Positions 1 through 46,347 of a stretch of 46,347 bases of DNA are shown one piece after another. The stretch comes from a virus: positions 1 through 46,347 of the IMG/VR virus record IMGVR_UViG_3300021062_000024; one strand, given 5' to 3'. The translations under genes and the position numbers were made by a program. The notes under the pieces were generated by a model. It saw only the letters and a list, made by a program, of their open reading frames with translations. It did not search any database and was not told the origin of the DNA. Numbering within the stretch: the stretch's first letter is position 1; each line of letters starts with the position of its first letter.

Positions 1-121
1 TGATCATCTCCAGGACGATCGGTGCATATCTTCCCGAGGTGCGGCCGAAGGTCGGATAGCGCACATGCGCTTCCTTGTTCAGGTCCCGGTATGCGGTGGA
101 GATCAGTTCCATCGCAGCCAC
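1..121 (-). CDS. SAM methyltransferase N-terminus (partial, cut by window edge)
   Basis: This is the first 40 codons of the gene that is complete at 45798-46319. It starts at ATG 121 and runs off the left edge. Its start overlaps the last 19 bases of the methyltransferase at 103-606, so the two genes are translationally coupled across the join. It is a duplicate produced by the terminal repeat, not a second gene. Confidence 0.9.
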   Translation of the reverse strand, partial: MAAMELISTAYRDLNKEAHVRYPTFGRTSGRYAPIVLEMI

Positions 122-149
122 ACATCGTCATGGGTTTTCTCGAACAGCC
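1..149. repeat. Terminal direct repeat, left copy
   Basis: Bases 1-149 recur at 46199-46347. The only difference is position 23 (T) against 46221 (C). Inside the methyltransferase frame this changes GCA to GCG, both alanine. The repeat shows that the sequence closes into a circle or is terminally redundant. An assembler overlap is the simplest explanation, and the mismatch points to strain variation or a read error. A true short terminal repeat is possible but not shown. Confidence 0.95.
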
Positions 150-606
150 CGGTCTCGACCACCGCGCGATGCACGCTCGACCAATCGATGTCATGGCCGG
201 CGATCAACCCCCCTTCGCGGACCTTCGGAGACCATGCCGCGATGTCGGCCTTGACCGCCTCATAGGAGTGATCGGCGTCGATGAACACGAAGTCCAAAGA
301 GCCGTCCTTGACCAGCGCAGCCGCATCCACGCTGCTCATGCGCAGGGTCTTCACCCGATCGGCGTAAGGCTCGGTGCGCGCGACGTACTTCCGATAGTGC
401 TCTTCGTGCGGCCAGGAATCGTAGTTGCCGGAGCACTGGAAACGGTCCGGGGTCGGTGCCCACAGGTCCACCGCGATCATGTGAAGGTCGGGAATCTGCT
501 GGAGCAGGTGCGCCGTGAACCTGCCTGCAGCGACGCCAAGTTCAGCACCGCGCTTGTAGCTGCGGCCGGTCGCGATGACCTCGATGACATGCCAGCGGCG
601 CGGCAT
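103..606 (-). CDS. Class I SAM-dependent methyltransferase
   Basis: A 167-residue protein. A glycine-rich SAM-binding motif (GAELGVAAGRF) lies near residues 20-30, an acidic strand end (MIAVDLW) near 43-49, and FVFIDADHSYEAV near 106-118. The last is typical of the MTase_24 group, in which the substrate is often a sugar or small molecule. The start overlaps the stop of the upstream glycosyltransferase-like gene (606-1295) by one base. It sits in a cassette of sugar-modifying genes within the virion operon, so methylation of a virion or surface glycan is the likely role (inference). The substrate is unknown. Confidence 0.8.
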   Translation of the reverse strand: MPRRWHVIEVIATGRSYKRGAELGVAAGRFTAHLLQQIPDLHMIAVDLWAPTPDRFQCSGNYDSWPHEEHYRKYVARTEPYADRVKTLRMSSVDAAALVKDGSLDFVFIDADHSYEAVKADIAAWSPKVREGGLIAGHDIDWSSVHRAVVETGLFEKTHDDVWLRWN

Positions 607-1295
607 CAGAACGCCGCGACGGCTTCTGCCGTCCTCTTGTCAGGCCTACCGGGGAAGAACTTCTCGAACTCCTCGCCCTTCAGCGCACCCTTGTAGTGCA
701 GCGCCCAGGCGGTGCCTTCCGCCTGCTTCACCGGGGCACATGCCTTGTAGGCGTCCCACAGGTGGACCTTCGCATCCATGACCTGGAACGTGTCGCCCGG
801 ATGGCGGAACACGCTCGTCATCGTCGTGAACGCGATCTGGTCGCACCACCAGTGATGGATTTCCTTCGGCAGGTTAATGGCGATGTGGCTGTACTTCTTC
901 CAGAACTCCGGGCAACCGGGCCGGGCGTAGATCGCACCGTTGTTGATCGGCTGATCGACCTTCTTGCGCCGCCACAGCAAGGCAACATCGGCATCCGGGA
1001 AATCGGGCGCGCGCTGGAAGGCGATGTCCGGATCGACAAGCAGAACCGGGCGCTTCGCCACCACCATCAGCGATGTCATCGCCACCGCCCGATCGCGGGC
1101 GAGCGTCATCAGGTTCGGCTCGGCCTGGAGCGCAATGACCTCCGCCGCCATGTCGTGCATCCACGGGCGGGGCGTGGGCGTCAGGAACGCGGTATGGCAG
1201 CCCGGCATGACCCGGCGGGCGGAAGTGAACATCCGCTCCAGCAGGGGCTCGTAGGGCCGGCCGAAGTCGGCGTAGTAGCAGACGACATCGATCAC
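606..1295 (-). CDS. Glycosyltransferase-like protein
   Basis: A 229-residue protein. It starts MIDVVCYYADFGRPYEPLL and carries VLLVDPDIAF near residues 84-93, which looks like the metal-binding DxD motif of GT-A fold nucleotide-sugar transferases. INNGAIYARPG follows near 117. No signal peptide or membrane segment is seen, so it should act in the cytoplasm. The start overlaps the upstream gene by four bases (ATGA). It is part of the glycan cassette between the decoration protein and tail adaptor genes. Family assignment is by motif only; donor and acceptor are unknown. Confidence 0.65.
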   Translation of the reverse strand: MIDVVCYYADFGRPYEPLLERMFTSARRVMPGCHTAFLTPTPRPWMHDMAAEVIALQAEPNLMTLARDRAVAMTSLMVVAKRPVLLVDPDIAFQRAPDFPDADVALLWRRKKVDQPINNGAIYARPGCPEFWKKYSHIAINLPKEIHHWWCDQIAFTTMTSVFRHPGDTFQVMDAKVHLWDAYKACAPVKQAEGTAWALHYKGALKGEEFEKFFPGRPDKRTAEAVAAF

Positions 1296-1690
1296 TGGAT
1301 GGTCCTGATCTCAGCGTGTTGCAGGGCGCGGATGGCGGAGACGACGGTTTTCTTGTCGGGCCAGTCCGAGGGGGAGTTGAAGAACACGAAGCCGCTTTCG
1401 CCGCGCTCGTGCATGCCGTCCTTCAGCACCTTCGACCAATGCCGGCAGCGCTCGGCCTCGCGGAGGATCTGATCGCGGAACTTGTGTCCCACCGCCGCCA
1501 TGCCGGCGAGCGACCACATGCGCGCCATCCAATCGAGCGTCTTGTGATCGAAGGCGATTTCCTTGTAGTCGCGCCGCTCCATCATGCCGAGCATGGTGTG
1601 GAGGAAGTTGACGGGGTTCCCCGCGGCGTCCAGATAGGCGTCCTCCGTGAGAGGCGCCCAATCGACCGGCTCAAGGTAGAACTGCTGCAC
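1292..1690 (-). CDS. Hypothetical protein in the glycan cassette
   Basis: 132 residues with no recognised domain. It is rich in Trp, Met and charged residues and appears soluble and alpha-helical. It overlaps the upstream TPR-glycosyltransferase gene by 20 bases and the downstream glycosyltransferase-like gene by four, so it is translated as part of the cassette. A partner or accessory role in glycan transfer is only inferred from position. Confidence 0.75.
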   Translation of the reverse strand: MQQFYLEPVDWAPLTEDAYLDAAGNPVNFLHTMLGMMERRDYKEIAFDHKTLDWMARMWSLAGMAAVGHKFRDQILREAERCRHWSKVLKDGMHERGESGFVFFNSPSDWPDKKTVVSAIRALQHAEIRTIQ

Positions 1691-2981
1691 GCAAATCCGC
1701 CGCGACCTTCGCGATCACGGGCTCCCACTGTTCGGTTTCGTCCTGCCGGTAGAGCTTCACGCTGCGATACCAGGGCATCGGCTCCACGACGTAGCGCCAG
1801 GCGACCTTTCGAGGGGTCAGCACCCAGCAAGGGATTCCCAGCCCGCCGGCGATGTGAACCGCGGTCTGGCAGACGGTGACGACGAGATCGCAAGAGGCGA
1901 TTTCATCGGTGATGGCCTCCATGTCGCGGCCGGCAAAGTTGGTCTTCAGCCCATGGGCTCGCGCTTCCTCGAGCACCGGTTCCTCGCCGTACTGGACCGA
2001 GACGAACTCGACGCCGGGAACCGAGAGGATCGGCTTCAGCTCCGCCAACTTGAGCGTGCGGAACTCCTTGTGCGTCTTCTGCGTGCCGCCCTTCCAGGCG
2101 ATGCCGACGCGGTAGGTGCCGTTACGCGCCGCCGGCTGCCGCGCCTTCAGGTAGGGATTGCCAGAGGGAAGCCCGACGATGCCGGGGAGCGAGCCCATCG
2201 GCACGTAAGCATCGGGCTCGCCGTGCGCTTCGATCAGCTCGGCATGGGTGGCGTAGCAGGGCAGGTCAAGCGAGCGCTCCAGCAGCGACACAAGCCGGTC
2301 GGCGCATTCGATGACGATCTTGTCGGCGAGCGGCCGGACTTTCTCCAGGCAGGTCAGGAACAGCAGCTCGTCGCCGACGCCCTGTTCGCCATGGATTGCA
2401 AGGGTCCCGACCTTCTTCCCATCCCAGCGCGGGGCTTTGTACGGCCGGGCGTTCTTCGCCATGTTCGGCTGGCGCCACCGGGATTCGTAGTAGGGCCACG
2501 CCTCGCCAAATCGACCGGCCTCCAGCAGGCCGAACGCCATATGATAGCGCGCGGTGTTGTCCTCGGGATCGATCGCCAGCGCGCGGGAGGCGTATTCGAT
2601 CACCTTCGCCGGCTGGCCGGTGTTGATGAACACGCCGGCCATGTTGCCGAGCGCAATCGCGTTGTTCGGGTCGAGCCGGATCGCTTCCTCGATCGCCCCG
2701 GCCCACGCTTTCCTCATGCCGAGACGCTGGTAGGTGATGCCGAGATTGACCCAGGCCGGGGAGTGCGCGGGATATAGCTTGACGGCGTTCTGCAGTAGGT
2801 ACGCGGCAAGGCCGGGCGAGGCCTCATTCTCCGCAATCAATGTTCCGTAGGCATGCAAAACGTTGAAATCTTCACCGTGGGTATAACCCAGGAGGCGATC
2901 ATAGATTTCCGCCGCTTCAAGCGTTCGGCCCGCCCGATGGTGGACGAAGGCCTCTTCGGTGATTTCCTTGACGTTCCGCAT
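1671..2981 (-). CDS. TPR-repeat protein with GT9-like glycosyltransferase domain
   Basis: A 436-residue protein. Residues about 1-170 contain tetratricopeptide repeats, for example PAWVNLGITYQRLGM, NAIALGNMAGVFINTG and NTARYHMAFGLLEAGRF. The C-terminal half resembles heptosyltransferase-type (GT9/GT41-like) proteins, with GEQGVGDELLF near 198, VGIAWKGGTQKTH near 292 and a late nucleotide-sugar region LVVTVCQTAVHIAGGLGIPCW near 368. TPR fusions to such domains occur in protein O-glycosylation and surface polysaccharide pathways. It is the first gene of the cassette, 36 bases downstream of the decoration protein gene. Modification of the capsid or decoration protein is an attractive but unproven role. 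Confidence 0.8.
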   Translation of the reverse strand: MRNVKEITEEAFVHHRAGRTLEAAEIYDRLLGYTHGEDFNVLHAYGTLIAENEASPGLAAYLLQNAVKLYPAHSPAWVNLGITYQRLGMRKAWAGAIEEAIRLDPNNAIALGNMAGVFINTGQPAKVIEYASRALAIDPEDNTARYHMAFGLLEAGRFGEAWPYYESRWRQPNMAKNARPYKAPRWDGKKVGTLAIHGEQGVGDELLFLTCLEKVRPLADKIVIECADRLVSLLERSLDLPCYATHAELIEAHGEPDAYVPMGSLPGIVGLPSGNPYLKARQPAARNGTYRVGIAWKGGTQKTHKEFRTLKLAELKPILSVPGVEFVSVQYGEEPVLEEARAHGLKTNFAGRDMEAITDEIASCDLVVTVCQTAVHIAGGLGIPCWVLTPRKVAWRYVVEPMPWYRSVKLYRQDETEQWEPVIAKVAADLRAAVLP

Positions 2982-3017
2982 CCGAAGCGGGAGGGGCCGA
3001 AGCCCCTCCCTAATGCC

Positions 3018-3455
3018 TCAGGCGTTGCCCGGCATGACGTATTCCAACGTCAGATGCAGGGAGTAGGAGGTAGTCGAGGTGGCGGCCGAGTTGGTCGTCA
3101 CGATCACCGCACGCTGGTACGGCACCACATCGTCAGAGGTGGAGACCGTGACCGGCGCGTAGATGTTCAGACGAGTCTGCAGCCGCGCCGTGCCCGAGAG
3201 GGTGTAGGTGCCGAACGCGTCATCGTCCTCGCGGGTGCCGACCTTGAACACCAGGTTGCCCGAGGTGCCCGAGGGAACGGAGCCCGTAAGCGCGCCGCCC
3301 ACCGCAACGCACTTCGGCGGGATCGGGAACATGAAGTTCTCGTCTGACGCCGAAGCGGAGATCGTGGCGATGAGGTTGCCCGACATGCGGTTGGTGCCGA
3401 CATGCACGGTGCGCGGCGGGATAAGGCCGTAGTCGGAGGAGGTTTGGGTTGCCAT
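3018..3455 (-). CDS. Probable head decoration or minor capsid protein
   Basis: 145 residues, rich in Ser, Thr, Val and Gly, with the alternating pattern of a beta-sandwich and no signal peptide or membrane segment. It lies 12 bases downstream of the major capsid gene, with a purine-rich GGAGG ribosome-binding site just upstream. Position and composition suggest a capsid surface protein. Its Ser/Thr-rich surface and its place directly before the glycosyltransferase cassette make it a candidate glycan acceptor (inference). Confidence 0.6.
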   Translation of the reverse strand: MATQTSSDYGLIPPRTVHVGTNRMSGNLIATISASASDENFMFPIPPKCVAVGGALTGSVPSGTSGNLVFKVGTREDDDAFGTYTLSGTARLQTRLNIYAPVTVSTSDDVVPYQRAVIVTTNSAATSTTSYSLHLTLEYVMPGNA

Positions 3456-3467
3456 TTCAGCGCCTCC

Positions 3468-4571
3468 TTAAGCCGCAGGCGCGTAGCCGGAGATGACGAT
3501 CGTCGAGAAGTCGGCGGAGTTGAACACCGTCTTCTTGATGCCGAAGATCGCACCGGCCGAAACGCCGAGCTTGTTCTTGTAGTCAAAGCCCTCCTCGACC
3601 CATGTCATGGTGCCGTCGCGGCTCTTGCGGCCGAACGCCATCAATGCGGCCTGAGCGCCGCAGAACACGCTGCGACGATAGGAGGTGTTCGCGGTGATGG
3701 TCGGGACGTTCGGAACGCGCGCGTCCTCGACAATCATCGTGTTGTTGTAGACGCCGAGCAGGCCGGTGATGCGGGGGTTGTCCCCGATCTTGCCGCCCTG
3801 CATGGCGTCGCGCTGCATCGCCAGCCAGTTTCCATCCGCCGTGTTGGTGCGGAGCTGGTAGGTCTGATACGGGTGGATGAACAACACGAACCGCGTGTCG
3901 CCGTTGACCTTGAGCGGCCGGATGGCCGGGGTCAGGGTCTTCGCCTTCGCCACCGCGCGGTCGATGTCGGCCAACTTCAGCGCGAAGGTGGTCGTCGCCG
4001 ACAGTGACGCCTCGGTCGTGTTGTCGTTGGTGGCGCTGGACGAGAAGATGTGGCTCGCGTCCGGCGCAATCGCGACCTGGTTGCCCGAGTACACCGTCGA
4101 GAGGTTGGTGCTCTGGACCGTGTTGGCCTGCGTCTGGATGACGCTGGCGCCGGCAAGCTGGTTGAAGAAGCAGGTATCCCAGCGGTCGGCCCACCAATCG
4201 CGCAGGCCGTCCATCGCCTCCTGACGCACGTCGAAGGAGACGCGTTGCTCGGACATCTCGCCTTCCGACTTCACAGCATGACGGAGCTGGTCGATGAACA
4301 CATCGTCATGGTGAGTGGCGAGAGCCTCTTCGTTGCCTTCCAAGGTTGCATCGCCCTGGATACCGGCGCCGCTGAGCTGCATGCGAAGGCCTTGGCGAAC
4401 ACGGTCGCCAGCGTCCTTCGTCAACTCGTTCTTCATCGAAATGAGCGATTCGGTGCCCGAGGAGCCCCGGAACTGCGCGTAGCGCGTTTCCTTCAGGGTC
4501 TCCACGAACAGCTTCTTCGCCCAGGCCTTCACGGCCAGGGGGTGGTTCACCCCGTATGAGGTGGCTGCCAT
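3468..4571 (-). CDS. Major capsid protein (N4gp56/DUF4043-type)
   Basis: 367 residues. The start matches the N4gp56-type capsid family: an N-terminal segment with WAKKLFVETLKETRYAQF, then MKNELTKDAGDRVRQGLRMQL, GDATLEGNEEAL, IDQLRHAVKSEGEMSEQRV and LRDWWADRWDT. The length is usual for the family. A 190-base untranslated stretch separates it from the scaffold gene upstream, and a promoter-like element sits in the end of the scaffold gene. It probably gets its own strong transcript. Confidence 0.92.
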   Translation of the reverse strand: MAATSYGVNHPLAVKAWAKKLFVETLKETRYAQFRGSSGTESLISMKNELTKDAGDRVRQGLRMQLSGAGIQGDATLEGNEEALATHHDDVFIDQLRHAVKSEGEMSEQRVSFDVRQEAMDGLRDWWADRWDTCFFNQLAGASVIQTQANTVQSTNLSTVYSGNQVAIAPDASHIFSSSATNDNTTEASLSATTTFALKLADIDRAVAKAKTLTPAIRPLKVNGDTRFVLFIHPYQTYQLRTNTADGNWLAMQRDAMQGGKIGDNPRITGLLGVYNNTMIVEDARVPNVPTITANTSYRRSVFCGAQAALMAFGRKSRDGTMTWVEEGFDYKNKLGVSAGAIFGIKKTVFNSADFSTIVISGYAPAA

Positions 4572-4762
4572 GATTGGTGGGTGCTTTCGGCAATCGGTTG
4601 CACCGCGCTATCCGCCGCACGGTTACGCGCACGCCGATCAGGGCTCGGGAGCCCCCTGCCGATTCGCTTGGCAGGCCTCGCACTCCGAATGTCGCTTCGG
4701 GCGGCGACGGCCTTTACGCTGAGGCCGCGAACGTGCGCCGGTTTAGACGAGAGCCGGGGTCG
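4572..4762 (-). other. Untranslated leader between scaffold and capsid genes
   Basis: About 190 bases with no credible gene. It contains a perfect short hairpin (GGGCTC-GG-GAGCCC) near 4643-4656 and CTGCC/GGCAG arms just beyond it. It would form the 5' leader of the capsid message if transcription starts near 4811. It may stabilise the message or act as a processing site (inference). Confidence 0.5.
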
Positions 4763-5632
4763 TTACTGCCACATCCGCTGCCACTTCTTGCCCGTGAGGG
4801 CGGCAGCTTCTTCTTCATCCATAGCCAGGAATGTTTCCAGTGTCAACTCTGACGACGGAGCGGCCTCGGCGCCGGCAACCGGCGACGCGGCAACCCGTTG
4901 GCCCTCCGCGATGCGCTGGAGGTCGGCCGCCTGGGCGGGTGTGGCCGGAGCGGTCTTGGGCGCCTCTTTCGGCTTCGGACCGGTGAACCCGCGCGCCTTG
5001 GCGACCCGGTAGAGGGTTTCAGCCGGATTTGCGCCGTTCTGAAGCGCCGTGGCGACGATTCCCATCTCGTCGGCTTGCACGCGGCGGGCCAATTCGACGC
5101 CCGAATAGCCCATGGCCTGCAATTCCTCGGTGCGGCCGTTGAGAAGGAACTGGTAGGCCTCGGTGAAGTCGGCATTTTGCGCCGCAAACTCGCGCGCGGA
5201 GGTCGCATACGCGGTCATGATCTGCTGCTGGACCGCTTGCGCCTGCATCTGCTGGCGGATTTCGGCGACGGCCTGCTCCGTGGGGGTCAGGCGAGCGTTG
5301 AGGTTGGTTGCCGGGTCCTGATCGAAGGCCGGAGGCTGGATTTCCGGCTGTTTTGGCTGCAATTGCTGCTGTAGAGCGGCCAATTGCCGGCGCATTTCGG
5401 CGTTTTCGCGCCGCATGGCCGCGATTGCATCGTTCGGACCGCCTTTCGGGGTCTCCGACTCGGTTTTCGGGGCTTCGGGAGCCGGTTTCGGCGGCTCTTC
5501 AGCCTTCGGAGTAGGTGCCGGCTCCGGTTGAGGCGCGGGCTGAGGGGCCGGAGCCGGCTCGGGCGCGGCAGGAGGTGCGCCCGGAGAGACGATGGCGGCC
5601 TCTTCGGCCGAGAGAACGTCGATTTCGCTCAT
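4763..5632 (-). CDS. Scaffolding protein
   Basis: 289 residues. Residues about 15-65 are a Pro/Ala/Glu low-complexity region. A coiled coil follows (AAMRRENAEMRRQLAALQQQL, about 70-92), then a helical body and an acidic stretch, MDEEEAAALTGKKWQRMW, at the C-terminus. Extended, charged, helical proteins encoded between portal and capsid genes are typical scaffolds of P22-like phages. The start overlaps the preceding small gene by four bases. Its 3' end carries a TTGACA element and one copy of the 22-bp repeat. Confidence 0.8.
   Translation of the reverse strand: MSEIDVLSAEEAAIVSPGAPPAAPEPAPAPQPAPQPEPAPTPKAEEPPKPAPEAPKTESETPKGGPNDAIAAMRRENAEMRRQLAALQQQLQPKQPEIQPPAFDQDPATNLNARLTPTEQAVAEIRQQMQAQAVQQQIMTAYATSAREFAAQNADFTEAYQFLLNGRTEELQAMGYSGVELARRVQADEMGIVATALQNGANPAETLYRVAKARGFTGPKPKEAPKTAPATPAQAADLQRIAEGQRVAASPVAGAEAAPSSELTLETFLAMDEEEAAALTGKKWQRMWQ
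4811..4851 (-). promoter_or_regulatory. Candidate sigma70-like promoter inside scaffold gene (22-bp repeat copy 1)
   Basis: On the minus strand TTGACA (4846-4841) is followed after 17 bases by TATGGA (4823-4818, then T), close to the sigma70 consensus. The expected start is near 4811, upstream of the capsid gene. The -35 lies inside a 22-bp sequence (4830-4851) found identically at 8466-8487 in the terminase gene. Confidence 0.55.
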
Positions 5633-5811
5633 TTGTGAGCCTCGATCATCGCGTCGATTGTGTGGTCCAGGTGGGTTCGCGCGTCGAGCATGCGCGCATC
5701 GGCCGCCTGCTTCGCCGCATTTGCCGCTTCATAGGCGCGCCATGCGATGCGCCAGGCTTTCCGGGCTTCGCACATCTCGGCTAGGGCTTCTTGCAACGGG
5801 GTGAGGTTCAA
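5629..5811 (-). CDS. Small hypothetical protein, helical
   Basis: 60 residues, very Ala-rich with alternating charged residues (EAANAAKQAADARMLDART), predicted as one long helix or coiled coil. It overlaps the next gene by four bases at both ends (ATGA), within the portal-scaffold block. It could be a small assembly chaperone; no family is recognised. Confidence 0.75.
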   Translation of the reverse strand: MNLTPLQEALAEMCEARKAWRIAWRAYEAANAAKQAADARMLDARTHLDHTIDAMIEAHK

Positions 5812-6062
5812 GCCTCACCTCGCGGCTGCTTCGACTGCCTGAGTATTTCGACGGCCTCCGACACGCTGCAGGGCGACATCAGCCAATATCCGACCGCGCC
5901 ATCGCGCTCCGGCCGATACACGCGCTTTACATAGATGACTCGCCCGGTCGTGGGATTTTGCGCCGCAACCGTGTTGCCGAAGTCCATATGCTCAACGTGA
6001 ATGTCAGGGATTTCTGCCCTCAAAGCCTGCACCGCTTGACGCCAATCCCATTCACTATCCAC
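5808..6062 (-). CDS. Small hypothetical protein
   Basis: 84 residues: MDSEWDWRQAVQALRAEIPDI at the start and a mixed alpha/beta pattern containing GRVIYVKRVYRPERDGAVGYW. It overlaps the end of the portal gene by eight bases and the next gene by four. No family is recognised and no membrane segment is present. Its place in the head-assembly block suggests a virion-related role. Confidence 0.75.
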   Translation of the reverse strand: MDSEWDWRQAVQALRAEIPDIHVEHMDFGNTVAAQNPTTGRVIYVKRVYRPERDGAVGYWLMSPCSVSEAVEILRQSKQPRGEA

Positions 6063-8160
6063 GCGCGTCTCCGTTCGGCTGGGGCTTCGCGGCCTGCTGG
6101 CGCTTCATCTGCTCGATCTTCGCCGCGCCGGCCTGTTCGTTGATCGCCATGGACTGTGCGTGCTCCTGCTCGGCGTGCTGCATCTGCATGGCCTGTTCCG
6201 ACTGGGCGACAGCCATGTCCATCTGATGCTCGGCAACGCGGAACTGCATCTCCTGCTGGTGCTCTTCGCGCTTCATCTGAAGCTCGGCTTGCATCTTCTG
6301 CAATTCGGCCTGCATCTCGGCGATCCGCATCTGCATTTCCATGCGCGGATCTTGCTTCATCGCCTGCTGCGCCCGGCCCATGTTCGCCGCGGCCTGGCTC
6401 TTGTCCTTATCGATGCCCGCCTTCTTCTCCTCCAGGTCGAGCATCTTCATCTGCTCGGCCATCGGGTCGGGCTGGCTGAGCTTCGCCTTCCACTTCTCGA
6501 CGAACGGCTTGGGCAATGGCAGGTAGTCCAGCACCTCCGGCGGCGGCATGATGCCCATCTTCATCGCCTCGGGCAGGAACTGCGCCAGCACCGCCATGGT
6601 CTGCTCCTTCTGGTTCGGAGAGACCGGGGATTCGTCTACGATCACGTCGAACTTGATCGCCTTCTCGTCGCGGATCGCCGGGATGTACTGGTGATACTCC
6701 TGAGGGAGAACCCGCTGCATCACCGCATCTGGCATCCAGCGGCGGATGAACTGCAGCTGACATTGCCCGGCGGTCTTGCGGTAGCTCTTCAAGGCATCGA
6801 AGAACGGCGCGAGGATTGCAAGGGCTGACTGCTTCCGCTGAGCTTCAACGATGCCCGGCTGATCCCGATCCGCCATGCCGAGCAGTTCGACGTTGACACC
6901 CGAAACGTCACGCAGGCTCGACACCGCGAAAGCAAGCAGCTTGTCCATGCTGGACGGGTATTCGGAGCGCGGCCGTTCCTTGACGCGGTTGCCGGAAATG
7001 GCACCCTGCGTCATCAGCACGACCTTGCCGGGGTTCGACCAATCCTCCTCCGCCTTGCGGGGGTCCTTGAACGCCCCCTCCTCCGCCATGATGCCGCCCT
7101 TGGAGTTGACGGACACGATATCGAGCATCGAGGAGAAGAACTTGTTCGCCCAGCGCTGGGGATCTTTGAGATCCCTGACCATGCCGTAGAACATCCGCTT
7201 GTTGCGGTCCCAGCGGCCGGTGATGCAGTGGTAGGTGAAGCCGTCAACCGGGGACGGGCCTTTCTCCACCACCTGGTTTCTCGCCAGCAGCGCGCGCATG
7301 TACTTCTTGCGCTGCACCCTGGCCCATTGCGCGCCCATCGACTCAAGGCGCTTCTCGCCCTTCTTGAACTTCGTCTCGTCGAGCGTGGTGACGGGGAAGC
7401 CAGGCGCGATCACCCGGTACTCGGTGACCAGCTCATACCACTGGTACTCGACCACGGTTTCCGTGCCGGCAACCTGGCCCTTCTTGCCGTAGGTGTAGAG
7501 GTAGGCAAGGTCCGCAAGGTGGTCGCCCTGGTCGTCGTCGGACGGCTCGGCCATGAAGGTTTCGCCCTCGGCCTGCACGTCCTTGATCTTCGGGTATTTG
7601 AGTTCCAGGAGCTTGGAGTCGACCCGGGTCCGGCGAAGCAGCCAGCGGGCATCCGAGAGGTTCTTCTTCTTCGCCGCGGGGTCCCAGAACATCTCGCCCG
7701 GGTCTACCCGCTCGCGTATCCACTGGCCCTCGGGGTCGCATTCGTAATCCACCCGATCGCCGGTCCAGCCCATGCCGGCGGCGAGAAGGTCGGCAAACGC
7801 CTGCCCTTCCTCGTAAGGTGCGTCACAGCCCTGGGATTGGAACTGGCGGAGGAGATCGATCGATTCAGCGAAGCCCGAATCCTCGACACCCCTCGGCTTG
7901 AACGCCGTCTCGTGCCGGCTATTGGCTTCCTGCCCGGATACCGCCTCCAGGATCGGGGCGATGCGGTTGAACGTGACGCACGGCCGGCGCTGGCTTTCCA
8001 TCAGCGCCTTGTCCTCGTCCTTCCACTGGTGGCCCGCGCGCATGTCGAACGAGTCGCGCATCTCCTCGGAGCGCCAGGTCGAGGATGCATCGCGCGCCCG
8101 CGTGTAGCAGGCGCTCACCGTCTGCGGCAGGTCGTCTTCCGAGTAGGATTCCTCAGTCAC
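6055..8160 (-). CDS. Portal protein (P22-like)
   Basis: 701 residues, the size of P22-type portals. The order of conserved segments fits: WKDEDKALMESQRRPCVTFNRI near residues 47-68, then ERVDPGEMFWDP near 148, VEYQWYE near 239, DRNKRMFYGMVRDLKDPQRWANK near 320 and MADRDQPGIVEAQRKQ near 430. The last 120 residues are a Gln/Met/Glu-rich helical barrel or coiled-coil tail. The portal forms the dodecameric DNA channel at the head vertex and docks the terminase. It overlaps the small zinc-binding ORF upstream by eight bases. Confidence 0.9.
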   Translation of the reverse strand: MTEESYSEDDLPQTVSACYTRARDASSTWRSEEMRDSFDMRAGHQWKDEDKALMESQRRPCVTFNRIAPILEAVSGQEANSRHETAFKPRGVEDSGFAESIDLLRQFQSQGCDAPYEEGQAFADLLAAGMGWTGDRVDYECDPEGQWIRERVDPGEMFWDPAAKKKNLSDARWLLRRTRVDSKLLELKYPKIKDVQAEGETFMAEPSDDDQGDHLADLAYLYTYGKKGQVAGTETVVEYQWYELVTEYRVIAPGFPVTTLDETKFKKGEKRLESMGAQWARVQRKKYMRALLARNQVVEKGPSPVDGFTYHCITGRWDRNKRMFYGMVRDLKDPQRWANKFFSSMLDIVSVNSKGGIMAEEGAFKDPRKAEEDWSNPGKVVLMTQGAISGNRVKERPRSEYPSSMDKLLAFAVSSLRDVSGVNVELLGMADRDQPGIVEAQRKQSALAILAPFFDALKSYRKTAGQCQLQFIRRWMPDAVMQRVLPQEYHQYIPAIRDEKAIKFDVIVDESPVSPNQKEQTMAVLAQFLPEAMKMGIMPPPEVLDYLPLPKPFVEKWKAKLSQPDPMAEQMKMLDLEEKKAGIDKDKSQAAANMGRAQQAMKQDPRMEMQMRIAEMQAELQKMQAELQMKREEHQQEMQFRVAEHQMDMAVAQSEQAMQMQHAEQEHAQSMAINEQAGAAKIEQMKRQQAAKPQPNGDARG

Positions 8161-8401
8161 GGCGAGACCGATGCTCAGCCCAAACCTCGCTCAGGTAGCA
8201 AGGCTCACAAGCCAGCACCTCTTCGCGCCCGTACCCGCCGGGCGGGTTGATGGTGTAGTACCATTCGACCTTCTCAATCGGCGTTTGGCACGTCACGCAG
8301 AATGGACGCTGAAGTGCCGCCAACCGTCGCCGCGCCGCTGCAATCTCCGCAGCGGTCGGTTCCGGCAGCGGCCCCGTGTTGCCTTCCAGAAGATCAGCCA
8401 C
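8153..8401 (-). CDS. Small zinc-binding hypothetical protein
   Basis: 82 residues with two CxxC pairs (CVTCQTP and CEPCYLSE), likely a zinc ribbon, preceded by an Ala-rich helix. It starts immediately after the terminase stop (8402) and overlaps the portal start by eight bases. Small zinc-finger proteins between terminase and portal genes are common in phages; the function is unknown. Confidence 0.75.
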   Translation of the reverse strand: MADLLEGNTGPLPEPTAAEIAAARRRLAALQRPFCVTCQTPIEKVEWYYTINPPGGYGREEVLACEPCYLSEVWAEHRSRRD

Positions 8402-9835
8402 TTATGCAGCCATCCAGGTCGAGCCGGCGTACTGGTCCGCCCGCTTTCCGTAACGGGTACGCTTTAATGTTTCCAGTGTCAACTCTGTTCGCAGCTCAGG
8501 GCTTGCCAGGGTCAGGATGAAGGCGTCCGCGAGGTCGGGGCTCGCCAGCCCGCGCTTCTTCAGCTCGTCCTTGCTCTCGACCTGGAGCTTGCCCCCCGGC
8601 GTCGTCTTGTACTTCGGCTGGCTCAATTCGGAGATCAGCAGCTCCATGGGGTCGTCCTGCCCCCCGCCCGGTTCCGGGATCTTCACGTTCCGCGCCTGGA
8701 ACCACTCCCGGCCGGCGAACCAGATCTCATCGCGGAGCCGGTTGTACCGCTCCCGGATGGCCGGGCTTTCCGACACGTTGATGGCCCGGACCGGCAGGTT
8801 CAGGACCCGCATCTGATCGACCGCGCTCGCGCCGACGCCGATCACGTCCGTCATGATCGCGTGCGGCCGCAACTCGGCCGGCGTCTCCATGTACTCCTGG
8901 AACACCAGGCCGGCGACCTGAACGCCATCCTTGTGCCGCCACCACTTGGGCGGCTCGACCAAGGTATTCCCCAATCGCTTGCAAAGCGCCGTCCGATCAT
9001 CACCAAACCGCGCCACGTCCAGGCCCCACACGGCCTCGACGCCATCCCACGGCTTCACGTCCCGCCGCGTCGCCTCCTCGATCAGGTTCAGCGGGATCAC
9101 CGCGTCCTCTTCCGAGGTCGGGAACTCGCCCAGGACACGGTAGCGATACGGGTTCGAATCCCGCCCGTACCGCGACACAACCTCCTCGATCAGATCAGGG
9201 CTGATCTGCCCCGGATGCGTCCGGTTGATCTCCTCGCAGTTCCAGTGCAGCCGGTGCCAGCGATGCCGCGCCTTGTGGAACGCATCAAAGAAGAACCCGC
9301 TCGTCCGCGTCGGATTTCCCGCCAGGAGCGTCTTCGCCCCCGGCGTTGACATCACGCCTATGCCCGCCTCGAAGATCGCGTCGTCAACGCCCGACGCCTC
9401 CTCCGCGATCAACAGGATGTTCTCCGAATGGAACCCCTGGAACGCCTCCGGGCTCTCCTTCCGCGCCACCCGCGCAATCGCAAAGCAATCCGGCTCGTCA
9501 ACCCGCGTGATCTTGTCCGCCTGCAGCTCGAACAGATCGATCAACCGCTGCGGCGGCTTCCGGAGCCACAACCCCATCTCCGCCCAAACCACGTCCCGCA
9601 GCTGCGTCTCCTTCGCCGCAGTCACCACCACCTTGGCCGGCGTCCGCGTCATCAGGAACCACAGGATCGTCCACGCAATCGTCGTCGATTTCCCCGGCCC
9701 GTTCCCCGACCGAACCGCCACCCGCGGATGATCCCTCACCGCCTCCAGCAACTCCCGCTGCCACGGATGCGGCATGGCGCCCAGCGCACTCTCCACAAAC
9801 CCTACAGGGTCGTCGTGGAACGGAGGCTTGGTCAC
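8402..9835 (-). CDS. terL: Terminase large subunit
   Basis: 477 residues. The ATPase domain has Walker A GNGPGKST (about 44-51), Walker B ILLIAEE (about 140-146) with the catalytic Glu, and coupling motif LLAGNPTRTSG (about 170-180). The RNase H-like nuclease domain has GLDVARFGDD (about 271-280), TDVIGVGA (about 329-336) and SPDLADAF (about 432-439), supplying three acidic clusters. It pumps DNA into the prohead and cuts concatemers. The start overlaps a small upstream ORF by four bases. The last codons contain copy 2 of the 22-bp repeat. Confidence 0.95.
   Translation of the reverse strand: MTKPPFHDDPVGFVESALGAMPHPWQRELLEAVRDHPRVAVRSGNGPGKSTTIAWTILWFLMTRTPAKVVVTAAKETQLRDVVWAEMGLWLRKPPQRLIDLFELQADKITRVDEPDCFAIARVARKESPEAFQGFHSENILLIAEEASGVDDAIFEAGIGVMSTPGAKTLLAGNPTRTSGFFFDAFHKARHRWHRLHWNCEEINRTHPGQISPDLIEEVVSRYGRDSNPYRYRVLGEFPTSEEDAVIPLNLIEEATRRDVKPWDGVEAVWGLDVARFGDDRTALCKRLGNTLVEPPKWWRHKDGVQVAGLVFQEYMETPAELRPHAIMTDVIGVGASAVDQMRVLNLPVRAINVSESPAIRERYNRLRDEIWFAGREWFQARNVKIPEPGGGQDDPMELLISELSQPKYKTTPGGKLQVESKDELKKRGLASPDLADAFILTLASPELRTELTLETLKRTRYGKRADQYAGSTWMAA
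8454..8487 (-). promoter_or_regulatory. 22-bp repeat copy 2 with TTGACA, end of terminase gene
   Basis: Bases 8466-8487 are identical to 4830-4851. On the minus strand they give TTGACA at 8482-8477. The sequence 17 bases further, TACCCG at 8459-8454, is only a weak -10. The element may drive the portal-scaffold block, or it may be a binding site for a late regulator. Confidence 0.4.
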
Positions 9836-10014
9836 CGGAGCCGGAACCCTATCGGCCGACGCTCCGGAACCCGGTAGATGTCATGGCCGAACTGATCAAC
9901 CAGACCCGTCTTGACAGGCCTCGGCTCATCGGGCTCATGAACCTGAGTGGCAAGCGTCCTGCCCGCGTCCTCGTCGTCGCTCCAGGCGTGCGGGCAGGCT
10001 ACGTAGCGCATCAT
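9832..10014 (-). CDS. Small hypothetical protein upstream of terminase
   Basis: 60 residues, containing CPHAWSDDEDAGRTL and a Pro/Arg-rich tail. It is supported by four-base ATGA overlaps with both the terminase gene (9835) and the preceding ORF (10011), and by consistent strand. No domain is recognised. Confidence 0.65.
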   Translation of the reverse strand: MMRYVACPHAWSDDEDAGRTLATQVHEPDEPRPVKTGLVDQFGHDIYRVPERRPIGFRLR

Positions 10015-10223
10015 CCGCCCAGCGCGGGCGGCGGGCCATGCTCCGCCTCAAGGCGGTCCACCAACTCCGCCACCTTGCGCCACAAGGTCCAGTACCGCGA
10101 GCCACCCTCCCCAACATGGCGCATCGCGTAGACCAGCGTCAGGATGCCCTCCTCCACCCCTACCCGCCGGCCAACCCGGTCAATCAGCACCTCAGCGTCG
10201 CGCTCAAGGCTCATGTTTGCCAT
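10011..10223 (-). CDS. Small hypothetical protein
   Basis: 70 residues, helical, beginning MANMSLERDAEVLIDRVGRRVGV and ending EAEHGPPPALGG. It overlaps the next gene by four bases. It heads the terminase block after a 194-base intergenic region. A role as a small terminase cannot be excluded from position, but no DNA-binding motif is clear. Confidence 0.65.
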   Translation of the reverse strand: MANMSLERDAEVLIDRVGRRVGVEEGILTLVYAMRHVGEGGSRYWTLWRKVAELVDRLEAEHGPPPALGG

Positions 10224-10417
10224 GCACTACCTCGATGGAACGATGCGTCTAGCGCTCTGTCGTGGGGGCCGTCGTCGCAGTACCCGTTAAGGGACTCCGG
10301 CGCCCCTGACACCCCTTGCCCGGGAATAAGAATTCTTACCTCCCCACCCCGGCAGATCGAGCCCGCATAATTATGTTTATGGGAAACCGACCCTCGCAAG
10401 CCAGCAATATCAAGCAC
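10224..10417. promoter_or_regulatory. Intergenic region with palindromes ahead of the terminase block
   Basis: 194 bases without a gene, AT-richer than its surroundings. It contains a 12-bp perfect palindrome TAAGAATTCTTA (10327-10338) and a 10-bp palindrome CATAATTATG (10366-10375). It lies just downstream of the DUF5681 gene and upstream of the terminase block. Candidates are a late promoter/operator region or a packaging (pac/cos) site; the sequence alone does not decide. Confidence 0.4.
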
Positions 10418-10834
10418 TTAGCGCTTGTCCGCCTGCTCGGCTGCGTTAATCTTCTCCGCCTGGTCAACCGCAGGTCGGTGCTCGGAGGCAATCCGGGAGA
10501 GAACGTCAGCGGCCTTGGCTGCGGGACGCGGGGAGATCTCGGCGATGCGTTGTAGCAACTTCAGCGCGGCCACCTTGTGCGTGGTCGTCGCTTTCCTCGC
10601 CCTCACGATGCGCCATGCCTCTGCTCTGCGGGCTTCCAGCTCGGCGTCACTCAAGCTGTTGAGTTGCAAGGCGTATGGCTTTCTGCCTGCGGGGTTGCCG
10701 GACACGCCCTTGGGCCACGGCCGGCCGATCACACGGCGCTTTGCCTGACGCTGATCCGATTGCTGTTCGCAGTGCTGCTCGGCGGCCTGCATGTAGGCAA
10801 TGTCTACTTGGTCGGCTGTCCTGTCAAGAGCCAT
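10418..10834 (-). CDS. DUF5681-domain protein, possible small terminase
   Basis: 138 residues. Residues about 35-52 read RVIGRPWPKGVSGNPAGRKP, the hallmark of the DUF5681 family (W-x-G-x-SGNPxGRP). A helical, Ala-rich C-terminal half follows. DUF5681 proteins often sit next to terminase genes in phages and are sometimes called small terminases. Here it heads the leftward late operon, two small ORFs before the large subunit, which supports that role without proving it. Confidence 0.75.
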   Translation of the reverse strand: MALDRTADQVDIAYMQAAEQHCEQQSDQRQAKRRVIGRPWPKGVSGNPAGRKPYALQLNSLSDAELEARRAEAWRIVRARKATTTHKVAALKLLQRIAEISPRPAAKAADVLSRIASEHRPAVDQAEKINAAEQADKR

Positions 10835-11147
10835 GCCACACAGCGCAGGTATTGCATCCCTTTCGGGTGTCGCCAGCGGGACTTTGACCTACCCGCGACC
10901 TCTCGCGTTGAGCGAGCGCTCTAGTGGTCTGAGCTACGGCAACCGTTCCTGCGAGCCCCTGGTGTCTTGATAGAGGGAGACTGAATTGACTGTCTGTGAC
11001 GGAAGCCGCGCGCGAGGGAGATGTCGCAAGCAATTGGCCCTGTTGTCAAGATGGAAAGTTGGCGGCAGAAACATCAACGGGCGCAGGGGTTGCCCCATTA
11101 CCGTTGGGTAGCGTTTCATCCTACCTGCTGGTAGAGCGAGAGGCCGA
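10835..11147. other. Intergenic region between early and late leftward genes
   Basis: About 313 bases with no credible ORF. The left part holds the tRNA-like element (10868-10943). The rest has short inverted arms, such as CTACC/GGTAG near 11118-11134. It probably contains the promoter for the late leftward operon, but no clear -35/-10 pair was found by eye. Confidence 0.5.
10868..10943 (-). tRNA. Degenerate tRNA-like element
   Basis: Reading the minus strand from 10943, the 76-nt segment pairs like a tRNA. It has a 7-bp acceptor (GTTGCCG with TGGCGAC, including G-T pairs), a 4-bp D stem (GCTC/GAGC), an anticodon arm CTCGC/GCGAG and a T stem GCGGG/CCCGC, then discriminator A and CC. Key features are wrong: the D loop lacks the GG pair, the anticodon loop is only five bases (TCAAC) with this stem, and the T loop is 11 bases rather than 7. 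With a shorter 4-bp stem the loop would be CTCAACG (anticodon CAA). It is more likely a decayed tRNA or tRNA mimic than a working tRNA. Confidence 0.45.
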
Positions 11148-11396
11148 TCAATCCGAGGGCGCGGGTGCGCGCCCCATCCCCCGCAATAGGGCCGCTACCG
11201 CTTCCGCACTGATCCTCACTGGCGTTATAGCCCCGGGGAATACGAGAGGCGGGCCGATTACGCACTCAGCCGCAGGCTCCGGGTTTTCCGCAGAGACGAA
11301 CCAAAGGTCGTTGCCTGCCCGCCATGCGGGATGCCACTTATCTGCGCCGGGCGGCTTCGCCCAAACGTAGTCCCCATCCTTATCAGGGTGCTTCAC
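11148..11396 (-). CDS. Small hypothetical protein
   Basis: 82 residues, Trp/Pro/Ala-rich, including DGDYVWAKPPGADKWHPAW. It overlaps the preceding gene by 14 bases and is the last gene of the leftward early block. The pattern of short Trp-rich motifs looks like many phage early proteins with no known function. Confidence 0.6.
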   Translation of the reverse strand: MKHPDKDGDYVWAKPPGADKWHPAWRAGNDLWFVSAENPEPAAECVIGPPLVFPGAITPVRISAEAVAALLRGMGRAPAPSD

Positions 11397-11646
11397 GGCT
11401 TGCCGCCTCCTCCATTGCTGCGTCCCACAGATGGCCTAAATACGTGGCCTCGGGACGCCAAGCCAGCCGAGAGAAGAACCGCCGGTCCCAGTGATCTCCC
11501 CACCACTGGGCCAATCCCTTTTTGGCGGCGTGCTTAGTCGTGCGGCGACTCGCGTCCCGTCCCGCTGGCGTCAGAACCCGACTATACCACCGCCACCGGC
11601 CATCCGGGCCAATGAGCTTAACGCCCGTCTTGTGGTTCATGCACAT
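11383..11646 (-). CDS. Small basic hypothetical protein
   Basis: 87 residues, basic and Trp-rich (GPDGRWRWYSRVL, WWGDHWDRRFF), possibly nucleic-acid binding. It follows the 221-residue ORF after a 52-base gap and overlaps the next gene. No family is recognised. Confidence 0.6.
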   Translation of the reverse strand: MCMNHKTGVKLIGPDGRWRWYSRVLTPAGRDASRRTTKHAAKKGLAQWWGDHWDRRFFSRLAWRPEATYLGHLWDAAMEEAASREAP

Positions 11647-11698
11647 CCGGCGGCCTTGCGCTCCTCTCCGGTGTGGGTGTGGCAGATTCAGATCACGC

Positions 11699-12364
11699 TC
11701 ATCCCCGTCCTCCCATGTACCGCGATAGCGCGCCTACCAGCGTCACCGGCCTGTTCACCTGCCTCAGGGCGTGGCCGATGCTGGGGACGCTCTCAGCGGG
11801 CTTGTTTGAGGGCTTGGCGGGCGATTTGTCGGCCAGCTTGCGAGCAAGGGCCAGCGCGGTCAGCTCGGCAACCTCAGCAGCGGTGTCCGCCGTGATGCCG
11901 TCGATGGTTTGGGGCGCAGTAGCGCCCTCTGCCGGTGTCTCGGGCGGGCCGAGGTCCATGCCGATCAGCACTGGGTCCCAGCTCAGGCCGTTTCTGAATG
12001 CATCCCACGCGGCCTGACGCTGAGCGACAAGGTCAATGCAGGGCTCAACGGACCTACTGGACCGAACCAAGTCCTGCCTCTCCCCCGCCGCGTCATTGGG
12101 GGCGGGCTTGGCGGGCGGATTGGCTGGAGCTACCGCGTCCGCATCAACTACGGGCCACTCAATGGCCGGACCGAGCGCATAAATCTTGACGGTGCCAGGC
12201 TCGGCGAACGTCACACTCAGGCTGGGTGCAGCGTCATTGACCGCGATGGGGGCGCGAAACCGGCAATAAGCCGCGTGCCCGTACTGCGCAATGTACGACG
12301 CCTGGTGTTCGCAACCAGCGCACCACATGTGTCCGAAAGCTTCTTTCCACTGCTGCTCGCTCAT
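11699..12364 (-). CDS. Hypothetical protein with Cys-His N-terminus
   Basis: 221 residues. The N-terminus has a CAGCEH cluster and further His/Cys residues (HMWCAGCEH, AAYCRF), suggesting metal binding. The middle is Pro/Ala-rich and probably disordered. It carries one copy of the AGTA hairpin repeat (11912-11927), read in frame as EGATAP. The start overlaps the upstream gene by four bases. Function unknown. Confidence 0.7.
   Translation of the reverse strand: MSEQQWKEAFGHMWCAGCEHQASYIAQYGHAAYCRFRAPIAVNDAAPSLSVTFAEPGTVKIYALGPAIEWPVVDADAVAPANPPAKPAPNDAAGERQDLVRSSRSVEPCIDLVAQRQAAWDAFRNGLSWDPVLIGMDLGPPETPAEGATAPQTIDGITADTAAEVAELTALALARKLADKSPAKPSNKPAESVPSIGHALRQVNRPVTLVGALSRYMGGRG
11912..11927. 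repeat. AGTA hairpin repeat, copy 1
   Basis: GGGCGC-AGTA-GCGCCC, a 6-bp perfect stem with an AGTA loop on the plus strand. It is followed by TCTGCCGG, which resembles the flank of copies 5 and 6. It lies inside the gene 11699-12364. Confidence 0.7.
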
Positions 12365-12579
12365 GATGGTAGTCCCTCGCTCTCAAGCCGCTCCAGCGGG
12401 AGCGCGCGCACCTCCCGATCCGAAAGATGCCGGCCCAGCTTGCGGTCATAGACGCGCCAACCAGGACCGCCGTTGAGCGCTTTCGGCACGTAGCGGTCGG
12501 TTTGCATCCGGCCAGTGCTCATCCCGGGACCAAAGTCACCCTTGAGGAACACCGCGCGGAGCTTGTGTTTTATGCTCAT
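12361..12579 (-). CDS. Small basic hypothetical protein
   Basis: 72 residues: MSIKHKLRAVFLKGDFGPGM at the start and RKLGRHLSDREVRALPLERL near the end. The ATG shares its A with the stop codon of the upstream coiled-coil gene (TGATG), and its own stop overlaps the next start (ATGA). No domain is recognised. Confidence 0.65.
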   Translation of the reverse strand: MSIKHKLRAVFLKGDFGPGMSTGRMQTDRYVPKALNGGPGWRVYDRKLGRHLSDREVRALPLERLESEGLPS

Positions 12580-12833
12580 CACTTGCTCTCCAGTTCTGCA
12601 ATGCGGAACTTCAGCCGCCCGATCTCCTGCTGCAGGTCGCGCACCCGTCGCTCGCTGATTTCCAGCAGCGCGGACAGCCGATGAATCTCGTTCGCCTTGT
12701 CGCTGATCTTCTTCTGCTGCCGAAGCCACGTCTTGTTCGGCTCAAAGACGACAGGCTGGACCGGATCGCCGATCACCGCCTCGTACTCCGCCCACAATTG
12801 AGACAACCGGCTCGCATGGTCATGCTCGCTCAT
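12579..12833 (-). CDS. Coiled-coil hypothetical protein
   Basis: 84 residues. The C-terminal 45 residues (ISDKANEIHRLSALLEISER onward) form a clear heptad coiled coil ending in AELESK. The start is the MSEHDH methionine, chosen because it gives an ATGA overlap with the upstream stop. It is likely a dimer; function unknown. Confidence 0.7.
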   Translation of the reverse strand: MSEHDHASRLSQLWAEYEAVIGDPVQPVVFEPNKTWLRQQKKISDKANEIHRLSALLEISERRVRDLQQEIGRLKFRIAELESK

Positions 12834-13024
12834 GGGGTGGGCTCCTTCGGGGGAGAGGGCATCCACTCATCGGGAGTGCTGGGGGCGTTGTACGGAATCG
12901 GGCTCCACCCATAAGGCGAATGCCAGTACGCAGGGTAAGGCGCACAGCGCCTGAACCGGACAGTGACCGTGCGCCCATCCTTCGGCGCCGTCTCGATCGG
13001 CATCCATCCCCTCTGCTCGCTCAT
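12830..13024 (-). CDS. DUF551-like small protein
   Basis: 64 residues, beginning MSEQRGWMPIETAPKDGR. The W-x-P-IETAPKDG signature is widespread in small phage and prophage proteins of the DUF551 type, whose biochemical role is unknown. Trp and Pro are abundant. It overlaps the genes on either side by four bases. Confidence 0.75.
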   Translation of the reverse strand: MSEQRGWMPIETAPKDGRTVTVRFRRCAPYPAYWHSPYGWSPIPYNAPSTPDEWMPSPPKEPTP

Positions 13025-13206
13025 GATGCGTTACCTCCGGTCGCTAGACCCCATACCTCGGCAACAGTGCGGTGGTTGCGGAAGGGGAACCTATCCCGCG
13101 CCGGCCGAGGGCCGCCCTTCCACAGATCGGACCAAAGCTGCTCAGGCATGTCGGATGCCTCGTCGATCCAAATCCAGCCTTCAGGTGGCGCTTGTCGCTC
13201 GGTCAT
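13021..13206 (-). CDS. Small hypothetical protein
   Basis: 61 residues from the MTERQAPPEG methionine, preceded by a GGAGG ribosome-binding site. A longer reading upstream lacks coding character. It contains DEASDMPEQLWSDLWKGG and overlaps the next gene by four bases. It heads the second leftward early block, after a 469-base non-coding stretch. Confidence 0.65.
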   Translation of the reverse strand: MTERQAPPEGWIWIDEASDMPEQLWSDLWKGGPRPARDRFPFRNHRTVAEVWGLATGGNAS

Positions 13207-13675
13207 CCCATCCTCCAGACACACTCCGCCTTCCGCGAAACCTGCCTGCCATCTCTGGCAGGACGCGATGCAGGTCCATGCTCTGCCCACCCAGTACACC
13301 CGCACTGCCCCGCGCTTCTCACGCTCTCGGTGGGCCAGACCGCCTGCCCCTCTCGCAACACACCCGGAGGATTCGGGTAAGCAACATCGGCATTCGTTTG
13401 GTGCGGCTACCTCGGTACGCCATGGCGCGTATCCCAAGCGGTCGGAATCCCTTTCGGGCAAGCTCCCGCCAGGTGCGTCACGGGGTTTCGAATCGGGAAC
13501 CCCGCGAACCGTGAGCCACACATCGAAAGCTTGCGGAGGTCCATACGGTAGCGTATCTTGCTACTACCGCATGCGGCCGTATCGCATGCTCCGGTCAGGA
13601 CTGCGGCTACAGACTGACCATTGCCCCCGCCGGCTAAACCCCGCGCGGGGGCTTTGCTTTTAAGGGCGAACAACA
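13207..13675. other. Non-coding region with several hairpins
   Basis: 469 bases without a convincing gene; a 91-codon minus-strand frame (13407-13682) exists but has poor coding character. It contains a hairpin CGGGGTT/AACCCCG (13481-13504) with a T-arm-like loop, a hairpin GCATGCG/CGCATGC with a 7-base loop (13569-13589), and a terminator at its right end. It probably holds the promoter for the 13206-11148 block. A small RNA or replication origin is possible. Confidence 0.5.
13623..13662. terminator. Probable terminator after helicase-loader gene
   Basis: Stem GCCCCCGC (13623-13630) pairs with GCGGGGGC (13645-13652), followed on the plus strand by TTTGCTTTT. An inner palindrome CCCCGCGCGGGG followed by TTT serves the minus strand. 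It lies 14 bases beyond the stop of the minus-strand gene 13676-14263. It resembles the terminator at 19889-19918. Confidence 0.55.
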
Positions 13676-14263
13676 CTAGCACATCTCCCCGTCGGACGGA
13701 ACCTTGATTTCTGCAGTAAGCCGTTGAATTTGCATATCTAACGCGCGTTTCTGATCGGGCGGAAGCGGTACGGTATTACCGCCCACCGGAGCGCGAGAAA
13801 TCGCCTCAAGCCTGCCCTTCAGGATGTACGCCTTGCGGTAGTCCTCGGGCATCGCAGAGCGGCACGCGGCGAGCAGGTCAGCCGGCTTCGGCAAGAACGT
13901 TGCCGTCTTGATGCACTCGTCCACCCCGGCCGCGATGACAGCCTCGGGGAAGTGGCCGACCACCTGGGCGTAGCTCTCCATCAGGGCTTGCCAGTGCTGC
14001 TCGGGGCGGCGGTCCCAGAAGACGGTGAACAGGCGGCGAAGTTCTTGGCCCAAAGGATCGCGGGGACAAGGTTGTAGCCAACCGTCCAAGCGCCCACTGC
14101 CGCGAACGGCAAGAGCATCGCAAATACGAGCGGCTTCATTCCGCACCGCCTCCGAAACCGAGTTCGGCCTGAACGTCCAGTCCGCGTTGACCACCGCGCG
14201 CAGCTCCGCCGACAAACTGGGAAGCTGCAGCTGCGAGCGGATCAGCGCGACCTTGCGTGTCAT
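13676..14263 (-). CDS. Probable helicase loader-type replication protein
   Basis: 195 residues. The middle reads HWQALMESYAQVVGHFPEAV and DECIKTATFLPKPADLLAAC (about 90-135). This resembles the core of phage helicase-loader proteins (lambda P or G39P-like), which carry a 'tyr/phe-P-x-x-LPKPAEL' segment. It overlaps the initiator-like gene upstream by 128 bases in a different frame, and no later start removes this overlap without losing coding character. It is the last gene before a terminator. Assignment is by motif and position. Confidence 0.6.
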   Translation of the reverse strand: MTRKVALIRSQLQLPSLSAELRAVVNADWTFRPNSVSEAVRNEAARICDALAVRGSGRLDGWLQPCPRDPLGQELRRLFTVFWDRRPEQHWQALMESYAQVVGHFPEAVIAAGVDECIKTATFLPKPADLLAACRSAMPEDYRKAYILKGRLEAISRAPVGGNTVPLPPDQKRALDMQIQRLTAEIKVPSDGEMC

Positions 14264-14549
14264 AGCGCCCCTCTATGAGCTTCACGAATGACGACTGCTG
14301 AAGAAGGAAATCGAAGTCGGCTCGCCAACCCCGATCGTTCCGACCACGGAGGAACGGGCTCGCGCGTACCTTGTCGAGCGCGTACCGCCAGCCGGGCAGG
14401 CCGTTGCCGTCCTTCAACCTGCCCCGCAGCTGCTTAATGCGCTTCGGCGTCATGATGCGGACGGTCGGCAGCCCGCATTCCAGCGCCATGGCGTTGTAGT
14501 CCTCCACCGCCACGGCTTCGGCTTTGGGAAGGGTGTCAGAGAGGGTCAT
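14136..14549 (-). CDS. Replication initiator-like protein, C-terminal type
   Basis: 137 residues. Residues about 32-95 (RIKQLRGRL, LPGWRYALDKVRASPFLRG, GWRADFDFLLQQSSFVKLIEG) match the conserved C-terminal module of many phage replication (primosomal) proteins. The usual N-terminal DNA-binding part is absent, so it is either a short form or works with the HTH proteins upstream. The C-terminal tail is Gly/Ala-rich. The start overlaps the upstream membrane ORF by four bases. Confidence 0.65.
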   Translation of the reverse strand: MTLSDTLPKAEAVAVEDYNAMALECGLPTVRIMTPKRIKQLRGRLKDGNGLPGWRYALDKVRASPFLRGRNDRGWRADFDFLLQQSSFVKLIEGRYDTQGRADPLAAAASQFVGGAARGGQRGLDVQAELGFGGGAE

Positions 14550-14680
14550 CCCCGGCTCTCCGGCGCGAGGGTGTAGGTTGCAAATAGTGCGGCAACGCCC
14601 CAGGCGATAGACTCGGTAGCCAAACCGACCGAAACGCCCACAACGGCCAGCGATATGATGAAGTCCCACTTGAGTCTCAT
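14546..14680 (-). CDS. Tiny membrane protein
   Basis: 44 residues, MRLKWDFIISLAVVGVSVGL at the start, with two hydrophobic stretches separated by a short loop. ATGA overlaps with the genes on both sides support translation. It is one of several tiny membrane proteins in the early leftward operon. Function unknown. Confidence 0.6.
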   Translation of the reverse strand: MRLKWDFIISLAVVGVSVGLATESIAWGVAALFATYTLAPESRG

Positions 14681-14952
14681 CCACCCCTCCCCTTGCTCGC
14701 GCCTTCGTCTCGCCGCGCACATTGTCTGGCTCTGCGCAATGGCACGCCGTAGCGCTTCGCAGCCTTGCTCACGGCCTGCTGGCGGACCTTGAACATGTAG
14801 GCGATGGCTTTCGTAGGCGCGCCCAGGGCGTATGCATCGGCCATCAGCCGCGCCCTCTCGCGCTTCTTCGCCCAGCGCTTGGTCCGCTCGACCATCGCCC
14901 GCACCCGCTCGGCGATCTCCTCCGGTATCTCCATGGGAATGGAGCGGGTCAT
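14677..14952 (-). CDS. Small HTH protein
   Basis: 91 residues, strongly basic. A helix-turn-helix is likely at residues about 45-68 (APTKAIAYMFKVRQQAVSKAAK), preceded by a helical region RVRAMVERTKRWAKKRERAR. It overlaps both neighbours by four bases. It could be a transcription factor or help recognise the replication origin. Confidence 0.65.
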   Translation of the reverse strand: MTRSIPMEIPEEIAERVRAMVERTKRWAKKRERARLMADAYALGAPTKAIAYMFKVRQQAVSKAAKRYGVPLRRARQCARRDEGASKGRGG

Positions 14953-15164
14953 GCGGCACCTCGGATGTCGCGATCAAGCGAAGCCAGCGCCGCACCGTTG
15001 TCACTTACGCCCCTGGGCCGGCCAGCCTTCCGCTGCGCCCAACCGCGGCGCTTGGCCAAAGATCGGATGTAGCCGCTCGTCAGGCCAACATAGTCGGCGA
15101 TCTCTGCCGACTTCACTCCGGTCTCCCACATGCGCCGCACGTTGATCCGCTGTTCACGTGTCAC
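14949..15164 (-). CDS. Small HTH protein (GTG start)
   Basis: 71 residues from a GTG whose last bases overlap the upstream stop (GTGA). The HTH is clear: TREQRINVRRMWETGVKSAE followed by IADYVGLTSGYIRSLAKRRGW, similar to resolvase or GcrA-type N-terminal helices. The tail is basic. An upstream extension to 15257 is less likely. It may be a DNA-binding regulator. Confidence 0.65.
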   Translation of the reverse strand: MTREQRINVRRMWETGVKSAEIADYVGLTSGYIRSLAKRRGWAQRKAGRPRGVSDNGAALASLDRDIRGAA

Positions 15165-15319
15165 TGCCCCGCCCCCGTGTACTCGTGCGCAATGGCGATC
15201 AGATCCTCGAGGCTCATCCGCTCGAATGCGCGGATTGCTTCCTCTTGGCTGCTCCAACGCATCGGCTGTGTGCTCAGCGGAAGCTCCGGCTCGCGCTCTA
15301 TGTCGCGATACGCTGTCAC
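15161..15319 (-). CDS. Small acidic hypothetical protein (GTG start)
   Basis: 52 residues, beginning VTAYRDIEREPELPL. GTGA overlaps occur at both ends, with the methyltransferase stop and with the next HTH gene. The C-terminal half is helical and acidic (SQEEAIRAFERMSLEDLIAI). No family is recognised. Confidence 0.6.
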   Translation of the reverse strand: MTAYRDIEREPELPLSTQPMRWSSQEEAIRAFERMSLEDLIAIAHEYTGAGQ

Positions 15320-16119
15320 TTCCCTTCCTCCGCCAGGACCTTGGGACGGGAGGATGTTGGGTTGCGCGCAGTAGCGCGCTGGAGTTCGTGGCTCATGATG
15401 GCCCTCCCGATGATTTCCGGGATTTGCGGGACGACGGCGTTGCCGAGGCTTCTAAGGCGGTCCACCCTATTGGCAGGCCCATCAGCCATTCTCGGAATGT
15501 CGGCGACCTCACGAGGTCCTGGCGGCCATAGTCCACCAGTTGATCGCAGAGATTCGCGATATGCGGCTTTCCATTGCGGCTGCGGCGAGTGCGGTTCCCG
15601 AGCCCAGATTGCCCCTTGTAGTCGCGCGTCGTGGGGGTATGCCAATATCCAGATACGCTGCCGGTGCTGCGTCGCTCCAATTTCGCCAGCGCCCAGCACG
15701 TGCCATTCCGCATCAAACCCGTGACTGGCCAAGTCGGCGAGCACTCGCCCCATTCCGCGGATAAGGAGGGCTGGCGTGTTCTCCACGATGACGTAGCGGG
15801 GTCGAATCTCGCCAACCAATCGGGCAAACTCACGCCAGAGACCGGATCGGCTCGCGTCAATCCCAGCGCGCTTGCCGGCATTGCTAATATCTTGGCAAGG
15901 GAAGCCGCCGCAGATGACATCCACGGAAATTCCGTCTGCTGCCAGCCGCTCGGCGGTGAGGCTTCGCACGTCGTCATAGCAGGGGACGTGCGGCCAGTGC
16001 TTTCGCAGGACGGCGCGGCAGTAGGGCTCGATTTCACAGAACGCGACGGTTCGCATGCCGGCTCGTTCAAGCCCGAGGCTGAAGCCGCCAATGCCTGAGA
16101 AGAGGTCGAGGACATTCAA
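15316..16119 (-). CDS. DNA cytosine-5 methyltransferase
   Basis: 267 residues from a TTG start (TTGA overlap with the upstream stop). Motif I is DLFSGIGGFSLG (5-16), motif IV GGFPCQDIS (71-79) with the catalytic Cys75, motif VI VENTPAL (112-118), motif VIII QHRQRIWILAYP (151-162) and motif X LGNAVVPQIPEIIG near 230. It methylates cytosine in duplex DNA, probably shielding phage DNA from host restriction or altering regulation. The target site is not predictable. The region between motifs VIII and X is short, so the recognition domain is small. A second frame (15393-16115) also looks family-like. Confidence 0.9.
   Translation of the reverse strand: MNVLDLFSGIGGFSLGLERAGMRTVAFCEIEPYCRAVLRKHWPHVPCYDDVRSLTAERLAADGISVDVICGGFPCQDISNAGKRAGIDASRSGLWREFARLVGEIRPRYVIVENTPALLIRGMGRVLADLASHGFDAEWHVLGAGEIGATQHRQRIWILAYPHDARLQGAIWAREPHSPQPQWKAAYRESLRSTGGLWPPGPREVADIPRMADGPANRVDRLRSLGNAVVPQIPEIIGRAIMSHELQRATARNPTSSRPKVLAEEGK
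15364..15379. repeat. AGTA hairpin repeat, copy 2
   Basis: GCGCGC-AGTA-GCGCGC on the plus strand. It lies in the last codons of the cytosine methyltransferase gene, where the minus strand reads QRATAR. The upstream flank GATGTTGGGTT resembles those of other copies. Confidence 0.75.
15393..16115 (-). CDS. Overlapping frame resembling methyltransferase C-terminal sequences
   Basis: A 240-codon ATG-started frame lying inside the cytosine methyltransferase gene, shifted by one frame. Its second half (LARFDPATSSWRTRQPSL, GECSPTWPVTGLMRNGTC, FREWLMGLPIGWTALEASAT) resembles sequences found in the variable and C-terminal part of phage Dcm-type proteins. It may be truly dual-coding, may come into use through frameshifting, or may be an echo of family-wide mis-framed annotation. 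No separate ribosome-binding site is obvious. Confidence 0.35.
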   Translation of the reverse strand: MSSTSSQALAASASGLNEPACEPSRSVKSSPTAAPSCESTGRTSPAMTTCEASPPSGWQQTEFPWMSSAAASLAKILAMPASALGLTRADPVSGVSLPDWLARFDPATSSWRTRQPSLSAEWGECSPTWPVTGLMRNGTCWALAKLERRSTGSVSGYWHTPTTRDYKGQSGLGNRTRRSRNGKPHIANLCDQLVDYGRQDLVRSPTFREWLMGLPIGWTALEASATPSSRKSRKSSGGPS

Positions 16120-16250
16120 CCGCCTCTCCCGCCCGCGCTACTGCGCGGAACCCTGCTTTCCTTCTCCGGCCTCTTCAGCACCGGGAAGTCTCTCTGTGCC
16201 GTCTCTCGACGGAGCTGGGCTGTGCGCTCGGCCTTGCGAGGGCGGGTCAT
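16116..16250 (-). CDS. Tiny basic hypothetical protein
   Basis: 44 residues, Arg/Lys/Glu-rich (MTRPRKAERTAQLRRET). It is linked by ATGA to the nuclease gene upstream and by TTGA to the methyltransferase start. It contains AGTA hairpin copy 3, read as PRSSAGG. Translation is likely from the coupling; no function can be assigned. Confidence 0.5.
   Translation of the reverse strand: MTRPRKAERTAQLRRETAQRDFPVLKRPEKESRVPRSSAGGRGG
16133..16148. repeat. AGTA hairpin repeat, copy 3
   Basis: CCGCGC-TACT-GCGCGG on the plus strand, so the AGTA loop is on the minus strand. It is inside the tiny gene 16116-16250. Confidence 0.75.
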
Positions 16251-16633
16251 GCAGCCCTCCTGCTGAGAGTGACCTTGGGCACGATCCCCCAGCCGATCAG
16301 CGTCTCTTGCACGTCATCAAGGGAGCGGCAGACGGCAACATGGCAGCCAACTGCGTTTAGCTTGTTGTGGCACAGCCGTTGCGTGATGCCGGGGCCGGCC
16401 TTCTGTGGCGCCTTCAATTCAATCCACAGCACGGCCGGGCCGAGGTTCCACTCGCGCATAATCAGGATGTCCGGCACGCCTGCCTTCAGCCCCATCGCCT
16501 TCAGCTGGGCGCCGCGGATCTTGCCGCCTCCGCCCGCCGGAAATGTGGTCCACCAGCAATCGGCAGGCAGCGCCGCGTCGAGGTACTGCGCAACGGCGCG
16601 GTGCAGGGATTGCTCTGACTGCCGGCGCTTCAT
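16247..16633 (-). CDS. VRR-NUC domain nuclease
   Basis: 128 residues from MKRRQSEQSLH, chosen because it overlaps the upstream stop (ATGA). The VRR-NUC core is visible: FPAGGGGKIRGAQLKAMGLK, AGVPDILI, then AVLWIELKAPQKAGPG with the E-x-K active site, then QRLCHNKLNAVGCHVAVCRSLDD. This is the stand-alone phage form of about 100-130 residues, a PD-(D/E)XK structure-specific nuclease. It may resolve junctions or process replication intermediates. Confidence 0.85.
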   Translation of the reverse strand: MKRRQSEQSLHRAVAQYLDAALPADCWWTTFPAGGGGKIRGAQLKAMGLKAGVPDILIMREWNLGPAVLWIELKAPQKAGPGITQRLCHNKLNAVGCHVAVCRSLDDVQETLIGWGIVPKVTLSRRAA

Positions 16634-17052
16634 GGCGCACCTGTGGAAGTGTTGGCGCCGACCGCCCTGGAGGTGGAAGGACGATCGGCGCCGCTCGCCG
16701 CTGCTGGATTCGGGGTCGGCGGCGAGATGGCGGCGGGACGGCGCTTTCTCAGGCGCTCCATCTCCGCGTAGCTGGTGCCGGGCTGGTAGCAGATGGTGTG
16801 GTGATGGTCGCAATAGCTACAGCCGCCAGTCGTTGGCTTGCCGCAGTACCGGTGGTTCACCTTGTCCTTCCACAGCGGGAAGCGGCATTCGGTGATGTAG
16901 ATGCCGGCGAACTGCGTCGGCATCACCCAGGGCTTGGACAGCTGTGCCTTCTTCCGCGCGACCGTCTGAGAAACGCCAGATGCAATGGCGGCCAGCTGCC
17001 GTTGCGTGCGGCTCTGCCGGTTCTCGAATGGGGGAAGCTGGAAGCCGCTCAT
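16630..17052 (-). CDS. GcrA-like C-terminal domain regulator
   Basis: 140 residues from MSGFQLPPFE (ATGA overlap with the upstream stop). Residues about 50-92 (GIYITECRFPLWKDK, HRYCGKPTTGGCSYCDHHH) match the C-terminal part of GcrA, the alphaproteobacterial cell-cycle regulator that binds sigma70. The motif is C-R-x-P, C-G-x-P, S-Y-C-x-H-H. The canonical N-terminal GcrA HTH is missing; a basic Gln-rich helix stands there instead, and the tail is Pro/Ala/Ser-rich. It may redirect host RNA polymerase (inference) and argues for an alphaproteobacterial host. Confidence 0.7.
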   Translation of the reverse strand: MSGFQLPPFENRQSRTQRQLAAIASGVSQTVARKKAQLSKPWVMPTQFAGIYITECRFPLWKDKVNHRYCGKPTTGGCSYCDHHHTICYQPGTSYAEMERLRKRRPAAISPPTPNPAAASGADRPSTSRAVGANTSTGAP

Positions 17053-17312
17053 GGGATCGCCTTCGTCTTGACAGCCAAGCTCAACGCCACCAGCGGCTCG
17101 GCCTTCGGGCCGACGATTGCCGCAATACGGCCGCGCTCGTAATTCAGGATGCAGCTCGGCGTCGCGCGCCCGCTGTCGTATTCCTCGCGCCATGGCTGAG
17201 CGTCTGCGCCATCGCGAATGCCGGCCAGGAAGGCTGCGACGATCGCCGGCGGCTTGCGGTCGAGCCGAGAGCCGGGGCCGATCAGATTGAACTTGGGCGC
17301 GCTCATCCGCAC
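17049..17312 (-). CDS. Small hypothetical protein
   Basis: 87 residues. KFNLIGPGSRLDRKPPAIVA near the start and YDSGRATPSCILNYERGRIA in the middle suggest a compact mixed fold. It overlaps the neighbouring genes by 4-10 bases. No domain is recognised. Confidence 0.65.
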   Translation of the reverse strand: MRMSAPKFNLIGPGSRLDRKPPAIVAAFLAGIRDGADAQPWREEYDSGRATPSCILNYERGRIAAIVGPKAEPLVALSLAVKTKAIP

Positions 17313-17473
17313 ATCCCCCGCTTGAAGAACATCGCCGCCAGCATCACGGTCAGCGTGATCGGGCTGGTCGCGACGTAGAGCGCAACGGCTCCGAGAAAGA
17401 ACACCCGCAGCAGCAGGCAGGCAGCCTGGCCGGCGTCCCGGAGAGCGGAGAGGCGGCGGGAGAGTTCGGTCAC
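17303..17473 (-). CDS. Small membrane protein (GTG start)
   Basis: 56 residues beginning VTELSRRLSALRDAGQAACL. One strong hydrophobic segment, about residues 18-50, makes one or two membrane passes, with a basic end (FFKRGMCG). The GTG overlaps the upstream stop (GTGA). It is part of a run of tiny membrane proteins. Confidence 0.55.
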   Translation of the reverse strand: MTELSRRLSALRDAGQAACLLLRVFFLGAVALYVATSPITLTVMLAAMFFKRGMCG

Positions 17474-17577
17474 CCGAACACCACCTGGATAGCCATGTAG
17501 ATCAGCGCATAGAACCCAAGGCCAAGAGCAACACAGCCGAGAAGCCCAGGGGTGCGGTGAGGCCAGCGGTCGGTCAT
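17470..17577 (-). CDS. Tiny membrane protein
   Basis: 35 residues: MTDRWPHRTPGLLGCVALGL, then a hydrophobic stretch to VVFG, with one membrane segment. ATGA overlap upstream and GTGA overlap downstream support it as a translated ORF. Function unknown. Confidence 0.5.
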   Translation of the reverse strand: MTDRWPHRTPGLLGCVALGLGFYALIYMAIQVVFG

Positions 17578-17810
17578 GTTGCCTCCCAAGTTTCAACGAT
17601 GGCCTGTGTCTGGTTTGCCTTGATGGGCGCGTTGCTGGTGCCCTTCCCAGGCGGGCGGGCAAATCCCTTGCTCACCATCGGCAGCAGCCGATCCACCACG
17701 GCATCGGCGATCTGCTCTGCAGTCACCGGGTTGTTCGCTTCGGCACAGGCGCGGGCAGCGGCATGCGCGGCGGCGCGGAGCTGATTGTGCGCGGTGGGCT
17801 GGTCGGTCAA
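17574..17810 (-). CDS. Small hypothetical protein
   Basis: 78 residues, Ala-rich and helical. AEQIADAVVDRLLPMVSKGF is a plausible amphipathic helix, followed by a Pro/Gly/Lys-rich linker. It overlaps both neighbours by four bases. No family is recognised. Confidence 0.6.
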   Translation of the reverse strand: MTDQPTAHNQLRAAAHAAARACAEANNPVTAEQIADAVVDRLLPMVSKGFARPPGKGTSNAPIKANQTQAIVETWEAT

Positions 17811-18202
17811 TCTGCGCCCTCCGCTCTCGCCATGCGGCGCATCGCCGCGTCCTGCTCTGGACGGGGAAGGCGCATGAACAGGCTGACCGCTTGATGCATC
17901 GCCCGCTCGAAGGCGGGGTCCATGTTCGATTCCATCGCAGCCAAACGGCGCGCTTCACTCGCCAGCGTCGGGCTGTGCGCCATCAGGCGGAGCAGATGCA
18001 GGCCGCCCGGCGCGTTGACGCCGTAGTACCAATTCTTCGCCGCCTTGATGTTGCTGTTCGCCGCGGCGGCTATACGCTTGATGGCGTTCCGGCCCTGCCC
18101 GAAATCCTTCTGCAGCGCGTCGGCGACCAACAGCGTGTAGCCGTCTTGGTCGAGCGCCATCGCCGGCACATCGCTGTCCATTTTGTCCAGTGAACGCGAC
18201 AT
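17807..18202 (-). CDS. HTH-type phage regulator
   Basis: 131 residues from MSRSLDKMDSD, chosen for its GGAGG ribosome-binding site; a longer start at 18277 lacks one. Residues about 42-75 (AIKRIAAAANSNIKAAKNWY, YGVNAPGGLHLLRLM) form an HTH of the type seen in CII-like or unnamed regulators of alphaproteobacterial prophages. The C-terminal half is helical. An inverted repeat (18211-18231) covers its leader, so it may control itself. Confidence 0.65.
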   Translation of the reverse strand: MSRSLDKMDSDVPAMALDQDGYTLLVADALQKDFGQGRNAIKRIAAAANSNIKAAKNWYYGVNAPGGLHLLRLMAHSPTLASEARRLAAMESNMDPAFERAMHQAVSLFMRLPRPEQDAAMRRMARAEGAD

Positions 18203-18210
18203 CGGTCCTC

Positions 18211-18231
18211 CTGCATGTTCTTGGCATGCAG
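18211..18231. promoter_or_regulatory. Inverted repeat in the leader of the HTH regulator
   Basis: CTGCATG (18211-18217) and CATGCAG (18225-18231) are perfect 7-bp arms with a 7-base spacer, centred 19 bases upstream of the regulator's start codon and next to its GGAGG. It could be an operator or a translational hairpin. Confidence 0.45.
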
Positions 18232-18267
18232 AGGGATCGATCAGTTCAGGAGGTGGAGAACGAAGCT

Positions 18268-18516
18268 CTAGGGGCATCGCAGCCCCCGCAGGATGCGCTC
18301 AGCACGGCAGCGGAGATTGAAAGCTTGGCGGCTGATCTCGCTGCATTCGCTGAGCAGGTTGATGACTTGAACGAGAGAGGCCGCTTGCTGCGCGCGAGCA
18401 AGGCGCTGCTGCATGCGGCTGGTAATGGGGAAGTGAAGGACATCAGCCGAGCGGGTAACTGGGTGAGGCTCGGGGATGTCGCGGGAAGCGTCGTTGCGCG
18501 GGTCAGGCTGGATCAT
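18268..18516 (-). CDS. Small hypothetical protein
   Basis: 82 residues. An N-terminal Pro/Arg-rich part is followed by helices rich in Leu, Ala and Arg (MQQRLARAQQAASLVQVINL). It overlaps the upstream gene by 14 bases. The plus-strand frame opposite is longer but does not fit the operon. No domain is recognised. Confidence 0.5.
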   Translation of the reverse strand: MIQPDPRNDASRDIPEPHPVTRSADVLHFPITSRMQQRLARAQQAASLVQVINLLSECSEISRQAFNLRCRAERILRGLRCP

Positions 18517-18769
18517 GACTGACCTCGCGCGGATAATTGGAGAGCAGGCGGTCGATGTGCGTATGGCGCCTCATCTGGCCGGTAACACGCACGTAGACGT
18601 TGCCGAACGGCAGAAACGAAATCTGGACGGACGGCGAGAGCCAATAGCGCGGCTCGCCGCGCCACAGCAGGTTTACGCCCTCACAGTCAATCGTGGTGCG
18701 CCTGAGCGCAGCCCGCACATCCTCCGGGCAAGCCGCAAGGAACCGCTCTGCGTGCGCCCGCGCGCTCAT
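18503..18769 (-). CDS. Small hypothetical protein, first gene of leftward early operon
   Basis: 88 residues: a helical start (MSARAHAERFLAACPEDVRA), then beta-rich VNLLWRGEPRYWLSPSVQIS and FGNVYVRVTGQMRRHTHIDR. It is the first gene leftward of the switch region. No family is recognised. Its promoter should lie between 18770 and 19030, where an inverted repeat is present. Confidence 0.55.
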   Translation of the reverse strand: MSARAHAERFLAACPEDVRAALRRTTIDCEGVNLLWRGEPRYWLSPSVQISFLPFGNVYVRVTGQMRRHTHIDRLLSNYPREVSHDPA

Positions 18770-18797
18770 CTACGCCCCCACCTGATAGGATCGAGCG

Positions 18798-18908
18798 ATG
18801 CGCAACGGGCGCTGGATCGGATCGATCATCATCGCGAGCGCAGCGGGCATGGTCGCGCTGCTCGCGTGGATCGGGGCTTGGCTGGGGGTCTGGCCGGCGC
18901 CCTGGTGA
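18798..18908 (+). CDS. Possible tiny membrane protein
   Basis: 36 codons from ATG 18798: MRNGRWIGSIIIASAAGMVA, then hydrophobic to a Trp/Pro-rich end. It has a basic N-terminus and one membrane segment, and AGGA stands 12 bases upstream. It diverges from the gene at 18769. Supported only by composition. Confidence 0.35.
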   Translation: MRNGRWIGSIIIASAAGMVALLAWIGAWLGVWPAPW

Positions 18909-18931
18909 GCCGGCATGCGGCGGGCGAATAC

Positions 18932-18945
18932 GTGACCAGCGTCAC
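18932..18945. promoter_or_regulatory. Inverted repeat GTGAC-N4-GTCAC
   Basis: A perfect 5-bp dyad in the 263-base gap between divergent genes (18769 leftward, 19041 rightward). It is followed by an AT-rich stretch AAAATTGCCA. The half-site resembles but does not match the 15-bp switch operators. Possible operator or promoter control point. Confidence 0.35.
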
Positions 18946-19040
18946 AAAATTGCCACTTGAACAATTCTCTACACCATCCGTTTCCGCGAACCTGCTTAGG
19001 CTTGCTACCAACTGGGGCAACTGCTTTGCAGGAGATGGGA

Positions 19041-19283
19041 ATGCGGCGATGGGACACGACCGTCTTTGGAAACCCGCCGGTCTGGACTGAAATGGCGCGG
19101 GCCAATCGACATAGGGGAACAACGATCACCTTGCCGGCTGACCTGACCCCCCGCATGCGGCGGGCATGGGCGGCGGTAGACCCCTGGGTGACCGATGACC
19201 AGATGGAGGCCGTATGGGAGGCGCTGAAGCGCTTCGCCGTGGCGCCCGGCAAGGAAGGCGATGGCTCGACGCGCCCCACTTAG
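19041..19283 (+). CDS. Small hypothetical protein
   Basis: 80 residues from MRRWDTTVFG, with GGAG six bases upstream of the ATG. It contains LPADLTPRMRRAWAAVDPWV and a helix DDQMEAVWEALKRFA. It converges with the Cro-like gene, overlapping its end by four bases. No family is recognised. Confidence 0.55.
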   Translation: MRRWDTTVFGNPPVWTEMARANRHRGTTITLPADLTPRMRRAWAAVDPWVTDDQMEAVWEALKRFAVAPGKEGDGSTRPT

Positions 19284-19468
19284 GCCGCCTCGCTCTGCTT
19301 GGCCGCGCGGAGCCGGTCAATGACCGGCCGCCAGCGCCAAGGGATGCCGCGCTCTTTCCAGTTGGAAACCTGCGGCTGGGTGAACTTGTGACCAGTCACC
19401 TCACTCAGCAGCGCGGCCAGCTTGGTCGGACCGTCGAACTCCTCATCAATGACCTTCACTGCGTCCAT
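19280..19468 (-). CDS. Cro/YdaS-like HTH protein
   Basis: 62 residues: TKLAALLSEVTGHKFTQPQV followed by SNWKERGIPWRWRPVIDRLR, the compact HTH with the 'IPxRWRPVI' turn seen in YdaS/Cro-type phage regulators. It is transcribed leftward and diverges from the XRE repressor. The -10 candidate (19480-19475) lies only seven bases from its ATG, so its message is probably leaderless. It likely acts as the anti-repressor arm of the switch. Confidence 0.75.
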   Translation of the reverse strand: MDAVKVIDEEFDGPTKLAALLSEVTGHKFTQPQVSNWKERGIPWRWRPVIDRLRAAKQSEAA

Positions 19469-19474
19469 ACCGCA

Positions 19475-19526
19475 CGTTTATCACGACGCGTGATGTCTTG
19501 CAAGAGAATATCACGTGATGTGATTT
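19475..19526. promoter_or_regulatory. Divergent switch promoters with operators O1 and O2
   Basis: O1 (19480-19494) is ATCACG-ACG-CGTGAT and O2 (19510-19524) is ATCACG-TGA-TGTGAT, with centres 30 bp apart. Between them lies TTGCAA (19498-19503), a self-complementary hexamer that can be the -35 for both directions. Leftward -10 is TAAACG (19480-19475, 17-bp spacer). Rightward -10 is TGATTT (19521-19526, 17-bp spacer). Each operator fills a spacer, so a bound repressor would block RNA polymerase. Confidence 0.7.
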
Positions 19527-19538
19527 TCGTGCCTGGGA

Positions 19539-19853
19539 ATGCCATCGTTGGGCATGGCTCGACGCAAGAAACCCGAGGCCCCGCCTGACATGGATTCGGT
19601 TGGGGGCCGCATCAAAGCGATCCGCCTGGCGTTCGACTGGACGCAGGAGGATTTGGCCGGAAAGGTGGGGCTTACCCAGCCCGCCATTAACAACTGGGAG
19701 AAGGGCAGCCGTGTCCCCAAACCCCTGGAGGGCCGGCGCTTGTGCGAGGCCACAGGCGTCACCATGGATTTCATCTATCGCGGCATCCGCGCCGGATTGC
19801 CGCTTGAGCTGATCGCCAAGTTACCGGGGCTGTCTCCCGAACAGGTTCACTGA
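19539..19853 (+). CDS. XRE-family repressor
   Basis: 104 residues from ATG 19539; a second start at 19554 (MARRKK) is possible. The HTH is clear at residues about 27-60: RIKAIRLAFDWTQEDLAGKV, then GLTQPAINNWEKGSRVP. No peptidase-type (S24) domain follows, so it would not be cleaved by RecA like LexA or CI. A rightward promoter with O2 in its spacer lies directly upstream, and a terminator follows. It is the candidate lysogeny or early-gene repressor. Confidence 0.8.
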   Translation: MPSLGMARRKKPEAPPDMDSVGGRIKAIRLAFDWTQEDLAGKVGLTQPAINNWEKGSRVPKPLEGRRLCEATGVTMDFIYRGIRAGLPLELIAKLPGLSPEQVH

Positions 19854-19888
19854 GCCACCTATTCGCCGTTTCAGCCTCGGCACCCTCG

Positions 19889-19918
19889 CCCCCGCCGCTT
19901 ACCCCGGCGGGGGTTTTT
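19889..19918 (+). terminator. Rho-independent terminator after the repressor gene
   Basis: A 9-bp stem CCCCCGCCG/CGGCGGGGG with a 7-base loop (19889-19913), followed by TTTTTGTTT. It ends the repressor transcript 35 bases past its stop and insulates the rightward early promoter. Confidence 0.85.
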
Positions 19919-19949
19919 GTTTGCGGTCAATTCCGGTCAAAAGGTAAAA

Positions 19950-20000
19950 ATCACGGCACGTGATATTTGGGCTTGCGTACATCACGCAATGTGATATTCT
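19950..20000 (+). promoter_or_regulatory. Rightward early promoter with operators O3 and O4
   Basis: O3 (19950-19964) is ATCACG-GCA-CGTGAT and O4 (19981-19995) is ATCACG-CAA-TGTGAT, with centres 31 bp apart. The promoter candidate is -35 TTGCGT (19973-19978), a 16-bp spacer and -10 TATTCT (19995-20000). O4 fills the spacer. It should drive the operon beginning at 20042. Confidence 0.7.
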
Positions 20001-20041
20001 CCTTTCCATCAGCCGGGCAGCCGGCGACATGGAGGGACGAG

Positions 20042-20371
20042 ATGGCGAACCTCAAAGCATCGACGAAGCGACTGACCGAGTGCCGCGAGGGCGATGGCAA
20101 CTATGCCGGCGTGCTGCGCGACGCGAAGGGCAAGATCGTTTGGCAGTGCGAGCACAGCCATCGAAACCGTGAAAGCTGGTCCAGCCGCTCGGGCGTGACC
20201 GCGCTTGATTGCGCGAAGGCGGAACTGAAGCGCCGCCAGCCGCCCGGCCCGGTCAATGTCGGCACGATCACCGAATACGGCCTGACGCAGAAGCTCAGCG
20301 ACGCGATGACGCGCGCCAATCAGGCGGCGAATGAAGCTGGCATCGATTCGCAGACGCTGGTGTGGGCGTGA
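20042..20371 (+). CDS. Hypothetical protein, first gene of rightward early operon
   Basis: 109 residues from ATG 20042, with GGAGGGACG just upstream. It contains NYAGVLRDAKGKIVWQCEHS and HRNRESWSSRSGVTALDCAK, resembling a small beta-hairpin plus helix domain. It lies 42 bases from the predicted -10, directly under the control of O3/O4. No family is recognised. Confidence 0.7.
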   Translation: MANLKASTKRLTECREGDGNYAGVLRDAKGKIVWQCEHSHRNRESWSSRSGVTALDCAKAELKRRQPPGPVNVGTITEYGLTQKLSDAMTRANQAANEAGIDSQTLVWA

Positions 20372-20487
20372 GTTGGGGCAGCTTCGCGCTCGGCTACGTC
20401 GCGGCGGCCATAACGCCGTTCGCGCTGCTCTGGCTGTTCGCCCTGTTCCTGTGGTGCGCCGACAAATTCGGATGGTTCCGGCCATGA
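20368..20487 (+). CDS. Tiny membrane protein (GTG start)
   Basis: 39 residues: VSWGSFALGYVAAAITPFAL, then LLWLFALFLWCADKFGWF. One or two membrane passes. GTGA overlap upstream and ATGA overlap downstream. Function unknown. Confidence 0.5.
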   Translation: MSWGSFALGYVAAAITPFALLWLFALFLWCADKFGWFRP

Positions 20488-20723
20488 AGATAGAACCGCT
20501 GTTCGCATCCATGACGGCCGACGACCGCGCCAAGTTCTGGGCTGAGGTATTCGCGCCGGCCAAGGCGACTGAGCGCGCCCAGGTATGGCAGCGCGCCCTC
20601 GTGGTGGCGAAAGAGGCCGTAGACCTGTTCCCGCCCGACACTGAGGCCAGCCTGCACCGCTTCGGCGCTGAGACCGTACTGCGCGCGCTCATGAAAGCGG
20701 CGCTTGAGGATTGCAACCAGTAA
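20484..20723 (+). CDS. Small helical hypothetical protein
   Basis: 79 residues: MKIEPLFASMTADDRAKFWA, mainly helical. The start is fixed by the ATGA overlap with the membrane ORF. No family is recognised. Confidence 0.65.
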   Translation: MKIEPLFASMTADDRAKFWAEVFAPAKATERAQVWQRALVVAKEAVDLFPPDTEASLHRFGAETVLRALMKAALEDCNQ

Positions 20724-20765
20724 CCCACCACCAAGCCCCCGGCGCTGGAGCCGGACGGAGGACCA

Positions 20766-21365
20766 ATGTTGACCGACATCACTTTCGAGGCATTTCCGAA
20801 GATCGGGCGCCTGTCGCGCGACGTGATCATCACGGAGAAGCTGGACGGCACCAACGCCCAGGTGATCGTGACGGAGGACGGCCGGATCGGCGCCGCGTCG
20901 CGCTCGCGCTTGCTGGTGCGGCAGGGCGCGGACGGCTCTTGGGCTTGGGATGCGCCGGACAACCACGGCTTCGGAACCTGGGTGATCTCCAACGCTCCAG
21001 CGCTGCGCCTGCTTGGCCCCGGCCGGCACTTCGGCGAGTGGTGGGGCGGCGGCATCCAGCGCGGCTACGGGCTCGGCCACGAGAAGCGGTTCAGCCTGTT
21101 CAACGTCCGGCGCTGGACCGACCCGGAGAAGCGCCCGGCGTGCTGCCATGTCGTGCCCACGCTCTACATGGGCGACTTCGATACCGCGCGAGTGGCTGCG
21201 ACCATGACGCTGTTGCAGGCGAAGGGCAGCGCGGCCGCGCCCGGCTACATGAACCCCGAGGGCGTCGTGATCTTCCACACGCAGAGCGGCGCGCTGTTCA
21301 AGAAGACATTCGAGAAAGACGACGCCGGCAAGGGCAAGGAGCCCCTGCCCGACATGGCAGCCTGA
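20766..21365 (+). CDS. RNA ligase (nucleotidyltransferase superfamily)
   Basis: 199 residues. Motif I is EKLDGTN with Lys25 as the adenylated residue; motif III is FGEWWGGGIQRGYG (89-102); motif IV EGVVIF (165-170); motif V around FKKTF (178-182). The short length matches small stand-alone ligases of the Rnl2/'RNA ligase family' type without a C-terminal domain. Such enzymes reseal RNA breaks, including tRNAs cut by host anticodon nucleases. A ribosome-binding site (GGAGGACC) precedes it. Lys25 and the downstream motifs are intact. Confidence 0.88.
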   Translation: MLTDITFEAFPKIGRLSRDVIITEKLDGTNAQVIVTEDGRIGAASRSRLLVRQGADGSWAWDAPDNHGFGTWVISNAPALRLLGPGRHFGEWWGGGIQRGYGLGHEKRFSLFNVRRWTDPEKRPACCHVVPTLYMGDFDTARVAATMTLLQAKGSAAAPGYMNPEGVVIFHTQSGALFKKTFEKDDAGKGKEPLPDMAA

Positions 21366-21411
21366 TTCCCCCATCCCCGCGGCGCAGAGCCGCACAGCGG
21401 AGGTAAGAGAG

Positions 21412-21612
21412 ATGGAAGATGGGATTTCGCGCGGTAGCGCGACGACCGGTGAGGCCTTAGCCCAGCTGCTGAAGGCTGCCGACGCTGTTGTCGGCCGGGC
21501 AAACCCGCTGGCCAGCGTCATCAACGGCAAGGTCACGCACTACCGCATCGACAAGGCGCTGATGGACGATCTCCGCGCGGCGGTCAAAGCCGCCAAGGCT
21601 GCACGCCCATGA
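21412..21612 (+). CDS. Small hypothetical protein
   Basis: 66 residues. AGTA hairpin copy 4 lies in its first codons, giving ISRGSATTGE. The rest is ADAVVGRANPLASVINGKVT and a Lys/Ala-rich helix. GGAGGTAAGAGAG gives a good ribosome-binding site. It overlaps the next gene by four bases. Confidence 0.65.
   Translation: MEDGISRGSATTGEALAQLLKAADAVVGRANPLASVINGKVTHYRIDKALMDDLRAAVKAAKAARP
21427..21442. repeat. AGTA hairpin repeat, copy 4 (GGTA variant)
   Basis: TCGCGC-GGTA-GCGCGA followed by CGACCGG, the same downstream flank as copy 7. It has GGGATT upstream. Confidence 0.75.
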
Positions 21613-21959
21613 GCGACGAACGCATGGCGGCAATTGTGCTCGCCAACACAGTCCTAGATCGCGTCAACGCCGACCCCGATGACGACCTTGCGGTGTTGGC
21701 CCGGCAGTTCCTGCGTGAAGTCTCGCGCAGCCAACATGCCGAAGTCGCCTTGGATGTCCGCGCACGCGACGTACAGGCCCTGCAAGAGGACATCGCCAAG
21801 CTGATGCGGGTGATGCGGTGCGCTCAGTCCGCGCTCGTCACGGTGCGGAATGACGTAGCGCGGGAGAAGCTTCAGGCGGCCATCGCTGCTGTTCCGCACC
21901 GGCTGAAGGCCGCTCCGCACGAACTGATGCCATACGCTGAATTGCGGAGCATCCGATGA
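21609..21959 (+). CDS. Coiled-coil hypothetical protein
   Basis: 116 residues, predominantly helical (ARDVQALQEDIAKLMRVMRC). It has ATGA-type overlaps on both sides. No family is recognised. Confidence 0.65.
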   Translation: MSDERMAAIVLANTVLDRVNADPDDDLAVLARQFLREVSRSQHAEVALDVRARDVQALQEDIAKLMRVMRCAQSALVTVRNDVAREKLQAAIAAVPHRLKAAPHELMPYAELRSIR

Positions 21960-22306
21960 CCGTGGAGAACGACGCGATGGCAGACACAGCGACGCCGAGG
22001 CCGTGCCCGTTCTGTGGTGAAGGTGAGCCGCATCCGTGGGCGGAGCTGTCGCCAGGCGCCAGCATGGAGGCATACTTTATGTGGTGCGTGAAGTGCAGCG
22101 CCAAGGGGCCGCGCCGCGCCAACCGGCAAGACGCTATCGCCGCCTGGAACCGCCGCGCCCACGACGCCCTGAAGGCGGAGAACGCCAAGCTCCGCGAGGC
22201 GCTGAAACGCTGTGTGGGCGAGCTGGTCTACGCGAAGGAAAAGCTCCCTTGGTCTAACGCAAAGGAAGCTCTCGCCATCGCCCGCGCCACGCTGGAGGGC
22301 CGCTGA
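21956..22306 (+). CDS. Lar-like restriction alleviation protein
   Basis: 116 residues. A zinc-ribbon pattern CPFCGEGEPH ... WCVKCSAKGP ... RQDAIAAWNRRA (about 17-65) is the Lar family signature. A coiled-coil tail follows. Lar from Rac prophage modulates type I restriction; most phage homologues are untested. Together with the phage cytosine methyltransferase it suggests defence against host restriction (inference). Confidence 0.75.
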   Translation: MTVENDAMADTATPRPCPFCGEGEPHPWAELSPGASMEAYFMWCVKCSAKGPRRANRQDAIAAWNRRAHDALKAENAKLREALKRCVGELVYAKEKLPWSNAKEALAIARATLEGR

Positions 22307-22308
22307 GC

Positions 22309-22542
22309 ATGACCGCGAAGCCCATGCAACCGATCTATGTCCTGATCGGCGCGAAGATCGTCCACACCCGCGAGGCCATCGGGTGGACGCAGCAAGACCT
22401 CGCCAAACGGATCGGCCTCACGCGAGCCAGCGTGGCGAACATCGAAACCGGTCGCCAGCGCATCTTGCTTCACGACGTTGAGACGATAGCTCGCGCCTTC
22501 CAAACCACGCCGAAGCATTTCCTGAAGGGCATCTGGACATGA
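22309..22542 (+). CDS. XRE-family HTH regulator
   Basis: 77 residues, nearly all HTH: GAKIVHTREAIGWTQQDLAK followed by RIGLTRASVANIETGRQRI. It resembles a C-type or SinR-like small regulator and probably forms dimers. It begins three bases after the Lar-like gene and overlaps the next by four. It may time later early genes. Confidence 0.8.
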   Translation: MTAKPMQPIYVLIGAKIVHTREAIGWTQQDLAKRIGLTRASVANIETGRQRILLHDVETIARAFQTTPKHFLKGIWT

Positions 22543-22787
22543 CCGTGCTGAACTACGCCACCCGCCGGGAAGACCTGGCCGACGCCACCGACTTCCTGGA
22601 GCACTTCGCGGTCTCCCTGGAGGACAGCATGGGCAGCCTACGGGCCGCACAGCGGGGGTTGGAGTGGGCGACGGGAAGGTCTGATGCCTGCGCCGAGCTG
22701 ATGCGCGAGGCAGAGGCGCTGGCGAAGAAAGCCCGTGGGCTGATGACCTGGGTCGAGCGCGGGTGCAACGAAGGAGAACGGCCATGA
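22539..22787 (+). CDS. Small helical hypothetical protein
   Basis: 82 residues: ATDFLEHFAVSLEDSMGSLR and further helices. It overlaps both neighbours by four bases. No family is recognised. Confidence 0.6.
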   Translation: MTVLNYATRREDLADATDFLEHFAVSLEDSMGSLRAAQRGLEWATGRSDACAELMREAEALAKKARGLMTWVERGCNEGERP

Positions 22788-23149
22788 ATGCGCTGCAGGT
22801 ACTGCGCAAGGCAAGGAAGCTGATCGAGACGCCGGAGCGATGGACCAAGGGCGACGCGGCGAAGGATCGGGATGGCGTGCCGGTTGGGATGAAGTCTCGC
22901 GCGGCGGTCTGCTTCTGCGCGGCCGGGGCTATCGCAAGAGCTAGCGGCGGCTGGAATGGCGGTTACCACAATGCGCGGGCCGCCCTTGAGGTGGCGATTG
23001 GCGGTGCCATCGCCGAGTGGAACGACGCCCCTCGCCGCACGCACGCCCAGGTGCTCCGCGCCTTCGACAAGGCGATCACCTCACTTGAGAAGCCGACTAA
23101 CCCGGAGCCACCCCATGAACGCCATCGTCCCCCTCCCCGCCGTCCGTAA
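22784..23149 (+). CDS. DUF6197-family protein
   Basis: 121 residues from ATG 22784 (ATGA overlap). ALQVLRKARKLIETPERWTK, then VCFCAAGAIARA and EWNDAPRRTHAQVLRAFDKA match the DUF6197 pattern common in actinobacterial and alphaproteobacterial phages. Function unknown. The C-terminal tail is Pro/Arg-rich and overlaps the next gene by 35 bases. Confidence 0.75.
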   Translation: MNALQVLRKARKLIETPERWTKGDAAKDRDGVPVGMKSRAAVCFCAAGAIARASGGWNGGYHNARAALEVAIGGAIAEWNDAPRRTHAQVLRAFDKAITSLEKPTNPEPPHERHRPPPRRP

Positions 23150-23291
23150 GCGGTCCGGCTCCCTGAGCGACGTGCTGCCGATCGCGGAGAACGCGGTCTG
23201 GTGGAGGAATTTTCTTGCCGGTGTGGCCCTGGAGCGGCCCGTCTCCGCAGCGTGGCGGGACGAGGCGGCGGAACTGGAGAGGCTGTCATGA
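23115..23291 (+). CDS. Small hypothetical protein
   Basis: 58 residues: MNAIVPLPAVRKRSGSLSDV, then WWRNFLAGVALERPVSAAWR. The start lies inside the DUF6197 gene; the stop overlaps the next start. No family is recognised. Confidence 0.55.
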   Translation: MNAIVPLPAVRKRSGSLSDVLPIAENAVWWRNFLAGVALERPVSAAWRDEAAELERLS

Positions 23292-23596
23292 GCGCCATTG
23301 AATTTGAAACTGCGCGGGCGATTGCGTTCGCCTACCGCGAGATCGAAACCGCAGAGACACTGCTGGCTGAAATCGCGGAGGCCACGGGGCGACACCCGGC
23401 GCCGGACATCCGCGACGCCTTCGGACGGCAGGTCGGCGGCATGGAACTCGGCGTGCCGTCCGGCTCCAACAGTCGGCGGCTATTCAATGTCCCTTGGGGA
23501 CTCGCGCGCCCCATCATCGAGGCGCATATCGCGCAGCAGAAGGCCGTCATCGCCGCTTTAAGCGAGAAGGCGCGCTCAGAATTGGGTGCGCCATGA
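23288..23596 (+). CDS. Small hypothetical protein
   Basis: 102 residues from ATG 23288 (ATGA overlap). It is helical at both ends, with a Gly/Pro-rich centre GRQVGGMELGVPSGSNSRRL. No family is recognised. Confidence 0.65.
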   Translation: MSAIEFETARAIAFAYREIETAETLLAEIAEATGRHPAPDIRDAFGRQVGGMELGVPSGSNSRRLFNVPWGLARPIIEAHIAQQKAVIAALSEKARSELGAP

Positions 23597-23829
23597 CCGA
23601 GCCGCAGCGCATCGCAGAGGCGCCAGATATGGGGATTGCGCGCAGTAGCGCGCTTCTGCCGGCGACCCTGGAAGACACCGAGGCCGACCTGCAGGCGATC
23701 CACTCCGCGCTTGTCGGCCTGGAAAGCGCGCCGCCGCCCCTGCTCCGCCGCAACGGTGAATGGCTCCGCGAGCTGGCCGATCGGCTTTCGTCTCTCGCGC
23801 TACTCGTTTCCAGCAAGGAGGCCGCTTAA
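23593..23829 (+). CDS. Small hypothetical protein
   Basis: 78 residues. AGTA hairpin copy 5 encodes IARSSALL in its first third. The remainder is helical (DTEADLQAIHSALVGLESAP). Its stop TAA shares bases with the next ATG. Confidence 0.6.
   Translation: MTEPQRIAEAPDMGIARSSALLPATLEDTEADLQAIHSALVGLESAPPPLLRRNGEWLRELADRLSSLALLVSSKEAA
23638..23653. repeat. AGTA hairpin repeat, copy 5
   Basis: GCGCGC-AGTA-GCGCGC, preceded by GGGGATT and followed by TTCTGCCGG, inside the gene 23593-23829. Confidence 0.75.
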
Positions 23830-24503
23830 TGCCGACGCCAAAGGCCGGGTACTTCCTGAAAGATGGGACGAAGGTGCCGGGCACCACCACCATAATTGGC
23901 CGCTTCAAGGACAGCGGCGGGCTGATGTTCTGGGCTTTCCAGCAAGGCAAGCTCGGCAAGGCCAAGCTCTACGATGAAGCGGAGAAGGCCGCCGACATCG
24001 GCACCGCCGCACACGGCATGGTCGAGCTGCGCATCAAGGGCGCAAGCGACGCCGAACTGAATGACTGGCTCGACAAGACCTTACCCGACCCGGAGATGCA
24101 AACCAAAGCCCGGTCGAGCTTCGTTGCCTACCTCAAGTGGGCGGAGATGACCAAGCTCGTGGTGGTCGAGCAGGAAATGCAGCTTGTCTCCGAACAGTAC
24201 CGGTTCGGAGGCACGCCCGACGCCATTGGCATGATTGGCAACGAACTGTGCCTGCTGGATTGGAAGACGAGCAACGGCGTCTATCAGGACTACCTGATCC
24301 AGCTTGCCGCCTACCGGCAGCTTTGGGAGGAGAACCATCCAGACCGGCCGTTGACCGGCGGCTTTCATCTACTGCGGTTCGCCAAGGAGCACGCGGACTT
24401 CGGGCACCACTACTTCGCCAACCTGGACGAAGCGTGGCGCGCGTTCGTGCTGATGCGCGAGCTGTACGACATCGACCGTGGACTGAAAAAGCGCGCAGCC
24501 TAA
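23829..24503 (+). CDS. PD-(D/E)XK exonuclease, RecB/Cas4-like
   Basis: 224 residues. N-terminal VPGTTTIIGRF (16-26) and GTAAHGMVE (58-66) supply the RecB-family His motif. FGGTPDAIG (126-134) carries the first Asp, LLDWKTS (142-148) the D-x-K, and YQDYLIQLAAY (152-162) the Q-x-x-x-Y motif. This is the usual phage early nuclease fold, often paired with a single-strand annealing or binding protein. It is followed after 15 bases by an SSB-like gene, so recombination or DNA-end processing is likely. Confidence 0.85.
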   Translation: MPTPKAGYFLKDGTKVPGTTTIIGRFKDSGGLMFWAFQQGKLGKAKLYDEAEKAADIGTAAHGMVELRIKGASDAELNDWLDKTLPDPEMQTKARSSFVAYLKWAEMTKLVVVEQEMQLVSEQYRFGGTPDAIGMIGNELCLLDWKTSNGVYQDYLIQLAAYRQLWEENHPDRPLTGGFHLLRFAKEHADFGHHYFANLDEAWRAFVLMRELYDIDRGLKKRAA

Positions 24504-24518
24504 AGAGGAGAAAGCACC

Positions 24519-25151
24519 ATGGCACGCACGATGCCCGCCAACACTGGCGGCAATTTCGAACTAGCGCCGAGCGGAACGCATATCGCGATCTGCTATCGCT
24601 TCATCGACCTGGGCACCCAGGAAGGCAGCTACCAGGGCAAGCCCCGCAAGGCGCACAAGGTGATGATCACCTGGGAGCTATGCGGCGACGAGAAGATGGA
24701 GGACGGCCGCCCCTTCTCCATCAGCAAGACCTACACGCTGTCCAGCCACGAGAAAGCCGGACTGCGGAAGGACCTGGAGGCGTGGCGCGGCGCCAAATTC
24801 ACGGATGACGAAATCGCCCGCTTCGACCTGTCCACCCTCATGGGCAAGCCGTGTCTGCTCAATGTGGTGCACAACGAGAATGGCGACCGCACCTATGCGA
24901 ACGTCGCCGGCATTATGCGGCTGCCGAAGGGCTCCGCGGCCCCGCAGCGGGTGAACGAGACGATCTTCTTTGACCTGGACGAACGGCCGTTCAACGCCGA
25001 GCTGTTCAACAAGCTGGGCGAGCGGTTGCGCGAGACCATCGCCAAGTCGCCCGAGTACGCGGCGGCTCACGGCCAGCACACCGAAGCCCACCCGCCGCCG
25101 CATGATGGCAGCGGCATGCCCGACCCGGCAGACGATCCATTCGGGCTGTAG
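24519..25151 (+). CDS. Probable ssDNA-binding protein
   Basis: 210 residues. The N-terminal two thirds are beta-rich, with GTHIAICYRFIDLGTQEGSY and AHKVMITWELCGDE, an OB-fold-like pattern of phage DUF669-type proteins. The last residues (DPADDPFGL) are acidic with a terminal Phe, like the protein-binding tails of SSBs. It has a strong AGAGGAGAAAG ribosome-binding site and follows the exonuclease. Function inferred from pattern and neighbour. Confidence 0.7.
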   Translation: MARTMPANTGGNFELAPSGTHIAICYRFIDLGTQEGSYQGKPRKAHKVMITWELCGDEKMEDGRPFSISKTYTLSSHEKAGLRKDLEAWRGAKFTDDEIARFDLSTLMGKPCLLNVVHNENGDRTYANVAGIMRLPKGSAAPQRVNETIFFDLDERPFNAELFNKLGERLRETIAKSPEYAAAHGQHTEAHPPPHDGSGMPDPADDPFGL

Positions 25152-25153
25152 CC

Positions 25154-25513
25154 GTGATAGGCCCCGCCCCACTCCGCAAGCGCATGGGGGTGAAGCAGTC
25201 CAGCTTCATCCGCTCGGCGAGCCATAAGGCATTCATCCGCCGGCAGCAATGCGTGTGCGCGGCGTTCAACCACCCGAAGTACCCCTGTGGTGGGCCGAAG
25301 GTCGCGGCGCACTTCAGGACTGCGACGGGTGGCGGGATGGGCTTGAAGCCGGCGGATCAGTTCATCTTTTGCGTATGCGACGCGCACCATCGTCTACAGC
25401 ACCAGGTGGGCGAAGCGGAGTTCCAGAAGATGTTCGGACTCAATCTCCGCATCATCTGCCGGGACTTCGCTCGGCGCTCCCCCGATCAACGCATCAGAGA
25501 GGCAGCACAATGA
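25154..25513 (+). CDS. Ref/DUF968-like HNH nuclease
   Basis: 119 residues from a GTG start three bases after the SSB-like stop. SHKAFIRRQQCVCAAFNHPK, VAAHFRTATGGGMGLKPADQ and CDAHHRLQHQVGE match the Ref/DUF968 pattern (RxxHxxF, C..C, AAH...GMGxKPxD, CxxHHxxxH). Ref of phage P1 is a RecA-dependent nuclease. It probably takes part in recombination. Confidence 0.75.
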   Translation: MIGPAPLRKRMGVKQSSFIRSASHKAFIRRQQCVCAAFNHPKYPCGGPKVAAHFRTATGGGMGLKPADQFIFCVCDAHHRLQHQVGEAEFQKMFGLNLRIICRDFARRSPDQRIREAAQ

Positions 25514-25740
25514 GTGTACGTGCAGTCTGCCGCAAGGGCGACATCCGAATCGGCATGATCGGCATGGAGCCGGGCAACATCGAGCGCCTGACCGAGCGTG
25601 GCAAGCCATTCATCCTGCGCCTCGACATGTTCCGCGACTGTCAGGACGTGGTGTTGGTCTACGGCAAGGACCACGCCGACATCATGCAGAAGATGGCGCT
25701 GTTCAACAACGAACCGGGCGCGGAGATCGACTGGCTATGA
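25510..25740 (+). CDS. Small hypothetical protein
   Basis: 76 residues, mixed alpha/beta (MSVRAVCRKGDIRIGMIGME). ATGA overlaps on both sides. No family is recognised. Confidence 0.65.
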   Translation: MSVRAVCRKGDIRIGMIGMEPGNIERLTERGKPFILRLDMFRDCQDVVLVYGKDHADIMQKMALFNNEPGAEIDWL

Positions 25741-26258
25741 ACGCGATAGCCGCCACCTTCCACAGCTTCCGCACCGTCGCCGGCCGGAAGCAAATCCAGT
25801 TGGTGTTCGAGGCGCCGGTCGAGCAGACGGGCAAGATCCTCGACCTGCTCGGCACGCCAGACCCAGGCGGCAGCAAGTGGGTCGGCATCGCACCGCTACA
25901 GCTGGACAAGGTGACGGAACAGAAGCCCGAGGCTCCGGCGGAGCGCGCTACTGCGCGCAAAAAGGAATCCGAACCCTGGCACACCCTGAAGCTCTCCAAG
26001 CGAGCCGCGATCATGTGCGGAGAGCCGATGTTCTGGGAGTGGGCAAACGCTCAGGAAGCAAAGCGGCTCGGGCAAGAGAACTGCATTCAGATTGACGACG
26101 CCGAGAAGGCGGCAATGTGGCTCCGGTGGCGGACCAACGTGAAGTCCCGCAAGGAGTACGACACCGACGAAGCCGCTGGCCGGAGATACCTGGAGATCGA
26201 GAGGTCTTACCGGGCTCACCGGATGGAAGTCGAGCGCTACGGGGAAGTGTCATCATGA
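25737..26258 (+). CDS. Hypothetical protein
   Basis: 173 residues. A beta-rich N-terminus (QIQLVFEAPVEQTGKILDLL) is followed by a linker with AGTA hairpin copy 6 (ERATARKKES) and a helical C-terminus containing MFWEWANAQEAKRLG and WLRWRTNVKSRKEYD. The latter looks like the C-terminal part of phage replication or recombination accessory proteins. Function unknown. Confidence 0.65.
   Translation: MNAIAATFHSFRTVAGRKQIQLVFEAPVEQTGKILDLLGTPDPGGSKWVGIAPLQLDKVTEQKPEAPAERATARKKESEPWHTLKLSKRAAIMCGEPMFWEWANAQEAKRLGQENCIQIDDAEKAAMWLRWRTNVKSRKEYDTDEAAGRRYLEIERSYRAHRMEVERYGEVSS
25943..25958. repeat. AGTA hairpin repeat, copy 6
   Basis: GCGCGC-TACT-GCGCGC on the plus strand; AGTA loop on the minus strand. 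It sits in the linker between two domains of the gene 25737-26258. Confidence 0.75.
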
Positions 26259-26473
26259 GCCGTCGCCGCCGCGAGCTGATCGCCGCCAAGCGGGCGGGCA
26301 CAGTCCTAGACCCGGCCGCATCGTTCACCGAATGCCTAGCCTGCAACGGCACTGGCACGCGCGACTGGCTTTCTGGCGCGCCCTGCATGCAGTGCATCAA
26401 CGGCTGGGTGATGGGCGAAGACCCTGACGACCTCCCCGACTGGGGCGATCCGGAGGATGACGATGGCGAGTGA
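26255..26473 (+). CDS. Small DnaJ-type zinc-finger protein
   Basis: 72 residues. CLACNGTGTRDWLSGAPCMQC gives the CxxCxGxG...CxxC pattern of DnaJ-like zinc fingers. The tail is very acidic (DPDDLPDWGDPEDDD). The start overlaps the previous stop. Function unknown. Confidence 0.7.
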   Translation: MSRRRRELIAAKRAGTVLDPAASFTECLACNGTGTRDWLSGAPCMQCINGWVMGEDPDDLPDWGDPEDDDGE

Positions 26474-26804
26474 GATAGAGGCGCTGATCGAACGGCTGGA
26501 GAAGGCGACGGGGCCGGATCGCGCCCTCGACAAGGCGGTTGACCCGCTTCTTCGCAAGCGCGCGATGTATGAGCTGGACGACCAGGAGCCAGAGTACACC
26601 GCCGACCTGATGCTTGCCCGAGACTGCGCCGGCAAAGAATGGCTGGAGCAGTGGACGCTGGCTCGCGCGCGTGCCGGCTTCTATGAACTCGGCACCCGCC
26701 GTTATCGCGGTATGGCTTTCGACGACATCATCGTCAAGGGCTATCACGAGCCCTGTTTATGGCTTGCGGTTGCCCTCCGCGCCCGCGCCACCCAGGAGAA
26801 GTGA
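26463..26804 (+). CDS. Small hypothetical protein
   Basis: 113 residues from the second ATG (26463), which has GGAGG at the right distance. It is helical and acidic at the N-terminus (SEIEALIERLEKATGPDRAL). It resembles many phage proteins of this start pattern, without known function. Confidence 0.65.
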   Translation: MASEIEALIERLEKATGPDRALDKAVDPLLRKRAMYELDDQEPEYTADLMLARDCAGKEWLEQWTLARARAGFYELGTRRYRGMAFDDIIVKGYHEPCLWLAVALRARATQEK

Positions 26805-26805
26805 G

Positions 26806-27204
26806 ATGGACCCAGCAGCACCGCAGGAGATGACGGCGGTTCGCATCATCGAGCACAAGGAAGCGCTGGAGATCGCGCAACGGCTGATCAACTCGGCATT
26901 CGGCAACGACAACCGGGCGCGCTTCAGCATTCCGTGTCGGCCGCACCATGACGATGACTGCCTGATCATGGCCTACATCGCACAGCGGGAGATGGAGCGT
27001 AACCGTCTCACCGCCGCCGAGACCGCCCGCGCCGCAGCGGAGGCGGAAGCGGCGAGGCTGCGGGCTGCGCTGAACTTGCACGCGCCGGCCTGCCACATCT
27101 GCAGCACGCGCAGTCGGGTGCATTCGGCATTTTGTAGCGCCGTAGGTGACCCGGCAGACCGCGCGCTTGCAGCCCTCACCAAGGAGCCGAGCCATGGGAA
27201 GTGA
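26806..27204 (+). CDS. Hypothetical protein with His/Cys cluster
   Basis: 132 residues from MDPAAPQEMT. Helical, with a coiled coil (AAETARAAAEAEAARLRAAL) and a possible metal site HAPACHICSTRSRVHSAFC near the end. No family is recognised. Confidence 0.65.
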   Translation: MDPAAPQEMTAVRIIEHKEALEIAQRLINSAFGNDNRARFSIPCRPHHDDDCLIMAYIAQREMERNRLTAAETARAAAEAEAARLRAALNLHAPACHICSTRSRVHSAFCSAVGDPADRALAALTKEPSHGK

Positions 27205-27508
27205 CGCCATGACCCAGGACACCGAGTGGGCGCGCGAGCAGGCGGAGAGGCTGGCCAATGATCTGGCCTACGCACTTCGCAAGAACAGCCTCGTGTACGC
27301 CGCAATCAAGAACATCGAAACCGCCCTCCTCGCCGCCGAGCAGCGGGGGAGAGAGGCGGAGCGGGCAAAATTCGAGGAGCTTGCCGAGGCTGCGACCGTT
27401 TGCACGCTGCTGACCACCTTCGCTCCGTTCATGGACCTGAAGGAAGGCAAGCGCTTGATTGATGCGCTGGTTGCGGTCGGCAAGCTGAAGAAGGATACCC
27501 GGCCATGA
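27194..27508 (+). CDS. Small helical hypothetical protein
   Basis: 104 residues from ATG 27194, with AAGGAG upstream; ATG 27209 is an alternative. Mainly helical (EWAREQAERLANDLAYALRK). It overlaps the next gene by four bases. Confidence 0.6.
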   Translation: MGSDAMTQDTEWAREQAERLANDLAYALRKNSLVYAAIKNIETALLAAEQRGREAERAKFEELAEAATVCTLLTTFAPFMDLKEGKRLIDALVAVGKLKKDTRP

Positions 27509-27771
27509 CGCCCGACGAGCTGAAGGCCGCGCTGGTCGAGGCGGTCGCACGACGCCGCGCCGCGCGTGCCTTGGGAGGGGCAATGACGCGACGACTAAAG
27601 ACTGGGAATTTGCTGATTGAAGCGGAAGCCGCTCAGCGCTGCGATCTCTGCGGCGCAGTGGCCGAAACACGCCCCTACGGTCCAAGGGGCGAGAACGTCT
27701 GCTTCTCGTGCGGCATGAAGGACCGGGCTGCCGCTGAGCGCGCATTCAAGCAGCGGATGGACCCAACATGA
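27505..27771 (+). CDS. Small zinc-ribbon protein
   Basis: 88 residues. AAQRCDLCGAVAET and ENVCFSCGMKDRA form a CxxC...CxxC ribbon in the second half; the first half is a basic helix. ATGA overlaps on both sides. Function unknown. Confidence 0.65.
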   Translation: MTPDELKAALVEAVARRRAARALGGAMTRRLKTGNLLIEAEAAQRCDLCGAVAETRPYGPRGENVCFSCGMKDRAAAERAFKQRMDPT

Positions 27772-28067
27772 CCGACCTCGAAACCACGCTCTCCGCAATC
27801 ACGCGCATGGCGGAGGAGGTGAAGGATGATCAGCGATTCATCAAAGCTGGAGCCACCCTCGTTCCCGGAGGGCTCGAATCAATTTTGGCGGCTGGCGCTC
27901 GGCAACAGACCGCCGCCCCCGCTCTCGCCGACGCCGTGCTGGCGCTGGTCGAGGTGGCGAGGGCTGCGGAGGCCGACAGGCAATTTGCCAAGAAATATTG
28001 GGGCGAAAGGCTGGAAGTTACCGACGCCCTCTCCCGCCTCTCCACGCTGAAGGAGACGAGGGGGTGA
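27768..28067 (+). CDS. Small helical hypothetical protein
   Basis: 99 residues, Ala/Glu-rich helices (DAVLALVEVARAAEADRQFA). It follows the zinc-ribbon gene by ATGA overlap. No family is recognised. Confidence 0.6.
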   Translation: MTDLETTLSAITRMAEEVKDDQRFIKAGATLVPGGLESILAAGARQQTAAPALADAVLALVEVARAAEADRQFAKKYWGERLEVTDALSRLSTLKETRG

Positions 28068-28087
28068 CAGAGAAGATGGATTCTGTT

Positions 28088-28103
28088 TCGCGCAGTAGCG
28101 CGA
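28088..28103. repeat. AGTA hairpin repeat, copy 7
   Basis: TCGCGC-AGTA-GCGCGA followed by CGACCGG, in the intergenic gap 28068-28124. The downstream flank is the same as copy 4. Confidence 0.75.
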
Positions 28104-28124
28104 CGACCGGACGGAGCAAAGGCC

Positions 28125-28397
28125 ATGGACGCAAAGCCCGGCACCTATCGCTGGATCAAACACTGGCACTCGGACATGTGGGAGGTGGCTCGCATCGATC
28201 TCCCGCCTCCGACCTACCAGCCCGATCCGCAGACCAATCCTTCGGGGCTTTGGGCGTATCCCGAGGGCGGTGAATGCGGGGCGATCGATCTCGACCAGAT
28301 TGGCCCAGAGACCGCGTTGCCCGACGAACTGCGCGAGCAATTGGATGACCTAACTCGGTCATGCCAGGAGTGGCGGCCCCACCAAGACACCCCATGA
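28125..28397 (+). CDS. Small hypothetical protein
   Basis: 90 residues. PGTYRWIKHWHSDMWEVARI then Pro-rich and acidic segments. The 'MW..A.I' type start is seen in many small phage ORFs. No function assigned. Confidence 0.6.
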   Translation: MDAKPGTYRWIKHWHSDMWEVARIDLPPPTYQPDPQTNPSGLWAYPEGGECGAIDLDQIGPETALPDELREQLDDLTRSCQEWRPHQDTP

Positions 28398-28439
28398 CAG
28401 AGCGACGCCTACGCCTGCCGTTGGAGCTGAGGAGTGAAC

Positions 28440-28802
28440 ATGGTTGAGATCGCACAAGACGGCCGCCTACTGGCCGATGGAACCCCGCTGGTGGAGCCGG
28501 ATGTGGCCAAGATGATTCCGCGCCTGGGCAAGGTCGCGAGCCAGGAGATTGCCAAAGCGACGCGCGATGCGCTGGTGCCGATCACCGAGCGGCGCGTCGA
28601 GATGACCGGCCTGGACCGCCGCGTCCGGTTCGACCTCCCTCTCCGCTCGTTCGAGCACCTGAAGGCAGTCAGCGAGATACTAGACACCCTATCTCGCGGG
28701 CTCGAAGGATTGAGCTATATGCGGCACAAACAAGAGGCCGAAGTGCTTAGAGAAGCACGGAATTTGGTTGACCGCGCCAAGCGCAGGATGGCAAATGTCT
28801 AG
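28440..28802 (+). CDS. Hypothetical protein
   Basis: 120 residues from ATG 28440, with GAGGAG upstream; a GTG at 28434 is less likely. VEIAQDGRLLADGTPLVEPD is followed by helices with many charged residues. The last gene before the AT-rich gap. No family is recognised. Confidence 0.6.
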   Translation: MVEIAQDGRLLADGTPLVEPDVAKMIPRLGKVASQEIAKATRDALVPITERRVEMTGLDRRVRFDLPLRSFEHLKAVSEILDTLSRGLEGLSYMRHKQEAEVLREARNLVDRAKRRMANV

Positions 28803-29029
28803 CCTGTGGATTTTAACCAGCTCAGACAATACTGGTGGTATACTGCACCGTCACGTACCATCATATACATTATGCGGCAGTAATATTATTGCGCGCCCGC
28901 AATTTTATTGCTTTCCTTCTGCGCCCAAGCACTTAAAAGCCGACTCTAAGCCCCGGTTCGGACTGTCAACGCCCGACTAGCCCTCGTCCCTGTGGATAGC
29001 GTGGATTGAATCGCCCATGATGCCCAACC
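28803..29029. other. AT-rich intergenic region
   Basis: 227 bases, clearly more AT-rich than the rest of the genome. It contains an extended -10-like TGGTATACT (28832-28840 region) and the near-palindrome GCAGTAATATTATTGC (28877-28892). No ORF is seen. Candidate uses are a promoter for the gene at 29030, an attachment site or an origin. Confidence 0.45.
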
Positions 29030-29221
29030 ATGCCCCGCTCCGCCGACATCCGCAAGCTTGTGATCCGCGCCCGGAAGGTGGCCGCGGTATCGAGAACGGC
29101 GGGGCCGACAGGGGTAGCCTTCGCCGAGCTGATCGACCAGCTGGTAGAGACCATCGAACAGCTCAGGCAGGAGCTGTCAGATGAGAGGAAGCGGGGCTTT
29201 TACGAGAGGGTGAAGAAGTAG
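29030..29221 (+). CDS. Small helical hypothetical protein
   Basis: 63 residues, basic, with helices AFAELIDQLVETIEQLRQEL, probably a dimeric coiled coil. The last rightward gene; it converges with the holin gene, whose stop is four bases beyond its own. Confidence 0.6.
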   Translation: MPRSADIRKLVIRARKVAAVSRTAGPTGVAFAELIDQLVETIEQLRQELSDERKRGFYERVKK

Positions 29222-29231
29222 GGCCTACTTC
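29215..29231. terminator. Palindrome at the convergent gene ends
   Basis: GAAGTAGG-G-CCTACTTC overlaps the stop codons of both the rightward gene (29221) and the leftward holin gene (29225). It may form a bidirectional termination or transcript-stabilising hairpin. No U-run is visible, so it is not a standard terminator. Confidence 0.35.
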
Positions 29232-29611
29232 GTCTTGATCTTCTCGAACGTGCGAAGGCCCGCCATGCCCAGCATGCCGAGCATCAGTTCGTAGAGGTTG
29301 CCGTCGAGCGTCGGCAGCTTCGGGATGGGCTTGCCGATCAGGAAGCCGACGTAATAGGCCAGCGGCGCGAACAGGTAGGTGTAGGCAAGCGCCGTGCCGC
29401 ACACCCAACCGATGAAGGGGCGCCAGCCGGCGATGAACAGGTTGCCGGATGTCGCCTCCGCCTTGTTCACCTCAAGCTGGGAGAGGTCCGATTGCGCCAG
29501 CGCGCCGAGCATGCGATCTAGCTCTTTCTGCCGGGCCTGGGGATCGGGGATGACCGATTCCAGCAACTTGCCCAGCAGGGGGGTTAGGATGGGGAGTAGC
29601 GCGGCGAGCAT
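29225..29611 (-). CDS. Holin, 3-TM gene-transfer-agent type
   Basis: 128 residues. ILTPLLGKLLESVIPDPQAR, EVNKAEATSGNLFIAGWRPF, IGWVCGTALAYTYLFAPLAY and GMLGMAGLRTFEKIK are the conserved blocks of the GTA_holin_3TM family, best known in alphaproteobacteria. It should form membrane holes that release the endolysin. It lies downstream of the endolysin gene after a 174-base gap that holds no clear gene. Last gene of the late operon. Confidence 0.85.
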   Translation of the reverse strand: MLAALLPILTPLLGKLLESVIPDPQARQKELDRMLGALAQSDLSQLEVNKAEATSGNLFIAGWRPFIGWVCGTALAYTYLFAPLAYYVGFLIGKPIPKLPTLDGNLYELMLGMLGMAGLRTFEKIKTK

Positions 29612-29785
29612 TGGTTAGTCCTCGGTCATGTGTTAAGTTGCGGGCCGCGCTCCGGGTTGGAAACACGGTGAATCTCGCGGCCGTAGCTTCCGCCATGGCG
29701 GTGTGCGCGTGCTGGTGGCCCGAAAGGGAGCGAGCCCAGCCCGGCCTGGAGCGCATCACCTCAACACCTCCATAGCCTTCCGTCG

Positions 29786-30301
29786 TCACTGGATGCCCGC
29801 CAGCTTCCGGCAGGCGTTCAGTCGATTCATCCAGCCCTTGCCGTACTTCCCCCAGGTCTTCAGCAGCCGGTAATGCCGCTCCCTCTGGTCGGCCACTTCC
29901 TTGGCGAGGTAGACGCCGGTCTGTGTCTTCACCGCCGCCAGCGTTACCGGGCCAAGCGAGCCATCGGCCTGTATCCTGAGCGTCTTCTGGAGCCACTTGA
30001 CCGAGCGGGAAATGCCGCAATTGACCGCCGAATCCATCAGCATGATCGCCAGCGGCTCGGGCAGCTTGTCGCCCTGTATCTCGCGCCAGTAACGGTCGCG
30101 GTAGATCGACCTGGCTTGGTCCTCCGTCAGGCCCTTGATGTCGAGAAGGGGAAAGCTCAGAGCGGAGATGCCGTACTTGGTGCCGCGCAGCTCGCCGGTC
30201 TTGTCCTGGCCGGTGTAGTTACCGGGGTCGTCGGGATCAAGGCTGTGGGCGGCCCCGCCCTCCCACTCCAGAACATGCGTGATGGCCTTGTCCCAGCTCA
30301 T
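29786..30301 (-). CDS. GH108 endolysin (N-acetylmuramidase)
   Basis: 171 residues from MSWDKAITHV (ATGA overlap with the upstream frame). LEWEGG (11-16) contains the likely catalytic Glu14. KYGISALSFP, LTEDQARSIYRDRYW and MLMDSAVNCGISRSVKWLQK, DGSLGPVTLAAV complete the GH108 domain and its C-terminal peptidoglycan-binding helices. No signal peptide, so export depends on the holin. It cuts the glycan strands of the cell wall. Confidence 0.92.
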   Translation of the reverse strand: MSWDKAITHVLEWEGGAAHSLDPDDPGNYTGQDKTGELRGTKYGISALSFPLLDIKGLTEDQARSIYRDRYWREIQGDKLPEPLAIMLMDSAVNCGISRSVKWLQKTLRIQADGSLGPVTLAAVKTQTGVYLAKEVADQRERHYRLLKTWGKYGKGWMNRLNACRKLAGIQ

Positions 30302-30465
30302 CGCATCCTCTCGATCAGCACTGCGTACCGATGGTGTCGGGTGATGGGCTGCCTCTCGACGTACTTCCATCCCTCGGGGATGGGCTCGCCGTGGGGGAGC
30401 CAGCGGACGTAGATAACTTGACCACCCTCTGGCCCTTCTTCGGCACTTCGCCCGTCTCGATCCAT
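30298..30465 (-). CDS. Second frame, possible small protein or frameshift product
   Basis: 55 codons from ATG 30465. The last 40 residues (VIYVRWLPHGEPIPEGWKYV onward) look like a real small phage protein, while the beginning is the shadow of the first frame (30315-30611). No ribosome-binding site precedes the ATG. Either a poorly initiated gene or the second half of a frameshifted protein. Confidence 0.45.
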   Translation of the reverse strand: MDRDGRSAEEGPEGGQVIYVRWLPHGEPIPEGWKYVERQPITRHHRYAVLIERMR

Positions 30466-30611
30466 CGCGCGATCATGTCCATGTTCTTGACCAACACCTC
30501 GCCGTCGATCTCCGCGTCCGCCAGCTGGGCGAACACGAAGGCGCGGCGCTGCTCGTCGATCGACTGAGCAACGGGGTATTCGGTTACGACTTCGATTTCT
30601 TCCGCAGCCAT
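30315..30611 (-). CDS. Hypothetical protein, N-terminal part plausible
   Basis: 98 codons. Residues 1-66 (MAAEEIEVVTEYPVAQSIDE, then FVFAQLADAEIDGEVLVKNM and IARWIETGEVPKKGQRVVKL) look coding. The remaining Ser/Pro/Thr-rich tail reads like a wrong frame, while the alternative frame ending at 30298 takes over coding character near 30430. A +1 or -1 frameshift, natural or an error, is suspected. Confidence 0.55.
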   Translation of the reverse strand: MAAEEIEVVTEYPVAQSIDEQRRAFVFAQLADAEIDGEVLVKNMDMIARWIETGEVPKKGQRVVKLSTSAGSPTASPSPRDGSTSRGSPSPDTIGTQC

Positions 30612-31627
30612 CGCAGGAACTCCGCGCCTTGCTCGACATCGAAGATCGTCGTCACCAGCCTCGGGTCGTCATCCGCTCGCGTCGGGTCGATGATCGTCAC
30701 CGCGGCCGGAAAGATGTTCTGATCCGGCAGCCCCTTCTCCCGGGCGTAGCGGTCATGCCGCTTGTAGGAGCCGCAGCGAATGGCATGCGACACCAGCCCG
30801 GTGGAGGGGCACTTGAGCACCTGATAGCCGGAGACATGCAGGTGGCCACAGGTCAGGATGTGATCTCGCCAGCCCATCTGGACGGCCTTGGCGGGGCCGT
30901 GCGCGGTGTTCCACATGCTATGGCCGCTAAAGTCATGCCGGGCGTTGATCCGGACTTCCTTGCTGTTCGGGAACTGGAGATTGAGCCTGGCGCCCCAGTC
31001 CTCGTGTACGCCGTTGGCGCCCTGGGTCATCCAGTTGAGCGGGTCCCCCGCACCCGTCCAGCAATCGTGGTTGCCGCGGATGATGTAGAGCCAGTCGGTG
31101 GCCTTGATGTACCACTCGACCAGCGCCCAGGCCTCTCGCGCCGACGTGCTCTGCTGCGAGTGGAGGTGCGCAAGGCGACCGACCCAGTTGTTGTGCAGGT
31201 CGCCAACGTTGGCGCCGAACAGGCCTTCGGTCTTCTGAATGATCTTGCAGTGGGCTTCGATCAGCTCGATATCGGAGCCGGGATCGTCAAGGTGCGGGTC
31301 GCCCCCGTGCACAATGCCGATCGGCCCGTCGATCTTGATCCGGACGTTGATCAGCCGGCGGGCTTCGGCCGCTTCATGCCGGCGAGCGTATTCCTTCTTA
31401 CGCCGCGCGATGATTTCGGAGGCCGGGGCGATTTCGCTCGGCAGCTCGTCCCGCTCAAACGGCTTGGATGACGTAACCCCCCTCAGGGTTGCCATCCGCA
31501 CCCGGTTGTTGAAGGTGCTCCAGGCCAATCCCAAGCTATCGGCTGCGTGCTTGATGTTGCCGCCGTGCCGCTCCAGGGCTGCCATGGTCTCGGCGAGTAC
31601 GGCGTCGGGGAGCTGGGGGGTGGCCAC
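30584..31627 (-). CDS. HTH-fused calcineurin-like metallophosphoesterase
   Basis: 347 residues. An N-terminal Fis-type HTH (HGGNIKHAADSLGLAWSTFN, about 21-40) is joined to a metallophosphoesterase domain with GDPHLD (109-114), GDLHNNW (142-148), GNHDCW (185-190), a His near 230-236 and GHLH (261-264). All metal ligands appear present. Such proteins hydrolyse phosphoesters in nucleic acids or nucleotides. A DNA-binding fusion in the lysis region is unusual; roles in DNA ejection or host DNA damage are guesses. Confidence 0.85.
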   Translation of the reverse strand: MATPQLPDAVLAETMAALERHGGNIKHAADSLGLAWSTFNNRVRMATLRGVTSSKPFERDELPSEIAPASEIIARRKKEYARRHEAAEARRLINVRIKIDGPIGIVHGGDPHLDDPGSDIELIEAHCKIIQKTEGLFGANVGDLHNNWVGRLAHLHSQQSTSAREAWALVEWYIKATDWLYIIRGNHDCWTGAGDPLNWMTQGANGVHEDWGARLNLQFPNSKEVRINARHDFSGHSMWNTAHGPAKAVQMGWRDHILTCGHLHVSGYQVLKCPSTGLVSHAIRCGSYKRHDRYAREKGLPDQNIFPAAVTIIDPTRADDDPRLVTTIFDVEQGAEFLRWLRKKSKS

Positions 31628-31716
31628 TAGGGCACCATCAGCAGCGCGCCCGAAACCAGCATCATGGCGAGCAGGCAGCCGACCATGGTCAGGATCAGGA
31701 AGTCGGCCGGCGTCAT
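31627..31716 (-). CDS. Tiny membrane protein
   Basis: 29 residues: MTPADFLILTMVGCLLAMML then VSGALLMVP, a single hydrophobic helix. It shares a base with the metallophosphoesterase start and overlaps the upstream ORF (ATGA). Could be a lysis accessory. Confidence 0.45.
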   Translation of the reverse strand: MTPADFLILTMVGCLLAMMLVSGALLMVP

Positions 31717-31838
31717 CGGATCACCAGCGCGACAGACACGGCCGCAGAGCCGACGAAGATCCCGAGCGTGAGCCAAGGGTGATTGACCACCCACTCGACA
31801 ATCGCCATGAACCAGTCGGGCAGGTCGTGCTCGTTCAT
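31713..31838 (-). CDS. Tiny membrane protein
   Basis: 41 residues: MNEHDLPDWFMAIVEWVVNH, then a hydrophobic segment LTLGIFVGSAAVSVALVI. One membrane segment with N-terminal amphipathic helix. ATGA overlaps on both sides. Possible pinholin or accessory of lysis. Confidence 0.5.
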   Translation of the reverse strand: MNEHDLPDWFMAIVEWVVNHPWLTLGIFVGSAAVSVALVIR

Positions 31839-32053
31839 AGATCGCTCGCCCTCCGTCGATACCCGCGCCGGCTCTTGCGCTCATCCAATGCGGTGCGAAT
31901 GCGCAGGTAGAGAAGCACCAGGCCCCCGAGGACCAGGAGCACGTGCGTCACACCGTCAAACAGCGACCACCAGAACGGGGAAGTCAGAGCGGGGACGGCA
32001 AGGCTCGCGTCAGCCGCCGTCTTGACCAGCTGATCTTTCAGCCCGTCAGACAT
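31835..32053 (-). CDS. Probable holin-like membrane protein
   Basis: 72 residues: an N-terminal amphipathic region (SDGLKDQLVKTAADASLAVP), a membrane segment GVTHVLLVLGGLVLLYL and a basic cytosolic tail (RIRTALDERKSRRGYRRR). The size, single TM and basic tail fit class II/III holins. It is encoded between the tail fibre and the endolysin. Confidence 0.6.
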   Translation of the reverse strand: MSDGLKDQLVKTAADASLAVPALTSPFWWSLFDGVTHVLLVLGGLVLLYLRIRTALDERKSRRGYRRRASDL

Positions 32054-32125
32054 TGGCCCCCTCCAGCCGCCCGATGGCGCGCTCTATGTCGTTACCGGCC
32101 ATCTCGCCAACTCCGCGGGTTGCAC

Positions 32126-32305
32126 TCAACGCTTCAGCTTCAAAGCCTCTGCGATCCTTCCCTCCTGTCGCAGCTCGGCCACCTCTGCGCACTTCAGGGC
32201 GTCGGCCGCATCAATGGCGTCCTGCGCAGCCTCTTCCTCAGGCGTGAAGGCAACCTGCTCCGCTCGCCCGGTCTGGCAGTTCACGACGACGCGATGGCGT
32301 GACAT
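32126..32305 (-). CDS. Small acidic hypothetical protein
   Basis: 59 residues: MSRHRVVVNCQTGRAEQVAF, then an Ala/Glu/Asp-rich helix. The pattern (NCxTGxxEQVxxTPEEEA) is common beside tail-fibre genes and may be a fibre assembly chaperone. The ATG overlaps the tail fibre stop (TGATG). Confidence 0.65.
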   Translation of the reverse strand: MSRHRVVVNCQTGRAEQVAFTPEEEAAQDAIDAADALKCAEVAELRQEGRIAEALKLKR

Positions 32306-33219
32306 CAGATTTCTCCCCAGAGTTGGAATTTGCCCGTGATCGTGCCGCTCGACGGCAGGATGCGTAGGCCGTCCTGCGCCACGACAGACCCCTGCGTCCG
32401 GTTGCCGCAGATCTGCCAGTTCTCGATGGTGTTGGCGTTGTTGATCGCCCCAAGCTCACCCTTCAGAAACTGGCAAACCGTGCTGGAAGACGGCCGGCTC
32501 AACACAAGCTCTGCGTCGAATCCCTCGCCAGTTGCGTTGCCGATGCTGTTGGCGAGCACGATCTGCCCCGCCACGGCATCCACGTTGGTCACCGTCGAGC
32601 CGCGCACCAAGGCAATGTCGGCGTACTGGTAATCGCTCGCGCCGCTCTTGAAGGTGCCGGACTCGGAGAGGCGGGCGTAGATCGCCACGTTGTCGGTGCC
32701 GACCTGGCCGTCGAAGATCATCAGCCGGAACTTGTTGAAGTAGGTCGGGAGGCTGGTGAACGTGACATCGCTTGCGGCACTCGCCGTGGTTTGCGCCACC
32801 AATGCCCGATCGCCCGGCGTCAGGAGGAGCATGTTTGTGCCGTCGTAGACCAGTTCGAAATACTGGCCATTGACGATTTCGCCGCCAATCAGGGCTGTGC
32901 CGTTGAGGCGCTTGATGTCCTTCGCGCCAAGCGAGCTGAGGTTGATGGTTGCCGCACCCGTGTTCGTCCCGCCGGCCTTGAACATGTAACGCATGCCGGT
33001 GACGTAAGCGGACGGAGCTACCGTCGCGCTGACCGTGATGGTGTTCGTGCCGCTAGTGGTAAGCTTGCCGTTGATAAGCTCAAACCACCGCGCCGCGCCG
33101 CCCATCACTGCGCGGGCGGAGTCGTTGACGCCGGAAGGGGCCATGCCTTCCGGAAAGCCGGCTGGGGCCGCCGTGTTGTTGCTGGCGTCTGTCGGACTCC
33201 AGGCGCTCACATCAGTCAT
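32305..33219 (-). CDS. Tail fibre or receptor-binding protein
   Basis: 304 residues. The N-terminal segment (SPTDASNNTAAPAGFPEGMA, PSGVNDSARAVMGGAARWFE) is the typical phage fibre head that docks to the tail. The rest is Ser/Thr/Gly-rich beta structure with NTGAATINLSSLGAKDIK and C-terminal KFQLWGEI. It probably forms a trimer contacting the host surface. It is followed by a small chaperone-like gene. Confidence 0.75.
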   Translation of the reverse strand: MTDVSAWSPTDASNNTAAPAGFPEGMAPSGVNDSARAVMGGAARWFELINGKLTTSGTNTITVSATVAPSAYVTGMRYMFKAGGTNTGAATINLSSLGAKDIKRLNGTALIGGEIVNGQYFELVYDGTNMLLLTPGDRALVAQTTASAASDVTFTSLPTYFNKFRLMIFDGQVGTDNVAIYARLSESGTFKSGASDYQYADIALVRGSTVTNVDAVAGQIVLANSIGNATGEGFDAELVLSRPSSSTVCQFLKGELGAINNANTIENWQICGNRTQGSVVAQDGLRILPSSGTITGKFQLWGEI

Positions 33220-33282
33220 GGCATGCCCCTTGCTTCAGTAGAAAATGTGCTAGGGTTGGTGTGCGGAAATGGGATGGGGATG

Positions 33283-33465
33283 ATGGGCAAGGCGGTGTTG
33301 CTGGCCGTTTGGGTCGTCGCAGGGCATCCGCCGGTCGTGCAGCAGGTTGAGATGCGCGACATACAAAGCTGCATCTCTACGCGCGACGCCATGGACCGCG
33401 ACCACGCGAATCTGCCCAAGGGCTCGCCCGCCTTCATGGGGTACTGCCTGCATCGCGAGCGGTAG
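33283..33465 (+). CDS. Small secreted protein on the opposite strand
   Basis: 60 residues from ATG 33283; 33274 and 33280 are alternative in-frame starts. A hydrophobic N-terminus (MGKAVLLAVWVVAG) looks like a signal peptide or anchor, followed by two conserved-looking Cys residues (QSC, GYC) and DRDHANLPKGSPAFMGYC. It is encoded against the late operon in the gap 33220-33433, overlapping the end of the next gene by 32 bases. A moron-like gene is likely; function unknown. Confidence 0.6.
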   Translation: MGKAVLLAVWVVAGHPPVVQQVEMRDIQSCISTRDAMDRDHANLPKGSPAFMGYCLHRER

Positions 33466-35359
33466 CCAGAAGCGATGGCAGGAGCAGTGCTGCGGATTGA
33501 TCAGACATCCGGGCCATGCGCTGCATGATGTCGATGGCTTCGGGCGACGGATTTGTGAACAGGTTCCCGAGCTGGCGGTAGGCGTTCCGATAGACGGTGT
33601 TCGCCATGATGCGATCCACAAAGCGAAGCGGGGCGGTTATTTCCGTCTGAGCTAGTTGGCCGATTGCCCCGGTATTCGCAGCCTCCTGGCCGGCCCGCAA
33701 ACGCCCGCCGGTCTGCGACCCGACACCAGGAATGCGGCCTGTGCGCTCCAGAACGTCGAACACACGCTGAGCGCCCTGCCAAGCCTGATCGGGATTGGCG
33801 CCTGCGCGCGTGGCCGCCTCGCGGATCAGCGCCTCGGTTTCTTGAGCCTGCTGGCTTCCCGGCCCACCAAGCATCTGGTTCCGGAAGTTGACGCCGGCCA
33901 TGCGGGTCGGCCCAGCCTGCGTCGGCTTGGCGGCGGTCTCCAGGACATCATCAGCCTGCCGTAGCAGCTGTGAGGCTGGCGCGCCTTGCCGGTAGGCGGC
34001 CTGCCCTGCGGCGAATTGCGGATTCGTTTGGAGCGCCGCGTTCACGTCATCAAGGATCGGCTGCATCGCCCGCCTGATGGCGTTCTGCGGCACGCCCTCG
34101 GCCATGTTGTTGATGCGCTCGGCGAAGGTCTGCCGCACGGTATCGAGCCGGTTGATGTTCGTAATCGGGACGCCGTTTTCGATGATGTCATTGCGTAGCG
34201 CCATCAGCTGCCGGCGAACGTCCGCAGGCGAAGTCATGATGGCGTTGTCGAGCCGCTGGATGACCGGGCGGAGCGCCTGCGGGTCGATGCTCTGCGGGTT
34301 TGCCGCGGTGTACCCGGCCCGCTGCGCTTCCTGCGTCAACGCCTGCCCCGCGTTCCGAGTGCCTGCCGCGCGCATGTAGCCGGGTGCGCTTGCCAGATCG
34401 GGCGCGATCTCATTGCGGATGGTGTTCGGCAGGGTCGCCGCGCGCTGATCGAAGAACCGGCCCATCTGTGGTCCGCCAGTCGGCGACGCGAGGGTGTCGG
34501 CCGCAAGTCCCTGCACCGGGCGGGCGTCAATCGCTTCGGCCGGGGATAGTGGGACACCTCTTGCCTGTCCCTCGGCCATGCGCGCTCGGGCAGTGGCGAA
34601 ATCATCCGCCGTGGTGCCAGCCAGACGCTCCCTGAGCATCAAGCCAGGGTTGGACGATGGAAGGGCCACACCCGTCAGGCCGGTGCCCAGCAGGCCGCCA
34701 GAGAGGCGCGCCCACGGCTCTGCCGGCGTACCCTCGGCCAACTGCCCGCCGACCTCAGAGCCAGCCCCGCCGCCAAGCCCCATGAAGAAAGCCCGAGCCC
34801 CGCCCAGCAACCCGCCCTGCGTCGCAAACTGGCCCATGGTGTCGGCGAACTTTCCCGCCGTGGTTTGCGGGTCGTGCAGCATGCCGAGGTCGCGCATGGG
34901 CGCCTCGAAGTCTGCTTTCCCGCCCGGCAACGGAGCGGCTGGCGGATCGATGTACATGCCACGGAAGCCAAGCCCGACCGGCTGCCCCGCAAGCCAACCA
35001 GCGCCAGAGCGCATCATGTTCAGCGCATCAACGGGCAGGCCCGCCAACCCGGCAATGCCCTTGGGCACGCTTGACGCCGCTGACTGAATCACGTCGCGCG
35101 CGGTCGGATTGTCGGGAAGGATGCGGTTAAGCACATCCCCCACCGCCGCCCCCGCACGCTCGGCACGGCCCGGTGGCGCCATCATTGGCTTCAGGACATC
35201 GCCGCCGAGAGGGTCAACAGGAGGATCGGCCTTTGCTTTCGCGGCATCAGCAGCCAGCGGCGCGGCTTCCCACCACTCACCAGATGTCGCCTTCGGTGGC
35301 GGCATCGCGCGCTTGGCCGCATCGCCGGCAAGGGGGGCTGCTTCCCACCAGTTGCTCAC
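33434..35359 (-). CDS. DNA ejection / internal virion protein
   Basis: 641 residues. An N-terminal duplicated motif (WWEAAPLAGDAAK and WWEAAPLAADAAK, about 4-38) precedes a Gly/Ala/Pro-rich region with hydrophobic stretches (GLGFRG, GLLGGARAFFMGLGGGAG) and a long helical C-terminus with RLDNAIMTSPADVRRQLMAL. Large helical proteins in this position are the injected proteins of podoviruses, which form the trans-envelope channel. Confidence 0.7.
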   Translation of the reverse strand: MSNWWEAAPLAGDAAKRAMPPPKATSGEWWEAAPLAADAAKAKADPPVDPLGGDVLKPMMAPPGRAERAGAAVGDVLNRILPDNPTARDVIQSAASSVPKGIAGLAGLPVDALNMMRSGAGWLAGQPVGLGFRGMYIDPPAAPLPGGKADFEAPMRDLGMLHDPQTTAGKFADTMGQFATQGGLLGGARAFFMGLGGGAGSEVGGQLAEGTPAEPWARLSGGLLGTGLTGVALPSSNPGLMLRERLAGTTADDFATARARMAEGQARGVPLSPAEAIDARPVQGLAADTLASPTGGPQMGRFFDQRAATLPNTIRNEIAPDLASAPGYMRAAGTRNAGQALTQEAQRAGYTAANPQSIDPQALRPVIQRLDNAIMTSPADVRRQLMALRNDIIENGVPITNINRLDTVRQTFAERINNMAEGVPQNAIRRAMQPILDDVNAALQTNPQFAAGQAAYRQGAPASQLLRQADDVLETAAKPTQAGPTRMAGVNFRNQMLGGPGSQQAQETEALIREAATRAGANPDQAWQGAQRVFDVLERTGRIPGVGSQTGGRLRAGQEAANTGAIGQLAQTEITAPLRFVDRIMANTVYRNAYRQLGNLFTNPSPEAIDIMQRMARMSDQSAALLLPSLLATARDAGSTP

Positions 35360-36783
35360 GGCTTCACGCGAATCCGCTTGTTCGGGTCAAGGAACAGGGA
35401 GCCGGATGGAAGGGTGTCGTACTCCTCCTTGCCCCTTGGTGCGGAGATTCCGGGTGGCAGCGGCGGAGGATTGTCCTTGCGCCACTTCAGTTCGAAGGTC
35501 GCCGGGCTCTTACCCTGGTCAACCCACTCCTGCATGCCCTCGAACTTGCGCTCTGCGTAATCAGCCTTGGCATGCAGCCAACCCATCATCTGCTTGACCG
35601 CCTCAGGGCTGTCCTTGAGGCGCGGGAAGATCGCCTCGATGAAGTCGCGGTCGGTGTTGGAGATTTGCGCGCCCAACCCCCCGAGCGCGGCGAACACCAG
35701 CCCCTTGGCGGCGGACTCGAAAGCTCGCGCGTCGCCCGGCGCGACCTTCGTCAATTCGGCAATCTTCTTTTCGTCCGCCCCGAGCCGCACGGCGACGTTG
35801 GCGAGGCCAGACAGCACATCCGCCCCAGCGCCCGTCTGGAGCCCCTGCGCGACCGCCGTTTCCATCTGGATCAACGCGTTGCGCAATTCGCCTGCCTTCT
35901 GGAACTCACCGACCGCGCGCGTGTAGAAACTGGCCTCGCCCTTCTCTCCGCCGATGACCTTGGCGCGCTCTGTTTCTCCCGCCTTCTGCTGCTGGAACAA
36001 CATTCCCGGCGAAACCGTCGGCGGGGCAAGCTGCGTCCCGCCCGGGCGGAAGCCGCCTTGCGCCTGCGCCATCTGCACGCCGGCAGAGGCATTCGCGGGA
36101 CCTGCCGTATCGGCCATTGCCAACGGCGACGGCTGCTGCGGGATGTTGACCGGCGGCGGGCGCATGGCGCTGCCGGACGGCGACGGAAGACCACCGCTGA
36201 GAAGGCCGGGCAAGCCAAGCCCTTCCATGATGGCTCCAGCGCCACCCTGGTAGTTCGGTCCGAATCCCTGAATGCGACCGTCGGCGCCCGGGACGATCCT
36301 AGTCTGAAGACTACTCTTGATCGTCTCCGGCACGATCCCGCCCATGCCACCGAAGTAGGACTTCAGCCCCTCGAATTGGGCCGCCGTCTGCGCGTTCTCC
36401 GGGCTGATCGCATACCAAGGCCGGTCACCCTTGATGCGATTGGAGTTGATGCCCTGGATTTCGAGCATGAGCCGATCGCGCTCTTCGCCCGGCGGAAGCG
36501 ACTGCGCATACTGCAAGACCCGCTGCTTCTGCTCCGTCGCCTCTTTCAGCTTGCTGACCTGCGCGCCGATGTACGCCTTCTTGAACTGCCCCTGTTCGTA
36601 GTCATCCATCGCCTTCAGGCCAGCAGCGGCGCCGGACGATGCGATGGTGCCCGGCCCTACAGGAACCGGAGACGGTCCCGAGGCCTGCCCGATCCCGATG
36701 AGCGTCCCGAGAATCCCCCGGATGTTTGCATCACGCTGGACTTCAGGCGGGAGCAGGTAGTTGTCGAGCAGTCCGTTAGCCAT
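35356..36783 (-). CDS. DNA ejection / internal virion protein
   Basis: 475 residues. N-terminal MANGLLDNYLLPPEVQRDAN and IGIGQASGPSPVP, a helical part (KKAYIGAQVSKLKEATEQKQ), a disordered Pro/Gly/Gln-rich centre and a helical C-terminal domain ending AKADYAERKFEGMQEWVDQG, then a basic tail. It overlaps the next ORF by four bases. Probably an injected protein working with its neighbours. Confidence 0.7.
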   Translation of the reverse strand: MANGLLDNYLLPPEVQRDANIRGILGTLIGIGQASGPSPVPVGPGTIASSGAAAGLKAMDDYEQGQFKKAYIGAQVSKLKEATEQKQRVLQYAQSLPPGEERDRLMLEIQGINSNRIKGDRPWYAISPENAQTAAQFEGLKSYFGGMGGIVPETIKSSLQTRIVPGADGRIQGFGPNYQGGAGAIMEGLGLPGLLSGGLPSPSGSAMRPPPVNIPQQPSPLAMADTAGPANASAGVQMAQAQGGFRPGGTQLAPPTVSPGMLFQQQKAGETERAKVIGGEKGEASFYTRAVGEFQKAGELRNALIQMETAVAQGLQTGAGADVLSGLANVAVRLGADEKKIAELTKVAPGDARAFESAAKGLVFAALGGLGAQISNTDRDFIEAIFPRLKDSPEAVKQMMGWLHAKADYAERKFEGMQEWVDQGKSPATFELKWRKDNPPPLPPGISAPRGKEEYDTLPSGSLFLDPNKRIRVKP

Positions 36784-36786
36784 GGC

Positions 36787-37710
36787 TCACCCGTAGGCGC
36801 CGAGCGCGAATTGACGAAGCGTGGAGTCGTTGGCCGGCACGCCCAGCTCGGCGAGCCGCGCATAGGCTTGCGGAACGGCGTTGCCTACCCGGCCGGTGTC
36901 GAGCGACAGGAAGCCGGTATTCGGCACCTCGTGAATGCCGCCGGCCCACAGCGGATGGATGCTCTCCGGCTCGACCCAGTTCGTGCCGGTGAAGATGCGC
37001 GTCGGGTCCTCGCCGATCCCAGGGGCATTCAACAGCCCGCGCTTTGCCATCGCTCGTGCAAGCGATTGGTCGTTGAGCATCGGCGCCATGAACCCGCCGA
37101 TCTCGATGGTCGGCTGCATGCGGTTCTCGCCGCCCCTCACTTGGAAGTGGCGGGGCAGTTCACCGATCATCGGGAACTGGTTGGCGTAGTTGAGCGCGTT
37201 GCCCAGCAGCCCCGGCATGGTTGATGCGTTGAGCCCGTTGTCGCCGGAACTCCCCATGACGCCGAGCCGGCCGCCCTGGTTGCCGAGCCAGGCCTGGGCA
37301 TTCGGGCCGACCGTGGGCGGCGGGCCGAAGTTGCCGCCAATCGCCGAGCCGATCGCCGAACCGAGCAAGGTCCCCAAAGCCGGGACCGGGAGGAACGAGC
37401 CGGCGAATCCACCAACCGCGCCGCCGATGCTCGACCCGGCATTCCCGTCGCCCCAGGTGCCGAGCTTCGAGCCCAGCCACCCCGCGCCGGCATTGGCAAG
37501 CGAAGCGCCGGCCGAAGTGAACGGGTTGCCGCCGTTGAAAAAGCTCTTGGCGCCGCGGAACAGCGCCGAGGCGCCCATGCCCGTAAGCGGATTGCTCAGC
37601 AGGCCGCCGCCTGTCTCCGGCGGGTTGTAGATCGTCCCGTACCGCGGAGAGGACAGCAGTCCTCCATATCCGCCGAAGGGGTCGATGTGGCCTTGGTCTA
37701 CCAGCGCCAT
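36787..37710 (-). CDS. Gly-rich internal virion protein
   Basis: 307 residues. The first 130 residues are Gly/Ser/Ala-rich with membrane-active-like stretches (GGAVGGFAGSFLPVPALGTL, LGSAIGSAIGGNFG). The second half is mixed. Glycine-zipper segments like these occur in ejection proteins that insert into membranes. It starts one base inside the upstream stop. Confidence 0.65.
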   Translation of the reverse strand: MALVDQGHIDPFGGYGGLLSSPRYGTIYNPPETGGGLLSNPLTGMGASALFRGAKSFFNGGNPFTSAGASLANAGAGWLGSKLGTWGDGNAGSSIGGAVGGFAGSFLPVPALGTLLGSAIGSAIGGNFGPPPTVGPNAQAWLGNQGGRLGVMGSSGDNGLNASTMPGLLGNALNYANQFPMIGELPRHFQVRGGENRMQPTIEIGGFMAPMLNDQSLARAMAKRGLLNAPGIGEDPTRIFTGTNWVEPESIHPLWAGGIHEVPNTGFLSLDTGRVGNAVPQAYARLAELGVPANDSTLRQFALGAYG

Positions 37711-38657
37711 CAGAGGGCGATGCCCGCATCAAGGTAGGCGTTGGCCTGATTGGTCAGGAAGCCGAGTTCGGAGGCCGACGGCAGCGAGAAGCCGAACGGA
37801 TCGGTGCTCGCCCAGTTCCACAGGTTCGACGCGCCGCTCTGCGCCGCGCCGGGGAACAGCCCGTTCTGGCCGAACGCCATGTTCGCCGCCGAGAGACCGG
37901 AGCCAAGCAGGCCGATGCCCTGCCCTACCGGATTGCTGAAATACGGCTGCTGCGAAGTGGTCGAGCCGCCGAAGTTGATCCCCGGGTTGACCACGCCCAT
38001 GTAGCGCTGCAAGTTCTCCCATGGAGCATTGATCTGGCCCTGCTGAACCAATCCCAGCTTGAACAGGCTGTTCAGGTCGGAGTCCATCAGGCCCGGCACC
38101 ATCGCCGCCGCCTGCATGCGCCGGCCGGTGTCCTGGGATTGCAGCTGCGAATCCATCATGCCGGCGGAAAGCATCTGGCCGATGCCCTGCTGATACGCGC
38201 CGCCGTACATCTGGTTGGCGAGCTGCCCGAGGTTGCGACCGAGGATTTCCTGATTGGCGCCGGAGCCGTAACGGCCCGACCCGGCGAACTGCGAGCTGAT
38301 CTGCCCACGCAGTGCCCCCGCCGCGTCCTCGTAGGCGCCCTTAAGCCACGGGTTGCTGTCCGGTGACAGCATCTCTCCGGACATAAAGCGTTGGAGCGTC
38401 GGACTGGTAAAATACTGGCCGTGGTGGCCTGTCGCGTACTGCGCCACCGTGTCAGCCGCGCGGCGGTTCCAGTCCGAGGCGTGCTGGCCGGACGGCCCTA
38501 ACAGGCGCGTCTCGATTGCCTTGTAGGCGTCGGGAACCTGCGCACCCTGATTGTACAACCGCGCCGCTTCGGAGAAGCCCTGCGACAGGAAGGGCATGTT
38601 CGGCAGCGACGGGGAGGCCGTCTGCGTGGTCGAGACCGTCTCGGTTTCGTTAGACAT
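37710..38657 (-). CDS. Internal or tail virion protein
   Basis: 315 residues. The region DAAGALRGQISSQFAGSGRY, GANQEILGRNLGQLANQMYG recurs in many podovirus virion proteins upstream of the ejection proteins. The C-terminal third is Gly/Asn/Ser-rich. No signal peptide. Likely an ejection or tail-interior protein. Confidence 0.65.
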   Translation of the reverse strand: MSNETETVSTTQTASPSLPNMPFLSQGFSEAARLYNQGAQVPDAYKAIETRLLGPSGQHASDWNRRAADTVAQYATGHHGQYFTSPTLQRFMSGEMLSPDSNPWLKGAYEDAAGALRGQISSQFAGSGRYGSGANQEILGRNLGQLANQMYGGAYQQGIGQMLSAGMMDSQLQSQDTGRRMQAAAMVPGLMDSDLNSLFKLGLVQQGQINAPWENLQRYMGVVNPGINFGGSTTSQQPYFSNPVGQGIGLLGSGLSAANMAFGQNGLFPGAAQSGASNLWNWASTDPFGFSLPSASELGFLTNQANAYLDAGIAL

Positions 38658-39087
38658 CGGCCAACACCTTCCGCAGGATCACGTCCGTCTGCTGGTAGCC
38701 GGCAAGCTTCCGCTTCCAGCCCTTGCGCCCAACCACCTCCACCCGCACCGCGCCCAGCTGGCGAGCCCACGCCTCGACGGTCGGCAGGTGCTCCAAACAG
38801 GCGTCTATGTTGTCACCGCCAACATACCTCAGTTGCAGGACTTTCGCCATGGGTCTGATCGCCAGGGCGGTCACCAGGGCGCAGACGATTTCCCCATCCT
38901 TCTGGACGGCCCAAAGCTGCCATTCCTGGGCCAGGATCTTGCGGAACACGTCTATGACCCGCAGGTCGCCCTCCCGTGCCAGGGCGGGCTCCAGAAGCGG
39001 CCCCACGGCCCTTGCAACGGACAGCAGTTGGTCGGCCGGGACCGGGACCAGTTCAGTCTCGGGAGCCTCGGCCGGCTCGGTTGGCAT
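38650..39087 (-). CDS. GNAT-like hypothetical protein
   Basis: 145 residues from MPTEPAEAPE (39087); an earlier start near 39120 is possible. QEWQLWAVQKDGEIVCALVT, VLQLRYVGGDN and LGAVRVEVVGRKGWKRKLAG show the strand-helix pattern of a compact acetyltransferase-like fold, as seen in phage head-tail proteins annotated as GNAT. A catalytic role is doubtful. It overlaps the next gene by eight bases. Confidence 0.6.
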   Translation of the reverse strand: MPTEPAEAPETELVPVPADQLLSVARAVGPLLEPALAREGDLRVIDVFRKILAQEWQLWAVQKDGEIVCALVTALAIRPMAKVLQLRYVGGDNIDACLEHLPTVEAWARQLGAVRVEVVGRKGWKRKLAGYQQTDVILRKVLADV

Positions 39088-39097
39088 GGTTGTTGCT

Positions 39098-39421
39098 TCA
39101 GCCGATGACAACATAGTCATAGGTCCGGGTGGTGGATGCGTCCGAGGTATGCCCCAGCGTCGCCGAGCCATCGGCCTTTGCGGAGACCTTCGGGACGCCT
39201 GACGTGCGGGCATCATCAGTGGTCGGGCAGAATAGGATCACGCTCGACCCGCCGATCCGGGTGTCCGTGAGCGTGGTGCTGGTGGCGCTGGCCGTAAGCG
39301 TCACGGAGCCGGTGCAGTTCAGCTTCCCGGCAAGCATGCTGTTGAAGGCCACGCGCAAGACGTGCCATGCAGTCTCGATGCTGCCGGGGAAGCCTCCTAG
39401 GCCGCGGAAGGTCGTTGCCAT
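39098..39421 (-). CDS. Beta-rich virion protein
   Basis: 107 residues, Thr/Ser/Ala-rich beta strands (GSVTLTASATSTTLTDTRIG, then STTRTYDYVVIG). The pattern T-x-T-x-D-x-R-I matches a small decoration or fibre-like module seen in many phages. It begins in the stop of the tiny basic ORF (TGATG). Confidence 0.65.
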   Translation of the reverse strand: MATTFRGLGGFPGSIETAWHVLRVAFNSMLAGKLNCTGSVTLTASATSTTLTDTRIGGSSVILFCPTTDDARTSGVPKVSAKADGSATLGHTSDASTTRTYDYVVIG

Positions 39422-39471
39422 CAGCAGCCTTTCCCACCCTTGCGGGTCGGCTTCGGTTTACCCTTCGCCAT
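39421..39471 (-). CDS. Tiny lysine-rich peptide with near-perfect Shine-Dalgarno
   Basis: 16 residues: MAKGKPKPTRKGGKGC. AGGAGGTGATCC stands nine bases upstream of the ATG, an almost full match to the 16S rRNA anti-Shine-Dalgarno. Its stop overlaps the next start (TGATG). It is either a real small basic protein or a leader that loads ribosomes for the next gene. Confidence 0.5.
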   Translation of the reverse strand: MAKGKPKPTRKGGKGC

Positions 39472-39493
39472 AGACTGGATCACCTCCTCTCGA

Positions 39494-40972
39494 TTAGCGG
39501 CGGCCATCACGACGCCACTCGACTTCCGCCGCGACGGCATGCGTCCAGGTGCCGGCGGCAGCGATGGAAACCCTCACCCGGTGCTTGCGCGACGAGTTGC
39601 GCATCGGGCAGTAGCCGTGCGTGTTCTGCGAAACGGCTGAGGTGTAGGAAGGCGAGGCTCCCGAGGTCTCGCGATAGCCGAGCGCCGACGTGACGGTGAC
39701 CGAGGTTCCCTCGACTATCGGCCGCACGTTGGAAATGAACGCGCGCTCCGCACCGCCCAGCTCCACCTCTCCGGTCTCCAGCGTCGCCGCGAGATAGGTC
39801 GAGGTGAAGGCAACCAGCTTGTGGTCCGTGTTGAACGCCGCCAGCAGCAGATTGCCGCCGGTCCACGCGCGCGAGTCGAGCGAGAACGGCAACGTCTCGA
39901 TGCTCGCGCTGATCGCGTCCAGCTGCTCAAGCGTGTAACCCTTGGACAGGTCGGGGAACAGCAACTCGTATTCCACGCCGGTAATCTGCGACCATCTGCC
40001 AATCGAGTAGTTGAAGATCAGGATGCGGTTCGGCGTGCCTGCCGTGGCACCCGAGGGGAAGCCCCACATGACCAGGGAGTTGATCGGGTCAACCGTGCCG
40101 TTGATGCGATAGAGGTAGTCCTGGTCCAGCAGCGAATAGAAGGTCTTGTCCACCTTGTTCTTGCCGATGCCCTGGACCCCTACGCCGTTCCACATGTACC
40201 AGCCGTCATCGGCGAGGAAGAACGCCGACTGGTTCACCGGCACGATCGATTGTGGCGCCTTGCAGCCGCGATTCTTCACCATCTCGCGGAACTGCCAGAT
40301 GACGGGCGCGCCGATGAAGTCGCCGCGGAAGATCGAGCGCTCCTGGAAGACCGTCACATACTCGCCGCCCACAAGGCCGGTGACGTGCCCGCCATCGCCG
40401 ACGAGGCTCTGGCTGTCCGCCAGCGTGGTCTGCGAGGAAGACCAGGTGGTCGGGTCATCGATGCCGCACCAGGCCACCCCCTGGGGATCGGTCGAGAGCC
40501 TGCCGAGAAACACTTGCTCGCCAGCGACACAGCAGAACTTTGCGCGCGGGGGAGAGCCGGAGAGCGCCGCGAAATCCGTCGATGAGCCGAGCACGTAGGA
40601 TTGCACGTCATCAACAAAATTGGTCGCGATGATGCGCGTGCCGAACTTGCAAAAGCTCCAGAACCCGTCTGCCTCCGTGGCATAGGCGCCACCCGAGGCG
40701 CGCGTCACATCCTCCCAGGTCGAATCAGCGTTGGAGAACTTGTAGAGCTTGGTCGCGGTGCCGGCGAAGACAACGGTGTTGCCGTCATTATCCGTGCAAG
40801 CGAAGGCGCCTTGCACCCTCTCCGCCATCGCCCCGGAAACGACAGTCGAGCCCGGAAACGGCCGATAGCTGTTCGGGCCGGGAATGACGTTGGTCGCGAC
40901 CGTGGCGCCCGGGTTGTTCCAATCGGGGAGGTCGGGCAGCCATTCTGCGTAAGGGAGGACCTTGAACGGCAT
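39494..40972 (-). CDS. Tail hub / packaged-DNA stabilisation protein (P22 gp10-like)
   Basis: 492 residues. N-terminal ATVATNVIPGPNSYRPFPGS and repeated blades such as NTVVFAGTATKLYKFS, GTRIIATNFVDDVQSYVL, GEQVFLGRLS and GEYVTVFQERSIFRGDF suggest a beta-propeller. This composition and length fit P22 gp10-like tail hub proteins that close the DNA channel. It starts in the stop of the preceding ORF. Confidence 0.75.
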   Translation of the reverse strand: MPFKVLPYAEWLPDLPDWNNPGATVATNVIPGPNSYRPFPGSTVVSGAMAERVQGAFACTDNDGNTVVFAGTATKLYKFSNADSTWEDVTRASGGAYATEADGFWSFCKFGTRIIATNFVDDVQSYVLGSSTDFAALSGSPPRAKFCCVAGEQVFLGRLSTDPQGVAWCGIDDPTTWSSSQTTLADSQSLVGDGGHVTGLVGGEYVTVFQERSIFRGDFIGAPVIWQFREMVKNRGCKAPQSIVPVNQSAFFLADDGWYMWNGVGVQGIGKNKVDKTFYSLLDQDYLYRINGTVDPINSLVMWGFPSGATAGTPNRILIFNYSIGRWSQITGVEYELLFPDLSKGYTLEQLDAISASIETLPFSLDSRAWTGGNLLLAAFNTDHKLVAFTSTYLAATLETGEVELGGAERAFISNVRPIVEGTSVTVTSALGYRETSGASPSYTSAVSQNTHGYCPMRNSSRKHRVRVSIAAAGTWTHAVAAEVEWRRDGRR

Positions 40973-41181
40973 CAGGGATCAACCGGCGTCCAAGTGCCGC
41001 TCCCTGCCGATGCTGGAGTCCATGACGCCGCTGTTGGACTGGCCGCAGTCCATGAGCCGGAGCCTGGAGATACGGGCGTCCATTCGTCAGCAACGGCGCC
41101 GAGTGACAGGCCGCGCGTGACGATCCACTTGATCGTGTCGGTTCCAACGAAGCCGGGAACGATGATGTCCTTGATCGCCAT
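40972..41181 (-). CDS. Small Trp/Ser-rich virion protein
   Basis: 69 residues. MAIKDIIVPGFVGTDTIKWI is followed by a repeat of short units W-T-P/A-x-S/A (EWTPVS, SWTAAS, SWTPAS, TWTPVD). It has single-base overlaps with both neighbours. Probably a small tail or fibre-associated protein. Confidence 0.65.
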   Translation of the reverse strand: MAIKDIIVPGFVGTDTIKWIVTRGLSLGAVADEWTPVSPGSGSWTAASPTAASWTPASAGSGTWTPVDP

Positions 41182-42305
41182 CAGCTCGCCCGCGTGCGCG
41201 AGGTCGGAGACGAACTGTCGTTGAGCGTGTAGGTGGCGGCCGTCGTCGAGCCGTCGCGCTTCTTCACCGTCAGGGTGGTGCCGGAAATCGAGAACTCGCC
41301 GATGCTCTGGGCAATCTCATAGAGCGCCTGCGCAACGGTCATCGTCGCGCCATCGGCCGCGTAGGCTTCCGTCATTGCCGTGGTGAGCAGCGTGGTTAGC
41401 TGCTGATCGAGGTACTTGCCGAAGGTGCCGGCCGTGGTGTGACCGGACTGCTCTTCGTCCCAAATCGCGTCCACGGCAGCGGCGGAGAGTCCGGCCGAGG
41501 TCACCGTGGGGATGACGTTGTTCGTGCCCGCGTACCCCGTGCCGTCGAAAAATGCCTCCGCATTATCCGCCGCGCCGCTGTCGCCGCTGATCTGGGTTGC
41601 GTTGGCGGTGATCGGGGTCGTCAAGGTGATCGCCGAAGCAACCAGCGTCACACCTCCGGTTCCATCAAGTACCGCCTCAAGATTGTCCGCAGCAGTGCTG
41701 TCCCCGGAAATCTGCGTGACATTGGCGCTGACAGCGTTCGTGACGCTGGTGACGGTCGGGATCACATTGTTCGTGCCGGCATAGCCAGTGCCATCGAAGA
41801 AGGCTTCGGCGTTGTCGGCCGCCGTCGCGTCGCCGGAAACCTGCACCACGTTGACGCCAATCTGCGCTGAACTGGTCGAGACGGCAGAACCGGCGATGTG
41901 CGACGTGTTGACCTCAGGGCGTCCACCGGATGCCGTCAGGTTCGACCCGCCGAACTGCGCAACGTCCACCTCCAGCTTGTCAGTCGAGAACAGGCTGTCA
42001 TAGACGTTCGCCGGCACCACCATGAACTCGTGCCAAACGGGCAGCGCGCCGCTCTCGTGAACCGCGATCATCAGAACGCCGAGCGTGTCGGTGTCGGTGG
42101 TGTTGAGCGGGGTTTCGTACCAGCCGTTTTCCTCGTGCGTCGCCGCGTTGGCATCGTTCTTCTGTGCCCAGGCCCCGGCGTTCTTCTTCAGCCGCACGTC
42201 GGCCTGGCTGATCGTCAGGCCGGTTTCGGCGGTGACACCATCGGTCGCGTCGAGGAACGGGCCGAGTGCCAGGTCCACGGCTGTGGATTGCTTCAGGAAC
42301 CTCAT
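41181..42305 (-). CDS. Repeat-containing fibre-like virion protein
   Basis: 374 residues. The N-terminal 110 residues have an Ig- or fibre-head-like pattern. Three related units of about 50 residues follow (about 145-290), each with Q-V/I-SGD-x-x-AADN and two with FFDGTGYAGTNNVIPTVTS. A helical region DEEQSGHTTAGTFGKYLDQQ and a beta C-terminus follow. The DNA of the repeats differs at synonymous sites. Likely an elongated tail or head fibre. Confidence 0.75.
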   Translation of the reverse strand: MRFLKQSTAVDLALGPFLDATDGVTAETGLTISQADVRLKKNAGAWAQKNDANAATHEENGWYETPLNTTDTDTLGVLMIAVHESGALPVWHEFMVVPANVYDSLFSTDKLEVDVAQFGGSNLTASGGRPEVNTSHIAGSAVSTSSAQIGVNVVQVSGDATAADNAEAFFDGTGYAGTNNVIPTVTSVTNAVSANVTQISGDSTAADNLEAVLDGTGGVTLVASAITLTTPITANATQISGDSGAADNAEAFFDGTGYAGTNNVIPTVTSAGLSAAAVDAIWDEEQSGHTTAGTFGKYLDQQLTTLLTTAMTEAYAADGATMTVAQALYEIAQSIGEFSISGTTLTVKKRDGSTTAATYTLNDSSSPTSRTRAS

Positions 42306-43186
42306 GCCGCGCGCCGCCTACGATAGTTGTGCATGAAGACTGGGATGCTGGAGGCCGCCGCCGCAGGCGCCGTGCCTACAATCAACGCGAAGCGCGGCAC
42401 GATCATGCAGAATGGGTTTTGCGACCACTCCCATATCTCGTCATCGGAGAGGGCGCGATTCCAGCCGCACGAGATCGGGATAGAGGAGTTGGCGCTCACC
42501 ACCGCGGCGCCGCCAGGTAGGCCGCCAATCGCGAAACTCTGCGTTCCAACGGTCACGTCACGCGTAGTTGTGCTGCTGGTGGCCGCGGTCGCATCGACAC
42601 CATCACGCCAGATCGTATGCGTCGAACTGCCACCGCCAGTTACGCGGCGCCCGACCCAGGCATGCAAGCTCCCGTCAACCGCAGTGTTCGCCGTTTCGGC
42701 ACCGCTTGCGGCGGTGGCAAATGTTCCAAATGTGAACTTGCCAGATGCAACATTGAAATCGTCATCAATGTTCGCCATGAGGCGCCATTGATTGGCCGGG
42801 TTGACGCCCAACCGCTGGCCGATCTGATCGTATTCGGCGGCTGCCGCGGGTGGATTGGATACGCAGGCAACCGTGAAACTGCCCGTTCCCGCTCCGTCGT
42901 CAGTGACAATCGGTTGGGTCGTGCCGAAGTCGATCTTGGTATTGTCGGCCGTGCCGAACTTCCATGCCGCCCCGTAAGCTGAGGCTTGCAAAGAGATGTT
43001 GGCGTTCACCTCCTTGAACAACGCGGAACTGGCCCGCGTGATGTCCATAAAAAGGTTGAAGCCGCCAGGAATGCAGAACGCCATGTCTTTCGCCAGACGA
43101 TGGCGCTGGTCCACCATATAGGCGTAAGGCCGAGCCAGGATGTCGCTCGGCTCGCACGATGCGAGGATGTTGGCGCGGTGGATCAC
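42302..43186 (-). CDS. LamG-like (concanavalin-fold) virion protein
   Basis: 294 residues. The C-terminal half has the LamG/concanavalin pattern (GSLHAWVGRRVTGGGSSTHT, then CGWNRALSDDEIWEWSQNPF) with the typical NRALSDxEI motif. Such domains often bind carbohydrate. It overlaps its neighbours by four bases and adjoins the repeat protein, so it is probably an adhesive virion protein. Confidence 0.7.
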   Translation of the reverse strand: MIHRANILASCEPSDILARPYAYMVDQRHRLAKDMAFCIPGGFNLFMDITRASSALFKEVNANISLQASAYGAAWKFGTADNTKIDFGTTQPIVTDDGAGTGSFTVACVSNPPAAAAEYDQIGQRLGVNPANQWRLMANIDDDFNVASGKFTFGTFATAASGAETANTAVDGSLHAWVGRRVTGGGSSTHTIWRDGVDATAATSSTTTRDVTVGTQSFAIGGLPGGAAVVSANSSIPISCGWNRALSDDEIWEWSQNPFCMIVPRFALIVGTAPAAAASSIPVFMHNYRRRRAA

Positions 43187-43755
43187 TGCACTTCCGGGAT
43201 GATCGGATCGAACACGACGGAAATTTCCACCGCGTCGCTGTGGAACGCTGCGCCGCTATCGTTGTCCACGATCAGGGTGCCGTAGCGCTCGGTCGGGTAG
43301 AACACGCCACACTCGGCAACCTGCACCGTCCCTGTGGCTTGGGCCGTGCAAACGAAGCTGCCGATCAACTGGAGCTGCTTAAGCGACGCATCAAGGTTCG
43401 ACGAGTAGCCGGCATAGGCGCTGTCCGAGCCACTGACGCCACCGGGATTGCCGTTCGCCGCGGTGCTGCTGCTCGACGGCGCCCAGTAGAGCTTGATCAG
43501 GTTCCCGGCCGTTGGCGTCGCCGCAAGCTCAAAGGCCGCGCGGACAGCGTAGGCCGGGGCGCGATGCTCCCCGAGGTCGGCCTTCGCCGACTGGCGCGCC
43601 GCGTTGTTCGCCACACTGGTCATGTCGAGCTGCACGGCGGTCGGCGTGCCCTTGCTCAGCGTGTTGGCCGCTGCCGGCGCGTAGTCTGTGCTGTCGCGGA
43701 ACAGGATCTGCGGCGGGGTATCGTCCATCTCCTGGACGAGGATTTTGTTCGCCAT
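43183..43755 (-). CDS. Virion protein, beta-rich
   Basis: 190 residues, Ala/Thr/Ser-rich with strands (GNLIKLYWAPSSSSTAANGN). LQLIGSFVCTAQATGTVQVA and RYGTLIVDNDSGAAF suggest a jelly-roll or decoration-like fold. It sits between the adaptor and fibre-like genes. Family not recognised. Confidence 0.65.
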   Translation of the reverse strand: MANKILVQEMDDTPPQILFRDSTDYAPAAANTLSKGTPTAVQLDMTSVANNAARQSAKADLGEHRAPAYAVRAAFELAATPTAGNLIKLYWAPSSSSTAANGNPGGVSGSDSAYAGYSSNLDASLKQLQLIGSFVCTAQATGTVQVAECGVFYPTERYGTLIVDNDSGAAFHSDAVEISVVFDPIIPEVQ

Positions 43756-43758
43756 GAC

Positions 43759-44175
43759 TTAGAGCCTCCGCGCCTCTGCCACGTCGGAGGGCGTCGCTGG
43801 CGGTAGGGCAAGTTCCTCCGCCCGGCTGCCAGTCCGATCCAGCTTCGCCAGCAGGTTTGCCCGCGTGCCGGACTGTGCGCCGAACATCGCCAGCATCGCG
43901 GCCCTGATCTGGCTGCCTTGCCGGATGTCGATGGGGCCGTTGCCGAGAACGATACCGAGGTACTGACGGTCGGCCGCGCTGAGCGCGTCCCACTCGCTCT
44001 TGACCATGCCGTAGAGAACCAGCGCCGGGGTGATGCTCTCGACCGGCACGGTACGGTTCTCGGCGTTCAGGCTGTTCGCGACAGCCTCGTCACCCATGCC
44101 GGAGTAGCCGCGCGTGAGGGGATCGTTGTCGATCTCATCCCGCAGGCTTTGAAGTTGAGCAGACGTGTAGGTCAT
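43759..44175 (-). CDS. Hypothetical virion-operon protein
   Basis: 138 residues. MTYTSAQLQSLRDEIDNDPL, then GYSGMGDEAVANSLNAENRT and EWDALSAADRQYLGIVLGNG, a pattern conserved in many podoviruses near the head-tail joining genes. It may be a completion or connector factor; the function is unknown. Confidence 0.7.
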   Translation of the reverse strand: MTYTSAQLQSLRDEIDNDPLTRGYSGMGDEAVANSLNAENRTVPVESITPALVLYGMVKSEWDALSAADRQYLGIVLGNGPIDIRQGSQIRAAMLAMFGAQSGTRANLLAKLDRTGSRAEELALPPATPSDVAEARRL

Positions 44176-44232
44176 CCGTTAACCCATTGCCCCGTCAGCT
44201 GTGCTTGAATACGCCCTCCGGGAGAGCCCAAC

Positions 44233-44382
44233 ATGAGACCGACTGATCTCGCCGAAGCGCTGCGAAACCTGCTCATGGCCGCCGAACTTGAGGGCCGCGA
44301 CATCGATGAAGCAGAGCGCATCGACATCCTTGAGCGCGCCAAGCAGCAAGCGCGAGAGGCGCTGAAGCGACACACCGACTGA
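44233..44382 (+). CDS. Small plus-strand protein inside the late operon
   Basis: 49 residues: MRPTDLAEALRNLLMAAELE, then a Glu/Arg/Ala-rich helix. GGGAGAG stands upstream of ATG 44233. It fills the 238-base gap (44176-44413) opposite to the late genes. Opposite-strand frames are less gene-like. A possible moron or regulatory peptide. Confidence 0.45.
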   Translation: MRPTDLAEALRNLLMAAELEGRDIDEAERIDILERAKQQAREALKRHTD

Positions 44383-44413
44383 CGCGGCGCGATCACTATT
44401 GCGGCGCCTGCCA

Positions 44414-45034
44414 TCACAGCCACCCCCTAACTTCACCTAGGATGCGCTGGTCGTTCTCGCCCCGGAGCTTCAGGTATTCCTCCCGCTCCAGGGCCTTCAT
44501 GGCCGTCGCTTCGTCGTAGTTGCGGATCACATGCGCGAACAGATCGGCCTTCGCGCCAGAGCGGATCAGCGCCTCCGCCTCGACCATCCAGAAGTTGGTA
44601 TCCGTGGTCGCCGATAGCGCGGTCAGCTGCCGCACGCCGTAGAGCGTCAGCGTCATGACGGCGTTGGGAATCGGGTACAGCCACACCGCGTCCTGGAAGT
44701 AGGACCAGAGCCGGGGAATGCCCTTGTAGGAAGTGTTCGTCGTCAGGTCGATGATGACCGAATGCGGCTTCCGCTCCAGGTGATTGATCTGAGAGTTGAC
44801 CGTGATGGTGGCCTTGTCGGCGTAGATCAGCGGACCTTCACCCGAGCTGTCCGGCATGGTGTAGCTCTGCGTGCCGTCAGCGGTGGATGCGGTCCACTTC
44901 TGCTCCGTGCTCCAGAAGCGCTCGCGCTCGTAGCGGGCAATAGTGGTCTTGATGGAGCGCTGGATTTGAGTAGAGATGTTGTCTCGCCCAAGCTCGTCGG
45001 CGATCCGATCGATCATCGTGCCCAGAGTGCTCAT
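44414..45034 (-). CDS. Head-tail adaptor (P22 gp4-like)
   Basis: 206 residues. MSTLGTMIDRIADELGRDNI, then IQRSIKTTIARYERERFWST, GTQSYTMP and a C-terminal NYDEATAMKALEREEYLKLR match the tail-accessory/adaptor proteins of P22-like phages, which sit under the portal. It overlaps the glycosyltransferase start by four bases. Confidence 0.8.
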   Translation of the reverse strand: MSTLGTMIDRIADELGRDNISTQIQRSIKTTIARYERERFWSTEQKWTASTADGTQSYTMPDSSGEGPLIYADKATITVNSQINHLERKPHSVIIDLTTNTSYKGIPRLWSYFQDAVWLYPIPNAVMTLTLYGVRQLTALSATTDTNFWMVEAEALIRSGAKADLFAHVIRNYDEATAMKALEREEYLKLRGENDQRILGEVRGWL

Positions 45035-45813
45035 GCCGCCTCCCCAAGGTACTCAGGGAGGCCCGCATCCTTCGGGCTCGGCAGCCGGCCTATCGCGTAG
45101 TCCCTGTGCGCCTTCTCGCGGTTCCAAAGCTCCGCATACGGAACTTCCTGCATGTGCTGGAACCACGGGCCGCCAGAGGTGAAGTGCAGCCCGCGCGGGA
45201 CTTCGTTGTACGGCAGCTTGTCCCAGCCGACGAGGAAGTTCCAATCCGCCGGCAGTGCGCCGATCTCGTGCTCGTCCAGCCACTCGAAGGCATGCAGCCA
45301 CGCGCCCGGTCGAGCGTTCACATTCTCAACGGTCAATCTCGCGTTGGACGGGTGGCCGCAATTCCACAGGACGAAGGAGGACCAGTTCTTCCGCCTGTAC
45401 CGGGTCTGCTGCACGCCATCCATCTTCAAGCCTTCCTCCGGCTCGTGATGGTGCTTGACGCAGTAGACCGCCTTGTCGGTCGCATCCTGGAACAGCTCGG
45501 CGATGTCGCCGCGGATCAGGAAGTCGCAGTCGAGAAACAGCGCCCAGCCCTTGTATCCCTCAAGCGCCGGGACGAGAAACCGCGTGAAGCTGAAATCCGT
45601 GCTGAACGGCTTCTGGTCCTGCGTGTCGAACCGCTGGCCGTTGTGCAGGTAGTGCTGCCGCCAGTACCACCTGGCCCGCTTCAGGCTGTCGAGCTTCAGC
45701 GGGCGCACGTCAACGGGCAGCGACGAATGCCGCATGATCGAGTAGCGGCAGACCTCGTACGCCGCGTGCTCGCGCTGGTCGTATCCAATCCAGACCTTCA
45801 GGACATCAGGCAT
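45031..45813 (-). CDS. Glycosyltransferase, GT8-like
   Basis: 260 residues. IWIGYDQREHAAYEVC at the start, FSFTRFLVPALEGYKGWALFLDCDFLIRGD with the DCD metal motif (about 76-105), and GGPWFQHM with HRDYAIGR near the end resemble GT8/glycosyltransferase family members in phages. It is flanked by the methyltransferase and adaptor genes with overlaps of 4-16 bases. It probably transfers a sugar to a virion component or glycan. Confidence 0.75.
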   Translation of the reverse strand: MPDVLKVWIGYDQREHAAYEVCRYSIMRHSSLPVDVRPLKLDSLKRARWYWRQHYLHNGQRFDTQDQKPFSTDFSFTRFLVPALEGYKGWALFLDCDFLIRGDIAELFQDATDKAVYCVKHHHEPEEGLKMDGVQQTRYRRKNWSSFVLWNCGHPSNARLTVENVNARPGAWLHAFEWLDEHEIGALPADWNFLVGWDKLPYNEVPRGLHFTSGGPWFQHMQEVPYAELWNREKAHRDYAIGRLPSPKDAGLPEYLGEAA

Positions 45814-46319
45814 GTCAGCTCCCGCTCATCGCCATGCCCGCCGATGAGCTTGAATTGCTTGGACAGCCGCTTGAGCCACCAGTCGTCGTTCTCGACGATG
45901 AGGTGCGCGTTCCTGCCGTCCGCGAGTTGGTGCGAGGCAAACCGGGTGGCGATGACGAAGAAAACCCGTTCGCGGGTGACCCGGCGGAGATCGTCAAGAA
46001 CCGCATCCAGATGCTCCGGCTCGACGTGCTCCAGGACATCAGTGCAGATGACCAGATCGGCCGGTTCCGGCTTGGCGTCCTTGCCTTCGATGCAGGGGTC
46101 GTACTCGCGCCACTCCTGCATGATGCGGTGGCGCAGCTCGTGCCCGAGCATGCCCTTGCCGCAGCCGTAGTCGAGCACAGAACTCGGCTTGTAGCGCTTG
46201 ATCATCTCCAGGACGATCGGCGCATATCTTCCCGAGGTGCGGCCGAAGGTCGGATAGCGCACATGCGCTTCCTTGTTCAGGTCCCGGTATGCGGTGGAGA
46301 TCAGTTCCATCGCAGCCAC
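45798..46319 (-). CDS. SAM-dependent methyltransferase (complete copy)
   Basis: 173 residues. YKPSSVLDYGCGKGMLGHEL (about 41-62) is motif I, LVICTDVLEHVEPEHLDAVL (about 90-109) the post-motif II region with the CTDVLEHV pattern, followed by ERVFFVIATRFASHQL. This is the UbiE/Methyltransf_11-like group, often acting on small molecules or sugars. The gene is complete here; its first 40 codons are repeated at the left edge. It joins the cassette by overlapping the previous methyltransferase by 19 bases. Confidence 0.85.
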   Translation of the reverse strand: MAAMELISTAYRDLNKEAHVRYPTFGRTSGRYAPIVLEMIKRYKPSSVLDYGCGKGMLGHELRHRIMQEWREYDPCIEGKDAKPEPADLVICTDVLEHVEPEHLDAVLDDLRRVTRERVFFVIATRFASHQLADGRNAHLIVENDDWWLKRLSKQFKLIGGHGDERELTCLMS

Positions 46320-46347
46320 ACATCGTCATGGGTTTTCTCGAACAGCC
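46199..46347. repeat. Terminal direct repeat, right copy
   Basis: This is the counterpart of bases 1-149, with C instead of T at 46221. It marks the join of the circle. The last 47 bases also encode the C-terminus of the methyltransferase at 103-606. Confidence 0.95.
46301..46347 (-). CDS. C-terminal end of the methyltransferase at 103-606 (partial duplicate)
   Basis: The stop codon is at 46301, corresponding to 103. Only about 15 codons are present. It exists because of the terminal repeat and is not a separate gene. Confidence 0.85.
   Translation of the reverse strand, partial: LFEKTHDDVWLRWN

Follow-up and report, generated by a model that had tools for sequence, protein, structure and literature searches.

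A REP-like hairpin element at gene borders in the mosaic early region of a tailed phage and its possible role in gene exchange

Introduction

How single genes are cleanly swapped at gene borders in tailed phages is an old question. T4-type phages reportedly carry mobile regulatory cassettes, termed PeSL, in which stem-loops are combined with an early promoter (Arbiol et al. 2010, cited in PMC4177764). In cluster K mycobacteriophages, ESAS/SAS repeats have been described (PMC3203893). Members of the CGTC-tagged REP superfamily, which include RPE-4 and RPE-6 of Rickettsia, are present in alphaproteobacteria (Di Nocera et al. 2013, PMC3733652). These elements have an unpaired CGTC (TGTC/CCTC) tag at one end, a stem of 8–9 bp starting with A-T pairs, a loop of 4–5 bases and a CCA-fitting tail after the stem, and they are multi-copy in bacterial chromosomes (PMC3733652). 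GTAG REPs and REPINs, on the other hand, go together with RAYT (Y1) transposases (PMC2817692, PMC3116915).

Here we analyse a hairpin element in the IMG/VR record IMGVR_UViG_3300021062_000024 (46,347 bp; the whole stretch is called the window below). A preliminary description had listed seven copies of a palindrome NCGCGC-AGTA-GCGCGN and compared it with small mobile palindromes of the REP/RPE type. Two features are new here: inverted pairs of copies bracket single genes, and copies coincide with mosaic breakpoints.

Results

By its portal, terminase and capsid families, the window belongs to a tailed phage. The nearest annotated phages are distant, with matches of 33–36% for the portal (Rhizobium and Paracoccus phages included) and at most 49% for the terminase. 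A direct terminal repeat of 149 bp (positions 1–149 and 46199–46347, 99% identity) is either a terminal redundancy or an assembly overlap of a circular map. The element was found in three contigs only, two of them nearly identical: the window, G001 (IMGVR_UViG_3300020202_000190) and G002 (IMGVR_UViG_3300020202_000165), the latter being 99.95% identical to window positions 17791–46347. Chimeric assembly of the window is thought unlikely, as G002 has four of the copies together with the sequence around them. G001 is a relative of the window phage with an integrase; in G001 (L231) 11067–12301 a tyrosine integrase and an HTH/excisionase-like gene adjoin a tRNA-like attP. An integrase was not found in the window, including the place that matches the integrase locus of G001, which looks like a loss or gain of temperate functions. 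In a search of alphaproteobacteria only, the tRNA-like stretch beside this integrase of G001 was matched to tRNA regions at up to 94%, which suggests an alphaproteobacterial host.

All seven copies of the preliminary description are present in the window (Table 1), each with a perfect 6-bp stem and a 4-base loop (AGTA, once GGTA), and in both orientations. Six of them follow NCGCGC-RGTA-GCGCGN; copy 1 departs from it by a compensatory change of the second stem pair. The flanks are conserved in part: most copies have TT just ahead of the stem, GG[AG]TT is found there in four of seven, and five have CCGG no more than about 9 nt past the stem. RGTA loops with a perfect stem of at least 5 bp occur in the window exactly these seven times, and every stem is exactly 6 bp long.

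Table 1. Positions of the hairpin copies and of associated genes in the window.
Feature	Position	Strand	Sequence	Context
Copy 1	11912–11927	+	GGGCGC AGTA GCGCCC	TACT in the sense of minus-strand ORF 11699–12364, peptide EGATAP
Copy 8 (degenerate, tentative)	12049–12064	-	CGGTCC AGTA GGTCCG	One T-T mismatch; GGTT before; peptide VRSSRS
C5-cytosine DNA methyltransferase gene	15316–16119	-		PF00145, E 1.8e-43; between inverted copies 3 and 2
Copy 2	15364–15379	+	GCGCGC AGTA GCGCGC	TACT in minus-strand sense, C-terminal extension of the methyltransferase ORF (MSHELQRATARNP)
Copy 3	16133–16148	-	CCGCGC AGTA GCGCGG	13 nt before the methyltransferase gene begins; GGGAGAGG follows
Copy 4	21427–21442	+	TCGCGC GGTA GCGCGA	Codons 6–10 of small ORF 21412–21612 (SRGSATTG); same in G002
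Copy 5	23638–23653	+	GCGCGC AGTA GCGCGC	In small ORF 23593–23829, close to its N-terminus (ARSSAL); same in G002
Exonuclease gene (phrog_298)	23760–24503			
Copy 6	25943–25958	-	GCGCGC AGTA GCGCGC	TACT in the sense of ORF 25737–26258 (ERATARK); same in G002
Copy 7	28088–28103	+	TCGCGC AGTA GCGCGA	21 nt upstream of ORF 28125–28397
Gene in the slot of the G001 radical-SAM cassette	28125–28397	+		Comparison with G001

The possibility that the motif is no more common than chance, raised in the preliminary description, found no support. Simulations of the same composition gave 0.07 perfect-stem RGTA hairpins at order 1 (maximum 1) and 0.14 at order 3 (maximum 2), against seven observed. Under a looser criterion (14-mer, two mismatches) the excess is smaller, 7 versus 2.07, and 3 of 100 shuffles reach seven. 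The number of hairpin-core repeats is highest in the window (6, next best 4) among about 170 contig pieces of at least 10 kb, most of which are shorter than the window. Confinement to the early region was confirmed: all seven copies fall within 10.0–29.2 kb (P about 0.002 under random placement, for a region picked afterwards), in the stretch that separates the packaging genes from the structural block (early region, 11.9–28.1 kb).

The count of seven holds for perfect copies. Copy 8, detected with a covariance model, is probably a further, degenerate one (17.5 bits, E 0.0013 in the window; next background 13.3 bits). We treat copy 8 as tentative because chance scores in whole bacterial genomes reach 18–22 bits with this model. 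Six copies had been placed inside genes and one between genes. In-frame copies within ORFs are indeed present, but several copies lie at gene junctions instead of in a gene body, and the supposedly intergenic copy 7 is located, in G001, at the C-terminal end of the reading frame that precedes it. The coding copies are all in one codon phase, at offset 0 in AGTA sense (four, including the eighth) and at offset 2 in TACT sense (three), which is one codon block read from opposite strands; with the closed phase taken into account, we put the chance of this at roughly 1 in 200.

Eleven distinct copies from the three contigs align without gaps over the hairpin. All 66 of 66 stem cells are paired, both partners have changed in four of the six stem pairs, and the covariation score was reached by none of 500 shuffles. 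The outer pair is GC, TA or CG and the second pair CG or GC; in place of CGCGC, the G002 element has CGGCC and copy 1 has GGCGC, the partner matching each time. Meanwhile the loop stays AGTA (one GGTA), the TT flank is kept, and the encoded peptides differ among copies (RSSA, SASRP, RATAR, GATAP). Because stems stay paired and the loop is fixed while the peptides change with the stem, the conserved object is the hairpin and not the peptide. The covariation supports selection, short of proof, given that the copies are few and related and that palindromes could also stay perfect through template-switch correction.

Two unrelated genes are bracketed by inverted copies with the same polarity. In the window this is the methyltransferase gene, with the AGTA copy (copy 3) before its start and the TACT copy (copy 2) at its end; homology to relatives stops near residue 245. 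In G001 it is a radical-SAM gene (phrog_9298) between copies at 28425–28440 and 27351–27366, where the AGTA copy ends 13 nt before the start and the TACT copy lies at most 18 nt after the stop. Both downstream copies have the 18-bp inner flank ATGAGCCACGAACTCCAG in common, and copy 2 shares a 38-bp island with G001 27347–27384. Flanking inverted repeats beyond control were found in 0 of 77 methyltransferase relatives. Longer intervals between copies, e.g. from 23638 to 25943, bracket no single gene.

The copy 7 element is also present upstream of the radical-SAM gene in G001. Outside the left-hand copy of G001 the sequence equals window 28025–28114, and homology ends 11 bp past copy 7; outside the right-hand copy, homology to window 28376–28427 begins at the palindrome edge. 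Between these homologies the window has a different gene (Table 1) and lacks the right-hand copy. At this one site, the same element is followed by different genes in related phages. Where the window has copy 3, another element (TCGGCC AGTA GGCCGA) is present in G002, with divergence starting 12–16 bp before the hairpin; this contig stops 20 bp beyond the element, and the downstream gene falls outside it. Next to this site, an island of 69 bp (16160–16228) is identical in the window and G002. We read 16.2–17.8 kb of the window as a recently replaced stretch, because positions 16229–17790 are only 75–81% identical to G002 while the rest of the common sequence is 99.95% identical.

Copy 1 lies in a 31-bp island that is 100% identical to G001 1369–1399. 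The island is the element itself, with little homology immediately around it, although the C-terminal part of the surrounding ORF is homologous. Copy 6 is situated within a variable-length linker of its ORF, and among the relatives L192, L150 and L055 the linker length at this place differs. Mosaic breakpoints are also present at hairpin-free gene starts (ATGAGCGAGCAG-type start islands common to G001 and the window). Gene-start islands of 97–100% identity connect window 12819–13089 with G001 (L230) 492–1018 (CCCCGAAGGAGCCCACCCCATGAGCGAGCATGAC; GGAGGTAACGCATCATGAGCGAGCAG), the genes being otherwise different; to judge from the alignments, these are start-associated linkers in a hypermosaic region.

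A search for the consensus in related phages and alphaproteobacterial genomes had been proposed. It found the element in G001 and G002, but not in the genomes searched. Flank-bearing patterns in virus contigs gave only these two contigs besides the window, plus single-copy chance loci. The exact 14-mer core matches about 120 loci in virus contigs, nearly all with unrelated flanks, and these matches were judged to be chance. Among them, L080, L101/L119 and L126 reached higher model scores, but these loci had been preselected for the core and are left out of the copy count. In L048 the core occurs twice, yet as part of a large inverted repeat with unrelated flanks (11650–11915, small spacer, the 14-mer hairpin on both arms). 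A scan of bacterial genomes returned 99 hits, none a perfect palindrome with the flanks of the element. In 385 alphaproteobacterial genomes there was at most one match each, the best with 29.7 bits (among 15 candidates scored per genome) versus 38–48 bits here. BLAST against phage and plasmid records gave no significant match, and relatives of the methyltransferase, RNA ligase, radical-SAM protein and terminase had no copies above background. A Y1 transposase (PF01797; IS200-type) is absent from the three contigs, while control genomes gave matches. Empty sites with a target duplication were not found either.

Discussion

With a probability of roughly one half, we regard the element as a phage-borne, DNA-level REP-like hairpin module, located where exchangeable segments end within a hypermosaic early region. 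The module would consist of a perfect hairpin of about 16 bp and a partly conserved, oriented flank of 10–20 bp, in one lineage of probable alphaproteobacterial phages. Its clearest form would be two inverted copies around one gene, the AGTA copy before the ribosome-binding site and the TACT copy at the gene end, with the same slot taken by different genes in different phages. The hairpin presumably spreads or is exchanged as DNA, and in-frame copies within ORFs would be tolerated insertions. One route would be recombination through the elements as short shared ends, for which the recombination of the phage itself, with its encoded exonuclease, might suffice. A second route would involve a trans-acting enzyme that recognises the hairpin; no gene found supports this route (no Y1 transposase, and no integrase in the window). 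Mobility, like any such enzyme, is inferred, and the module marks, and may promote, gene exchange.

Several observations count against the DNA module. The single codon phase of the coding copies is not required of free insertion. The breakpoint evidence consists of few events, because there are only three contigs and two are nearly identical. Empty sites with a target duplication were not seen, the three contigs lack a Y1 transposase, and no integrase was found in the window. Moreover, the longer intervals between copies are not single-gene brackets, and breakpoints also fall at gene starts that have no hairpin.

Covarying stems around an unchanging loop of four bases are typically seen in RNA ligands, and a hairpin of early transcripts, bound by a phage or host protein for translation control, antitermination or RNA processing, is a possible if less probable explanation. 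Predicted RNA hairpins of the seven perfect copies have -9.3 to -12.3 kcal/mol, and four 5′ copies (window 16133 and 28088, G001 28425, G002 37904) end 3–9 nt ahead of a GGAG motif, so that copies before the Shine-Dalgarno sequence would set expression of the next gene. However, about half of the copies are reversed relative to the gene (loop UACU, not AGUA) and some lie deep in ORFs. There was no Rfam match above the gathering score, and membership in an Rfam family was rejected. Intrinsic termination was likewise rejected, since the terminator list (GC hairpins followed by a T run) includes none of the copies. We favour DNA over sense RNA because both orientations occur.

Perfect pairing can arise through template switching without selection. 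The copies might accordingly be passive linkers, i.e. short common junction sequences without a function of their own that are kept palindromic by template-switch correction of quasi-palindromes, and other short islands at gene starts of the same region agree with this. We consider such an origin unlikely, as it leaves unexplained the fixed AGTA loop, the TT flank, the constant 6-bp stem, the multiplicity and the inverted bracketing with constant polarity. A double-stranded DNA site, bound as a palindrome by a phage regulator or a nucleoid or partition protein in a stoperator-like manner, would fit multiple dispersed palindromes of the early region only, but is improbable given that stem letters vary with pairing kept and the asymmetric unpaired centre is best conserved (the reverse of a dimer site), that copies are intragenic and that one site was swapped along with its gene.

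To return to the DNA module, a stronger version of it would make the hairpins the recognised ends of single-gene phage cassettes, with an enzyme acting on the AGTA-loop hairpin (single strand or cruciform) that moves or swaps the gene. We give this version little chance. If true, it would be a phage counterpart of attC-type cassette exchange, which has not been described before. Since a defined hairpin marks swap borders, brackets two unrelated genes alike, and is followed by different content in near-identical phages, it could be tested what part a specific sequence plays in mosaicism.

Comparison with known systems

The element is similar to PeSL in being a stem-loop module upstream of genes and at gene junctions in a hyperplastic phage region with gene shuffling, and stem-loops do lie here at junctions of exchanged phage genes. 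Unlike PeSL, no sigma-70-like promoter was found in a search for sigma-70-like sites at 11500–29000, and the element also occurs as inverted pairs and as intragenic copies. ESAS/SAS are likewise repeated motifs with inverted repeats beside translation starts of some phage genes (PMC3203893). ESAS, however, have imperfect arms of 17 bp and a variable spacer, and RNA pairing is unsupported (PMC3203893), whereas the element, with its perfect, covarying 6-bp stems, is found in either orientation and within ORFs and at gene ends as well.

The anatomy fits the proposed REP/RPE type of palindrome (a short hairpin with asymmetric flanks, found in either orientation, with in-frame copies inside genes and with islands of identity amid otherwise unrelated sequence), but the defining tags of both described REP superfamilies are lacking (PMC3733652). 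With CGTC REPs the element shares a short hairpin with a 4-base loop (four in all copies), oriented flanks, inverted pairs, in-frame intragenic copies, a probable alphaproteobacterial setting and the lack of a known dedicated transposase (PMC3733652). In contrast to them, its stem has 6 bp instead of 8–9 and no A-T pairs at the base, and a free CGTC tag is missing. CGTC is present on the TACT strand only in T-A type copies (21427, 28088, G001 28425, G002 37904), where its TC is within the stem. As for a CCA tail, several copies have a loose AAYCC-like tail on the TACT strand. Furthermore, the element is phage-borne, has few copies and brackets swapped genes. GTAG REPs and REPINs are also small palindromes, often in oppositely oriented pairs; the element differs by having GTAG only across loop and stem instead of as a tag at one end, and by the lack of a linked Y1 transposase within the three contigs. 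Hence, the element resembles the REP, RPE and PeSL types but is a member of none, and it would represent REP-like decoration, in-frame intragenic copies included, in a phage instead of a chromosome.
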